From Letharia columbiana (taxonomy: Eukaryota; Ascomycota; Lecanoromycetes; Lecanorales; Parmeliaceae), in the NCBI RefSeq assembly GCF_014066305.1, contig NW_023501065.1:434001-498000 (forward strand): a stretch of 64,000 nucleotides of DNA, given 5' to 3'. A program made the position numbers and the translations under genes. Under the pieces are notes generated by a model, which did not search any database, was not told the origin of the DNA, and saw only the letters and a program-made list of their open reading frames with translations. Of the stretch, positions 1 through 64,000 are shown one piece after another; the stretch's first letter is position 1; each line of letters starts with the position of its first letter.

Positions 1-1
1 C

Positions 2-247
2 CACTTCGAACACGAGAGAAGACAGGAAGTTGAGCGTCTATCGGAACGAAGACAGCTTACAGCTTCTGCTTCGGAGGACGAGAGATGGCGTAGGTCCGAA
101 GACTTACGTAGCTCTGGGTACATGTGTCGTGCTTCTCCACCAACAAGGATACAGGGCCCAAGCTTCTCCCTCGCGGACCCGATTGCATCGACTCTTGCTC
201 CAGAAGATGACTCGTCTCTACCAAGCTACGAACTCTGCATTCTTTAA
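2..247 (+). CDS. C-terminal fragment of an unidentified protein (5' end outside window)
   Basis: Frame 2 is open from the window edge to a TAA at 245-247, giving about 81 residues. The first part is rich in Glu and Arg (HFEHERRQEVERLSERRQ) and could be helical or coiled coil. The rest is Ser/Pro-rich and ends in SLPSYELCIL. I do not recognise the family. Frame 3 is also open here (to 251), so the frame choice rests only on its more protein-like composition. No domain is visible and the function is unknown. It could be the last exon of a longer gene entering from the left. Confidence 0.35.
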   Translation, partial: HFEHERRQEVERLSERRQLTASASEDERWRRSEDLRSSGYMCRASPPTRIQGPSFSLADPIASTLAPEDDSSLPSYELCIL

Positions 248-654
248 CTAAACTTTAGGCAACAATAGAAAACAGCTACAAAATGCCGAACAAACAGTCT
301 CAGTCATTTCTCAAAAAGCCATTTCACAAGCAACAATATTCTCCAGACTCTTTATTGTCCATTTACTCACGGCCGAAGCCTTCGAGGGCTTGGGGTGCTG
401 TTGAACTAGATGTCAGGAGATTGTAATGAGATTGCGCGGTTCATACTCAGTTTGGTCTGCTGCTACAAAAAGGATAGCATGTTCGATTCTGCTTTCTCTT
501 ATCTTATCTTATCTTATCAAACGCGGGGTTGCATCATTCCAACTGACAGTCCCACCAGGGAATGATCCAGATCCACTGCTGCACAAAGAAGGTCTTGTGA
601 AATAGGTCTCATAAGAAACTTAGCAAATCCCTGATACTCTGTAACACTTTTGAA
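248..654. other. Intergenic spacer, no gene seen
   Basis: This spacer lies between the left-edge gene fragment and the aldolase gene. It presumably holds the terminator of the first and the promoter of the second. Apart from a short TTATC microsatellite at 498-518 I see nothing recognisable. Confidence 0.5.
498..518 (+). repeat. (CTTAT)n microsatellite
   Basis: Four tandem copies of a 5-bp CTTAT unit about 140 bp upstream of the aldolase start codon. It is simple-sequence DNA with no inferred function. Confidence 0.8.
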
Positions 655-2044
655 ATGCAGGCTGCCAATAAACTACAAAAGGCCCTCAGAACGGGCTCTG
701 GCCTGACCTTCGGAGCGTATGTTTGAGTGTTCGATTGAGCATTGCGTGCGAACTGACTGGTTTCCAGTTGGCAAATGCTGCCCGGGAGCAATCAGGCAAG
801 GACTATAGCACGTTGCGGTTTTGACTGGGTTTTGGTAGATACAGAGCATGGAAACATTGATGGTAACACAATCAGTTGCTCGTGTCACACAGAACAGCAC
901 CAGCGCCAGCTGGCCACTGACACTCAGTAGACAGCGCCATGCACGAGGCTGTTGCAGGTAAAACAATCACTGGCTCATGTCACATAGAACAATAGATTAC
1001 CCTCTAGGCACTGACAACCAGCTCCAGCAATTGCAGGTTGTGGGGTCAGCCCAATTGTCCGCATAGCAGCTAATGAAGGCTGGATGGTCAAGCGTGAGGG
1101 CCCATGATAGCAGTGCAACGGTAAACTCCGTTAACTGTCCTGCAGGTGCACTCGATTCCGGAGGTACGAATTCTACCAAAACAAAGAACAGATATTCAAA
1201 AGTATTCCCATTAACGAGAGCTGCAGCTCATGGCATCATTGTACCCCTTTTATACACCGCAGAGGACGCAAAGAGAGTCGTGCAATCAGCCAAGTTCCCT
1301 CCGGAGGGGACGAGAGGTTTCGGATCTCCTTTTCCAATGGAGAAGTTTGGGGGCCAGACCTCGGCAGAAGTAACTTTTTTAAAGACTTCATTACTCGGGC
1401 TGTATTGAAGGAGGAAAGCTGATCCCGAAATCTTCATAGTACTTGCAGCAGGCAAACGATTCGTTGGTGACCATCGTGCAGATAGAAACTAAAGAAGCCT
1501 TAGAAAACGTACGTGACAGAATCTCGTTCTCCACCGCGTGGCGCTAATTGCCCCGTTTTAGGTCGATGCTATAGCAAAGGTTCCGGGAATAGACGTCTTG
1601 TTTGTGGGCCCCTTCGATTTGGGAAATAATATCGGGCATTCAATTGTCGACGGCACAATGCATGACGAGCTGAAAGAAGCCATTGCCAAGATCCACCGAG
1701 CAGCGAAGGAGAACGAAAAGAGCAGTGGCATATATTCCACGTCGGGTGATCAAGCTCGTGAGTTCGCTGACCAGGGGTTCAACATGGTAAGTCCTCGGCA
1801 TTCGTTGCTTTCAGCCCATGTTGCAGGAGTACGATATGAATCAGCAGTAGATGCACAAGGCTGGGCATTGCTGATATGCTACTGCTTCATGCAGGTGTCA
1901 GTGATGACGGATATGGTTGCATTGCCGGCGTACATGACTTCTGCGTTGACGACGGCCAGAGGCTCTTACGTTCATTCAGCACTGAATATGGGCAAGGGAG
2001 CAATGTCAGGGCTTGCAAAGATGACAGGTTCACAAGGAAGCTAG
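655..2044 (+). CDS. HpcH/HpaI-family aldolase (2-oxo-acid aldolase / citrate-lyase-beta-like), nine exons
   Basis: The spliced product is 282 aa. Exons: 655-716, 768-862, 928-957, 1037-1093, 1146-1163, 1227-1369, 1440-1508, 1562-1786 and 1895-2044; they sum to 283 codons in frame. Family landmarks appear in order: WQMLPGSNQAR (22-32), VDTEHGNID (44-52) with the likely catalytic His48, SPIVRI with Arg71, AHGIIVPLLYT (88-98), GFGSPFPMEKFGGQT (118-132), and the metal ligands Glu151 (QIET) and Asp177 (PFDLG). Members are class II aldolases that cleave or join pyruvate-type keto acids using a divalent metal; this one has no targeting signal and is probably cytosolic. ATG 655 is the first Met after an in-frame stop at 598. 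Residues 51-53 (IDV) span a junction that could shift by a codon. The exact substrate is unknown. Confidence 0.85.
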
Positions 2045-2113
2045 CCTCACCTTACTCCGTAAGGGCATAAGCTATGTACTTATTTGCCCCGAATTGCGGA
2101 GCGGGTAATGGAT

Positions 2114-2521
2114 TTATGAGTGTCCCTCGGCCTCATCGATGAGCTCTTCCACCTGTCTTTCGTCAAAATAATGCATCAATTTGCAAGCTTCCGTGGCAAT
2201 ATCAGGCTTCGAGTAGGTATGGAAAACGCGTTGAACGTGGAGCTTCGGCCTCGGGTCAGCTGCGCCTTATTACAAGGGCATTGGAATGCCTACCACAGGA
2301 GTATCAAATTCGTAGAGAGGCTTCCACTGCTGTTGATCAGAAGCCATGACATCCACTTGGCGGTAGTCAAAAGTCCTCCTCTTGCTTATTTCCTGAATCA
2401 CTTTTTTCCCTTTCTCGCAGATTGAGCAATTTTCGCGGGTAAAGAGAGTGACACGGACCGTGTGCTGTAGAAGTCGTACTGATGGCGGCATGGTGGTGGT
2501 TGGCCGCAAAGTTTTGATCAA
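2114..2521 (-). CDS. Glutaredoxin-like protein (DUF836 / yeast YDR286C type)
   Basis: Two exons: 2294-2521 and 2243-2293 removed as a 51-nt intron, then 2114-2242. The product is 118 aa if the ATG at 2521 is used; a second Met at residue 11 could be the true start. The thioredoxin-fold signature is clear: strand TVRVTLFTRENC, a CxxC redox pair at Cys32/Cys35 (CSIC), and the cis-proline motif FDTPV near residue 75 at the exon junction, followed by HVQRVFHTY. The family is a small, poorly studied set of fungal glutaredoxin-like proteins, thought to be mitochondrial in yeast. It is convergent with the aldolase (69 bp between stops) and divergent from CBF5 (141 bp between starts). Confidence 0.8.
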
Positions 2522-2662
2522 TGCATCACTGTCAAGTAATGCTTTCTCGGCTGACCTTCCTCATCTATTATCTTCAGTCGCACCAGCCCCCTAGCGCGTC
2601 GGAAGAACTCTCGGACTTTTACCTCAACTTTGAAAAATTTGCGCTTGTGCGAAGCTGTCACA
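2522..2662. promoter_or_regulatory. Shared divergent promoter, glutaredoxin-like gene and CBF5
   Basis: Only 141 bp separate the two divergent start codons, so both core promoters must lie here or overlap the genes. No clear TATA box or known operator was recognised. Confidence 0.45.
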
Positions 2663-4331
2663 ATGGATGTAGGCTCATTTACTCAAGACATGGACTATTC
2701 TATCAAACCTCAGGCGACGACGCCTCAGCTTGACACCAGTTCATGGCCTTTGCTGTTGAAGGACTACAGCAGACTGCTCGTTAGGACAGGTCACTTTACG
2801 CCTATTCCTTGCGGTGCCAATCCCCTACAGCGGGACCTTGCCGACTATGTACGGTCCGGGGTGATCAATTTGGACAAGCCTTCTAATCCTTCGAGTCACG
2901 AGGTTGTCGCATGGATCAAAAGAATACTTCGGGTTGAGAAAACAGGCCATAGCGGCACTTTGGATCCTCGCGTGACGGGCTGTTTGATCGTATGTATTGA
3001 TAGGGCAACAAGGCTTGTGAAGAGTCAGCAGGGAGCTGGTAAGGAATACGTCTGCGTAATTAGGCTCCATGACAGGCTACCAGGTGGGGAGGCACAAATG
3101 AACAGAGCGTTGGAGACCTTGACTGGATCATTATTCCAGCGTCCACCATTGATATCTGCTGTTAAACGTCAATTGCGTATCCGAACAATATACGAGAGCA
3201 AGCTCTATGAGTTCGACAATGAAAGACACCTCGGCGTTTTCTGGGTCAGCTGTGAGGCTGGATCGTACATCAGGACACTGTGCGTTCATTTGGGCTTGAT
3301 ATTGGGGGTAGGGGCGCATATGCAAGAGCTGAGAAGAGTGCGAAGTGGGGCGATGGACGAACGTCAAGGCTCGGTGACGCTGCACGATGTCCTCGATGCA
3401 CAGTACGTCCCACGGCTAATCCTGTGATGGATTCATATTAACGCTTTTTACAGATGGAGCTTCGATAATACTCGGGACGAGTCATACCTGAGAAAGGTAG
3501 TCCAGCCATTGGAAAGTCTGCTCACCACCTACAAACGAATCGTAGTTAAAGATAGCGCCGTTAATGCTGTTTGCTATGGTGGTAGGTGTCTGTTTGAACA
3601 TTCAATCTATCGACCGAAGTGCTCATATTTCATAGCGAAGCTAATGATCCCGGGTCTCCTACGTTACGGTAAGTCCTGTTCCCTCCCAACATTTCGTCCA
3701 TATTAACCCGGAACAGAGAGCGAAATTCACGTCCACGAAGAAGTTGTGTTGATGACAACAAAAGGCGAAGCTATTGCTCTCGGCATTGCACAAATGTCTA
3801 CCGTGGAGCTCTCTAGCTGCGACCACGGGGTCGTAGCAAAGGTCAAGCGATGTATCATGGAACGTGATTTATACCCACGAAGATGGGGCTTAGGTGCTGT
3901 CGCTCTCGAGAAAAAGAAGATGAAATCGGACGGTAAACTCGATGTAAGCCTTGGATTTTGTGGTCTGAAAAGAGTCGAGATAGCCTGACTGTTTGCAGAA
4001 ATATGGTCGACCAAACGAGGCCACCCCTGTCAAATGGCAAGAGGATTATACCGACTTCAACGCCCCCTCCAGTATCAATGGCTCTACCCTTGGCCCGCCT
4101 GTCACTACACGTTCAGGCCCTGATGCTTTGGTGGTGGGGCCTCCTGCTCCTGCCGTCAGCGGCCAAGCAGCGATTGCAGAGGCCAAACTTGGAGAAGGCG
4201 GAGGAGGGAAGAAGAGAAAGGCAAGGGAGGAGGAAACGTCAGAAGAAAGGGCTGAGCGAAAACGAAGGAAGAAGGAACAAAAAGAGAGGCGCATAAGCAA
4301 GCCCGAGAGTGATACCAAAGAACAAGATTGA
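2663..4331 (+). CDS. CBF5: H/ACA snoRNP pseudouridine synthase Cbf5/dyskerin
   Basis: Five exons: 2663-3402, 3454-3581, 3636-3668, 3717-3943 and 3999-4331, giving 486 aa. Cbf5 is the catalytic subunit of H/ACA snoRNPs and converts uridine to pseudouridine in rRNA and snRNA in the nucleolus. The dyskerin N-terminal segment ([20 protein letters not shown]) is followed by the TruB core with [15 protein letters not shown] and the catalytic Asp101 in [21 protein letters not shown] and [12 protein letters not shown] follow, then a PUA domain from about residue 296 ([12 protein letters not shown] to [10 protein letters not shown]). The tail is a short basic [16 protein letters not shown] stretch. 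Residue-for-residue agreement with yeast Cbf5 is strong. The start at 2663 was preferred over 2630 because homologues begin just before the DYxIKP segment. Confidence 0.97.
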
Positions 4332-5544
4332 GCGACGGTTGATCCTCTTCATCTGATGCTTATCAACAATCTCGAACGAAGATATCCGAGGGTACGCTCT
4401 TGCTGACTAGGTCAGTAGACTGCGATATGCAATATTTTCCCCACGTAGTTTGTTACGAGGTGGGATACCCGGTTGCATATCGCTGTTGTCCGAGAGTCAT
4501 TCAAGCAATCAGCGGCTTGCCGAGCTTATACCCAGAAAATGTTGATAGTTTTACCCAGCAGAGTAGCTCGATAAGGGTCACTTCTGTAAGCATACGATCT
4601 ACTTTTCATTTAGCCTCGACGGCTCTGTGATCTTAACATCAGGAATCTGTTGGAGAAATTGCCGGGTCTCACGGGAATCGTTGTTGTCCGCAATTCGACA
4701 CGCTGCTGTCTAAAGATAAACCAGAGAGGTTTCCCATAGCTGTATAGCGCTGCGCCGCAGGCTCCTGCTCTTCGAGTTGCAAAATGTGCAGTGATTTAAT
4801 TCCCTCTCGTAATATTTCCTTTCCAAGCCCCCCCCATCTCCTCATTTTTCTATGTGAATATGAACCTCCACAGTAGTGCTAGGCGAGTGGATTGTGTAGA
4901 GAGCAATTGCCAACGTCTACGAGTCAGGAGCTTACCACCCCGAGGACAGCTTCAAAGACAGTACAAACTTCGTGGCAAAGACCCTAAGGGATCAGATGTG
5001 TAGATGTTGGGACACTATAATAGGTGAGTGTAAGTATCCGCTCAACCCCCGTCGGAGGCTGTTTACTCAGTAGTCGAGCAGATGGGTAAGGTAACTGCCG
5101 TCGCTGCGCTTCGCCCATCCTGTATTAGGGGATCCGTGAGCCTTGTAGAAGGTTCGGCTGCTCTCGATCTTGCGACAGTCAAAGACTCCCTTCGCCCCAT
5201 ATCGCTATCAGTCGAGGAAGGCCCGATGGCTTATAGACTATCGTCATTCAATGGACACTTCTGCGAAGTGGTACTTTGCTGCTTTTGCGCGAGTCACTAA
5301 TCTTAGCATGTCCAGCCTCTGAGACGACCAGAAGCCGTCTCCTACCCAGGTGAGTTACATTATACCAGATTTCCCTCCAGGCGACTAACAATGTCCATAT
5401 CTCTTATCGCAAAGAAGCATTATCGCGTGGCGAAGAGCATGTGTCTTCAACGTTTCCCTGTTTTTTAAAAAAGGTCATGACCATGGTCTAGTAACTCGCC
5501 CTTCCATTGAATCGCAAGAGTACATGTGGGCAGGAGCTCCATCA
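4332..5544. other. Intergenic spacer between CBF5 and the AT-rich block
   Basis: About 1.2 kb of normal base composition with only short, unrelated open frames (for example 4400-4630 and 5082-5300) and no recognisable protein. It contains the CBF5 3' region. It changes abruptly to AT-rich, CpA-depleted DNA near 5,545-5,570. Confidence 0.55.
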
Positions 5545-6262
5545 AATCGATATTCCACATATCTAAGTATTTTGTATTATTATTACGTTATGTTATTTTT
5601 AAAATATATCTCAAGTTTAATTTAACGCGATATAAGATCTTTTAACTCTTTTAATTATTATAAGTACTACGAGTACGAAGACTAATAAAAGTTCTATATA
5701 TACGCTATATTCTCTTAGTATATTTATAAATTAACCCTCGTCTTAAGTATAGTAATATAGAAAAGCGATCTGTAATATACGTTATAACTTTAATAGAGCG
5801 AGTAAATTTGTAAATACTTACGCTATATAAAGTAATTATCACTAGAAAGACTAAAGCTATTTAATAAAAAGGTTCATTTTTATTTAAAAGCCCTTATTTA
5901 GAGATTTAGCGTATCTATAATTTTAATAAAAATAATCGTAAAGATTTATAAATTAGAAATTAGTAATATTTATTAATTAGAGCTATCGAGTAAATAGAGT
6001 AAGCGATTTAATAAGTAATTAATATCGCGTAAACGTAATTTCTTACGCTTTAATATTATAAGACTATAATTTAAAAAGTCGATTTTAGTCTAAAAGACGT
6101 AATAACCTCGAATTTATAATTAACTATATATATATATTTAAGATTTTTAAGCTTAGCTCTATCTTATTCTTTTTATATATATTAATTAGAAGATAAAATA
6201 TAATATACGTATATTCTCTTTTAATATATATTTATCTTCTTTTAATATATATATACTTCTTT

Positions 6263-6309
6263 TAAATTCGATTAGCTTTCGCGCGGCCGCTAGTCGTATA
6301 AGATATAAA
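6263..6309 (+). repeat. Left inverted arm of E
   Basis: Forty-seven nt matching the reverse complement of 46,980-47,026 with 44 identities. The three differences are C/T or G/A, as expected from RIP. The core reads CGATTAGCTTTCGCG. Confidence 0.8.
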
Positions 6310-7027
6310 TCTTATATATAGTCGAAGTAAGATTAAAAGAGATAGAATTATATAAGGCGAATAGCGAGATAGTCGATAGCGAGATAGTCGATAGCGAGGT
6401 AAACGTAATACGCCAGTCTATATGTAGGGTAACGAGATTATATTTAATATCTTTCAGCTATAGAAAGGCTAGGTGGCTAATAGATAATAGATACTCGAGT
6501 ACGATAGACGTATTTCTAATAGTAACGAGAGAGAGTAGTTAGTTAATTAGCTATCGCTATAGAAGAATAATTCATTTAACGATTTAAAATCGTCTAATCT
6601 TTTAGACTTTATTAGAAGAGATTTAGAAAAACTTATCTTACTACGTAACTACTATCTCGAGAATATTAGAAGTTATTATTCTCGAGATTTACTCGACTAC
6701 TATTAACTTTTCTATTAAAATACTACTATAAATACTTTTAAATAGTTTATTATAAAGTATAATATACTTCTATATACGTTTACTTATAGATCTCGTTATT
6801 AGAAAGCTATTACTTATAAGAAAGTTAAATTTTATAAAGCTATTAATATTCGAAAGAATAGCGAAAAAATAATAAAAGATATATATATAGAAAAGAATAT
6901 TATATATAATATAAGTAAATATTAAGTAAAAATAAGATAGTATTTAAGCTTTTCTAATACTAGACGATATAAAAAATAGCGTTCTAAACGTTCTTTTAAG
7001 ATTAATTAATTTATATACGATATTCTA

Positions 7028-7193
7028 TATTAGAATTAGTATAGATACGATACTAGTATAAGTAAGATAGATTAAGAATAATAAGACTATCGAACTATAT
7101 AGGTGAAAAGAAGATATAATATAATAGAAATTATCTTCGTTAAGGCCCGCTAGTTATAGAGCTAAGAAGTATATTAAGAATACGCTTATAATA
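7028..7193 (-). repeat. LTR of F (3' LTR in element orientation)
   Basis: 166 bp, a RIPed version of the 164-bp LTR seen intact at 39,673-39,836: every TG/CA end has become TA. A TTCTA target duplication precedes it. Confidence 0.88.
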
Positions 7194-9803
7194 CTATTTC
7201 TCTCTCTTAATAGTTATAGTCTCTATAACTAATAGATCGAAGATATAAATCTATTACTTATCTTATATCTTTAAATATTTATAATTTATATAATTCTTAA
7301 TCGAAGAGAATTAAGATTCTAAAGATATAGCTATATCTTATCTACGTATTAGTAAAATTCTCTAAGTTCTTCTCCCGTCTAGTCTACTTACTATAGGCCT
7401 TTAAAAGAATTAAATAATTTTATTATATACGTATTAAACTCGCTGAAAATTTATAAAAATAAAGAACTTTTAATATTCGAGATTTTAAATATAATACTCG
7501 TTCTTAGCGACGATAGTAGTAGTAATACGACTTTATATAAAATTCTCGTATTAATCTTATCGCTAATTAGAGATATAGCGAGTATAAAAAGCCTAGTTTA
7601 ATAGAAATTAATAAAAGAATAGATAAGTAATAATTAATAATTATCTTAGTAATCTATAATAACTCTCGAGTCGATATTCTAGCGTAAAGAATATTAATAA
7701 AATAATATAATATAATTAATTAAGGGCTCTCAAATCGAATTAAGTCGTAAACGCTAAAAACTCTAATTTAATATAAATAATTCTAATGTAAGTTTCTTTA
7801 TAGAATATTATATAATCGATATTAATAAGAGTTATTAACGAGAATAATAAGATCTATAGATAACGTATTATAACTTTAAAAGACTTTTATATATATAATA
7901 ATAAGAGAAGCTTATCTAGTAAATTTAATATAAGATAATTCTTAAGTAATATAAGTCTAAGAAATTAATTTTACAAATATAAAAAGAATAAGACTATTCT
8001 AAATATCGAATAGTTTTAATTCGTTTAAAAATATAATATTCGAAGTATTATCGAGTCGTATATTAATCTTAACTATATTATTTTACGTTTATAGAAAGCT
8101 CTAGTAACTAAGCTCGTATACTTTGTCAAAATCTATATCGAATTTAAAGTATTTATTATACTTTTATATATAAGTCTAATTTTTATTTATAAGATTCTTT
8201 ATCTTAATAAGACTTAAACTCTTTATATTAAAAATAAGACGAGTTATAATTAAGTATTTACTCTTCTTTACGTTAGTCTTAATCTTTACTTTTATATATT
8301 ACTTTATAAATCTTTTAATCTTTTTTTCGATAAATTTCTTAGTAAATTATTAATATTTAAGCTATATTTTTATAATATATTTCTTTAATTAAAATATAAT
8401 CTAATCTCTTATTATTAGACGAATTAAGTTATAAAAACGAAGTTTCGATTTCTTTTATATATTATTTATTAGACTCTTATTTCTAAGATCGTTAAGACTA
8501 TTATTTCTAAAATTATATTTAATATACTTAATAAGATTATCGTAGAATTTAAGAAATAATTAACTTTCTTAGTTTATTTTATTATAAATATATTAATAGA
8601 TTCTTCTAAGAATAAATAAGAATATCTTATATATATTACTTAAATAATTTAGAAGATTATCGACTATAGAGTATAAGCGATATCGTTATCTAATAGATAT
8701 ATACTAACTAGCTTTCTCTTTAAGTCTCGCTATAATATAGATAATTTTAAAAATATTAATAAGAAAATAATTATTATTATAAATAAGCTTATCTTAAATT
8801 CTTATTTTTTAATTATCGAATAATATTAAATTAGTATTTATAAAGATAGATAAATCTAATAGTCTTAAACTAAGTAATTATCTAATTTATAATAAAATTA
8901 ATTAATATCGATTTACTCTAAATATCTTAAAATCTCGTAAAGTGAGTAGTAGTAGAAATAAAGGCGGAGGCGAAGTAGAGATATTAGGCGAGTTTTAGTC
9001 TTATATCTTCGATACTTTATAATATCGCTAATATAGATTTCTAATAGATAGAGATCGCTATATATATAATATATAAAGTCGTAGCGAATTTAAAGGCGAA
9101 TATCTTATATATAGATCTTTATAAATAAGAAAGGGCTAGTTATAATATATAGATAATCGACGATATAAAGATATATATCTTAATATTAATATAGATAGAT
9201 TTAAATTAAAATTTATAATATATTAAATATAGATAAAAATAAGACGAAGAAGATAGACGTAAAAGTGATTTTTTTAATTAGTTTCGAGTAGAATAAAAAG
9301 ATCTCTAGAACTTCGTATTATAAGGCGTATATGAGTCGAGAAAGGTGATAGATCTCTATGTTAAGTATTGAATTTTAGCTATAACGTTCGAAATGATATT
9401 ATTTCTTCGCGGGGGTCTATAACACTCGTTTTTTAACTAATTAAGTCGTCGTAAAGACTATAAGTACTCTAAATAGTATCTTTTCGAATAGAAGAAAGTT
9501 CGCCGGGGGTGTGTTAGCCGGTAATAGACTTTTTGCGAGAAACGAAGCGGAGAAGGATTTCTTATATTCGATATAGGGGACTCGTTTTTTAATGGATTAG
9601 ACTATCGTTAATAATGTAGACTATCTGATATAGATTCTTTCGAATAATATAGGTGTTTAATGATTTAAATGTATGGTAAGACTTCTATATAGTAGAAATA
9701 CCTAGCGTTTTCTTTATTAAACTCGATCGCTTACTCTAAGTAGAAAGTAAAAAACTCGTTAATTCTCTTTATCGAGGGGGTATATAAAGGAGCTTTATTA
9801 TAA

Positions 9804-9969
9804 TATTAGAACTAGTATAGATACGATACTAGTATAGATAAGATAGATTAAGAATAATAAGACTATCGAATTATATATATAGAAAGAAGATATAATATAA
9901 TAGAAAGTATCTTCGTTAAGACTCGCTAGCTATAGAACTAAGTAATATATTAAGAGTACGCTCGTAATA
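9804..9969 (-). repeat. LTR of F (5' LTR in element orientation)
   Basis: 166 bp, direct repeat of 7,028-7,193, followed by the matching TTCTA duplication at 9,970-9,974. Confidence 0.88.
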
Positions 9970-10123
9970 TTCTATATAACGTTAATAATTTTATATATAA
10001 TTAAAAATTTAAATATTAACTTTAATATTATACTATTTTAATTATCTTTTATACGCTATAATAATACGCTTTTAAGTATATTTAGAATACTTAGATATAT
10101 AAGTAACGATTAATTAAAAAAAT

Positions 10124-10287
10124 TATTAAAATTAATATAGATATAATATTAATATAGATATATTAAATAAGATAACTAAGATATCGAATTATATAGATAA
10201 AAAGAAGATATAATATAATAGAGAATATCTCAATTAAGGCTCGCTAGCTATAGAACTAAGAGATATATTAAGAGTATACTCGTAATA
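10124..10287 (-). repeat. LTR of D (3' LTR in element orientation)
   Basis: 164 bp, heavily RIPed form of the LTR at 39,673-39,836, beginning TATTAAAATT where the intact copy has TGTCAGGACC. Confidence 0.87.
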
Positions 10288-12873
10288 TTATTCTCTCTCT
10301 TTATTAAATTATATTCTATAATTAATAAGTAAAAAGATAGAAAAATAAATATATATATACGCTTAACGTCTGAAAAAAATAATAAAAATAATAAAGAAAT
10401 AATTATATCTAGAATCTCTTAATATAATATCTTTCTTTAAGAGTAATATTAATAACGATAGTAGCTCTTCTTAATTATACTATAGCGATATCGTTAATTA
10501 TAATCTAGATATATATAAAAAGTTTAATCGAAAGAAAATTAATATAATATAATAAAAATTATATTTATAGATATAAAGATAATTAATAGTAATTTTCGAG
10601 TTTATATTTAAGCGAATAGAATATTAATAAAATAATATAACGTAATTAATTAAGAGCTCTTAAATCGAATTAAGTCGTAAACGCTAAAAACTTTAATTTA
10701 ATATTAAATAAGTTTCTTTATAAAATATTATATAGATAATATTAATAAAGGCCATTAATAACGATAATAAGATTTATAAATAATATATTATAGCTTTAAA
10801 AAATACTTAGATATTAATTAATAAAAGAATTCTACGCGAAAAATTATATATAAAATAATTCTAATTAATATAAATTTAAAAAATTAATTTTTAATTTTAG
10901 AAAAAATAAGATTATTATAAAGATATTAAATAATTTTAATTTAATTAAAAATAAAGTATTTAAAATAATTTTAAAATTCTATTAATTAATTCTTTATAGA
11001 TAAGACTTTTCGAGATATCGCTTATAAAAATTATCTATTAGATTCTAATAATTTTCGAATTTATCGCTATTTATATTATATTAGATTAAGTTATTATTAA
11101 AATCTTTTTATTTAACTTTATATTTAAAATAATTATAAATTAATTTAAAATTAAATATTTTTTTAATAATTTATTTAATTTAATTATTAATAATAACGTA
11201 TTTTGATAGAGAGTTTATTTATTTTAATAATAAGTTATTTATTATAAGACTTAAGAGATTAAAATAAAAGACGTTATAGATTTTTATATTTAATAAAAAA
11301 TTTAGATAATATAAAGTTTTAATAAAATCTATAATTTTAAATAAATTAAGTTTTTTATAGTTTAATTTATAAAAAAAGTAATTAAAGATAATATTCTTAC
11401 TATTTAGAAAGATCTTATTATCTATTTAAAAAGTAATTTTTTATTAATATTTATTAATTTATATAATTATAATCTTCTAAACGCGATTTATATTACTTCG
11501 AATATATTTAAAAACTTATTTTATATAATTTATAATATTCTTTATCTAAGTATTATCGAGATATTTATATATAATCTTATAATTAATAATATTTAAATTA
11601 AAAGTTATTCGAGAATAAAACCTCTTATTAATAAGAAAAAATAAGATATTAATAATTAATAAGATAATATTATTATCGACGAACTCGATAATAGATAATT
11701 ATTTTACTTAGTTATTCTATATATAATTATAATATATTTAAAAATAATACTTTATATTCTAATTCGCTTATTTAATTTATTTATTAATTTTAAAATAAAA
11801 GATTATTAATACCTTAATTATAATACTTAATTTCTTATAAAAAAACTTTTATATAATAATTATAAATTAAGAGTTTTAATTTAATATTATTAAGATTAAT
11901 AAATTATATAAATAAAATACTTCTTTAAATAATAAATTAATTATTTTCTTAATAATAATATCTTTATTAATATCGAAATAGATTATATAATAACGTTTCT
12001 TAATAAATTAATTAATCGCTATTTAAATAGTATTATAATTATTAAATATAAGTAAGTCTATAATAAAGTTAATTAATATATCTTATTATTATTTTTATAA
12101 AATTAATAGAAATTAAAATAAATTATATTTTTAATTATAAGATATTTTAATTTTTTAATAGATATAATAATTTTAAACGTAGATAGTTATAATAATTTTT
12201 ATTTCTTATTAATAATATTCTCTTTTAAATAATTTATAAATATATATTACTTCGAAATAATTATAGAATATTTAATTATATATCTCTTAAATAATATTAT
12301 ATATATATTATTAAATATCTATAAATAATTCTTATAGTAAAATACTTTATTTTATATAAAGTACTTATTAAAAGTTATCTTTTAAAACTTATTTTTATCT
12401 TTAATAATAGTATTATAAGTTTTTATATAATAGTTATTCTTCTTATTAGTCTCTATTATTTTATAATAAATAAAATTATTAATTATATATATATTAATAT
12501 ATTTACTATTTAATTTTAATTAATTAAGAATAAAAATTATTTAATATTATTAGTATAATTATTTATTTTTAAAATTAATTAATTTATATTTAATTATTTA
12601 TATAAATATATTTATCTTAATATTTTAAGATTTAAATTAATAAATAATCTTTATATTAAATTTTAATAATATATTTAAATAGCGAGTCTAGTAATAACTA
12701 AGATCTCTTTTTTTAATAAAATATATTAAGTTTTTATAGTTTATAAAGATTTTAATAAGAATATTGATATATTTTAATTTAGAATACTAGTATTTTAGAT
12801 AGCGAATAATAATTAATAATTTCTTATTATAGATCTAATAGTTATACTCGACTAAAGTAAGATTCTTATTATA

Positions 12874-13149
12874 TATAAGAGCGTAGTTTACTAACGATTA
12901 ACTAGCGAATATAGACTATAAAAGACGTAGAGTCGTTATAAGATTTAATAGTATATTTAATAGTAGAATTAATTTCTAAGAAATATTAAAACTTCGAGAT
13001 ATACGAAGTAGATCTATATTCGTTAAGTCTCTAGATATACGAGATATATTATTAAAATTAGATTCTAAAAGAGACTCTAACGTAATATATGCGATATCGA
13101 AGTCTTAATATAAGTTACGTTAAGGCTTATAATAGTATTAAATCTAATA
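12874..13149 (-). repeat. 276-bp LTR of C (3' LTR)
   Basis: Begins TATAAGAGCGTAG and ends AATCTAATA, consistent with RIPed TG...CA ends. Its direct partner is at 29,238-29,513. Confidence 0.85.
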
Positions 13150-13858
13150 ATTATCTTTTCTTTTAAGTCTTAATTTTTAAACGTTTAAGTAAATAGAATA
13201 CTTATTAAAAAAAATTTAAATTCTAATAAGAAAATAAGAGAAAAGAGTTAATTTATTATAATATTATTTTAACGATATAATAGAACTAACTATTACGCGT
13301 TATAGGCGCGCTATTAATATATTATATATTAATATTAATATTATCTCGAGAATAATATCGCTTCTATAATATTAATTTATAATAATTTATAATAAGTTAA
13401 CGCGCTTAGTATTAGCGTTTTTATAATATTAGTTAATAGCTTCTATAGCGAATAGATATTTAATTTAAAAACTTATAATAAAATCTCGAAATCTTAGTAA
13501 ATAAAAAGAGATAGAAGAGTTTTTTTATAAATAATATTATTTTTACGATATAGTACGCTAATAGCGAAGTAACGTAGTAATAATCTTTATTATAAATATT
13601 CGAAGAGAGTAATTAATAGAGCGACGCGTTCGCGATAATACTCTTAATTATTAATTAATAATAATAATAGAATAATAATAATAGCTAGATAACGCGATTT
13701 TATAAATAATAGCGAAATATTATTACGTCGTTAATACTTATATTATTAAATATTATCTATTAATACTAGCGCTATAATAAAGAATATAAAAACTTTCTTT
13801 AAATTATTTATTTTTATTCTTTATAACTTTTAATACCTCTTTTATAAGTACTTACTTT

Positions 13859-14022
13859 TATTACGAGCGTATTCTTAATATATCTCTTAGTTCTATAGCT
13901 AGCGAGCCTTAACGAAGATATTCTCTATTATATTATATCTTCTTTTTATCTATATAATTTAATATCTTAATTATCTTATTTAATATATTTATATTTATAT
14001 TATATTTATATTAATTCTAATA
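13859..14022 (+). repeat. 5' LTR of A
   Basis: 164 bp, starting TATTACGAGCG (RIPed TGTTACGAGCG) and ending CTAATA. The ACTTT duplication precedes it. Confidence 0.9.
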
Positions 14023-17000
14023 CTATAACTAAGATTAATCTACTTATTTTATTTATATTAATAAATAAATTTAAAGAAACGCGTTAATAGAGGCTTTAAT
14101 AAGAAATTAAGTTAAATTATTATATCTTTAGATAAATCTATTAAATAAATAAATCGATTTTAAAGAGTTTAAAAGAGATAGCGAAATAATTTTAATAAAT
14201 AGTAATTAAGAAATAAAGAAGATATTAAATTATTTATATAATTAGCGAATCGAAAGAAATAGTTAATATTATTTTATATTTTTATATTTAAAATATATAT
14301 TAATAATACTACTTATAACTTTATATATTATAATATCTAGAATTTTAATAAGATCTTAATTAGATAAGAAATAATCGAGTTATAATTAATTTAAAATACT
14401 ATTTTTCGATTTTTTTTATATATAATTTCTTTATAAGATAAGAGACTCTTTAGACGAAGTAAGTATACTTAAAAAACTATTATTTAAAATACTTATAATC
14501 TTCTTAACGCTTTAAATAATTAAGAAATAAATATATTAAATCTTTATAAAAGAAATAACCTTATCTTAGACTTTATAATAAAAAAATTTATTCTTAATAT
14601 TAAATAATTTTAACGCGTTTTTAAGAAATTTTATTATTCTCTAATATATCTAGTATTTCTAATATTTATTCTTTTAAAATATTTAAACTTCTCTTTACTT
14701 TATTTTAAATCTTTTTTTCTTCTTTTTTATAGTAAAGTCTAATATCGAAAGAATAGATTAAATTAAGATTTTATTTAAATAAATTAAGTTTTAATAAATA
14801 TTTCTTCTATTAAATAATATAGTTAACGAGTTTAATTTGATAAAAATATTTTAAAATATTATTAATAATTTATAATTATAATATTAAACTAAGTATTAAC
14901 TTAATAAATTTATAATTATATTAAATAAAATTTATTAGAAATAAAATAATTTTAAAAGGATTATTACTCGATATTATATCGTTATAATAATAAAAAATTA
15001 AATAATAAATAATATATTTTAGATTTATAAAATAATCAACAAAATAAATTAATTAATTTAAGATTTTTAGAAGAATATAACTTCTTTATAGCGAAAAGTT
15101 AATAACTTTAATATATAATCTATAAAAGATTTATAATTATTTTTAATTAAAAAAATATATACGTCTAAATAATTAAAAGAAAAATTAATTAAAATCTTAA
15201 ATTTATCTTTATTTATTAACGATAGTAATTTTATTTAAAATAATTAATTCTTTAAAATAAAATAGAAATTTAAGATTAATAATAATAATTATTTTATTAA
15301 GAACTTTAAAATAATTTATATAATCTTATAATTAAGCGATAAGATTATATAATATACGATATATAAAAGACTTCGAAACTTTATTAATTTATATTAGTCT
15401 TTTATTAAGATTATAAATAAGTTAATTAATATTTATAAGAATTTAGATTAATATAATAATATATTATATAATATATATACTCTATAATAAAAGACTTAGT
15501 TTTTTATTAACTTCTATTTAAATCTTATTTAATTAAATATTATTTTTAATATTAAAAAAATCTATATATTAGAGAATTATCTTTTTAAGAAATTAAAAAG
15601 AAATTAAAAGAGTTATAATAGATCGTAAAAGGTTTTATTATTTTAAAAATTATAAAAAAAAATTATAAAAATTAAATAATTTATAGTATATTAATTATAA
15701 AAATTTTAAATTTATAAAGATTATTATTAAGTTTATTATAATATAAATATTAATAATAATATTCGCAATTAATATATATCTTATATTTATTATTAAATTT
15801 AATTTAAATATAATTATTATATTTCTAAATATTATAATTAATTTAAAGTTAAGAAAATTAATATACTATAACTATAATAAGAAAGATTATTATTAAAAGA
15901 ACTATATAATAATTACTTAAATTAAAACTAATAGAAAGACTTTTAAGAAAGTATAATTCTACGCGATAGAAATAGATAAAGAATTCGAAATTAATAATAT
16001 CGATATTACGGGTAGTAATAGTTCTTCTTCAAATTTAAAAAATAAATAATCTCTTTTAAAGTTATAATAAGAAATATTTATAAAATATATCTAATAAATA
16101 CTTTTAATAACGTCTTAATATATCGTTCTTTTTATATATAAGTTATACTTTTCTTATAAAAGAGAATCTATTTACTTAAGAACTCTCTTATAAATAATAA
16201 ATATATTAATACTTATATAATTATAAATAAGTTTTTAATTTTAGTAATATATAAGGCCTTATATCTAGAATTATTCTTATTATTATAATCTAAATTATTA
16301 AAAAATTATAACGACTAGATTATAAAATAATTAATTATATATTATTTACTTTCTACGATAATAGTAAAAGATTATTAAGAAAAAATGTATTTAATATTAA
16401 TTATATTATTAAAATATAATATAATAATTAAGAAATCTTAAATAAATAAATATAAGATAATTCTTAATATATTATAAAATAAGATACTCTTTTTATTTAA
16501 TCGATATAATTATAATAGTAATTAGATATTAATAATAAACGAACTTTCTTTTCTATTAACTTTAGAGCTCTAACTACCTATATTACTTATTCTCTTATCT
16601 ATTATATTAAAATAATAAAGTTTTTTTTTATTTATTTATAATAATAAAATTAATTTAAATATTTTTTTATTAAATAAGAATAAGAATAGTAAGAAGTTTA
16701 AGTTTATTAATATTATTAAGATTAATATAGCGATTTACTACTAACTAGCTCGTAAAAAAAAAACTATTTATATTAATAATAAATAAGATCTATAATAACT
16801 CGTTAATATTATATATATCTCTTATTAATTAAATATCTTAAGGTTTTTATATATTAATTAATAAACTCTATTTCTATAACTTAGAAAAGAAATATAAAAG
16901 ATATTACGATTTTAATTATTCTATTTAAATTAATAATATTAATAAAATTAATTCTAAAAAGATAAAATATAAACTATCTATAAAGTATTATAACTATCTT

Positions 17001-17056
17001 AATATTTTTAATAAAACTAAGATAAATATACTTCTTTTATATTATTCTTATAATTA

Positions 17057-19696
17057 CAAGTAAAGGCCCATGAATTAAATTCATGGAGTTGGATTTTTCA
17101 TTTTTCTAAGTCAAATGGAGTTGGATTTTTCTAAGTCAAATGGAATTTTAGCCCTAGCCCTAAGTCAAATCGAACTCTGATCGCTTGCTGTGCGTTTTTG
17201 ACCTACTTCCACTACTACAAAATTGATTTGATCTATGTGATATACAGGCATATATGTACGGAGAGAGGCGCGCTAAGGCCTAATTAGGAAGTATATCAAG
17301 TGAAGGATTAATCCGTAATAATTACCCACAAAAAATAGAGAAAGGCCATGTTCTTATGGCAAGAAGTATCGAAATATCGGAAAGAAATAGAGACAACGTG
17401 CTAATTAGTGGTGTGAATCTCACAATATCTCCTGCCGCAGTGAAATTTTCGAATAATGAAATAGCTGTAGACATCGGATGGTTTCAATTCGTTCAAATAT
17501 GTATTGGAGAGCATATGACGTGGGATCTTGGAGAGCTGAGCCGTGTTCTTGGTGCTGGGGGCCTTGTTGCCGCTTGGTTTCTCCGCAGTGTTCTCCATAG
17601 TGTTCTCCGCAGTGTTCTCCGCATTTGCCTGTTGTAGTTCCTTCTCTTACTCCTTAATGCAGTGGGGATGACAGGCTAAGTTGCAGTGGTGTTCTCCGCT
17701 TGCTGAGTGATAATTTGATATGGAACCGTGGAGAGCATATGACGTGGGATCTTGGAGAGCTGAGCCGTGTTCTTGGTGCTGGGGGCCTTGTTGCCGCTTG
17801 GTTTCTCCGTAGTGTTCTCCGCATTTGCCTGTTGTAGTTCCTCCTCTTACTCCTTAATGCAGTGGGGATGACAGGCTAAGTTGCAGTGGTGTTCTCCGCT
17901 TGCTGAGTGATGATTTGATGTGGAACCGTGGAGAGCATATGATGTGGGATCTTGGAGAGCTGAGCCGTGTTCTTGGTGCTGGGGGCCTTGTTGCCGCTTG
18001 GTTTCTCCATTTCTCCATATGTTCTCCGCAGTGTTCTCCGCATTTGCCTGTTGTAGTTCCTCCTCTTACTCCTTAATGCAGTGGGGATGACAGGCTAAGT
18101 TGCAGTGGTGTTCTCCGCTTGCTGAGTGATAATTTGATATGGAACCGTGGAGAGCATATGACGTGGGATCTTGGAGAGCTGAGCCGTGTTCTTGGTGCTG
18201 GGGGCCTTGTTGCCGCTTGGTTTCTCCGTAGTGTTCTCCGCATTTGCCTGTTGTAGTTCCTCCTCTTACTCCTTAATGTAGTGGGGATGACAGGCTAAGT
18301 TGCAGTGGTGTTCTCCGCTTGCTGAGTGATGATTTGATGTGGAACCGTGGAGAGCATATGACGTGGGATCTTGGAGAGCTGAGCCGTGTTCTTGGTGCTG
18401 GGGGCCTTGTTGCCGCTTGGTTTCTCCGCAGTGTTCTCCATAGTGTTCTCCGCAGTGTTCTCCGCATTTGCCTGTTGTAGTTCCTCCTCTTGCTCCTTCT
18501 CTTGTAGAGTATTAGACTGAGTGGCTAGCTGAGTGGCTGACTGAGTGGATGACTGATATGACGTGGGATCTTGGAGAGCTGAGCCGTGTTCTTGACGATG
18601 GTGGCCTTGTTGCCGCTTGGTTTCTCCGCAGTGTTCTCCGCATTTGCCTGTTGTAGTTCCTCCTCTTGCTCCTCAATGTAGTGGGGATGACAGGCCAAGT
18701 TGCAGTGGTGTTCTCCGCTTGCTGAGTGATGATTTGATGTGGAACGGCCAAGTTGCAGTGGTGTTCTCCGCTTGCTGAGTGATGATTTGATGTGGAACCG
18801 TGGAGAGCATATGACGTGGGATCTTGGAGAGCTGAGCCGTGTTCTTGACGATGGTGGCCTTGTTGCCGCTTGGTTTCTCCGCAGTGTTCTCCGCATTTGC
18901 CTATTGTAGTTCCTCCTCTTGCTTCTTAATGTAGTGGGGATGACAGGCCAAGTTACAGTGGTGTTCTCCGCTTGCTGAGTGATGATTTGATATGGAATCG
19001 TGGAGAGCATATGACGTCCGGACGCGTTTGGTGTGACTACAATATTTGAATGTTAGTTTAACCCACCTACCGCTGGCTTGGGAGGAGTATGTAGGGGAGG
19101 ACGTATCCGTTCGGGCTCTTTTTGAGGGCCTTCCAACGCGTTTATGAGCAGTAGTAGGTAGCTGTTAGGCTCACTTGCGGCCTCGATTGCCAGTAGTAGC
19201 GGATTCGTCGAGGGGTGGCCTGGGGGCGTCAATAAGGGGCTCTAATTGGGCGAGGGGTATCGAAGACGATTGTATTTATATTGGTGGAATTAATAGAATT
19301 AGTAGAATTAATAGAATAGTGAAAGAATAACAAACAGGTGGAAGGATTATTATCCGATCCCGGACGCGTCTAGTGTGACTACCAATGACTACCATATTTG
19401 AATATTCATTTAATTCACCAATAGTAGGCCAAACTTCATAATTTTTACAGCGTTAGAAAGCGCAAAGCGAGCTCTATAATTTGAGGAATTATGAAGTAAC
19501 TGTATGTATCGCAAGCTGAGTACTTCAAAGTGCAAAACTTCTACATACAAATTTTTGATGAGGGAGCTCGGGAGGGCTAGCGGGCTGACTCAGTCAGTCT
19601 AGCCAAAAGGCGTAATAACCCCGAATTGATGATTGGCTGCACATACAAATTCAAGGTTTTCTAGTTCAGCCCTACCTTATTCTTTTATATATACTG
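17057..19696. other. GC-normal island inserted in element A
   Basis: About 2.64 kb with ordinary CA/TG content splits element A, whose sequence stops near 17,056 and resumes near 19,697 (compare the uninterrupted copy in B at about 36,645-36,660). Contents in order: a short palindrome CATGAATTAAATTCATG near 17,070; direct repeats with GGATTTTTCTAAGTCAAATG at 17,090-17,170; a 200-bp minisatellite (17,507-19,015); a piece of about 340 bp bounded by imperfect direct repeats starting CGGACGCGT (19,019 and 19,361); and a fragment (about 19,600-19,690) homologous to RIPed E sequence at 6,085-6,180. Its borders do not show a clear TSD (left ACAAG, right ATAAA is possible). No coding function is established. 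Confidence 0.75.
17507..19015. repeat. 200-bp minisatellite (about 7.5 units)
   Basis: Units are anchored by GAGAGCATATGACGTGGG at about 17,509, 17,733, 17,933, 18,152, 18,352, 18,552, 18,805 and 19,005. Spacings are 200 bp, with longer variants of 219, 224 and 253. Two of the longer spacings come from extra copies of a 12-bp AGTGTTCTCCGC sub-repeat inside the unit; the 253-bp one comes from a partial duplication near 18,740-18,800. Units are nearly identical and not RIPed. Minus-strand frames such as 18,525-19,010 run through several units but shift between them, so I regard them as satellite reading frames rather than genes. Confidence 0.9.
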
Positions 19697-20099
19697 ATAA
19701 ATTTAAATTTAATAATAACTTTAATAAAATAAAATTTTTAAAAAATAAAATCTATTTAATATTAGAATATAAATTAGAATAAATAAAGAAGTATCTAAAT
19801 AAATATCTAAAGAAGGATTTATAATATTAAATTATATATTATTTATTTTATCTATTCTATTCGCGAAAAAGTCGAATAAAGAATTATATTTTTATATAAA
19901 CTATCGAAAGTTAAACGCTATTATTAAAAGAAATTAATATTTAATTTTATTAATAAATAAGATTTTAATAAGAATTTAGAAATATAAATATCTTACTTAA
20001 TTAGATATTATAGCCGCGTTTAATAAACTATATATATATCTTAATAGCGAGAATTTTACTACTTTTATTACCTCTCTTAAAATATATAAATATTAAATA

Positions 20100-20230
20100 C
20101 TTCTCTTCGATTTAATTAACGACTTAGCTATATATTAATAATATATAAATAATATTCTATTTAAGTATCTAAATAATTTCTATTAGATTTATCTCGATAA
20201 TATACTTATTTATAATAAGATAAAAAAGAA
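20100..20230 (+). pseudogene. Ty3/gypsy reverse-transcriptase remnant of A
   Basis: The frame reads FDLINDLA, then INNILFKYLNNF and IYLDNILIYNK, broken by TAA/TAG. This is the RT segment that in live gypsy elements reads like FGLTNAPATF...YLDDILIYS. Gly-to-Asp, Ala-to-Asp, Thr-to-Ile and Asp-to-Asn changes are all single G-to-A or C-to-T steps, as RIP makes. The pol gene is dead. Confidence 0.82.
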
Positions 20231-23200
20231 CTATATTTAATATATTAGATAGATAAATCCTTTAGAAATTAAAGAATATCGATTTTTAGATAAATATTCT
20301 TAAATATAAATTTTACGTTTAGAAAATTAAATTTCTAGATCTACTAATATCTATAAATAGATTATAAATAGATTTTATTAAAATTTAAATTATTATTAAA
20401 TAAACTATATCTATTAACCTTAAAGAGATATAAATCTTTATTAGATTTTATAATTTTTATTAATAATTTATTAGAGACTTTTTTAAAATAATTAAATTTA
20501 TAATAAAACTTATTATAAAGGAGATAATATTTAATTAGTTCTTAGTATATTAAGAGATCTTTTATTTTCTTAAAGTCGCTATTATTAAAGTTTTAGTTCT
20601 ATATTATTTCGATAGAATAAAAAAAATCGTTTTAAAGATTAACTCTTTCGACTATATTAATAAAGATATTCTTTTTTAATATAATAATAAGAGAGTACTT
20701 TATCTAATAGTCTTTTATAATAAAAATTTAATCTTAATTAAATATAATTATTAGATCTATAATAAGAAATTACTAGCTATTATTCGCTATCTAGAATATT
20801 AATATTCTAAATTAAAGTATATTAATATTTCTATTAAGATCTTTATAAACTATAAAAATTTAATATATTTTATTAAAGAAAAAAATCTTAGTTGTTATTA
20901 AGCTCGCTATTTAAATATATTATTTAAATTTAATATAAAGATTATTAATTAATTAAAATCTTAGAATATTAAAGCGAATATATTTATATAAATAATTGAG
21001 TATAAATTAACTAATCCCGGGAATAAATAATTATATTAATAGTATTAAATAATTCTTATTCTTAATTAATTAAAATTAGATAATAAATATATTAATATAT
21101 ATATAATTAATAATTTAATTTATTATAAGATAATAAAAGTTAATAAAAAGAATAATTATTATATAGAAATTTATAATATTATCATCAAAGATAAGAATAA
21201 ATTTAAAAAGATTATTTTTAATAAATACTTTATATAAGATAAGATACTTTATTATTAAAATTATTTATAAATATTTAATAATATATATATTAATATTATT
21301 TAAGAGGTATATAATTAATTATCTTATAACTATTCTAAAGTAATATATATTTATAAATTATTTAAAAGAAAGTATTATTAATAAGAAATAAGAGTAATAA
21401 TAATTATCTACGTTCGAAATTACTATATTTATTAAAGAGCTAAAATATTCTATAATTAAGAGTATAATTTATTATAATTTTTATTAATTTTATAAAAATA
21501 ATAGTAAGATATATTAATTAACTTCGTTATAGATTTATTTATATTTAATAACTATAACGCTATTTAAATAGCGATTAATTAATTTATTAAGAAATATTAT
21601 TATATAACTTATTTTGATATTAATAAAGATATTATTATTAAAAAGATAATTAACTTATTATTTAAAAAAGTATTTTATTTATATAATTTATTAATCTTAA
21701 TAATATTAAATTAAAAATTTTAATTTATAATTATTATATAAAAGTTTTTTTATAAAAGATTAAATATTATAATTAAGCTATTAATAGTATTTTATTTTAA
21801 AATTAATAAATAAATTAAATAAGCGAATTAGAATATAAAGTATTATCTTTAAATATATTATAATTATATATAGAATAACTAGATAAAATAATTATTTATT
21901 ATTAAATTTATTAATAATAATACTATCTTATTAATTATTAATATTTTATCTTTTCTTATAAATAAGAGATTTTATTTTTAAATAATTTTTAATTTAAATA
22001 TTATTAACTATAAGATTATATATAAATATTTTAATATTATTTAAATAAAGAATATTATAAATTATATAGAATAAATTTTTAAATATATTCGAAGTAATAT
22101 AAATCGCGTTTAGAAGATTATAATTATATAAATTAATAAGTATTAATAAAAGATTACTTTTTAAATAGGCGATATAATCTTTTTAAATAATAAAAATATT
22201 ATCTTTAATTACTTTTTTTATAAATTAAATTATAAAAAACTTAATTTATTCGAGATTATAGATCTTATAAAAATTTTATATTATCTAAAATTTTTATTAA
22301 ATATAAAAATCTACGATATCTTTTATTTTAATCTTTTAAGTCTTATAATAAATAACTTATTATTAAAATAAATAAATTCTTTATCGAAATATATTATTAT
22401 TAATAATCGAATTAAATAAATTATTAAAGAAATACTTAATTTTAAATTAATTTATAATTATTTTAAATATAAAGTTAAATAAAAAGATTTTAATAATAAT
22501 TTAATCTAATATAATATAAATAATAATAAATTCGAAAATTATTAAAATCTAATAGATAACTTTTATAAGCGATATCTTAAAGAGTCTTATCTATAAAAAA
22601 TTAATTAATAAAATTTTAAAATTATTTTAAATACTCTATTTTTAATTAAATTAAAATTATTTAATATCTTTATAATAATCTTATTTTTTCTAAAATTAAG
22701 AATTAATTTCTTAGATTTATATTAATCGAAAATTATATTATATATAGTCTTTTATATAGAATTCTCTTATTAATTAATACTTAAGTATCTTTTAAAATTA
22801 TAATATATTATTTATAAACTTTACTATTCTTATTAATAGTCTTTATTAATATCGATTATATAATATTTTATAAAGAAACTTACTTAATATTAAATTAGAG
22901 TTTTTAACGCCTACGGCTTAATTTAATTTAAGAGCTCTCGACTAATTACGTCGTATTATTTTATTAATATTTTACTTATTTAGATATAAATTCGAAAATC
23001 GCTATTATTTATCTCTACGTTTATAGATATAATTTTTACTATATTATATTAATTTTCTTTTAATTAGATTCTTTATATATACTTAAATTACGATTAATAA
23101 TATCGCTATAGTATAATTAAGAAGAGCTATTACTATTATTAATACCGCTCTTAGAAAAAGATATTATACTAAGAGATTCTAGATATAATTATTTCTTTAC

Positions 23201-23301
23201 TACTTTTTTTTTTTTTTAGATATTAAGCGTATATATATATCTATTTTTCTATCTTTTTACTTATTAATTATAAAATATAATTTAATAAAGAAGAAAGATA
23301 G

Positions 23302-23465
23302 TATTATAAATATATTTTTAATATACTTCTTAATTCTATAGCTAGCGAGCCTTAGCGGAGATATTCTCTATTATATTATATCTTCTTTTCACCTATATAA
23401 TTCGATATCTTAGTTATCTTATTTAATATATCTATATTAATATTACATCTATATTAATTCTAATA
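23302..23465 (+). repeat. 3' LTR of A
   Basis: 164 bp direct repeat of 13,859-14,022, followed by ACTTT. Confidence 0.9.
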
Positions 23466-26400
23466 ACTTTAATATTATAATATCGATATTAATACTAATA
23501 TAAATATAATATATCTTATTATATTAATAGTCTACCTCTCTTTACTATAAATATCTTATTATTATTAATTATATTAATATATAGACTAATAATTTTATAA
23601 TACTCTTTTTTAATAATAATAATAACTTTAATAATAAGTATATAGTCGTCTTATAGGCGCGATTACTAATCTCTAACTATTTTTACTATTATCGCTTTAT
23701 ATACGTAATTACTAATAAATTCTAATATCTAATTTATTATATAGAACTTACTTTTATCGAGATAATAATTTATATATTTAAGATAAATCTCTTTTTTATA
23801 ATAATTATAAGATCGAAAGACGCGATATTAATTACTATATTAAAATTCCTCTATATCTTTAAACGTAGATAAAGAAATTAATATAGCGCTATCGCCGCGT
23901 TAAATAATTTCGAAAGCTATTTTATCGATAGATTAAGCTCGATAAGAAGATTATTTAATAATATAAGTTATAGAAATATACGATAGCGATAACTTCGATC
24001 GCTTTTATTATAATTATAGATTTTTAAGATTAGCTTATAGCGATAAATAAGCGTATAGCGAAGTTAAAGAAAATAAACGAGTTATTAAAGAAGAAGCTTA
24101 AGAGCCTTTATTAATATATAGCGAATATTAATAAATATTAACTCGAAGATTATACTTTAATTATCTTCTTATTAAAGTAATAAATTAATAAACTCGATTT
24201 AGAATCTAATAATAAGATAATAGAGAATATTTAAATAACGATCTTTTTTTAATAATAGCGCTAATGTAAAGCTTCTAGATAATTCTTTAATAACTACTTT
24301 AGATAAAAATACGTCTATATTAATAATATATATTTTAATATAATAAATCTTTTTTATAGTAGAGTTTAATAGATAGCTAAATAATATAATTATTTAATTA
24401 ATTTATATTTTAATAATAATAAGTATAAAGAAATACGCGCGTAATATAAGTATTATCTAGAAATATATCTAATCTAATTAATATTTATATCTTATTTTAT
24501 TATCTTTACTTATTCGTTATTAATTTATATAATTAAATAAGCTCTTTAATAATAAGAGATTTATTATTATCTATTACTTAATACTTATACTTATTACTTA
24601 TCTATTTATAAACTTAAATTAGCTTATTAATATTAATAAATTTATTATCTAATAATTATTAATTATACTCTTTACTTTAATTAGTCTATTTAATTTTATA
24701 TTAGATATCTTTCTTATACTTAATCTTATTAATAATTTCTTTAATCTTTTAAAGTTTATCGTTATTAATAAGCTTAAGAGTTTATATAAAGATATTTATT
24801 ATATTATTATAATCGCGATTATAATAAGACTTAAATAATAATATATAAAAGATATTATAAATTCTATATATTAAGAGTAAAAGTAGACGATATATTTACA
24901 CTTTTATCTTATCTATAATTTAAAATAATTTTATAAATTTATAAGATAACTTCTTATTTAAATATTTCTATTTGAAATTCTTAATTATTAATATTATTAA
25001 ATTATTTATCTTATAGTTTTAAGATTAATATATTTTATTATAATATTTAAATTAAGTCGTAATAGCGCTATAAAGATACTTTATTATTTTATCTCTTAAT
25101 ACTTATAATTTTTTTACTCTATTATTTATAGCGAATATCTCTCTCTTAATAAAGTTATTTTTAATCTTCTAATAGATTTTAGAATAATATTTATATATTA
25201 GAAAGAATAATATCGTTTTAATAAAGAAATATTAATTATTTATATAAGCGAACTCTACTATTAATAGTTATTTTATTTAAATATTTTATTTATCATTAGC
25301 GAATATATATAAAAAATATTTTAATATCTAATTTTATCGCTTAATTTATTTATCGATTTATAAATAAAAGATAATATTTAAATATCGTTTAATTTTAAAA
25401 TAGAAGTAAATAATAGATTAGAAGTTATTAGTAAATATAGAATCTCTATTATTAATAATATCGTTTAGTATATTATAGTAATATACTATTTTAAAATAAA
25501 ATATTTTTATTAACTAAGTAGTATTAATTATAATAGATATAAAAATATATTTTATTATTTTTATAAATCGATTTACTATAATTAGAATAATATTATAAAT
25601 AATATTTTTATACTTACTCGCTAATAAGTTAATAATAAAATTTATAGAAATTTTCTTTTATAGCTTAATAACGATAGAAAGCGAGCTTAATTCGCTATAA
25701 AGACGATATCGCGAAGTCTTAATTCGCTAATAAATGTTATATATCTTAATATAATTAATAATTTACTTTAAGGTTTTATTTTAATAATATTTATAAATAA
25801 GTAGTTTATATATTTTTATAGCGTTAAAGTATTTAAAGAACGTATTATTATAATATTTATTAATAAGCCCTTTTTCAAAGTCTTATTTCTAGAGATATAA
25901 AGGCGATTATTATATTTTAATAATCTCTCGAAGTTTAAGACTTATATTTAATTATATATATAACGCTTAATCGCTAACTTATTAATATTAATTTAAAAAA
26001 AGTTTACTTAATTATTATAAATTTATAGATATTAAACTAATATTTTTATTAATCTTTAAAGTACGTTATAAGTAATCTCTTATACGATCTTAGGCTCTCT
26101 TTTAGGAATAATTATCTAAACGTCGATAATATGAAATATAGACGCTATAGCCGCTATAATCTTTTTATTTTTTTATAATTATTTATCGCTAATTTAAAGT
26201 ATAAGTTTATTTTATAATATTAATAATAATTTAATATTTAATAGCGAAGTTTTTTTATAATTAGAGCGTCGCGATAACGAGTTAATAAGATTTAATTTAT
26301 CTATTTAATAAAAAATTTTAAAATTATAAATAACTAATTTTAGCGTTTAATAGATTTATTTAAAATTTAATTCTTTCTACTTTATAAAGTTTTTAAGATT

Positions 26401-26959
26401 ATTATAATTTATTAGAATCTTAATATAAAATATATTATCTTCTAGATAATAATATTATTATTTTATAAATACTATAATAGCGAGTAACTCTTAATTATAG
26501 ATCTTATAATTTTATATTATAAAATTTTTTTTTTAAATTAAAATATTATTAATTATTAGTAGTTATTTTTATTTAATTATAAAAGTATAGCTTCTATATC
26601 GAAGTTAAAAGCGTTAATCTTAAAATATAACTTTAAATTTAGATCGTAATAGCGTAGAAATAGCGCGGTTATAAAAGTATTTTAGAGTTATTAAAACGCT
26701 AGCTTAGAGTTATCTATTTATTCTAGCGATCTAGATTTTTTACTATTTTTACTTTCTTTAAGTAAATTAGTAAATAGCGTTATTATATTAAAATAGCTAT
26801 AGATAAATCGTCGATAGAAATTAATAAAGCTTAAAAAGACTTATATATTTTAATAATTTTTTAATTTTAATTACTTCTTAATAATAGTAATATATTTTTA
26901 ATCTATCGTAATATCTTCGATTAATATAATAAACTTTAGAAAGTTAATTTATTTAATAT

Positions 26960-27190
26960 AGAATTAATACTTCTTAAGATTAATATATAATTAAAATTAG
27001 TATAAACGCTTAAGTACTTATTTAATATACTATTAATACTTTATTAGATTAATATTATAAATTAAAATATTATCTAAATATACTATATATATTATATCTA
27101 TTAAATCTATAAGAGCTTTATTAATATATATTTAAAAAGTTATCGATATATTAGTAAGTCTAAAAGATATAATTAGATATTCGAATTAAT
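26960..27190 (-). pseudogene. Ty3/gypsy reverse-transcriptase remnant of C
   Basis: Minus-strand translation gives a gypsy RT skeleton: RLTNISITF (compare GLTNAPATF of the family), then INKALIDLIDI and YLDNILIY. The last is the catalytic YLDD box with the second Asp changed to Asn by a G-to-A mutation. Stops are TAA/TAG of RIP type. Confidence 0.75.
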
Positions 27191-29237
27191 CGTAATAACT
27201 ACGAAACGCTATTTTTTACTTATTATCTTCTTTAATTTAGATTTAATAATAGATATTCTTAAGATCTAGCTTTATAAAGACTTTAACGCTATATAAGTAA
27301 TTTAGAGTCTTAATAATTAAAGATAGCGAGTATTAATTTTTAATAATTATCGCGTTTAGACTTCGATAATTAATATAAAGATAAAATCTTTTATTCTTTT
27401 TAAAAATAAAAAAAATTAATATTTCGATTAAGAAAGTTAAATAGCGAATTTAATTTTTCTAAAGAAAATTCTTTAAATAGCGTTATAGTTTTATTAATTT
27501 TATTTAAGATAAATTATATAAGAGACTATATAGCGACTTTTTATCGCTTTTAATTTTAATAATATAATTTCTCTATTTAAGTATAAATAAGATTTCTAAT
27601 AAATATTATTAAACTTTAATAACTTCTAAGAAAGCTCTAAATTACGTCTATTTTTTAATTCGCTACGCGCTATTATAATATATATAATTATAAATATATT
27701 TAGCTTTTATTCGATAATTTAAGTAAATTTAATTAATTCTTTAATTTATAATTTACTAGCATTAACTTTAAATCGTTATTACTTCGCTATTAAATTTAAT
27801 AATATTTATAATTAATTTAATTTAAATATATTTAATATAATATTAAAATCTTTTTAATTAATAATATAGAAGAGTATATTATACTTTCTATTTTAATTTT
27901 AATTATCTATTAATTAATAATTTAATTAATATACGCTATAGTAATATATATTTTAATTATTTAACGCTTTCGATTATAATAAAATAGCGTTATAAGATTT
28001 TAAGTTTTATTAAATTACGAATTTTTATAAAATTAAATTAATATACGCTCTAATATCGAATAAAGTAACGAGTTATCTCTATTTATCTTAAAGCTTTATT
28101 TATTTCTTCGTAAGAATAAAAGAAATTACTTCTATTAATTATTATTCTTATCTCGCTTTTAAAGCGGTTATAAAATCGAATCTTTTTTTATTAATACTAC
28201 GCCGATATTAGCGATAAGCGATTTATTAAGATTTAAATATTTAGATATCTAATAATTTTACTTATTTAATAAAAATAATTATTCTTTTTATAATTAGAGT
28301 TAAAGAATTCGAACTTTATATTTTACGCTATTCTTCTAAATATACGCTACTTTAATATCGTTATTGAAAATTAATTTAAACTTCGAAATTTATTTTTTTT
28401 TCTATATAATAGTCTAAATAAGAATTTCTTTTTATTATCTCGATATATTATTAGTACTTAGAATCTTATTTTTAAACTCTAATCTAAACTTAGTTAAAAA
28501 GAAATTAATTTAATACTCTTTAGAAAATAAGAATAAATAAATCTTTAGCTTTTTTAAATAGATCTTAAAAATAAATATCTTCTAATTAAAGTGATATTTA
28601 ATCTTCTCTTATTTTTTATAGACGAGAAGATAGCGGTTTATTAAACTCGTAATTAAATTAAGTAGAAACTACTTAAAGAATTTAAAGATTATATTTTCTA
28701 GACTATAGATTTAATAATATTTATATTATTAAATATTAAGATTATCTTCTAAGAATTATATATAATAAATAATTTTAACTTAATTGATAATAAAATATTT
28801 AAAATTTATAAAAAACTTAATTTCGACTTCGCGGAATTAGCGTAGATACTTTCTCTTATTAATATTCTTATAAAAATATATTCTTTTAAAATAAAGTATT
28901 TTTATTTTAATTAATATATTTATTAAAAGCGCGATAATAATTAATATAAATAAGTTTTCGCTAATTATAAATAGCGAGCTAGCGTTATAAAGCTCGTAAT
29001 TGCGAGCCTCTAACGCAGTTAACTTTTATTCTTATTTTAAACGACGATTTTCGACTCTAATAATTATAAGATATTATTCTATAATAAGATTTTTTATTAA
29101 TAAAAAACTTTCGAATTAGTTATTAACGCTATAATAACTATTAATATTATCTTTATTATTTATTATATAATTTAAAGATAAATTCGATATAGTAATAATA
29201 ATAAATCTTTTTCTTTAAAAGATAAAGAGATTAGAAT

Positions 29238-29513
29238 TATAAGAGCGTAGTTTACTAGCGATTAATTAGTAAATATAAATTATAAAAGATATAGAGTTAT
29301 TATAGAATTTAATAATATATTTAATAGTAGAATTAATCTCTAAAAAATACTAAAACTTCGAGATATACGAAGTAGACTTATATTCGTTAAGTCTCTAGAT
29401 ATACGAGATATGTTATTAAAATTAAATTCTAAAAGAAACTCTAATATAATATATACGATATCGGAGTCTTAGCGTAAGCTACGCTAAGGTCTATAATAGT
29501 ATTAAATCTAATA
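29238..29513 (-). repeat. 276-bp LTR of C (5' LTR)
   Basis: Same length and order as 12,874-13,149; differences are mainly C/T and G/A. It is followed by the CTATA half of the target duplication. Confidence 0.85.
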
Positions 29514-30009
29514 CTATAAAAGACTATCGAGTAAAATACTCTCTTATCGTCGTACTAAAAAAGAATACCTTCGTTAATATAGTCGAAAGAGTTAATCTCT
29601 AGAACGGCCTTCTTTATTCTATCGAAATAATATAAAATCGAAGCTTTAATAACGACGACTTTAAGAAAGTAAAAGATCTCTTAATATATTAGAGATTAAT
29701 TAAATATAGTCTCTTTTATAATAAGTTTTACTATAAATTTAACTATTTTAAAGAAATCTCTAATAAATTATTAATAAAAATTATAAAATTCGATAAAGAT
29801 CTATATCTCTTTAAGATTAATAGATATAATTTACTTAATAATAATTTAAATTTTAATAGAATTTATTTATAACCCGTTTATAGATATTAATAAATTTAGA
29901 AATTTAATTTTCTAAATATAGAATTTATATTTAAGAATATTTATCTAAAAGTTAATATCTCTTAATTTCTAAAGAATTTATCTAACGTATTAAATATATT
30001 TCTTTTTTA

Positions 30010-30150
30010 TCTTATTATAAATAAGTATATTATCGAGATAAATCTAATAGAAATTATTTAGATATTTAAATAGAATATTATTTATATATTATTAATATAT
30101 AATTAAGTCGTTAATTAGACTAAAGAGAAGAACTTAATATTTATATACTT
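30010..30150 (-). pseudogene. Reverse-transcriptase remnant of D
   Basis: The reverse complement matches the RT core of A and B, with the same FDLIN...YLDN...IY skeleton broken by RIP-type stops. It lies on the minus strand, consistent with D's orientation. Confidence 0.75.
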
Positions 30151-32803
30151 TAAAAAAAATAATAAAAATAATAAAATTCTCGCTATTAAGATATATATAT
30201 AGTTTATTAAACGCGGCTATAATATTTAATTAAGTAAGATATTTATATTTCTAAATTCTTATTAAAATCTTATCTATTAATAGAATTAAATATTAATTTC
30301 TTTTAATAATAACGTTTAGCTTTCGATAGTCTATATAAAAATATAATTTTTTATTTAACTTTTCTACGAATAGAATAGATAAAATAAATAATATATAGCT
30401 TAATATTATAAATCTCTTCTTTAAATATTCGTTTAGATACTTCTTTATCTATTCTAATTTATATTCTAATATTAAATAAATTCTATTTTTTAAAAATTTT
30501 ATTTTATTAAAGCTATCGTTAAATTTTAATTTATAATTATAAAAATAATATAGAAAAAGTATATTTATCTTAATTCTATTAAAAATATTAAAATAATTAT
30601 AATACTTTATAAATAGCTTATATTTTATTTTTTTAGAATTAATTTTATTAATACTATTAATCTAAATAAAATAATTAAAATTATAATATCTTTTATATTT
30701 CTTTTCTAAGTTATAAAAATAAAGTTTATTAATTAATATATAAAAATCGCGAGATATCTAGATAATAAAAGATATATATAATATTAACGAGTTATTATAA
30801 ATCTTATTTATTATTAATATAAATAATTTATTATTTTTTTTACGAGCTAGCTAGTAATAAATCGCTATATTAATCTTAATAATATTAATAAATTTAGATT
30901 TCTTACTATTCTTATTTTTATTTAATAAAAAAATATTTAAATTAATCTTATTATTATAAATAAATAAGAGAAAGCTTTATTATTTTAATATAATAGATAA
31001 AGAAGTAAGTAATATAAATAGTTAAAACTTCGAAATTAATAGAAAAAAGAGATTATCTATTATTAATATTTAATTATTATTATAATTATATTAATCGAAT
31101 AGAAAGAGTATCTTATTTTATAATATATTAAAAATTATCTTATATTTATTTATCTATAATTTTTTAATTATTATATTATATTTTAATAATATAATTAATA
31201 TTAAATATATTTCTTCTTAATAATCTTTTATTATTATTATAAAAAATAAATAATATATAATTAATCGTTTTATAATCTAGTTATTATAATTTTTTAATAA
31301 TTTAAATTATAATAATAAGAGTAATTTTAAATATAAAATCTTATATATTATTAAGATTAAAAACTTATTTATAACTATATAAATATCGATATATTTATTA
31401 TCTATAAAAGAGTTTTAAAGTAAATAATTTCTTTTTTATAAGAAAAGTATAATTTATATATAAAAAGAATAATATACTAAAGCGTTATTAAGAGTATTTA
31501 CTAGATATACTTTATAAATATCTCTTATTATAACTTTAAAAGAGATTATTTATTTTTTAAATTTAAAGAAAAATTATCGCTACTCGTAATATTAATATTA
31601 TTAATTTTAAATTCTTTATTTATTTCTATCGCGTAGAGTTATATTTTCTTAAAAATCTTTTTATTAATTTTAATTTAAATAGTTATTATATAATTCTTTT
31701 AATAATAATCTTTCTTATTATAATTATAATATATTAATTCTCTTAATTTTAAATTAATTATAATATTTAGAGATATAATAATTATATTAAAATTAATTTT
31801 AATAATAAGTATAAGATATATATTAATTATAAGTATTATTATTAATACTTATATTATAATTAATTTAATAATAATCTTTATAAATTTAAAGTTTTTATAT
31901 TTAATATATTATAAATTATTTAACTTTTAAAAATATTTTTTTATAATTTTTAAAATAATAAAATCTTCTATAATCTATTATATCTTTTTTAATTTTTTTT
32001 TAATTTCTTAAAAAGATAATTCTCTAATATAAGAATTTTATTAATATTAAAAATAATATCTAATTAAATAAAATCTAAATAGAAATTAATAAAAAATTAG
32101 ATTTTTTATTATAAAGTATATATATTACGTAATATATTATTATATTAATTTAAATTCTTATAAATATTAATTAATTTATTTATAATCTTAATAAAAAATT
32201 AATATAAATTAATAAAATTTCAAAGTTTTCTATATATTATATATTATATAATTTTATTATTAAATTATAAAATTATATAAATTATTTTAAAATTTTTAAT
32301 AAAATAATAATCGCTATTAATCTTAAATTTCTATTTTATTTTAAAAAATTAATTATTTTAAATAAAGTTAATATTATTAGTAAATAAAGATAAATCTAAA
32401 ATCTTAATTAATTTTTCTTTTAAATATTTAAATATATATTTCTTTTTAATTAAAGATAATTATAAATCTTTTATAGATTATAAATTAAAATTATTAATTT
32501 TTTACTATAAAGAAATTATATTTTTTTAAAAATCTCGAGTTAATTAATTTATTTTTTTTAATTTTTTTATAAATCTAAAATAAATTATTTATAGCTAAAT
32601 TCTTTTTTATTACGATAATATAATATCGAGTAATAATCTCTCGAAGATTATCTCTCTTTTAATAAATTTTATTTAATATAATTATAAATTTATTAGATTA
32701 ATATTTAACTTAATATTATAATTATAAAATATTAATAATATCTTAAAGTATTTCTATTAAGTCGAACTCGTCGATTATATTATCTAATAAAATTAATATT
32801 TAT

Positions 32804-32967
32804 TATTATAAGTATACTTTTAATATATTTCTTATTTCTATAGCTAGCGAGTCTTAACGAAGATATCTTTTATTATATTATATCTTCTTTTTATCTATAT
32901 AATTTAATATCTTAGTTATTTTATTTAATATATTTATATTAATATTATATTTATATTAATCTTAATA
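32804..32967 (+). repeat. 5' LTR of B
   Basis: 164 bp, strongly RIPed, preceded by TTTAT. Confidence 0.88.
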
Positions 32968-33952
32968 CTATAATTAAGATTAATTAATTTATTTTATTTA
33001 TATTAATAAATAAATTTAAAGAAATACGCTAATAGAGGCTTTAATAAGAAATTAAGTTAAGTTATTATATCTCTAAATAAATCTATTAAATAAATAAATT
33101 AATTTTAAAGAGTTTAAAAAGAATAGCGAAATAATCTTAATAAATAGTAATTAAGAAATAAAGAAGATATTAGATTATTTATATAATTAGCGAATCGAAA
33201 GAAATAGCTAATATTATCTTATATTTCTATATTTAAAATATATATTAATAGTATTACTTATAACTTTATATATTATAACGTTTAAAGTTTTAATAAAGTC
33301 TTAATTAGATAAGAAACGGCTGAGTTATAATTAATTTAAGATATTATTCTTTAAAACTTTTTTATATATAACTTTTTTATAAGATAAGAAATTCTTTAAG
33401 TAAAGTAAGTATACTTAAAAAATTACTATTTAAAGTATTTATAGTCTTTTTAACGTCTTAAATAATTAAGAAATAAGTATATTAAATTCTTATAAAGAAA
33501 TAATCTTATCTTAAGCTTTATAGTAAAAAAATTTATTCTTAATATTAAATAATTTTAACGCGTTTTTAAGAAACTTTACTACTTTTTAGTATATCTAATA
33601 TTTCTAATATTTATTCTTTCGAAGTATTTAAACTCCTCTCTACTTTATTCTATAGTAAAGTTTAATATTAAAAAAATAAATTAAATTAAGACTTTACTTA
33701 AGTAAATTAAATTTTAATAAATATTAATTCTATTAGATAATATAATTAACGAGTTTAATTCGATAAAAATATTTTAAGATATTATTAATAATCTATAATT
33801 ATAATATTAGATTAAATATTAATCTAATAAATTTATAATTATATTAAATAAAATTTATTAAAAGCGAGATAATTTTTAAGAGATTATTATTTAATATTAT
33901 ATTATTATAATAGAAAAAAATTTAATTATAAATAATTTATTTTAGATTTATA

Positions 33953-34614
33953 CCTTAGAGGAAATACACGATTGGGGTATGTCACGTGACTGTACTATCA
34001 ACTCGATATTTGTTATAACTTTCAATCAACTTTCAATCAACGTCTTATTGATATTAGGATTTCGATAATATTAAATTATTCGATATTTGAAATTAATGGA
34101 TAATTATTTCGTAATTCCCTTATTATATATTAAGGTTTATACTAATTCGGGTATCTCGCTTCGCTTATAATAGCCTATTCATCAACGTCACGTGATTTAT
34201 TTTTCGATTTTTGGATTTTTCTCGAAATTTGATATATAAGTAAGATATATAGCCCTATAGGGCTGTGGGACTTAGAGAAATTTTCGAAAAACTTTATATA
34301 TTACCGCTAGCCATTAATTCTCTACTAGTAATATATTAATGTATTACTTTATAGCGTAGTATTGAAATAATAACAAATCGATATCTCTTTTATATTCCAT
34401 TAACTGTCCATTAACTATCCATTAATAATAAATTTGACTAAATCTACTATAAATAGAAAATTTTATATAACTCTATTCGACATACGTTATATAGAACGTA
34501 AAATCTGAATGTATCCGGTGTGTAGTCCTTATTATACAAATCGTATAATTATAGCTAATGACTTATTAATTTTCTCTTAATAGTAAATACCCATGTGTAG
34601 TAGCTCCCGTAAGG
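33953..34614. mobile_element. MITE-like DNA element with TA target duplication
   Basis: A 662-bp insertion in B, flanked by TA on both sides (33,951-33,952 and 34,615-34,616). The uninterrupted site with a single TA is seen in A at 15,028-15,029. The ends are imperfect inverted repeats: left CCTTAGAGGAAATACACG, right (reverse complement) CCTTACGGGAGCTACTACAC, followed by a shared GGGTAT. TA duplication is typical of Tc1/mariner and pogo/Fot1 elements. No coding capacity is visible. It is only weakly RIPed and holds a 14-bp palindrome AGCCCTATAGGGCT at 34,251-34,264. Confidence 0.8.
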
Positions 34615-37054
34615 TAGAATAATTAAGAAGATAAATTAATTTTTAAATTTTTTAGAAAAATATAATTTCTTTATAGCGAAAAGTTAATAGTTTTAATATA
34701 TAATTAATAAAAGATTTATAATTATTTTTAATTAAGGAGAAATATATATCTAGATATTTAAAAGAAAAATTAATTAAGATTTTAAATCTATCTCTATTTA
34801 TTAATAATATTAATTCTATTTAAAGTAATTAATTTTTTAAAATAAAATAAAAATTTAAAATTAATAGCGATTATTATCTTATCGAGAATTTTAAAATAAT
34901 TTATATAATCTTATAATTTAATAATAAAATTATAAAATATATAATATATAAAAGACTTTAAAACTTTATTAATTTATATTAATCTTTTATTAAAATTATA
35001 AATAAATTAATCGATATTTATAAGAATTTAGATTGACGTAGTAATATATTATATAATATATATACTCTATAATAAAAAACTTAATTCTTTATTAATTTTT
35101 ATTTAATTTTTATTTAATTAGATATTATTTTTAATATTAAAAAAATATAAATATTAAAGAATTATTTTTTTAAGAAATTAAAAAAGAAATTAAGATAATT
35201 ATAGTAGATTATAAAAGATTTTACTACTTTAAAAATTATAAAAAAATATCTTTAAAAATTAAATAATTTATAATATATTAAGTATAAAAATTTTAGATTT
35301 ATAAAGATTATTATTAGATTAATTATAATATAAATATTAATAATAATATTTATAATTAATATATATCTTATATCTATTATTAAGTCTAATTTAAATATAA
35401 TTATTATATCTTTAAATATTATAATTAATTTAAAATTAAGAAAATTAATATATTATAATTATAATAAAAAAGATTATTATTAAAAGAATTATATAATAAT
35501 TATCTAGATTAAGATTAATAAAAAAATCTTTAAAGAAATATAACTTTATATAATAGAAATAGATAAAGAATTTAAAATTAATAATATTAATATTATAGAT
35601 AGTAATAATTCTTCTTTAAATTTAAAAAATAAATAATCTCTTTTAAAGTTATAATAAGAGATACTTATAAAATATATCTAATAAATATTTTTAATAATAT
35701 TTTAATACGTTATTTTTTTCGTATATAAATTATACTATTCTTATAAGAGAGAATCTATCTATTTAAAAAAATTTATATAAATAATAAATATATTAATACT
35801 TATATAATTATAAATAAATCTTTAATCTTAATAATATATAAAGTCTTATATTTAAAATTACTTTTATTATTATAATTTAAATTATTAAGAAATTATAATA
35901 ACTAGATTATAAAATAATTAATTATATACTATTTACTCTCTATAATAATAATAAAAAATTATTAAAAAGAAATATATCTAATATTAATTATATTATTAAA
36001 ATATAATATAATAATTAAAAAATCTTAGATAAATAAATATAGAGTAGTTTTTAATATATTATAAGATAAGATACTCTTTTTATTCGATTAATATAATTAT
36101 AATAATAATTAAATATTAATAATAAATAATCTTCTCTTTCTATTAACTTCGAAGCTTTAATTATTTATATTATTTACTTTCTTATCTATTATATTAAAAT
36201 AATAAAGCTCTTCTCTATCTATTTATAATAATAAGATTAATTTAAATATTTTTTTATTAAATAAAAATAAAAATAATAAAAAATCTAAGTTTATTAATAT
36301 CGCTAAGATTAATATAGTAATTTATTATTAATTAGCTCGTAAAAAAGATAATAAGTTATTTATATTAATAATAAATAAGATCTATAATAACTTATTAATA
36401 TTATATATATTTTTTATTAATCGAATATCTCGCAATTCTTATATATTAATTAATAAACTCTATTTTTATAATTTAGAAAAGAAATATAAAAGATATTATA
36501 GTTTTAACTACTCTATTTAAATTAATAATATTAATAAGATTAATTCTAAAAAGATAAAATATAAATTATCTTTAAAGTATTACGACTATCTAAATATTTT
36601 TAATAAAATTAAAATAAATATACTTTTTTTATATTATTCTTATAATTATAAATTAGAATTTAATAATAATTTTAATAAAATAAAATTTTTAAAAAGTAGA
36701 ATCTATTTAATATTAGAATATAAATTAAAATAAATAAAGAAGTATTTAAATAAATATTTAAAGAAGAAATTTATAATATTAAGCTATATATTATTCGCTT
36801 TATTTATTTTATTCGCGAAAAAGTTAAATAAAGAATTATATTTTTATATAGACTATTAAAAGCTAAACGTTATTACTAAAAGAAATTAATATCTAATCTT
36901 ATTAATAAATAAGATTTTAATAAAAATTTAGAAATATAAATATCTTACTTAATTAGATATTATAATCGCGTTTAATAAACTATATATATATCTTAATAGC
37001 GAGAATTTTATTACTTTTATTATTTTTTTTAAAATATATAAATATTAAATTCTC

Positions 37055-37175
37055 TCCTTTAATTTAATTAATAACTCGATTATATATTAATAATATATAA
37101 ATAATATTCTATTTAAATATCTAAATAACTTCTATTAGATCTATCTCGATAATATACTTATTTATAATAAAATAA
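37055..37175 (+). pseudogene. Reverse-transcriptase remnant of B
   Basis: Collinear with the RT remnant of A, including the YLDN box, with additional RIP-type changes. Confidence 0.78.
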
Positions 37176-39672
37176 AAAAGAAATACATTTAATACGTTAG
37201 ATAAATTCTCTAGAAATTAAGAGATATTAATTTTTAGATAAATATTCTTAAATATAAATTCTATATCTAAAAAACTAAGTTTCTAAATTTATTAATATCT
37301 ATAAATAAGTTATAAATAAACTTTATTAAAATTTAGATTATTATTAAGTAGATTATATCTATTAACTTTAAAAAGATATAAATCTTTATTAAATTTTATA
37401 ATTTTTATTAATAATTTATTAGAGATTTCTTTAAAATAATAAAATTTATAATAAAATTTATAATAAAGAAAATTATATTTAATTAGTTCTTAGTATATTA
37501 AGAGATCTTTTACTTTCTTAAAGTCGCTATTATTAAAACTTTAATTCTATATTATTTTAATAAAATAAAGAAGATCGTTTTAAAGATTAACTCTTTCGAT
37601 TATATTAATAAAGATATTCTTTTCTAATATAATAATAAGAGAATATTTTACTTAATAGTCTTCTATAGTAAAAATCTAACCTCGATTAAATATAATTATT
37701 AGATTTATAATAAAAAATTATTAATAATTATTTATTATCTAGAATATTAGCGCTTTAAATTAAAATATATAAACGTCTCTATTAGAATCTTTATCGATTA
37801 TAAAAAACTAATATATTTTATTAAGAGAAGAAATCTTAATTAACGCTAGACTCGATATTTAGATATATTATTAGAATTTAATATAAAGATTATTTATCGA
37901 TTTAGACCTTAAAATATTAAGATTAATATATTTATATAAATAATTAGATATAAATTAATTAATCTTAAAGATAAATAATTACGTTAATAGTATTAAATAA
38001 TTCTTATCTTTAATTAATTAAAATTAAATAATAAATATATCGATATATATATAATCGATAACTCTATTTATTATAAAGTAGTAAGAGTTAATAAGAAAGA
38101 TAAATATTATATGAAAATTCGTAACGCTATCGCTGAAGATAAAGATAAATTTTAAGAAATTACTCTTAATAAGTACTTTATATAAGATAAAATACTTTAC
38201 TATAAAAACCGTTTATAAATATCTAATAATATATATATCGATATTATTTGAGAGATTTATAATTAATTATTCTACGGCTATCCCGAAATAGTATAAATTT
38301 ATAAACTATTTAAAAGAGAATATTATTAGCGAGATATAAAGGCTATCGTAGTTATTTATATTAAGAATTACTATATCTATTAAAGAATTAAGATATCTTA
38401 TAATCGAGAGTATAGTTTATTATAGTCTCTACTAATTCTATAGAAACGATAATAAAATATATTAATTAACTTTATTATAAACTTATCTATATTTAATAAT
38501 TATAATACTATTTAAATAACGATTAATTAACTTATTAAGAAATATTATTATATAATCTATTCTAATATTAATAAAGATATTATTACTAAGAAGATAATTA
38601 ATTTACTATTTAAAGAAGTATTTTATTTATATAGTTTATTAATCTTAATAATATTAAATTAAGACTCTTAATTTATAGCTATTATATAAAAGTTTTTTTA
38701 TAAAAGATTAAATATTATAATTAAGCTATTAATAGTCTTTTACTCTAAAATTAATAAATAGATTAAATAAGCGAATTAGAATATAAAGCGTTATTTTCGA
38801 ATATATTATAATTATATATAGAACGACTAAATAAGATAATTATTTATTATCGAGTTTATTAATAATAATACTATCTTATTAACTATTAATATTCTATCTT
38901 TTCTTATAAATAAGAGATTTTATTCTTAAATAACTTTTAACTCGAATATTATCGACTATAAGATTATATATATTTATATCTTAATATTACTTAAACGAAG
39001 AATATTACGAATTATATAGAATAAGTTTTTAAATATATTTAAAGTAATATAGACTACGCTTAGAAGACTATAATTATATAAATTAATAAATATTAATAAA
39101 AAATTACTTTTTAAATAGATAATAAGATCTTTTTAAATAGTAAGAATATTATCTTTAATTACCCTTTTTATAAATTAGACTATAAGAAACTTAATTTATT
39201 TAAGATTATAGACTTTATAAAAATCTTATATTATCTAGAACTTTCGCTAAGTATAAGAATCTACGATATCTTTTACTCTAATCTCTTAAATCTTATAATA
39301 AATAACCTCTTATTAGAGTAGATAAATTCTTCGCCGAAGTATATTATTATTAATAATTAAATCGAATAAGTTATTAAAGAAATATTTATTTTTAAATTAA
39401 TCTATAATTATTTTAAGTATAAAGTTAAATAAAAAGATTTCGATAATAATCTTATCTAGTATAATATAAATAACGATAAATTCGAAAATTATTAAAATTT
39501 AATAGATAACTTCTATAAGCGATATCTCGAAGAGTCTTATCTATAAAGAATTAACTAATAGAATTTCGAAATTACCTCGAATACCTCGTTTTTAATTAAA
39601 TTAAAATCGTTTAATATCTTTATAATAGTCTTATTTTTTTAAGGTCGAGAATTAATTCTCTAGGCCTATATC

Positions 39673-39836
39673 TGTCAGGACCAGCATAGATGCGATATTA
39701 GTATGGGTGAGGTAGATAGGATAATAAGGCTACCGAACTATGTATGTGGGAAGGAGGCATGATATGGTAGGGGATGCCTCCGCCAAGGCCCGCTAGCCAT
39801 AGGGCTGAGTGGTGTGTCAAGGGTACGCTCGTAACA
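39673..39836 (-). repeat. 3' LTR of G
   Basis: 164 bp with intact TG...CA ends. It differs from its partner at about four positions, all transitions. It is the least mutated copy of the LTR in the window and serves as reference for the ten copies. Confidence 0.93.
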
Positions 39837-39851
39837 GTACTCCCCCCTCTC
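39837..39851 (-). promoter_or_regulatory. Polypurine tract of G
   Basis: On the minus strand the bases just before the 3' LTR read GAGAGGGGGGAGTAC, the usual position and composition of the plus-strand primer of LTR retrotransposons. On the opposite inner border I could not recognise a tRNA primer-binding site starting TGG. Confidence 0.7.
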
Positions 39852-40675
39852 AAATAGCCATGGCCCCCATGGCTGGTAGACCGGAGATGCAGGCCCATTG
39901 CTTGCCTTGTATCTCTAAACATCCATAGTCCCTGCAAGCCTTAACTGGAGAAGATTTGCCAGAGATCCTGGAGATGTAGGCCATATCTTGCCTGTGTGTA
40001 AGTAAGAATCTCCAAGCCCTTCTCCAGTTTTCTTGCGATGGTCCTTCGAAAGAACCACTTGTGCGTCATAACGCAGTTGCTCGCTGAAAATCAATTAAAA
40101 AACAAGAACTTTTGGTGTGCTATGTCAGCCAAATTAGTACCTTTTCTCTGGCGACGGCGGCGACAGCAATAGGAGATTCCGCTAGCGTCTCGTCGGTAGC
40201 ACTTTATTAAAGTGTCAAAGGCCCTCGATTTGACGAAGGTCCATGAAGAATTGAATGAGTAGTGATCAAAAACGCAGTCTGATGCCGAATAGTTATTTGA
40301 TACTCACTTTTGCAGTAGTGAGGAAATCCATGAAATGATGAGATTTGATTGGTCAGTTGCTCCCGAGCCGAACCGAGCCGTAGGCGCTAAAAACTTTAAA
40401 CCAATTATCAAATGAGTCTCTCTATGGGATGCCACATAGCCGATATCGATAGAGGTTACCGACGGCGGCAGAGGCTCCGGAGGACCTCCAGGCATATGAC
40501 AACAAGGGGAGCCCGCTTGATGGGCCTGATATAAGGCTATTGTTGAGAACATGGGCCTAAGGAATCGATTTGCGAATATAAAAAAATGAGGTTATTCTGA
40601 CATCGGATGGTTTCAATTCGTCTAAAAACACGATATCCGAAGATTTGCCGGTGCCCATGCTGATTTCGACTGCAT

Positions 40676-41818
40676 TTACGCATTCGCCTGCTGCGTTCTC
40701 ATGACCATACCGTTTGTAGGTCTAATGTGTCCATATGGCCTAGTCGCAGGCCTGGTGCGTTCGCATAGCCATGCCTATCGCCTATATTCCTCTGGATCAG
40801 GGCGAGGAATAATAGCATATTTACCGCGTGGTTTGCTTGTATCTTCGAGTCTCGCTTTGGTATATTATTTGGCAAATGCCTTTGCTTTCTTGTCTGCTAG
40901 CCGTTCGATATACATCAAATCACGGTATTCTAATATAATAAGGTATTCCTTCAGGTCTAGCAATATCCACTTTCTTCCGTACATAACATATTCGTCCAGG
41001 AGACGGAGGTTTGCCCTGTTCTTCAAGTCGATTATGAGATCTGGCTGAATGACATTAATCTGATATTCTTTATCGCTATACTCCTGCATGTACGCGGTAT
41101 GTTTCATGAACTCCTCGTAATACTCGGAAAATGACTGATTATCATGTCTTCTGAAGATTGAGTAGTCATAAACATTCCTTTGTCGAATAATGTCTGATGG
41201 AGTCTCATAAAGATCACTCAGTTAATTCAGGAGGTCGTCGACTAAGAGATAAGGATTTTTTATAATCGTTCGACGTCTAGGTACCGTGTGTTCGACAGCC
41301 TTCCCTCCAAGACGTGATACGACGTAGTTTATCTGAAAAGCGTGGGTAGGATAGTAATCTTTATTAAGGCTGAGTTTGTTTATGATTCTTATTTTCCAGT
41401 CCTCGAATTTAGATCTATCAATATCGTTAAATATAGGTGGATCCGGTAGCCTCGGGCTGAGTGGCTGTCTGACTGGCTGTGGCGAGATTGATCGATGTCG
41501 ATGCCGATATAGTCTCAGTGCTTCGAAATCTCGTGATATAGGTGGAGGTGGGGACGAGGGCGGAAGGACAGAGATGCCAGCCGCGTTTTGGGCCTGTATC
41601 TCCTCTTATTGACTTGGTGCCTCGCGATATCGCTGGTAAAGATCCTCAGCAGATAGAGAGCGCTGCACACGTGGCATGTGGAGTGACGGCGAGTTGGGAG
41701 GTGAATATCTTCTATGTAGGTCGTCGTATGTAAGGTAGGGATGGCCGCGGTATGTAGGTGATCGGCGATGCGGAGGGAGGTATCTTGGTGTTGATGTAGG
41801 TGGATTTGAGGAATCCAT
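40676..41818 (-). pseudogene. Gag-like gene of G, broken by four RIP-type stop codons
   Basis: One minus-strand frame runs from ATG 41,818 to about 40,676. It starts MDSSNPPTSTPRYLPPHRR (Pro/Arg-rich). Then comes a retrotransposon-gag-like core with FEDWKIRIINKL, YVVSRLGGKAVEH, LSDLYETPSDI and SFSEYYEEFMKH, then basic segments. In-frame stops stand at 41,606-41,608 (TAA), 41,222-41,224 (TAA), 40,865-40,867 (TAA) and 40,775-40,777 (TAG). Each is one C-to-T step from a Gln codon in CpA context. No zinc knuckle or protease was recognised. The frame is otherwise uninterrupted, which supports recent activity. Confidence 0.78.
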
Positions 41819-42402
41819 GATGTGTTGAATGTAGGTAAGAACGGAGCGGAGAAGATAGGCGTAAAAATGGCGATTTTGGCTGGGCTTCCCCGTCGAGGGT
41901 TACTGCAAATATCGATAGAATGGAGAGATCTCTGGAACTTCGGTACTGTGAAGGCGTATGCGAGTCGAGAAAGGTGGCAGATCTCTGTGTTGAGTGTTGA
42001 TATTTGGCTGTGACGCCCGAAATACTCGTTTCTTGACCGATGAAGTCGTCGTAAAGACTATGAGTACTCTGAATGGTGTCCTTTCGAATGGTAGGAAGTC
42101 CGCCGGGGGTCTGTTGGCCGGTGATAGATTTTTTGCGGGGAACGGAGCGGAGAAGAATTTCTTGTATTCGATGTAGGGAACTCGTTTTTTGATGGATTGG
42201 GCTACCGTTGATAATGTAGGTTGTCTGATGTAGGTTCTTTCGAATGATGTAGGTGGTTTGTGATTTGTATGTGTGGTGGGGCTTCTGTATGGTAGAAATA
42301 CCCAGCGTTTTCTTTATCAGGCTCGGTCGCTTGCTCCGAGCAGAAAGTGAAAAACCCGTTAATTTTCTTCGCCGGGGGGGGTACGAAGGAGCCTTATTAT
42401 AA

Positions 42403-42566
42403 TGTCAGGACTAGCATAGATACGATATTAGTATGAGTGAGGTAGATAGGATAATAAGGCTACCGAACTATGTATGTGGGAAGGAGGTATGATATGGTAG
42501 GGGATGCCTCCGCCAAGGCCCGCTAGCCATAGGGCTGAGTGGTGTGTCAAGGGTACGCTCGTAACA
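42403..42566 (-). repeat. 5' LTR of G
   Basis: 164 bp. Relative to 39,673-39,836 it has CCAGC to CTAGC, TGCG to TACG, GGGTG to GAGTG and GGCATG to GGTATG, so this copy is the more RIPed one. Confidence 0.93.
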
Positions 42567-43146
42567 ATATCGATCGAAAATTATATTATATATAGCCTTC
42601 CGCGTAGAATCCCTTACTAATTAATATTTAAGTATCTTTCGAAGTTATAATACATTATCTATAAACCTTACTATCGTCGTTAATAGTCTTTATCGATATT
42701 AATTATATAGCACTCTACGAAGAAACTTACTTAATATTAAATTAGAGTTTTTAGCGCCTACGGCTCGATTCGATTCGAGAGCTCTTAACTAATTACGTCG
42801 TATTATTTCATCGATATTCTATCCGCTTAGATATAGATTCGAAAATTACTATTATTTACTCCTACGTCTATAAATATTATTTTCGTTATATTATATCGAT
42901 TTTCTCTCGGTTAGACTTTTTATATATACTTATATCTCGATTAGCGATATCGCTATAGCGTAAATATAAAGAGCTACTATTATTCTTAATACCTCTTATA
43001 AAGAAAAATACGATACTAAGATTCTCGAATACGATTATTTCTTTACTGCTTTTATTATTTTTTAGATGTTAAGCGTATATATATATCCATTTTTTCTATC
43101 TTTTTACTTATTAATTATAAGATATAATTTAACGAAGGGGGGGTAG

Positions 43147-43310
43147 TATTACGAGCGTATTCTTAATATACCCCTTAGCTCTATAGCTAGCGGGCCTTAG
43201 CGGAGATATTCTCTATTATATTATATCTTCTTTTTATCTATATAATTCGATATCTTAATTATCTTATTTAATATATCTATATTAATATTATATCTATATT
43301 AATTCTAATA
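43147..43310 (+). repeat. 3' LTR of B
   Basis: 164 bp, less mutated than its partner (it keeps TATTACGAGCG and CGGGCC), followed by TTTAT. Confidence 0.9.
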
Positions 43311-44087
43311 TTTATTAAAACTTAATTTACTCTAATAAGATCTTAATTTAATTTATTTTTTTAATATTAAACTTTATTATAAGAAAGAAGAAAGAAAGAT
43401 TTAAAATAAAGTAAAGAGAAGTTTAAATACTTCGAAAGAATAGATATTAAGAATATTAGATATATTAGAGAATAATAAAGTCTCTCTAAAATATATTAAA
43501 ATTATTCGATATTAAAAATAAATTTTTTTACTATAAAGTCTAAAATAAGATTATTTCTTTATAAAAATTTAATATATTTATTTCTTAATTATTTAAGACG
43601 TTAAGAAGATTATAAATACTTTAAATAATAGTCTTTCGAGTATACTTACTTCGCTTAAAGAGTTTTTTATCTTATAAAGAAATTATATATAAAAAAGTTT
43701 TAAAAAATAATATCTTAAATTAATTATAACTCGATTGTTTTTTATCTAATTAGAGTCTTATTAAAATTCTAGATATTATAATATATAAAGTTATAAGTAA
43801 TACTATTAATATATATTTTAAATATAAAAATATAGAATAATATTAATTATTTCTTTCGATTCGCTAGTTATATAAATAATTTAATATCTTCTTTATCTCT
43901 TAACTACTATTTATCGAAATTATTTCATTATTTTATTTAGACTCTTTAAAATTAATTAATTTATTTAATAGATTTATTTAAGAAATATAATAGCTTAACT
44001 TAATTTCTTATTAAAGTCTCTATTAGCGTATTTCTTTAAATTTATTCGCTAATATAAATAAAATAAGTAAATTAATCTTAATTATAG

Positions 44088-44251
44088 TATTAGAATTAAT
44101 ATAAATATAATATTAATATAGATATATTAAATAAGATAACTAAGATATCGAATTATATAGATAAAAAGAAGATATAATATAATAGAAGATATCTTCGTTA
44201 AGGCTCGCTAGTTATAGAACTAAGAAGTATATTAAGAATACGCTTATAATA
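44088..44251 (-). repeat. LTR of D (5' LTR in element orientation)
   Basis: 164 bp, direct repeat of 10,124-10,287 about 34 kb away, now separated by nested insertions. Confidence 0.87.
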
Positions 44252-44521
44252 AAAGTCTTAAAGTCGAATATAGAGAAAAGGCTAGAATATAAATATAAAT
44301 ATAATTAAGAGTATTATATAATAGATGATTTTTAATATTTTATTATATAGACGAACGAAAAGTATTAAAACGTTAGATTTATATAATAAAATCATATATT
44401 TTAAAACGCTAATATCGCTAAAAACTCTTAAAATATATAGTCTATATCTTTAAAGTAAGATATCTTAATTTATATACTTATAAACGTCTTATAATATTAT
44501 AAAGATAAATTATAATTCTAT

Positions 44522-44655
44522 TATAACGAGCTTAATCGACCTCGAATTATAATTAAAAAACTCTTAAAATTACGTCGTCGTTTAAAGAATAATAACGAAG
44601 AAGAATATTAAAAGCGTATTCGTTAGTAGAAAGCGAATTTTTTCTATAGTTTTAA
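44522..44655 (+). pseudogene. RIP-degraded reading frame remnant in E
   Basis: One forward frame reads charged segments such as KKLLKLRRRLKNNNEEEY and KRIR, interrupted only by TAA/TAG codons that a single C-to-T change would make from CAA/CAG. This suggests decayed coding sequence, perhaps of a transposase. I cannot assign a family and the frame is too short to be certain. Confidence 0.25.
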
Positions 44656-46979
44656 TATTTAGTTAATTGAAAATAGTATAATAATAGAGTATTATATTAA
44701 ATATTAGCTTTTAAACTATTATTAGAGTATAAATTAATTATAAATTAAATACGATTATAATATTTTATAAAAAGATAATAATTTAAATTATAAAATAATT
44801 CGAAGTAAGAAGAATATTAAGATTAATATGAAAAATATCGCTATATAGCTAAAATTCGATAATTAAATTAAGACTTTAGAATATCTTATATAATTATCTA
44901 ATCTTAATCTAATTAAAATTATTTAGAATCTTCTAAATAAATAGATTTATTAATAATAATAAAATAATTAATATAAATATCGTATAATAATTTAGAAGAA
45001 ATAAGATCGAATCGAACTTAATAAAATTTAGATCTAAATTATTAAAATACTTTAATAATATAGAATATTACGAGAGGGTAATTATATTAAGCTTATTAAG
45101 TCTAAGTTATAGTAGAAATATATATATTTAATAGAAAGTTAGTAGTTAATTTAAAAGTTATTTATTTTATTCGACTATTTAGCTAAGATAGCCGTCTTAA
45201 CGAAGGTACCCTATTTAAAAATCTATAGAGACTTAAATCTATAAACTACTCTTATTTAAGTATATATAAAATATTACGCGTAAAAATCTTTATAGAGAAA
45301 GACTATATCGAGTAACTTTATTAAATTAATATTAAATTAAATAAATTAGAGATAAAAGAGGGGATAGATAAAAATAAAAATAAACTATTTAAATAATAGA
45401 TTTAGATTTATTAATTTATCTTAATTATTAATATCGCTAATATCTATATTCTAATTTTTTATAATATTATTTAACTTCTTAATTATCTCTACTATCTTAC
45501 ACTTAATTTAATTTATTATCGCGAGAAAGTAGGATATTATATAAATAAAGCCTTTATAAATCTTTATTTAACTAAGAAACTCGTTATAAAGATTTTTAAA
45601 TATTTATATATTATATTTTTTAATTTAATATCTCTTATAAAGATATAAAACTTAATCTATAAGAATTTACTTTTAAATTAAGATTCGATAATAACTTTAA
45701 GCGATATCTAAGAACTAATATATAATTAAATCGCTAAAACTATATAATAAATAATATTTTTATAAGATCTAAATAGTAGTCTAATAGAGAATATCTTATC
45801 GTCTCTTATTAATATCTCTTAAATTAAGATTAAGTATTATAAAAGCGATTATCTTATTAATAATTCTTATCTCGAGTATCGAGTTAGAAATTAGTTAATT
45901 TAAAATAATAAAAAACTCTTTTTATATCGCTTTTAATACTATATACTTAATCTATATATAAAATAAAAATTAATTAATATTATAAATAAGATATAGCTAT
46001 TATTATATTAATACTTAAATAAAATTAATTTTTAATTAAATCTTTTTATAGAGTAATCGCTAAAGAAGGTTCTCTATACGCGATATCTTAAATTTATTAT
46101 AAGTCGTAATTTATATTCTATTCGCTAAGACTTTTAATTTATAGCGATATTAATAAATAAAAATAGAGCTTTTAATTCTATCGCTAAAATTAATAGCTTT
46201 TAATCTCTTATCTAAGATTATAAAATAGACTTATTAAAAGCTAATCTTCGATAAAGAAATAAGATAATTATTAATCTCTATAAAGTATTTTTATCGAAGT
46301 ATATTTAATCTTTATATATATAAGATCGAAAGTAGTAGATATTAGTTTAATAAAATAGCGTTAGAAATTAATTTATTAATAGTATAGTCGATCTAGAAAG
46401 AGTACTTATTATATACTATTCTAGTCGAAACTATTAAGACCGCGTATATCGAGTTTTATATATCTTTAAAAACTCTAATACTCTTATCTTATAAAGCTTA
46501 TTAAATCTCGAAGTTAAACTTTTTTATATTCTTTAAATCGACTTTTCTTAATAATAAATAGTAGAATACTAACGTCGCTAGTAGTTTTATAATAATTAAA
46601 GAAAAGTTTAATTTAGAGAATTTATATAGATATCTTTTTTTATCGCTACTAGATAGTTTATATTAGCTTCGAAATATAATTAAGCTAATTAGAGAATTAA
46701 GTTATTTAAAAATTAATAAACGCTAAGATATATAGAAGACTTCGAGTATATAATATTAGAATATCTTTAGCTAAAATAATCTATACTAATTCGAGAAAGT
46801 TAATTACTCTACTAACTATAGCTATAACGCTTTCGTCGATAATAGCTTATAGATTAATTATCTCGACTTTACTCTTATAGAAAGTTAGTAGTAATCGAGT
46901 AAACTTCGAGAATAATAACTTCTAATATCTTCGTACACTAAGAGTCTCGATAATATTTTCTAGAAAGCTATATACGAAG

Positions 46980-47026
46980 TTTATATCTTATACGACTAGT
47001 GGCTACGCGAAAGCTAATCGAATTTA
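46980..47026 (-). repeat. Right inverted arm of E
   Basis: Partner of the arm at 6,263-6,309 in opposite orientation, 44 of 47 identical. On this side the second inverted match begins only about 50 nt inward, against about 350 nt on the left, so one side has gained or lost roughly 300 bp. Confidence 0.8.
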
Positions 47027-47346
47027 AGAGAGTATATATATATTAAAAGAGAATATATATATATAGAAAGAAGATATACGTATATTACTTTCCTTCTTTT
47101 CTTATAAATTCGAGTTCTCTACGCTTTTTAGCTAGACTATCTAAGTTATCGCGAATAAATAAATTAGCGTTCGTAACTATTAAAATCTCTTACTCTATAC
47201 TCTACTTTTAATCCTTTAATAACTTTACTATTTTCTATTAAAATTTTAATTTTTTTTTAAAATTATAAAGCGTAGATTACGCTTTTAAATACTCTAAAAA
47301 TTTCTAAATTTAATCTTATAATTATTAAAAAGCAAGGCATTCAAAT

Positions 47347-47402
47347 ATCGCTTCCCAAAGCTCGCTTCCCAAAGATCGCTTCTTAAAGATCGCTTCTTCA
47401 AA
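47347..47402 (+). repeat. 14-bp tandem repeat, four units
   Basis: Units ATCGCTTCCCAAAG, CTCGCTTCCCAAAG, ATCGCTTCTTAAAG and a final variant lie exactly at the right border of the AT-rich block. Differences among units are mostly C to T. Confidence 0.85.
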
Positions 47403-47750
47403 TTTACTCGATAGGCCTAATTAAAAAAATAATTATAAATTTAATTCATATGTCTTTACTCGTTTAATATAAAATTATAGAGGTTAGTATTAAATTGAAA
47501 TATTTTCGATCCCTAGGCCCGCGGGAGCTCAGCGATCATCGAGCCTTGGGGTCTAAATACGGGGTACCCGGGCCCTCGGCGAAGTCTATAATCCCTTATG
47601 AACCCCCTAAACGACCCCCTAAGTCTCGAGATAGCGACTCTTTAGTCTTATAAGATCCTTTCAGAGATTTCTAGGTTGGATGTAATATTCCTTATAGGGA
47701 ATCCATATTCCGTGAAAACTCTTATAATATCCTCCGTTCATTACTAGCCA

Positions 47751-47812
47751 ATCCGATAAACGCCGAGACCCCAGCAACATAGGGCGAAATCTGTTCTCGG
47801 CGTTTATCGGAT
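47751..47812. repeat. Perfect 18-bp inverted repeat (hairpin)
   Basis: ATCCGATAAACGCCGAGA at 47,751-47,768 is the exact reverse complement of 47,795-47,812, with a 26-nt spacer. It lies about 170 bp upstream of LSM8. It could be the stem of a small inverted-repeat element, a regulatory palindrome, or chance. Confidence 0.85.
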
Positions 47813-47979
47813 ACACAGCATTGCAAAAAACCCTACCGCCCTTGAATGTATGTCTTCTGCCGCCAAGACTTCCTTGTGTCGCTAGCACCAATGTCAATGT
47901 TCTCACGGAATTCTCAGTCGTAGCATTAGTCAAAAACATTGAAAACTGTCTACAATTGGGGCATTTCGCTTGAAGGGAC

Positions 47980-48345
47980 ATGTCGCTCCAGCCTTATGTC
48001 GATCGTGAGAAACACTTTTGTCCCCTGCAAGTCTAACCTAAGAACATGTACTAAGACTATCGTGCATGTACAGAAAAGGTTCTGGTCGTCACCGCAGATG
48101 GCAGAACCTTGACTGGCACCCTGCTCTCCTGCGATCAGTTGACGAATCTCGTCCTCCAAAACACCATCGAGCGCGTAATCCGACCACATGAAGATCCCGA
48201 AGATAGCGAAGAAGTTCCGCATGGCCTATACTTGATTCGAGGCGAGAATGTGGCTATATGCGGACTGCTGGATGAGCAGATGGATGGCGAAATCGATTGG
48301 GCGAAAGTGAAGGGCAGTGTAATTGGGGGAGTGAAGCATGCGTGA
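47980..48345 (+). CDS. LSM8: U6 snRNA-associated Sm-like protein LSm8
   Basis: Two exons, 47,980-48,004 and 48,074-48,345, give 98 aa. LSm8 is the subunit that defines the nuclear LSm2-8 ring, which binds the 3' end of U6 snRNA in the spliceosome. The short first exon encodes MSLQPYVD. The second supplies the Sm1 motif (KVLVVTADGRTLTGTLLSCDQLTNLVLQN) and the Sm2 motif (LYLIRGENVAICG), then a family-typical end GSVIGGVKHA. The exon junction makes Gln9 and keeps frame. The gene sits about 640 bp from the edge of the heterochromatin-like block, yet shows no RIP. Confidence 0.95.
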
Positions 48346-48989
48346 GGACTATTGGAAAGTGTCATGGTTGATACTTGCTACTAGCATTGGAAGTCAAAAA
48401 CCTGGAGGTGCCAATATGTTTCAAGAGCCAGTCCGCCGGAAGAAGCTGAGAGATGATCTATGGGTGAAGGGCCACAGCCCGAGGAACACAAGAGCGGCTG
48501 TAAGCCTCAACAAGAACGGGCAAACAGTACAGTATGTCCTTCAATTCTAGCCTCGTGAGATATACAAGGATAACAAAATCTGCCTTTCACAACAGTCCTA
48601 TTTTAGATCCGTCCCGTGCCTTGAACACAGCAGCAGTTGGTGGTGAGAGACATAAGGCTACGGCAGAAGTCTACTGCTGCAGACTTTGGCAATTACGTGG
48701 TACGCTCGAGGTTTTTCGTATGGTAGATATCCTCCTCCCTTGGCAGCCGTGCTCTCATTCCGATGATGAGGTTCATGCGAATCCAGAGTTGATTTAGCGG
48801 GGATGCTCAGTGGTTTCGCGCGTGACATCTCTGACATAGAATATCATATAATATGTGAATTGAGGGCTGACTCAACAACTTCAAGGGTATCTATCTCGAA
48901 TGTCGACCTAATTACAACGCGTATAACCGCAAGCTTTGCTCTGTCAGTGAAGCTTGACCCAAAAGACTAGGGCATTTCTTTCTCACTCA
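48346..48989. other. Convergent intergenic spacer LSM8/EMC5
   Basis: About 640 bp between two convergent stop codons. It must carry both 3' ends. Two short forward frames (48,338-48,550 and 48,534-48,797) show no recognisable protein. Nothing else seen. Confidence 0.5.
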
Positions 48990-49503
48990 TCACCCTTTGT
49001 TATCGCTCCCCTGGTCCCGTACCCAGTCCGCAAAATCTTTCCTTTTTACCTGAGTGAATCGAAAGACATCAGCCCACGAAACCTGAGTGATAGATCTAGC
49101 ACATTGGCGTAGACCTAGATTTACATCTTCTTTTCAGTCGGTTGCATGGAAGACCTACCCTTATATCCACAAAGCCAAGCCTATCCTCCAACCCCTGGAA
49201 TGGCCCACCCCCTCCGCTTTCTCTTTCAGCTCTCCCTGCCCATACTCTCCAGCTTATTGGCTTGAGCTCTTCGGCACCAAGGACTAGTCCAACGCATATG
49301 AAGACTACTGAGAGGACGGTCTCTATCGAGATGTCGAGCGGGAGGCCCGCTGCCAGGTGAAGTGCTGAGTGCTCATAGGCTGAATAGCATCTGCGAATTT
49401 TTGGAAATGTCAGCACTTTTCGAAGCAAACCCTGGGGGCCTTACGCGTGGGCAAGAAGAATGGTACCCAGTGCGATTAGAGCTTTAGAGGAAGAAGAAGC
49501 CAT
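48990..49503 (-). CDS. EMC5: ER membrane protein complex subunit 5 (Emc5/MMGT-like)
   Basis: Three exons on the minus strand: 49,445-49,503, 49,159-49,390 and 48,990-49,049, giving 116 aa. Emc5 is a small integral subunit of the ER membrane complex, which inserts tail-anchored and multipass membrane proteins. It has TM1 at about 7-25, the family signature CYSAYEHSAL (21-30), LPLDISIETV, TM2 at about 41-60, and the conserved tail ELKPISWRVWAGRAERE and GPFQGLEDRLGFVDIR. It ends in VKRKDFADWVRDQ, encoded by the last exon. All introns are GT-AG and the codon sum is exact. It is divergent from the CHORD gene. Confidence 0.93.
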
Positions 49504-49674
49504 TCTGATTTTTTTTTTAATCGAACACGTCTACATTAGAGCAATGCGTCGGACGGAGGTCGGCGCGGTAGCCGCCACCACCGCCAAGCCCGCGGCAATA
49601 TTGCTTCAACGATTGCAGGACATCATCAGCAAACAAACCCCATTTTTTACTTCCTCTCAAACTCTCATCTAGAT
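49504..49674. promoter_or_regulatory. Shared divergent promoter EMC5/CHORD gene
   Basis: 171 bp between two divergent ATGs, including a run of nine T residues at about 49,510. Both core promoters are expected here. No specific factor site was recognised. Confidence 0.45.
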
Positions 49675-50768
49675 ATGGCTCAAAAATGTATCCATAATGG
49701 GTGTGGCAAGAAATTTACAGACACCGAAGAAGAATGCGTGTACCACCCTGGCCCACCAGTATTTCATGAAGGGCAGAAAGGTGTCTGGGCGCCCTCTCAA
49801 TGGCCTATCTGAATCTGTCAAACACTGGCTGACTCCATGAGATAGGCTGGAAATGTTGCAAGCCTCGATTTTTGACATTTGACGAGTTCCTTTCAATCCC
49901 ACCCTGTACTACAGGAAAGCATTCCACAGTTGACGAGACACCCCCTCGCCCACCGCCCAAGGTTTTAGAAGATGTACCTCCCCCAACAAAACCGTTAGCT
50001 ACGAATGGCGCCATCTGGAAATTACCGGCACCCCGGGCGGCCCAGCCGGCTCCGCCTGCCACCCCATTTCTTGCCCCCCCAGAATCAGACTCCGACGATC
50101 CTTCTATCCCAGTACCATCAAATATCACTTGCCGTCGACGGGGCTGTAACGCCACTTCTGCAGTGGAATCTCCTTTATCGCGAGGTGACGAAGAATGTGT
50201 CTACCACCCAGGGCAAGCACTGTTCCACGAAGGGAGCAAAGGATGGACGTGCTGCAAGAGGCGAGTGCTGGAGTTCGATGAATTCATGAAAATTGAGGGC
50301 TGCAAGCGGAAAAGCAACCACCTTTTCGTGGGGAGCAAAAAGCAGTCTGCACAGGAAGAAGCAGTATCAGAGGTCAGGTAGGTTGGCGTGCTCCACAGCG
50401 GAGGTGTATCCGGAAATCATGGGGTGTGATTTGTTGACAACCATTTTTACAGGCATGATTTCTATCAGACTCATACGAGCGTAATAGCAAGCTTGTTCTT
50501 GAAAAAGATTGACAAGGGCCGCGCAAAGGTCGAGTTCACTAGCCAAACCGCTGTGCTTCTGGATCTGCCCACGGAAGACAACAAGAGATACAAAACCGAG
50601 CTTCCATTGTTTGGACCTATCGATACTGCTCGATCTATGTACAAGATCATGGGGACCAAGCTAGAAATGACGCTCGTGAAAGCGGACGGACTAAGCTGGC
50701 CAGCGCTCAGGAGTGACGAGCAAAGGACGAGTGAGATCATTCAGGTTGGTCGTGCTGGAAGAGCGTAG
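49675..50768 (+). CDS. chpA: CHORD- and CS-domain protein (Rar1/CHORDC1-like Hsp90 co-chaperone)
   Basis: Three exons (49,675-49,780, 49,846-50,377, 50,453-50,768) give 317 aa. CHORD proteins bind Hsp90 and, with Sgt1-type partners, stabilise client proteins. CHORD1 spans about 5-61 (CIHNGCGKKF, CVYHPG, KGWKCC, DEF) and CHORD2 about 131-194 (CRRRGCNA, CVYHPG, KGWTCC, DEFMKIEGC), each with the Cys/His zinc ligands. A Pro-rich linker separates them. A CS domain follows from about 214 (HDFYQTHTSVIASLFLKK ... LFGPID ... LSWPALRSD). The protein ends VGRAGRA; a read-through exon further down cannot be excluded. The symbol follows the Aspergillus CHORD gene and is by family, not by orthology test. 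Confidence 0.92.
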
Positions 50769-51157
50769 TCAATGAAATTGATCAGAGATTGACTCCAAAT
50801 CTTTTGGTTCTCATGTGGATTCGATCCATGAGATTGATGGCTTCTCTCTAGCTGAGCTACTGATTCATCGAGAGACATCCGTCTCTTTGCACCGTTTATC
50901 TTCGTCCCATCTCCGTACTACGTTCCCAGGGAGTGTGGTGTCGCCGGGCCTTCTCTAGAGCTGATTGAAATGCTCGACGCGAACGGGGGCAGAGACCGGA
51001 GGCCGATCGAGCTGTTCCACTAACGCCTCTTGTTTGAGTTTTAGCTATTCCATACCGGCTCGTGTAACTCCCTCCTAGAAGCTACAATTGCTTCGGCTGA
51101 TACCATGTTCGAGCTCGGTCTCTATGATAGGTTAGTCCTTAACTCTACCATTGCTTA
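50769..51157. other. Convergent spacer with an unassigned open stretch
   Basis: Between the CHORD gene and the mitochondrial protein gene. A forward frame at 50,785-50,958 is open for 57 codons without ATG, and another at about 51,046-51,132 reads protein-like (FHTGSCNSLLEATIAS) after a possible acceptor. I recognise neither. The 3' ends of both neighbours must be here. A 25-bp near-palindrome lies at about 50,812-50,836. Confidence 0.35.
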
Positions 51158-52417
51158 TCATTCCATGCCCTCCATCAGTTCTGGCTTGTCTAAAACCATC
51201 CCTCTCATTAGTGCCCATTCTCGTAACGCCTCCCATTCTCCACCTTCCTCTTCGCCCCTCTTGTTCTCGTCCTGAAATCCCCAAGCCCCTGCGACTCGAT
51301 CTACTAACGCTCTCTCTTCTTCTCTTAACCATCGTTCTCGCAACGGTGTCCCCGTTGCCCACGTTATACGATCCATTTGATCATTAGCAGTTGTAATAGC
51401 GACAACTCCAATCGTGGCCGTGAAGCCTACGTATGCCACAATTCCGGCGAATACCATGTTGGTCGCCATCTGATGATCCATACTGTGTTGATAATGAGCT
51501 AGCTGAGCAGCTAGGACGTAGGCCGCAGCAGGCGTCAATGCCAGTCCTGAGAATGGCAAAAGGGCGCGGCGCAGGATCTTACTGCGTTTGTAAGCCGTGG
51601 TACAAACGCTAGTATCTATGATACTGAGGCAGAGAGTGAGATCCTTGGCTTTAATGGCAGCGGTCAAGGCAGAGTGCGCGAGGACAAGGGGAACCGCTGA
51701 GGAAGCACGTTTTGGATTGGCGTCTTTGTACTTGATTGGTAGTCTTCCTGGCTGGGGTATCGGTTTGGATGCATAAAGGTCGAAGATAACAGGGAAAGAT
51801 TCAGGGCGGCCCAGAACGGATTGTGTGTAAAGATAGGTAGCTAATAAAGCCGGTGTGATGAACACTTTGGGATCTGTTACGATGCTGTGGGCGGTTGAGG
51901 AGATACTGTCGGGAGTGGGGTCTTCGAGAATTCGTCTTGATAGCGTCTTCGTAGGGGAGGACATCATTGGGGCTCGAGACTGTTCATCGAGAGACAGTAG
52001 GTTGGAGGTTGGAGTCTTTTCGACGCTGGTAGATGTCTCTGGAGACTCAATCGGCTCCACAACGCTCCGTGCTAGATTCTCACATAGTTTCAACGCGCTT
52101 TGAACTGCCGATTCGCTTGGTACAGCGTCAGATTTTACCACACTCGCGGCTGTTTCGAGCTCTTCAGCGAGTACCTGCTCAGCCGTTCGTGAAGGCGATG
52201 GTATTCTTCTGTTAGGTGGCGATCCTGGTCTCGCTGTTGCTAATGAGCGTGCCAAGTGGCTTATATGTGATATAACGACAGGACTCGCCTTGCGTAAGCA
52301 GACGGCATTATAGACTCTCGCATGATGTCTTGATCTCACCAAAGTGCAAACATTGGCATTCTCCACCATTATACCGAATACCCGAGCTCGCGGGCGACTG
52401 AAGAGTCTGGTTGCCAT
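51158..52417 (-). CDS. Predicted mitochondrial inner-membrane protein, function unknown
   Basis: A single 419-codon frame without introns. The N-terminus is Arg-rich and nearly free of acidic residues (MATRLFSRPRARVF), as in mitochondrial presequences. A Ser/Pro/Thr-rich linker runs to about residue 175. The helical C-terminal half contains two hydrophobic segments at about 286-307 (SGLALTPAAAYVLAAQLA) and 321-344 (MVFAGIVAYVGFTATIGVVA). A conserved-looking cluster RITWATGTPLRERWLREEER follows the second. I recognise the pattern as a fungal-type mitochondrial membrane protein but cannot name the family. It is divergent from VRP1 with 252 bp between starts. Confidence 0.75.
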   Translation of the reverse strand: MATRLFSRPRARVFGIMVENANVCTLVRSRHHARVYNAVCLRKASPVVISHISHLARSLATARPGSPPNRRIPSPSRTAEQVLAEELETAASVVKSDAVPSESAVQSALKLCENLARSVVEPIESPETSTSVEKTPTSNLLSLDEQSRAPMMSSPTKTLSRRILEDPTPDSISSTAHSIVTDPKVFITPALLATYLYTQSVLGRPESFPVIFDLYASKPIPQPGRLPIKYKDANPKRASSAVPLVLAHSALTAAIKAKDLTLCLSIIDTSVCTTAYKRSKILRRALLPFSGLALTPAAAYVLAAQLAHYQHSMDHQMATNMVFAGIVAYVGFTATIGVVAITTANDQMDRITWATGTPLRERWLREEERALVDRVAGAWGFQDENKRGEEEGGEWEALREWALMRGMVLDKPELMEGME

Positions 52418-52669
52418 TTCCTTTCACGTCAAAAGAATCTAAAACTGGTGTTGGAGAGCAAGCGGGGCGGAGTTTGGCCGCGCATTTGACGACAAAGGCA
52501 TCAGCTATGAACTTGTACTATTCTATGCGATACCCTTTACATCATTGCACGTCCAATTCTCATAGCTCCTATGGTAAATCGTATCTTCAATTTGTGGGGT
52601 CTGAAAACCGGCAAGAGATATACCATAATTCATGTGATGGGATAGTAGTACAACCCCAAAGACAACAAC
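52418..52669. promoter_or_regulatory. Shared divergent promoter, mitochondrial protein gene and VRP1
   Basis: 252 bp between divergent start codons. No TATA box or known motif stood out. Confidence 0.4.
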
Positions 52670-54292
52670 ATGCCCGCTCCTCCTCCACCACCCCCTCCCC
52701 CTCCGCCTATGCCCGGATTTGGAGGCTCCGGACCTCCTCCGCCCCCTCCACCACCTGGAGGTCCTCTGGGGCCAAGCAAACTGCCTGCTAAGCCGCTGCC
52801 GACGGTAGCGAAAGATCGGGTACGTTTGAAAGGAAGCTGCTTCAGCCTACAATGCCTACAATTTCGTAATCCAAGCGATGCTGCGCTGCCTTCAAGGACT
52901 CTCGCTGAAGACTGACATCCATTCCAGGGCGCTCTTCTGACAGATATCACCAAAGGCGCGAGGTTGAAAAAGGCTGTTACGAATGACCGATCTGCGCCCA
53001 TCGTAGGAAAGACGTCTGGGGCCTCAGCAGGTCCGCCAAATGGCGGAGCACCAGCGGTCCCAGGTCTGAGCAGACCTCCAATTGGCCTCGCACCTCCAGT
53101 CCCAGGCGCAGGTACAGGAAGGTCGAACCGGGCAAGGAGCAATAGTGAGACTACTGGAAGTGGAGACAGCAGTGGAGCAAGTGCAGCACCACAATTGGGA
53201 GGAATCTTTGCTGGGGTCGGTATACCGAAGCTGAGAAAAACAGGAGGAGGTGTGGACACCGGTGCAGATCGAGAATCATCGTACATATCGGATCCGGAAA
53301 CGTCAAGACAGTCAGCACCAAAACCACCTACTTCCTCCGCACCGAAACCCCCAACGGCACCGAGATTGAACGCTTTGAGGCCAAGCCCACATACAACGGA
53401 GTCTTCACCACCGCAGCCATCTGCAGCAGCTAACCCACTTGTTGCAAACCTCAGAAAGCCTCCTCCAAAACCAGCCCAAAGACCAAATTCGGACGCTCCT
53501 TTCCGATCTAATTCAGAGCTTCCGCCACGGGCTCCACCACCACCACCGAGCGTAGCAAAACCTCCACCACCACCAATAACCTCAAGGAAACCATCTGCAG
53601 CCGCGCCCCCACCACCACCGTCAGCTGTACCTTCTCCACCCGCAGCTCCTCCACCACCGCCCACCTTTGCTCCTCGACCTCCTCCTAGTGCGCATACACC
53701 CCCTCCAGGTCCACCACCACCACCGTCTTCAGCACCTCGACCTCCTTCGAATGCGCCTACGCCCCATGCAGCTCCACAACTACCACCAGGTGCAGCACCT
53801 CGGCCGCCTCCAGCTCGTTCAACGCCACCACCTCCTCCAAGCCCACACTCTTCATATAGTGATAGTATTAGTCAATCGGTTGCAATGCACGCAGCACGGA
53901 ATGCTTTTGGGAACGCGTCGAGCTCTCCTGTGGCACTCCCACCGCCTACGCCTGCTTTTTCTTCCCCCTTGAAGCAATCAACGCCAGCAAAACCCCCACC
54001 AGCCCCTTCAATGCCTCCGCCGTCCAAGTCAGCCTCTCAGCAAGCAATTAGAGCGACACTGGATCCAAGCTCGTACACCTTATCCAACGGCACTAGCCCC
54101 AGTCAGGTTATCACTCCCGCTCGAGACAACATATCTCCAAGCAGAAACGGAATCACCAAGATTGAGGACTCGAGATGGCGATTCCAACCTGAAAGCGAAC
54201 TACCTAAACCAAGAGAATTCATTGGAGGGCCGAAGAAGTATAGAGCAGGGCGAGGAAGTAGTGTACCACTGAACCTTTCTCAGTTCCGTTGA
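52670..54292 (+). CDS. VRP1: Verprolin / WASP-interacting protein homologue
   Basis: Two exons, 52,670-52,819 and 52,928-54,292, give 504 aa. Verprolin binds actin and Las17/WASP and organises endocytic actin patches. The protein starts with a polyproline segment (MPAPPPPPPPPPPMPGFGG), then a WH2 actin-binding motif at about 49-67 (DRGALLTDITKGARLKKA) built across the splice junction. A long low-complexity region with many PPPPP and SAPRPP-type SH3 ligands follows, and a C-terminal WASP-binding-like end with RWRFQPESELPKPREF and GRGSSVPL. The order WH2, proline-rich, C-terminal hook is diagnostic. Its opposite strand carries a long Gly-rich frame that is only a shadow. Confidence 0.92.
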
Positions 54293-55047
54293 AGCGCGTT
54301 ACTAGAAATCAAGATAATTTACCACAAAACAAAGCTTGCTTCAAGACAAGAAAGGAGACCGATCGAAAAAGGCATAGGTGCTTGCGATTGTAGCCAACTA
54401 ATCAAATTAGAGATGATTTCCTGAAAATACCTCACATGCATGACAACGGGGGTAGAGTCCCAAGACTTGGAGCCAGAGATAGAACGGTGACCCACGGTAA
54501 GATGCCTCTGAATCGATCAACTAGAAGGATGTCTTCCTTTTTGATTGGCTCAGGAGTGTGGCAAAGGCCTGGCATTCAGGCATACGTTCTTCTTCAAGAA
54601 TTAGACAGCGGGCTTGAATCGCTGTGCTCCCGGGCACGACATGCCTTACCAGCCAGATGAAGGCTCACTTGCTCCAACAGTATTGACGGCCCTGGGTAAT
54701 GTGCACTTCGTTAAAGTTTGGACTGACTCCCTTGACCTCAGCCAAATATCTGGGCAAGAGGAAGCTTGGAATTGAGGCTGCCAACACCAGAGACAAATTC
54801 AGATTCCGATTCTGCAGGGGCCCGACTGACCTCGCAGACGCTGCTTGGCGATGTTATCCCAGTACGAGCTTTTTGTCTTCAGTTTCGCTGGAAGGCTCGG
54901 CGCGAAGCTATCCACTACCAACACTCAAAATCGGCAAGTCACCAGTCTGTATTCGCAGTTCCCCATCTTCGTAGGAGCTCTCCGCTGAAACCCAAATGCA
55001 ATGCTCAGGCATACTCCAACTTCCTGTAAACCGATGTCCTAGCTCTC
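54293..55047. other. Convergent spacer, no gene seen
   Basis: 755 bp between VRP1 and the Tma17-like gene, both ending here. Several short frames are open by chance on the plus strand but none resembles a known protein. Confidence 0.5.
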
Positions 55048-55527
55048 TCACAGGTGCACACCATCTTGAGCCTCATCGTCATCATCTTCTTCCATCTGCT
55101 CCCTTAATCTTCGGGCGAGCTCTCCATCTCCAAGCTGTCCACCAGAACGCGGTGTACTCGGCCCACCACGGGTACTCGTAATCCGTGATGCCCTTCTGAT
55201 CTCTTCGACACCAGCATGCCCATTCGACTCTACATTCTCTGGATTTGTCTCATCTTCACCCCACTTGAACCCTCTACCCTCGACTTCCCGTTTTAGCAAC
55301 GAGATTCGCTCTTCCATCCTCTGTGTGACCACTAGATTCTCTCGAATTGCTTCAGCACAATCAGAATCTCCTTCATCTGCAAATGGTTGCAATTGCTGGT
55401 TCGAAATCAAGAGATGTGCGATCGAGTTGCGAACTTCGGCAGCTTTGGAGTGTAGATTGGCAAGAGGCAGCTCTTTGATGGCTTCCGCGAAGCGCTGGGG
55501 TGGTATTGGAATAGCAGTCGAGGACAT
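55048..55527 (-). CDS. TMA17: Tma17/Adc17-like proteasome assembly chaperone
   Basis: A single exon of 159 codons. The core at about 20-90 (LHSKAAEVRNSIAHLLISNQ, then AIRENLVVTQRMEERISLLKREVE) matches the pattern of yeast Tma17, where ENSINHLQRSN is followed by SVRENE...NERVDALEQE. In yeast this stress-induced chaperone helps pair Rpt3 and Rpt6 during assembly of the 19S base. The C-terminal third is acidic and low complexity, ending near EEDDDDEAQDGV. The identification rests on two short helical motifs and remembered family features, so it is moderate. It is divergent from the rhomboid gene by 191 bp. Confidence 0.62.
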   Translation of the reverse strand: MSSTAIPIPPQRFAEAIKELPLANLHSKAAEVRNSIAHLLISNQQLQPFADEGDSDCAEAIRENLVVTQRMEERISLLKREVEGRGFKWGEDETNPENVESNGHAGVEEIRRASRITSTRGGPSTPRSGGQLGDGELARRLREQMEEDDDDEAQDGVHL

Positions 55528-55718
55528 TGAAGTGGTGTTGCAAACAAAATTCCGCGACTGCTGAAAGCTGTGGCTGAATCAATAGGCCCCGACTTTCCGA
55601 TGTCTTGGCAATTGGTGTTGAGGATTCACTACGAGAAAGTAGTTCGCCTTTTGTGATTGAGATATAAGTTCTTTCAATATCGTGCACTTTTGCTGCTAAT
55701 AATAGTGAAAGGCGTGAG

Positions 55719-57425
55719 ATGACCGCTGTCCTCTCGGTGGCATGGCTATCTTTTCGCCTTGGGCTACATGCCTCTCCGATTGGACGGGCAGGTCTCGCAA
55801 CGTTGCGGGAGAACCTCAGCTCTTCAAGCCAGCCAAAGCAGCATCCCCGTAGTATACATGGGTTCCTCCAGTGCTCACAAGGTTCTCCTCCCCAAAGATG
55901 CAATGCAAGGCCAATAATAGCTCCTTACGGACATTTCCCCCAACTCAGCGGACAGGCAAGATGCGCAAGCCTGTGGAAGAGCAAACCGGAGGAGTCACCG
56001 AGGCAAAAAGCTGCTCAAAACCTGGCTCCCATATCCCGAGCCGAGATCAAGGCAGTAGTTGGATTGAAGGTAGACCGGAGAGACGGCAATGACCTCCTGA
56101 AGCGTCTACAAGAGCACAGACATCACGGAACTTTGGACCAGAAGTTGCCATATCCTGATGCCTTAATAGAAAAAGGCCTGACATATCTTCGTGCAAAATA
56201 TCCTTTTGATGAAGATGCCGCCATCCTCGCACGCATAGACAGGGAGGCAGATCTGGAATTTCGACTACCCCAAACGAACATCGACCAAAGTCCTCAAGCG
56301 GTGTCTCAATTTGAAAAGCTCATGCGAGAGAACAGAGAAAGACGTAAAGAAGAAAGGGCAAAAAAAGAGACGGAAAATCAAGAGAGCCTAGCAGAAGAAG
56401 GTGCCAAGGCGGAGAGAAGGGTGACAGTAAGAGATGGAACGGCCCTCGTCCAGCTACGCCAAGAGCCAGAATGGGTCCAAAAGTATCGAGACAAAGCACA
56501 GATGAAAGAACTCCCGGAGACGTCAGCATGGGCAAAACTCCTACCCTCTGGTCTTGTGACACTCGCGGTTGTGACACTCGCCGTCTTGTTTGCACAAAGT
56601 TACAAGCAGCCTTCGCGCAAAGCCCGACTTTGGCCAGATCTACCACCCGCTGCTGCCACCGTAATCACACTAATTGGTGTCAATGTTGCAGTCTTTGTGC
56701 TGTGGAGGCTACCGCCCTTCTGGACATTCCTGAATAGATACTTCCTCGTGGTGCCTGCATATCCGCACTCGATGTCAATGCTTACGGCTTGTTTCAGCCA
56801 CCAGTCCCTCGCCCATTTGCTCTCAAATGTCATCCCTATGTGGCTCATCGGCACTCGCCGTATGTTTACACCCATCCCCTAACCTTCAATATGCTGGATC
56901 TGACCACGCGAAATAGTACACGACGATATTGGTCGCGGGCCGTTTCTAGCTCTCTACTTTTCTAGCGCAGTGATTGCAGCATATATACCCATGGTTATTT
57001 ATGTCATGAGAAATTTCCTCGGTACAAGTACGCTAGGAGCTAGTGGTGTCATAACAGCACTTCTTGGGACACTTTGCGTTCTCCATGAAGGGTAAGCTGC
57101 ATGTTGTGGAAGCAATTTCGATTACTTCTAACACCTATCTAGCCAAAACATTACACTCCCTTTCTTACCACCAGCATGGACAAGAGGGATTGAGACCGCT
57201 TTTCTTCTCCTTTTCTTTATTCTTTTCGAAGCAATGAGCCTGCGCAAATGGGGTATCGCGTCCACCAAATTGCTCAATACAGGAAGGCCACACGTCGACA
57301 ATATGGGCCATTTGTCCGGTTATTGTGCAGGTATTGGTGCTGGCGCACTCATTCGGTCCACCGATCCTAAATGGAAGAACGCTGAGAGAAAGCATTTCTT
57401 CACAAAGGACTTTGGCAAGGGTTAA
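55719..57425 (+). CDS. PCP1: Mitochondrial rhomboid protease (Pcp1/PARL-like)
   Basis: Three exons (55,719-56,859, 56,917-57,091, 57,143-57,425) give 532 aa. Pcp1 cleaves substrates such as Mgm1 within the inner mitochondrial membrane. The first 100 residues are basic and Ser/Arg-rich, fitting a presequence, and are followed by a long charged matrix or linker region. Rhomboid helices begin near 275. HxxxxxLLSN appears as HLLSNVIPMW just before the first junction. The catalytic serine is Ser423 in LGASGVI and the partner His495 in DNMGHLSGY. The splice junctions fall inside codons and the sum is exact. It is complete and shows no damage. Confidence 0.92.
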
Positions 57426-58034
57426 GGTCTCGCCGTTGCACGATTGGAATTCCGTATTTTCGAACCGTTCGATAAGTAACCATCAGCATTTCTGGCCCAG
57501 TTTCGCGCTTGGAGCTCTTACAAAATCGAAACTTACTTTTGGACGACGAGGCAGCTTCGGAGGCTTCTCAGAGAAGCTGTTTCTGAACGCACAGCTCACA
57601 TGAAGAGATCATCTAGCCATCAGGACGTTCTAGTATAAGACGATGTATACCTGTTTACTCGAGCTTTGATGTTGAAGGTGCCGCGTAGGGTCGTCCGTGG
57701 ATCGCCTACAGAGTGCGCTAGACCATTGCAGAGACCTCGATTTGTGGGGATGCAGGTAGGTTGAAGAGCATGGTAGGGGCCTTTACTGGGGCGAACGCTC
57801 TATAAGATCAAGGAAAAGAGAAGAACATAAATGTAGTATATTTAGAGTTCAAATAGGCCCTTGGTATCACGTTCGCAAATACGCAGCGAGACCTCCGCCC
57901 ATGCACCTATACTGGGTGTCGAAATCTCTATCCTTAGGCAGAAAGTGCACAGCCCTGTGTTCAAACGTCAATTTCCTTAAGCCCCATTGTCAGCTCTAAG
58001 GCTGATTCGAACTCAGTGGCGGTACTGCAGACCG
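57426..58034. other. Convergent spacer, no gene seen
   Basis: About 610 bp between the rhomboid stop and the decayed 3' end of the PhoD-like pseudogene. Nothing recognisable. Confidence 0.5.
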
Positions 58035-60388
58035 TCAGCTTACCTCCGGTGCTGTTGAAACTTTTGACTTACTACTGGACCCATACCGTTCCGTCCTCCC
58101 GTCTCTACTGCCGCGATGATCCACTTCCACTCGAAAGCACACGTCCAATCCTCAGGGCAATGTCCCCTCGCCCATACCACTTGCAGCAGGATGTTCCGTA
58201 CCTGCCCCTTCCTCGCTATGATGAAGCGGGAACTGCCCATTCTTTGCGGGGTTTCTATTTATTCATGGGGGTATTGATGATGGCTCATAGTCTCTATGGA
58301 TGCCATGTCCATTGGCATGGATTGAACCAATGGAGTTCAAAGGATTGATACTGATGATCGCGTAATTTCTACCAGACATCATGGGACGTGACATTCTGCT
58401 CGAGTCTCCCAGGGTCCTTGTCGAACATCTTCATTAGCGTTTCATGGGTGTCATGGTCGAGGTGGTGAATCCTGTCTCTCCGTGCCAAAAAGTCCGCTAT
58501 CGCTTCAGGAGGCGGCTTGTTCGATATAGCTGACGCAATCACATTTACCATATAACGATGATCATGCTCTACTAGTACACCCAGCTCAGTCTTGGTGTAA
58601 AAGCGGCCAAGGGCTGCAACGTGGACGTCGCCGCTAAGAACTGCGACCCTAACGTTGTGGTCTTGGGCCAGAGATTGAAGACGAAGCAAAAGATCCTTTC
58701 TCTCTTGTGTATGCCGGCGCGCAGTATTATGGTCGTCCAGATCGTCAAGGAGTCTACCTGGCCATCGAAACGATTGAAGAATTTTCCGGCAACGCTAAAG
58801 CGCTTGCTGAGAAAGCGGATAGGGCCTATCACTGGAGATTTCAACAAATTTTTCGAGCCAGACGAAACGAGGGTATGTTATAGGCATCTCTAGGAGGACA
58901 ACGAGGTGGGTAATTTTGCACTTCCCTCCCGAGAGCTCAGAGCGGACTCCCTGGAAGATCACATCAAAGGTGTCTGGGTAGTTGACCCTTCGGCGAGTTC
59001 TCTCGGTGCGACCGTCAACACCAAGGAAGGCAAGAGTTGTGCTCAAGCAACTATATAGAGAACGGGAGTGTTCCGAAGGGTACGGGCCAGGGCATTCCCC
59101 TATGATAAAGCTCGAGTCTTCAGACTGATGTTCGGGAAGGATGGACTGCTTTTGCCGCGTGGTAGGGGAAGTGAATGAGACTTTAGGAGGTGGGATGTGG
59201 TGTTGGAAGAGGCAATAGTACTTTAGGAAACACCGCCAATGCCGCGGAAGACAGCGCGTTTCATAAAGTTGTCGGTGTAGGGTCAAGAACGTCAATAGTA
59301 TCTAGACTCTGTCAGCTTTCATTAGGTGGTGAGACGCGAAAGTAAACAGGCTTACCAAGTGGTTATCTGTGGAATCTGGCCGTTGGCGATGGCAAAGGGC
59401 TCCGTAAAAAACCATCTCACCTAAACAACATCTTCGTCAACCTCTACTTTTGCAAGAAATTATCATGGCACGGAATCTGGCAATGAAAGGTTGCGAAACA
59501 GCTCTTCAGTCCAAAGGGCGATACGAACTGAATCAAGTCATTTGAAAAGCAGACTTATATGATTAGCAGATAGTAGGAATCGCAGGCGGCTCGCAGCTCC
59601 TCATCGAAAGGGTAACCTCTCCTCTTTTTCGGATTCCCAATCTCTGTCCAAGATTTCAATAAGGCGTCCACCCTCACACCACCATTATAGATCTGGTCTT
59701 CCCTCCTACCATAGCATGGCATGGTTTCTGTGCGTGTACGCGGAGAACATCGTTCCACAATGCGGGGCCCGACCATTTATCCTCATCTTTTCCAACAGAA
59801 AAACCATTGCAGGAGTGAAACATGATACGCATGGATTGAGAAGCCGACGGCATGACGAAGGTACGGAAAGGAGAAGTTCATGGTTCGCTGCCAGAAGGTC
59901 GTTCGTTTGTCAGTGCATACTGCCAGCGTGCTTTGTGATCCTTAAGCGCAAAATCTACTGCAAAACGCCAGAACTCTTTGACTGAGTCTGAATAGTGCTT
60001 GAAGACAGAAATCCCACTCGCATGACGTACTTCTGGTGGGTTGGGAGTCGATCCCTTGCGTACGTTCTCAGGCTCGTCAATGTCATTTGGCAGTGAGCAT
60101 CCGCTCTGGCTCATCTGGCTCCGGATCCCGAGGCACTCGAGCTTTAGATATGGGTGAACTGAAAACCGGGTTGGCAACGATCAAGACATTCCCATGCCAG
60201 AACGCCGGGACCTCGGACTCAACAATTTGCATGCCCTTATACTTCAGTAGCGGCCCACGCAAGATGTCCAATGCGTCGTTGACAATCAGAAGCCTTGGAT
60301 TGTTGACTGGCGGAGGGCCTGTAGTCTTGACAGCCGGTGTAATCGGTTCATTATCACGTAAGACTGGATCCGCGGGTTCGTCTGGCAT
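58035..60388 (-). pseudogene. PhoD-like phosphatase family pseudogene
   Basis: The minus strand carries the full order of the fungal PhoD-like (metallophosphatase) family in pieces. N-terminal: RGPLLKYKGMQIV and FWHGNVLIV at about 60,200-60,300. Middle: FHSCNGFSVGKDEDKWSGPALWNDVLRVH near 59,740-59,820, DQIYNGGVRVDALLKSW, FAIANGQIPQ. C-terminal: AFLGVDGRTERTR, VVLLEMPITYPRFVWLE, SPVIGPIRFLSKRF, VAVLSGDVHVAALGRFY and IHHLDHDTHETLM. The frame is lost at about 59,865-59,893, 59,213-59,245, 58,835-58,860, 58,741-58,765 and just before 58,390. The WDDHD metal-binding segment is ruined, and a TGA stands in the tail. Introns cannot explain these breaks because homologous residues run straight across them. 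Confidence 0.82.
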
Positions 60389-61254
60389 CTACCTGTGCTG
60401 AGTATCTGGGCAAATCGAGACTATGTGGGCCGTGATGTTGATTGGCTTCTATTCTTGGTATTCTAAAAGGTTTCTGAGTTTGTTTGTTTCAGCTTGGATG
60501 GCGAAGCCACCGGCAGTCTTTTAGGGCGCCGCGTCGAATTTGAGGTTTAGAGAGCTCGTTGCAAAACGGGGGGAAGTTAATTGGATTTTTGATGCTGTAG
60601 GAAGTGGGTATCTGGAAGTAGTTGCCAGCAAGTACTTCCCAATGCAAGAGGAGAAGGAGCAGGTGAGAAAGGGGTATATGGAGAGGTTGAGAGGTTGAGA
60701 GGTAGAGAGGTAGAGAGGTTGAGAGACTGAGAGGTTGAGAGGTTGAGAGATTGAGAGATTGAGAGATTCTGTTTCGGTGAATATGATTGCTGCAGGAGCA
60801 AAGAAGAAAAATGAAAAAGGCGACCTTCAGATTGCCCGAATGACTTGGCGCGCTGCTGACTGACGTTGAGGTCATTCGTCATTCATCATTCGTCAATTTC
60901 CTGAGACCCATGAATGAGGCCATCTCGCGAAATCTACATCTGACCGTATCCAGAAGAAAAAAAGAAAAGAAAAGTCTTATTATCTGCGACAGCCCTTGCT
61001 CAGGCGCACGAACGTCCTCAGACGGGTTGAGAATTTCAGATAGCTGTAATGTCTTCGAAGCGAGTTGTATGTCATCGAAGCTGTGCCCTTGATGACTTGC
61101 TTAGAAAACGAAGTTCGCATGATCTATCCATTCATTCCTCTGCCCCTTTGGTACAAATTGACCGTTACTTCGCCGTATCGCCCGCTATGCAATAGAATCT
61201 CATACGCTAGGCACTGCTGAGTGGCTACGCTCAATCGCTCTTGCACTTCGCCGC
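60389..61254. other. Spacer with a minisatellite-like tract, no gene seen
   Basis: About 870 bp between the PhoD-like pseudogene and the MOB gene (same strand). It holds the GAGAGGTT-type repeat at 60,681-60,768 and the 3' end of the MOB gene. Minus-strand frames over the repeat (Ser/Leu/Thr-rich) are low complexity and not called. Confidence 0.5.
60681..60768 (+). repeat. GAGAGGTT-type tandem repeat
   Basis: About eleven imperfect copies of an 8-bp unit (GAGAGGTT, GAGAGGTA, GAGAGACT, GAGAGATT) in a row, purine-rich on the plus strand. This may form a triplex-prone tract upstream of the dead PhoD-like gene. Confidence 0.85.
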
Positions 61255-62802
61255 CTATTGGGGCGGCACAATAGCGCAAGCGCCCTTTGCTGCGTCGGCA
61301 GGAATAGACCCGTTGGCAATCCAAACGTCGATCAAAGGCTGCATCGGCTCCGCATCCCGGTCCGCGAGAAGGCCGTAGAGTTTGGCGACTGTGCAAAAGT
61401 GGACGAAGCAAGAATTGAGATCAGTCCAACCTTGTCCGTTGTTCTGCCCGCTCAAGTGCCAGAAAGGGTCGACCCAATGAGAGTGATAAAGGTGCGCGTA
61501 GATGCGGAAGATTTGACGAAAGCATGTGCGGCAGTCGTGGAGGAATGTCTCTGGAAAGCCTGCGCTCTTGCCAATCCAATCGCGACCGTCAGTATTCACG
61601 CTGCCGGGCGTGTTCGTATCCGCGGATCTAGTAGGAGTCTCGGTAGGGAACGCTTTGGGGTCGTGGATCTTGCCTGTCATCCACCTCTGGACTAAAGAGA
61701 TGTACTGCGGTGCCGACACGGCAACCGGGTCTTTCTTGTGGTCCAGCCAGGTATACGTGTGGCTGTCGAAGGTCAGAAACATCTCTTTGGAGGTCATCGG
61801 ATAGGCTCACCGTCCAGCAGCCATTCTTGGGCATGAGTCGGAGTTGCACACTGGCTTTCCAGTGTTGTGGTCTGTTTCCTGGATGCATTGACCAATGGTC
61901 GAGACGATGCGATAGTTCTCGACAGCTGTCCGATTACCCGTTAGCAAACCTGTAGTTCATAGAAGATGTCAACGACTCTACAGACTTTGGTGAGCGAGCC
62001 AATCCGCAAGGTCCACATTTGCAGGCTGAGCTGCTAAAGGCATAAAGTTGCCTTTCACCCCTAACTTGGCGTATTTTTCTCGAAAGAAAAACTTAGGCGG
62101 CTCAGCTGCGGCGGGTTGTTCTGCATTACTGGCGACACTGTCCGAGCTCAGGCCAGTGTTGGATGAAAATGATGAAGATTGATTGAGAGGCGGCATCGTA
62201 GGCGAGAAGGTAGTCGGCGAAGGATTTGGGGAGCCGTTGGCTCTCTGCTGGCTCGTATTGATATTTCCGGTGCCTTCGTTCTGACGATTGAAGCCTTGTC
62301 GCCTGAGGTAGCGCACCAAAGTCAGTGAGCTAAACAATCCATCTTGATAGCGTAAGGAGATAGGTAGTTCTTGCTCTACACGACTCGTCTCTAACTGCAT
62401 GAAGGAAGGGGAATACCGCAAGTCCACTGCATTGGTACGAAGATGTCCACTCGACGGCATAAGCTCTGTAACACGGAACACAGTACAGAAAGGCATTCTT
62501 GGTGTAGCTGGGAAATAAGACAGGAAGAAGTGCGTGTGAGGTGCGGAAGGATCAAAGGAAAGCCAAGAGCAACACGGTCAAAAGCCACTACCAGGGAGCT
62601 GAGGGTGATGCAGTGGCATGATGGTAGAAGTCGGGGGTGAGAAATTCAGTGACTCGCATGCGAAATAAATTCTGGTTGACCGCTGAGGCGACTAAGCAAG
62701 TCTTCAAAGACAAGGTAAGACAGAAAATAATCCACGCCCAGCAGATCTTAACGCCTGCTTTCGTGATGAGACTTACATGTTACGGAGCCAAGAAGTCATC
62801 AT
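61255..62802 (-). CDS. MOB kinase activator (Mob2-type)
   Basis: Four exons on the minus strand (62,777-62,802, 61,986-62,302, 61,811-61,925, 61,255-61,762) give 321 aa. MOB proteins bind and activate NDR/LATS kinases; Mob2 partners Cbk1/Orb6-type kinases in polarity. After a Ser/Pro/Gln-rich N-terminus comes FFFREKYAKLGVKGNF and DLADWLAHQTVENYRIVS. Then follow the zinc ligands in VCNSDSCPRMAAG (C-x4-C) and AHLYHSHW (H-x4-H), with HTYTWL between and WTDLNSCFVHF after. The 48-nt intron (61,763-61,810) has a CTGAC branch site and hides an in-frame TGA. The first intron (474 nt) is the least certain part. The long insert before DWIGKSAGFP favours Mob2 over Mob1. Confidence 0.88.
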
Positions 62803-63331
62803 GAGCAGGGGAGCCACTGCGTGTTTAGTTCTAATAACATTGACAATCCTGCAGTGATGTTGATAAAATTTCAGCTGCTTCAGCGATGAAGTGCGTCATT
62901 TGACGATATATGTTGACAAGAAAAGAGAATGGATTCCCCTTCAGGGACAGATGAAATTGAACAAAGAACCTCGGAAGACACCCCTTGTTTGGTTAATGCT
63001 TTCCCCGGGAAGCGCCGCCTCGCTTGTGTTAGGTGAAACAGCTAGTTCCGGCGATCGGGAGAGGTATTATTCCGAGATCAATCCACCTCATTCCCCAAAT
63101 CCCAAAGTATTTACAGGATTACCACTTAAAACAGATCATCGGAGTTACATCTACATCATGTCACAAATACACCCTTCATTTTAAATCCTGGACCTTTGGA
63201 ACATCACCTACGGAGGGCGAGTGGAGATCAAACTTCTTCCATACAGTCACAAGCGATGAGCACCTAGCTACCTCGCCGAATCCTCCGGACTTTAAGTCTT
63301 TCAGCGCACGCAAATCATTGGACAGCCTGAA
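62803..63331. promoter_or_regulatory. Divergent intergenic region MOB/LEO1
   Basis: 529 bp between two divergent start codons, so it should carry both promoters. Short forward frames (62,891-63,184 and 63,033-63,359) are not recognisable. No specific site identified. Confidence 0.4.
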
Positions 63332-64000
63332 ATGTCTGACGAACAGGATGTCAGTATAGCCAGTGATCAGGACCAAGTCGACGATCAGCTCAATAACGAG
63401 GATGATGGGGGCCTTTTTGGATCAGGATCAGAAGACGAGCAATCCGGGTGTGAAGCTTTTCTATACTACGATGAGACGGAGCTGACTTTTGTAATCTCAG
63501 TACCGAGAGTATTAGTAATAAACGTCGCAAACTCGATGACGCCGAGCTAGATTCTGGAGACGATGAAGGCAGACTCGATCGTGTTAAAGATGGCGTCAAT
63601 GGACACGGCAAGGAACAGGAGATGTACGATCGCTTGGCAAATATCTTGGATATCTCCATTGGCCGTCATCCTGTTCCGCAACCTAGTGACGGCGAGGTGT
63701 TTATTTTCACCCATGCTTGGTCTACCCAACGGTAAAAATATCGTACTAATACTTGCAATAGCTCTATCTGCTTCAATTACCCAATTTCATTGGCATCAGT
63801 CCAGAAGGCTTCACATTGAAGAACTTCAAACCTCCGACCACCGATCATCACTCTTCCGATCCGCCTTCGTCCACGTTCTCAGCGTATCAGACATCCAACA
63901 ACACCATACGCTGGAAACACTCACCTAGCGACCCAGAGAAGACCCAATCTAATGCACGAGTTCTCCGCTGGTCCGATGGTTCATTGACCCTTCAGCTCGC
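63332..64000 (+). CDS. LEO1: RNA polymerase II-associated Paf1-complex subunit Leo1 (3' end outside window)
   Basis: Three exons visible: 63,332-63,447, 63,501-63,696 and 63,762 to the window end. Leo1 belongs to the Paf1 complex, which travels with elongating RNA polymerase II and promotes histone H2B ubiquitination and related marks. The N-terminus is acidic with the family motif LFGSGSEDE. The conserved core follows: ANILDISIGRHPVPQPSDGE joins across the second intron to LYLLQLPNFIGISPEGFTL, then TIRWKHSP, ARVLRWSDGSLTLQL, which is the Leo1 beta-rich region. The second intron (63,697-63,761) carries a CTAAT branch site. The rest of the gene lies to the right. Confidence 0.93.

Follow-up and report, generated by a model that had tools for sequence, protein, structure and literature searches.

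The window (the whole stretch of DNA analyzed, 64,000 nucleotides) is positions 434,001-498,000 of contig NW_023501065.1 of Letharia columbiana, from an assembly of 52.2 Mb in 161 contigs. All coordinates below are positions within the window, and L numbers designate other loci fetched from the same genome. In the flanks the GC content is about 0.47-0.58; between 6 and 47 kb it is mostly 0.08-0.30, rising at 17-20 and 40-43 kb. Open reading frames in the flanks include those for a dyskerin/TruB-like protein and a CHORD-domain protein. For the frame at 51158-52423, the top-scoring named relative came from a member of the Parmeliaceae, Cornicularia normoerica, with 87% identity across 84% of the query. 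The remaining named relatives belong to lichen-forming fungi, which makes a lichen-forming Lecanoromycete the probable host.

We found that the AT-rich block contains at least eleven elements, X, E, F, D, the LINE-like fragment, C, B, A, a Helitron, a MITE and G, nested on six levels (Table 1). The order of insertion is readable from containment. We think it very likely (probability about 0.93) that this 42-kb block was built up by transposons inserting one after another, within an ascomycete repeat compartment that is AT-rich and RIP-mutated, a reading made from DNA sequence. An earlier note on this DNA had described eight elements. Comparing the block with itself and reading the junctions recovered every one of them; the count was too low, and the LINE-like fragment had been overlooked. 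At low identity the self-comparison was dominated by matches of ~65%, typical of AT-rich DNA, and the matches kept were those of at least 72% over at least 60 bp (74% or 76% in comparisons with sister copies).

Table 1. Elements of the nest. Net lengths were obtained by arithmetic, with nested DNA removed. RIP is the composite RIP index; it and CpA+TpG per kb were computed with element limits up to ~15 bases off those given here. LTR divergence is between the two LTRs of an element (transitions, transversions).
Element	Position	Strand	Target duplication (positions)	Length and ends	Place in the nest	RIP	CpA+TpG per kb	LTR divergence
X, short repeat with inverted ends	6200..47095	.		ends good to ~15 bp	outermost element resolved	1.21	9.8	
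E, inverted-end element	6655..46933	.	bordered by TA (6653-6654, 46934-46935)	net 1453 bp (pieces summed)	inside X; holds F, D and the LINE-like fragment	1.17	3.4	
F, LTR element	7028..9969	.	TTCTA twice (7023-7027, 9970-9974)	2942 bp, 166-bp LTRs	inside E; RIP-saturated	1.13	8.5	10.8% (15, 3)
D, LTR element of the A/B/D family	10124..44251	- (homology to A, B)	AAAAT/AAAGT (10119-10123, 44252-44256)	net 6971 bp, 164-bp LTRs	inside E; holds C and B	1.09	1.1	9.1% (14, 1)
C, LTR element	12874..29513	- (tentative)	TTATA/CTATA (12869-12873, 29514-29518)	net 7028 bp, 276-bp LTRs	inside D; holds A	1.17	2.1	11.6% (32, 0)
A, predicted Ty3/gypsy-type LTR element	13859..23465	+	ACTTT twice (13854-13858, 23466-23470)	net 6966 bp, 164-bp LTRs	inside C; holds the Helitron	1.08	2.0	12.2% (19, 1)
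Helitron, putative, non-autonomous	17057..19697	-	none; between A (17056) and T (19698)	2641 bp	inside A	-0.53	144	
B, predicted Ty3/gypsy-type LTR element	32804..43310	+	TTTAT twice (32799-32803, 43311-43315)	net 6944 bp, LTRs 163 and 164 bp	inside D; holds the MITE and G	1.09	1.9	16.0% (25, 1)
MITE-like element	33953..34614	.	TA twice (33951-33952, 34615-34616)	662 bp	inside B	0.35	63	
G, LTR element	39673..42566	.	ATATC twice (39668-39672, 42567-42571)	2894 bp, 164-bp LTRs	inside B; not RIP-saturated	-0.35	119	2.4% (4, 0)
LINE-like fragment	45146..46876	- (inferred from truncated end)	15 bp, ATAGAAAGTTAGTAG (45131-45145, 46877-46891)	cut short at 46876	inside E	1.25	0.6	

Rejoined lengths of 6.97, 6.94 and 6.97 kb had been proposed for A, B and D, and our values agree. 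The three were also said to share 164-bp LTRs, which is correct for A and D and off by one base for one LTR of B. A check that the earlier note had named, end-to-end alignment of the rejoined elements, came out as expected. Compared piece by piece, A and B were 86.6% identical over 6914 sites (843 transitions and 86 transversions, a ratio of 9.8) and A and D were 88.7% identical over 6938 sites (710 and 71, a ratio of 10.0). Each has direct LTRs and a target duplication within the 4-6 bp of Ty3/gypsy elements. Matches to RVT_1 and RNase H were above the cut-off in B and below it in A, and a sister of this family in L056 had an RVT_1 match above the cut-off; the domain search gave no match in the center of D. 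Based on these features, A, B and D are predicted to be of the Ty3/gypsy type, D being assigned through its identity to A.

The class of C is uncertain. Its minus strand had two weak RNase H matches (E values of 0.016 and 0.057, both below the cut-off), and no reverse transcriptase or RNase H match was found on its plus strand. Searches of the genome for Copia-type reverse transcriptase and for RVT_1 each placed none inside the window among the best 150 scored candidates.

F and G are shorter, and their LTRs resemble those of A, B and D. F and D have ~480 bp of inner sequence in common. The closest full-length relative of G is 82% identical, and the tie of G to the A/B/D family comes mostly from its LTRs. 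No domain was found in four of the six frames of G; a Toxin_20 match in one frame (E value of 0.049, below the cut-off) was taken as chance. At ~2.9 kb and with LTRs related to those of a larger family, F and G are presumably comparable to non-autonomous LTR elements of the LARD/TRIM class.

E and the MITE both have inverted ends and a TA duplication, as in TIR elements and MITEs. The MITE belongs to a family with 45 matches from the best 40 scored candidates, and the top other copies are 97-98% identical to it.

The outermost host had been described as a single element E that filled 5545-47340. F and D are indeed inside E, but E is confined to 6655-46933, and a single 42-kb host is ruled out since the margins of the block match several unrelated repeats. 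Among the best 40 candidates scored for each, 6193-6667 matches a short repeat present at dozens of places, 45107-46875 a 1.7-kb repeat, 47102-47478 a further short repeat, and 6090-6186 a widespread repeat that resembles the TC end of the Helitron (6092-6205 is 74.6% identical to 19605-19714, on the TC end side). The sequences that flank E on the outside are found together, to within ~15 bp, in L028 and L033, which places E within a short repeat, X. The two parts of X, at ~6200-6652 and ~46936-47095, have E between them, and they include an inverted match (6181-6318 with 46969-47109, 83.8%). The part of X to the left of E carries bases that are absent from L028.

The LINE-like fragment is flanked by a long duplication and truncated on one side. 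All seven copies fetched share ~800 further bases that the copy in the window does not have, and in all 21 pairs of the fetched copies these bases are 84-92% identical. Past the point where the fragment stops, the window matches the fetched copies over 32-36 bp only. The 15-bp duplication together with the one-sided truncation points to a target-primed insertion; non-LTR retrotransposons are expected to have target duplications that are longer and vary in length, and to be truncated at the 5' end. No reverse transcriptase match was found in six frames of the fragment or in the three plus frames of a longer copy (L059, 1-6088). We therefore call it LINE-like, a class name that is based on structure.

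A GC island inside A had been noted without its nature being recognized. Its location holds, but it appears to be a non-autonomous Helitron that inserted without a duplication. On the minus strand it begins with TCAGTATATAT, a TC start, and ends with CTTG. A hairpin with an 8-bp stem lies 11 nt from the end, and among 200 shuffled sequences 5 folded equally well. The family has dozens of copies in the genome (best 40 of 1277 candidates scored). In copies from L035-L054, the plus-strand start was preceded by a host A in 23 of 23 ends that fit the motif and the plus-strand end was followed by a host T in 20 of 20, counts that leave out non-fitting ends (at least L045, L046 and L050). A 5-bp duplication considered for this island was dropped, as the other copies show the element end joined to a host A and T. 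The center of the element is a minisatellite, a tandem array at 17505-18745 found with TRF, and similar repeats extend to 19017. No Rep/helicase frame was found in the one frame examined (175 aa). We compared the element to the Helitron end rules as summarized in the available part of PMC5148889. It shares with Helitrons the TC start, the hairpin 11 nt from the end, and insertion between A and T without duplication. In contrast, this and other copies end in CTTG or CTTA and not in CTRR, and the inner minisatellite also differs. By its ends, then, it behaves like a Helitron and would not be a canonical Helitron1 under the CTRR rule.

All seven target duplications named in the earlier note are at exact junctions. 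Four of the 5-bp duplications are exact (F, A, B and G), as is the TA of the MITE, and those of D and C each have one transition difference. In random pairs of 5-mers from the AT-rich block (200,000 draws), 0.97% matched exactly and 2.0% matched exactly or with one transition. Thus, a single duplication says little. The joint chance of four exact and two one-transition 5-bp duplications is ~4e-12, sister copies left aside, which is far beyond chance.

The insertion order is better supported than it could be from the window itself, because sister copies elsewhere in the genome, and sister elements within the nest, provide empty sites. The sites of C, B, the MITE and G are uninterrupted in sister elements among A, B and D. 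That of C is empty in A and B, that of B in A, and that of the MITE in A and D, where the flanks overlap by 2 bp. The site of G is cleanly empty in A, and the copy in D has a short mismatched stretch there. For the Helitron, the flanks are joined exactly between A and T in both B and D. A copy of the C family in L055 lacks A and has the flanks joined. L055, L056 and L057 have copies of the E family that continue through the sites of F and D, and those in L055 and L056 also continue through the LINE-like site. The order proposed earlier from containment is thus borne out by duplications and sister empty sites. The target of D reads AAAGT in the sister E copies, indicating that in the left copy of the duplication, AAAAT, a G has changed to A, the kind of mutation that RIP would produce once D had inserted.

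In this reading, each step was an ordinary transposition. E inserted into X; F, D and the truncated LINE-like copy into E; C and B into D; A into C; the Helitron into A; and the MITE and G into B. The LTR elements made 5-bp duplications, E and the MITE duplicated TA, the Helitron entered between A and T with no duplication, and the LINE-like copy probably arrived by target-primed reverse transcription. RIP pushed eight of the elements to near saturation. Elsewhere in the genome, one E copy is inside a copy of the A/B/D family (L056), joined to its host with a 2-bp overlap, and another has G-family LTR sequence on both sides (L057). These families have thus jumped into each other in both directions.

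The elements fall into classes by their level of RIP. Eight (X, E, the LINE-like fragment, F, D, C, A and B) are RIP-saturated, with indices of 1.08-1.25. The flanks of the block have indices of -0.54 and -0.60, with 140 and 137 CpA+TpG per kb. The Helitron and G resemble the flanks and are not RIP-mutated, and the MITE, with a GC content of 0.28, is intermediate. Judged from these indices and from the transition to transversion ratios between A, B and D, the excess of transitions and the depletion of CpA and TpG are confined to the repeats, as is characteristic of RIP.

A possible, although unlikely, alternative is that transposition came in two waves, that RIP became sharply weaker between them, and that the Helitron, the MITE and G arrived after the change. 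These three innermost elements are unrelated and much less mutated than the eight that surround them, and if this were so the nest would record a change of defense, with little-mutated elements inside saturated ones. Several observations argue against it. In 8 of 42 aligned parts of Helitron copies, losses of C and G relative to the window copy were at least three times the gains, so these copies have not all been spared. Four sites distinguish the two LTRs of G; at every one the left LTR has C or G and the right LTR has T or A, and three are in a CpA/TpG context. DNA methylase domains, candidates for the RID/DIM-2 type, are present at five loci in the genome. The positive index of the MITE weakens the case further; the MITE may have undergone some RIP, but the near identity of its best other copies leaves scant room for private RIP. 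In addition, the available part of PMC12542154 describes two families of DNA transposons of ~730 bp in Cladonia rangiformis that are little RIP-mutated even though RIP there is strong. We infer that the low level of mutation in the Helitron, the MITE and G reflects recent arrival or their being poor substrates for RIP.

The earlier note had also proposed that the block is a relative clock for transposition and RIP, that is, that LTR divergence and the level of RIP increase with time since insertion. The insertion order is known independently of divergence, so that LTR dating in a genome with RIP can be tested directly on this block. G, the innermost LTR element, has the lowest LTR divergence, and the Helitron, G and the MITE are the least RIP-mutated, as a clock would have it. 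However, among RIP-mutated LTR elements the divergence of the guest was greater than that of the host in all three host-guest pairs (D-C, C-A and D-B), the reverse of the order expected, and LTR divergence is ruled out as a clock. The five RIP-mutated LTR pairs have 105 transitions and 6 transversions in total, indicating that LTR divergence measures RIP; the transversions are too scarce to rank any element. The level of RIP does not track nesting either. In the seven RIP-mutated host-guest pairs, guest GC was higher than that of the host in four (F, LINE-like, C and B) and lower in three (E, D and A), which rules out GC as a clock among these elements. A clock of this kind is very improbable. 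The nest gives an order of insertion, and RIP distinguishes classes only.

Slightly less probable still is an assembly artefact in which similar LTR copies were misjoined and the nesting is unreal: the copies are repetitive, but duplications flank each LTR element where a misjoin would not make them, host pieces from both sides are adjacent in sister copies, and sister elements differ at 11-13% of sites, so that reads could distinguish them.

Nested stacks of this type are already known, and the block, read as a nest of successive insertions, appears to be an ordinary but clean example. Its interest is in what it says about dating. PMC4981457, in the part available, warns that RIP makes LTR ages and dating less useful in fungi, and here, inside one nest, LTR dating runs backwards in three of three pairs. 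The nest also raises the question of how a 2.6-kb Helitron present in dozens of copies has remained largely unmutated amid saturated repeats.

Like the Ty3/gypsy LTR retrotransposons of fungi, A, B and D have paired LTRs, 5-bp duplications and reverse transcriptase/RNase H matches; unlike them, they are RIP-saturated and their domains are remnants. In Umbilicaria pustulata, Gypsy, Copia and Helitron elements have been described (PMC8773270), and the term RIP is absent from the text of that paper as available. The closest likeness in our comparison is to Cladonia rangiformis. According to the available part of PMC12542154, ripped repeat regions in that lichen fungus contain nested transposons, which an annotated contig illustrates, and later insertions are often GC-richer. 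There is a sharp boundary between gene space and repeats with a GC content of 10-20%, and two small families of DNA transposons are little affected by RIP. We see likenesses in each of these respects. In contrast to that description, the order of insertion in Letharia columbiana is fixed base by base, by duplications and sister empty sites, and the GC content of RIP-mutated elements does not follow nesting, with LTR divergence reversed.

Members of the Helitron family were mostly near normal in GC content (the non-autonomous copy at 17057-19697, inside element A, and copies at loci L035-L054), in contrast to other repeats of the genome that are saturated with repeat-induced point mutation (RIP). 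Loss of C/G was seen in a minority of the aligned L035-L054 copies. The family has an inner tandem array and, among the matches listed, dozens of copies in the genome.

We compared the LTRs of G, the LTR element inside B. The right LTR (42403-42566) differed from the left (39673-39836) by four changes, with the right towards A/T; three of the four were in a CpA/TpG context. The A/T-ward changes are possibly a first trace of RIP. Five genome loci, on contigs C52, C5, C28, C84 and C2 of assembly G000, encode a DNA methylase domain and are candidates for parts of the RIP machinery.

Of the repeats bordering X (the short repeat around element E), the left one is similar to the TC end of the Helitron, and the right one includes a 14-bp tandem unit at 47342-47396.

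Features bordering X and in the flanks of the nest
Feature	Position	Remarks
Short widespread repeat	6090-6186	directly outside X
Short widespread repeat	47102-47478	directly outside X
Dyskerin/TruB-like pseudouridine synthase gene	2555-3427	flank of nest, normal GC
CHORD-domain protein gene	49833-50381	flank of nest, normal GC
Short tandem array	53672-53811	63-bp unit, 2.2 copies; GC-normal right flank
Short tandem array	60681-60765	8-bp unit, 10.6 copies; GC-normal right flank

Copies of the E family were also found at other loci. One, in L057 (reverse complement from ~4777), adjoins LTRs of the G family. Another, in L056 (reverse complement 4884-6361), is nested within an element of the A/B/D family, the opposite of the order in the window, where D lies within E.
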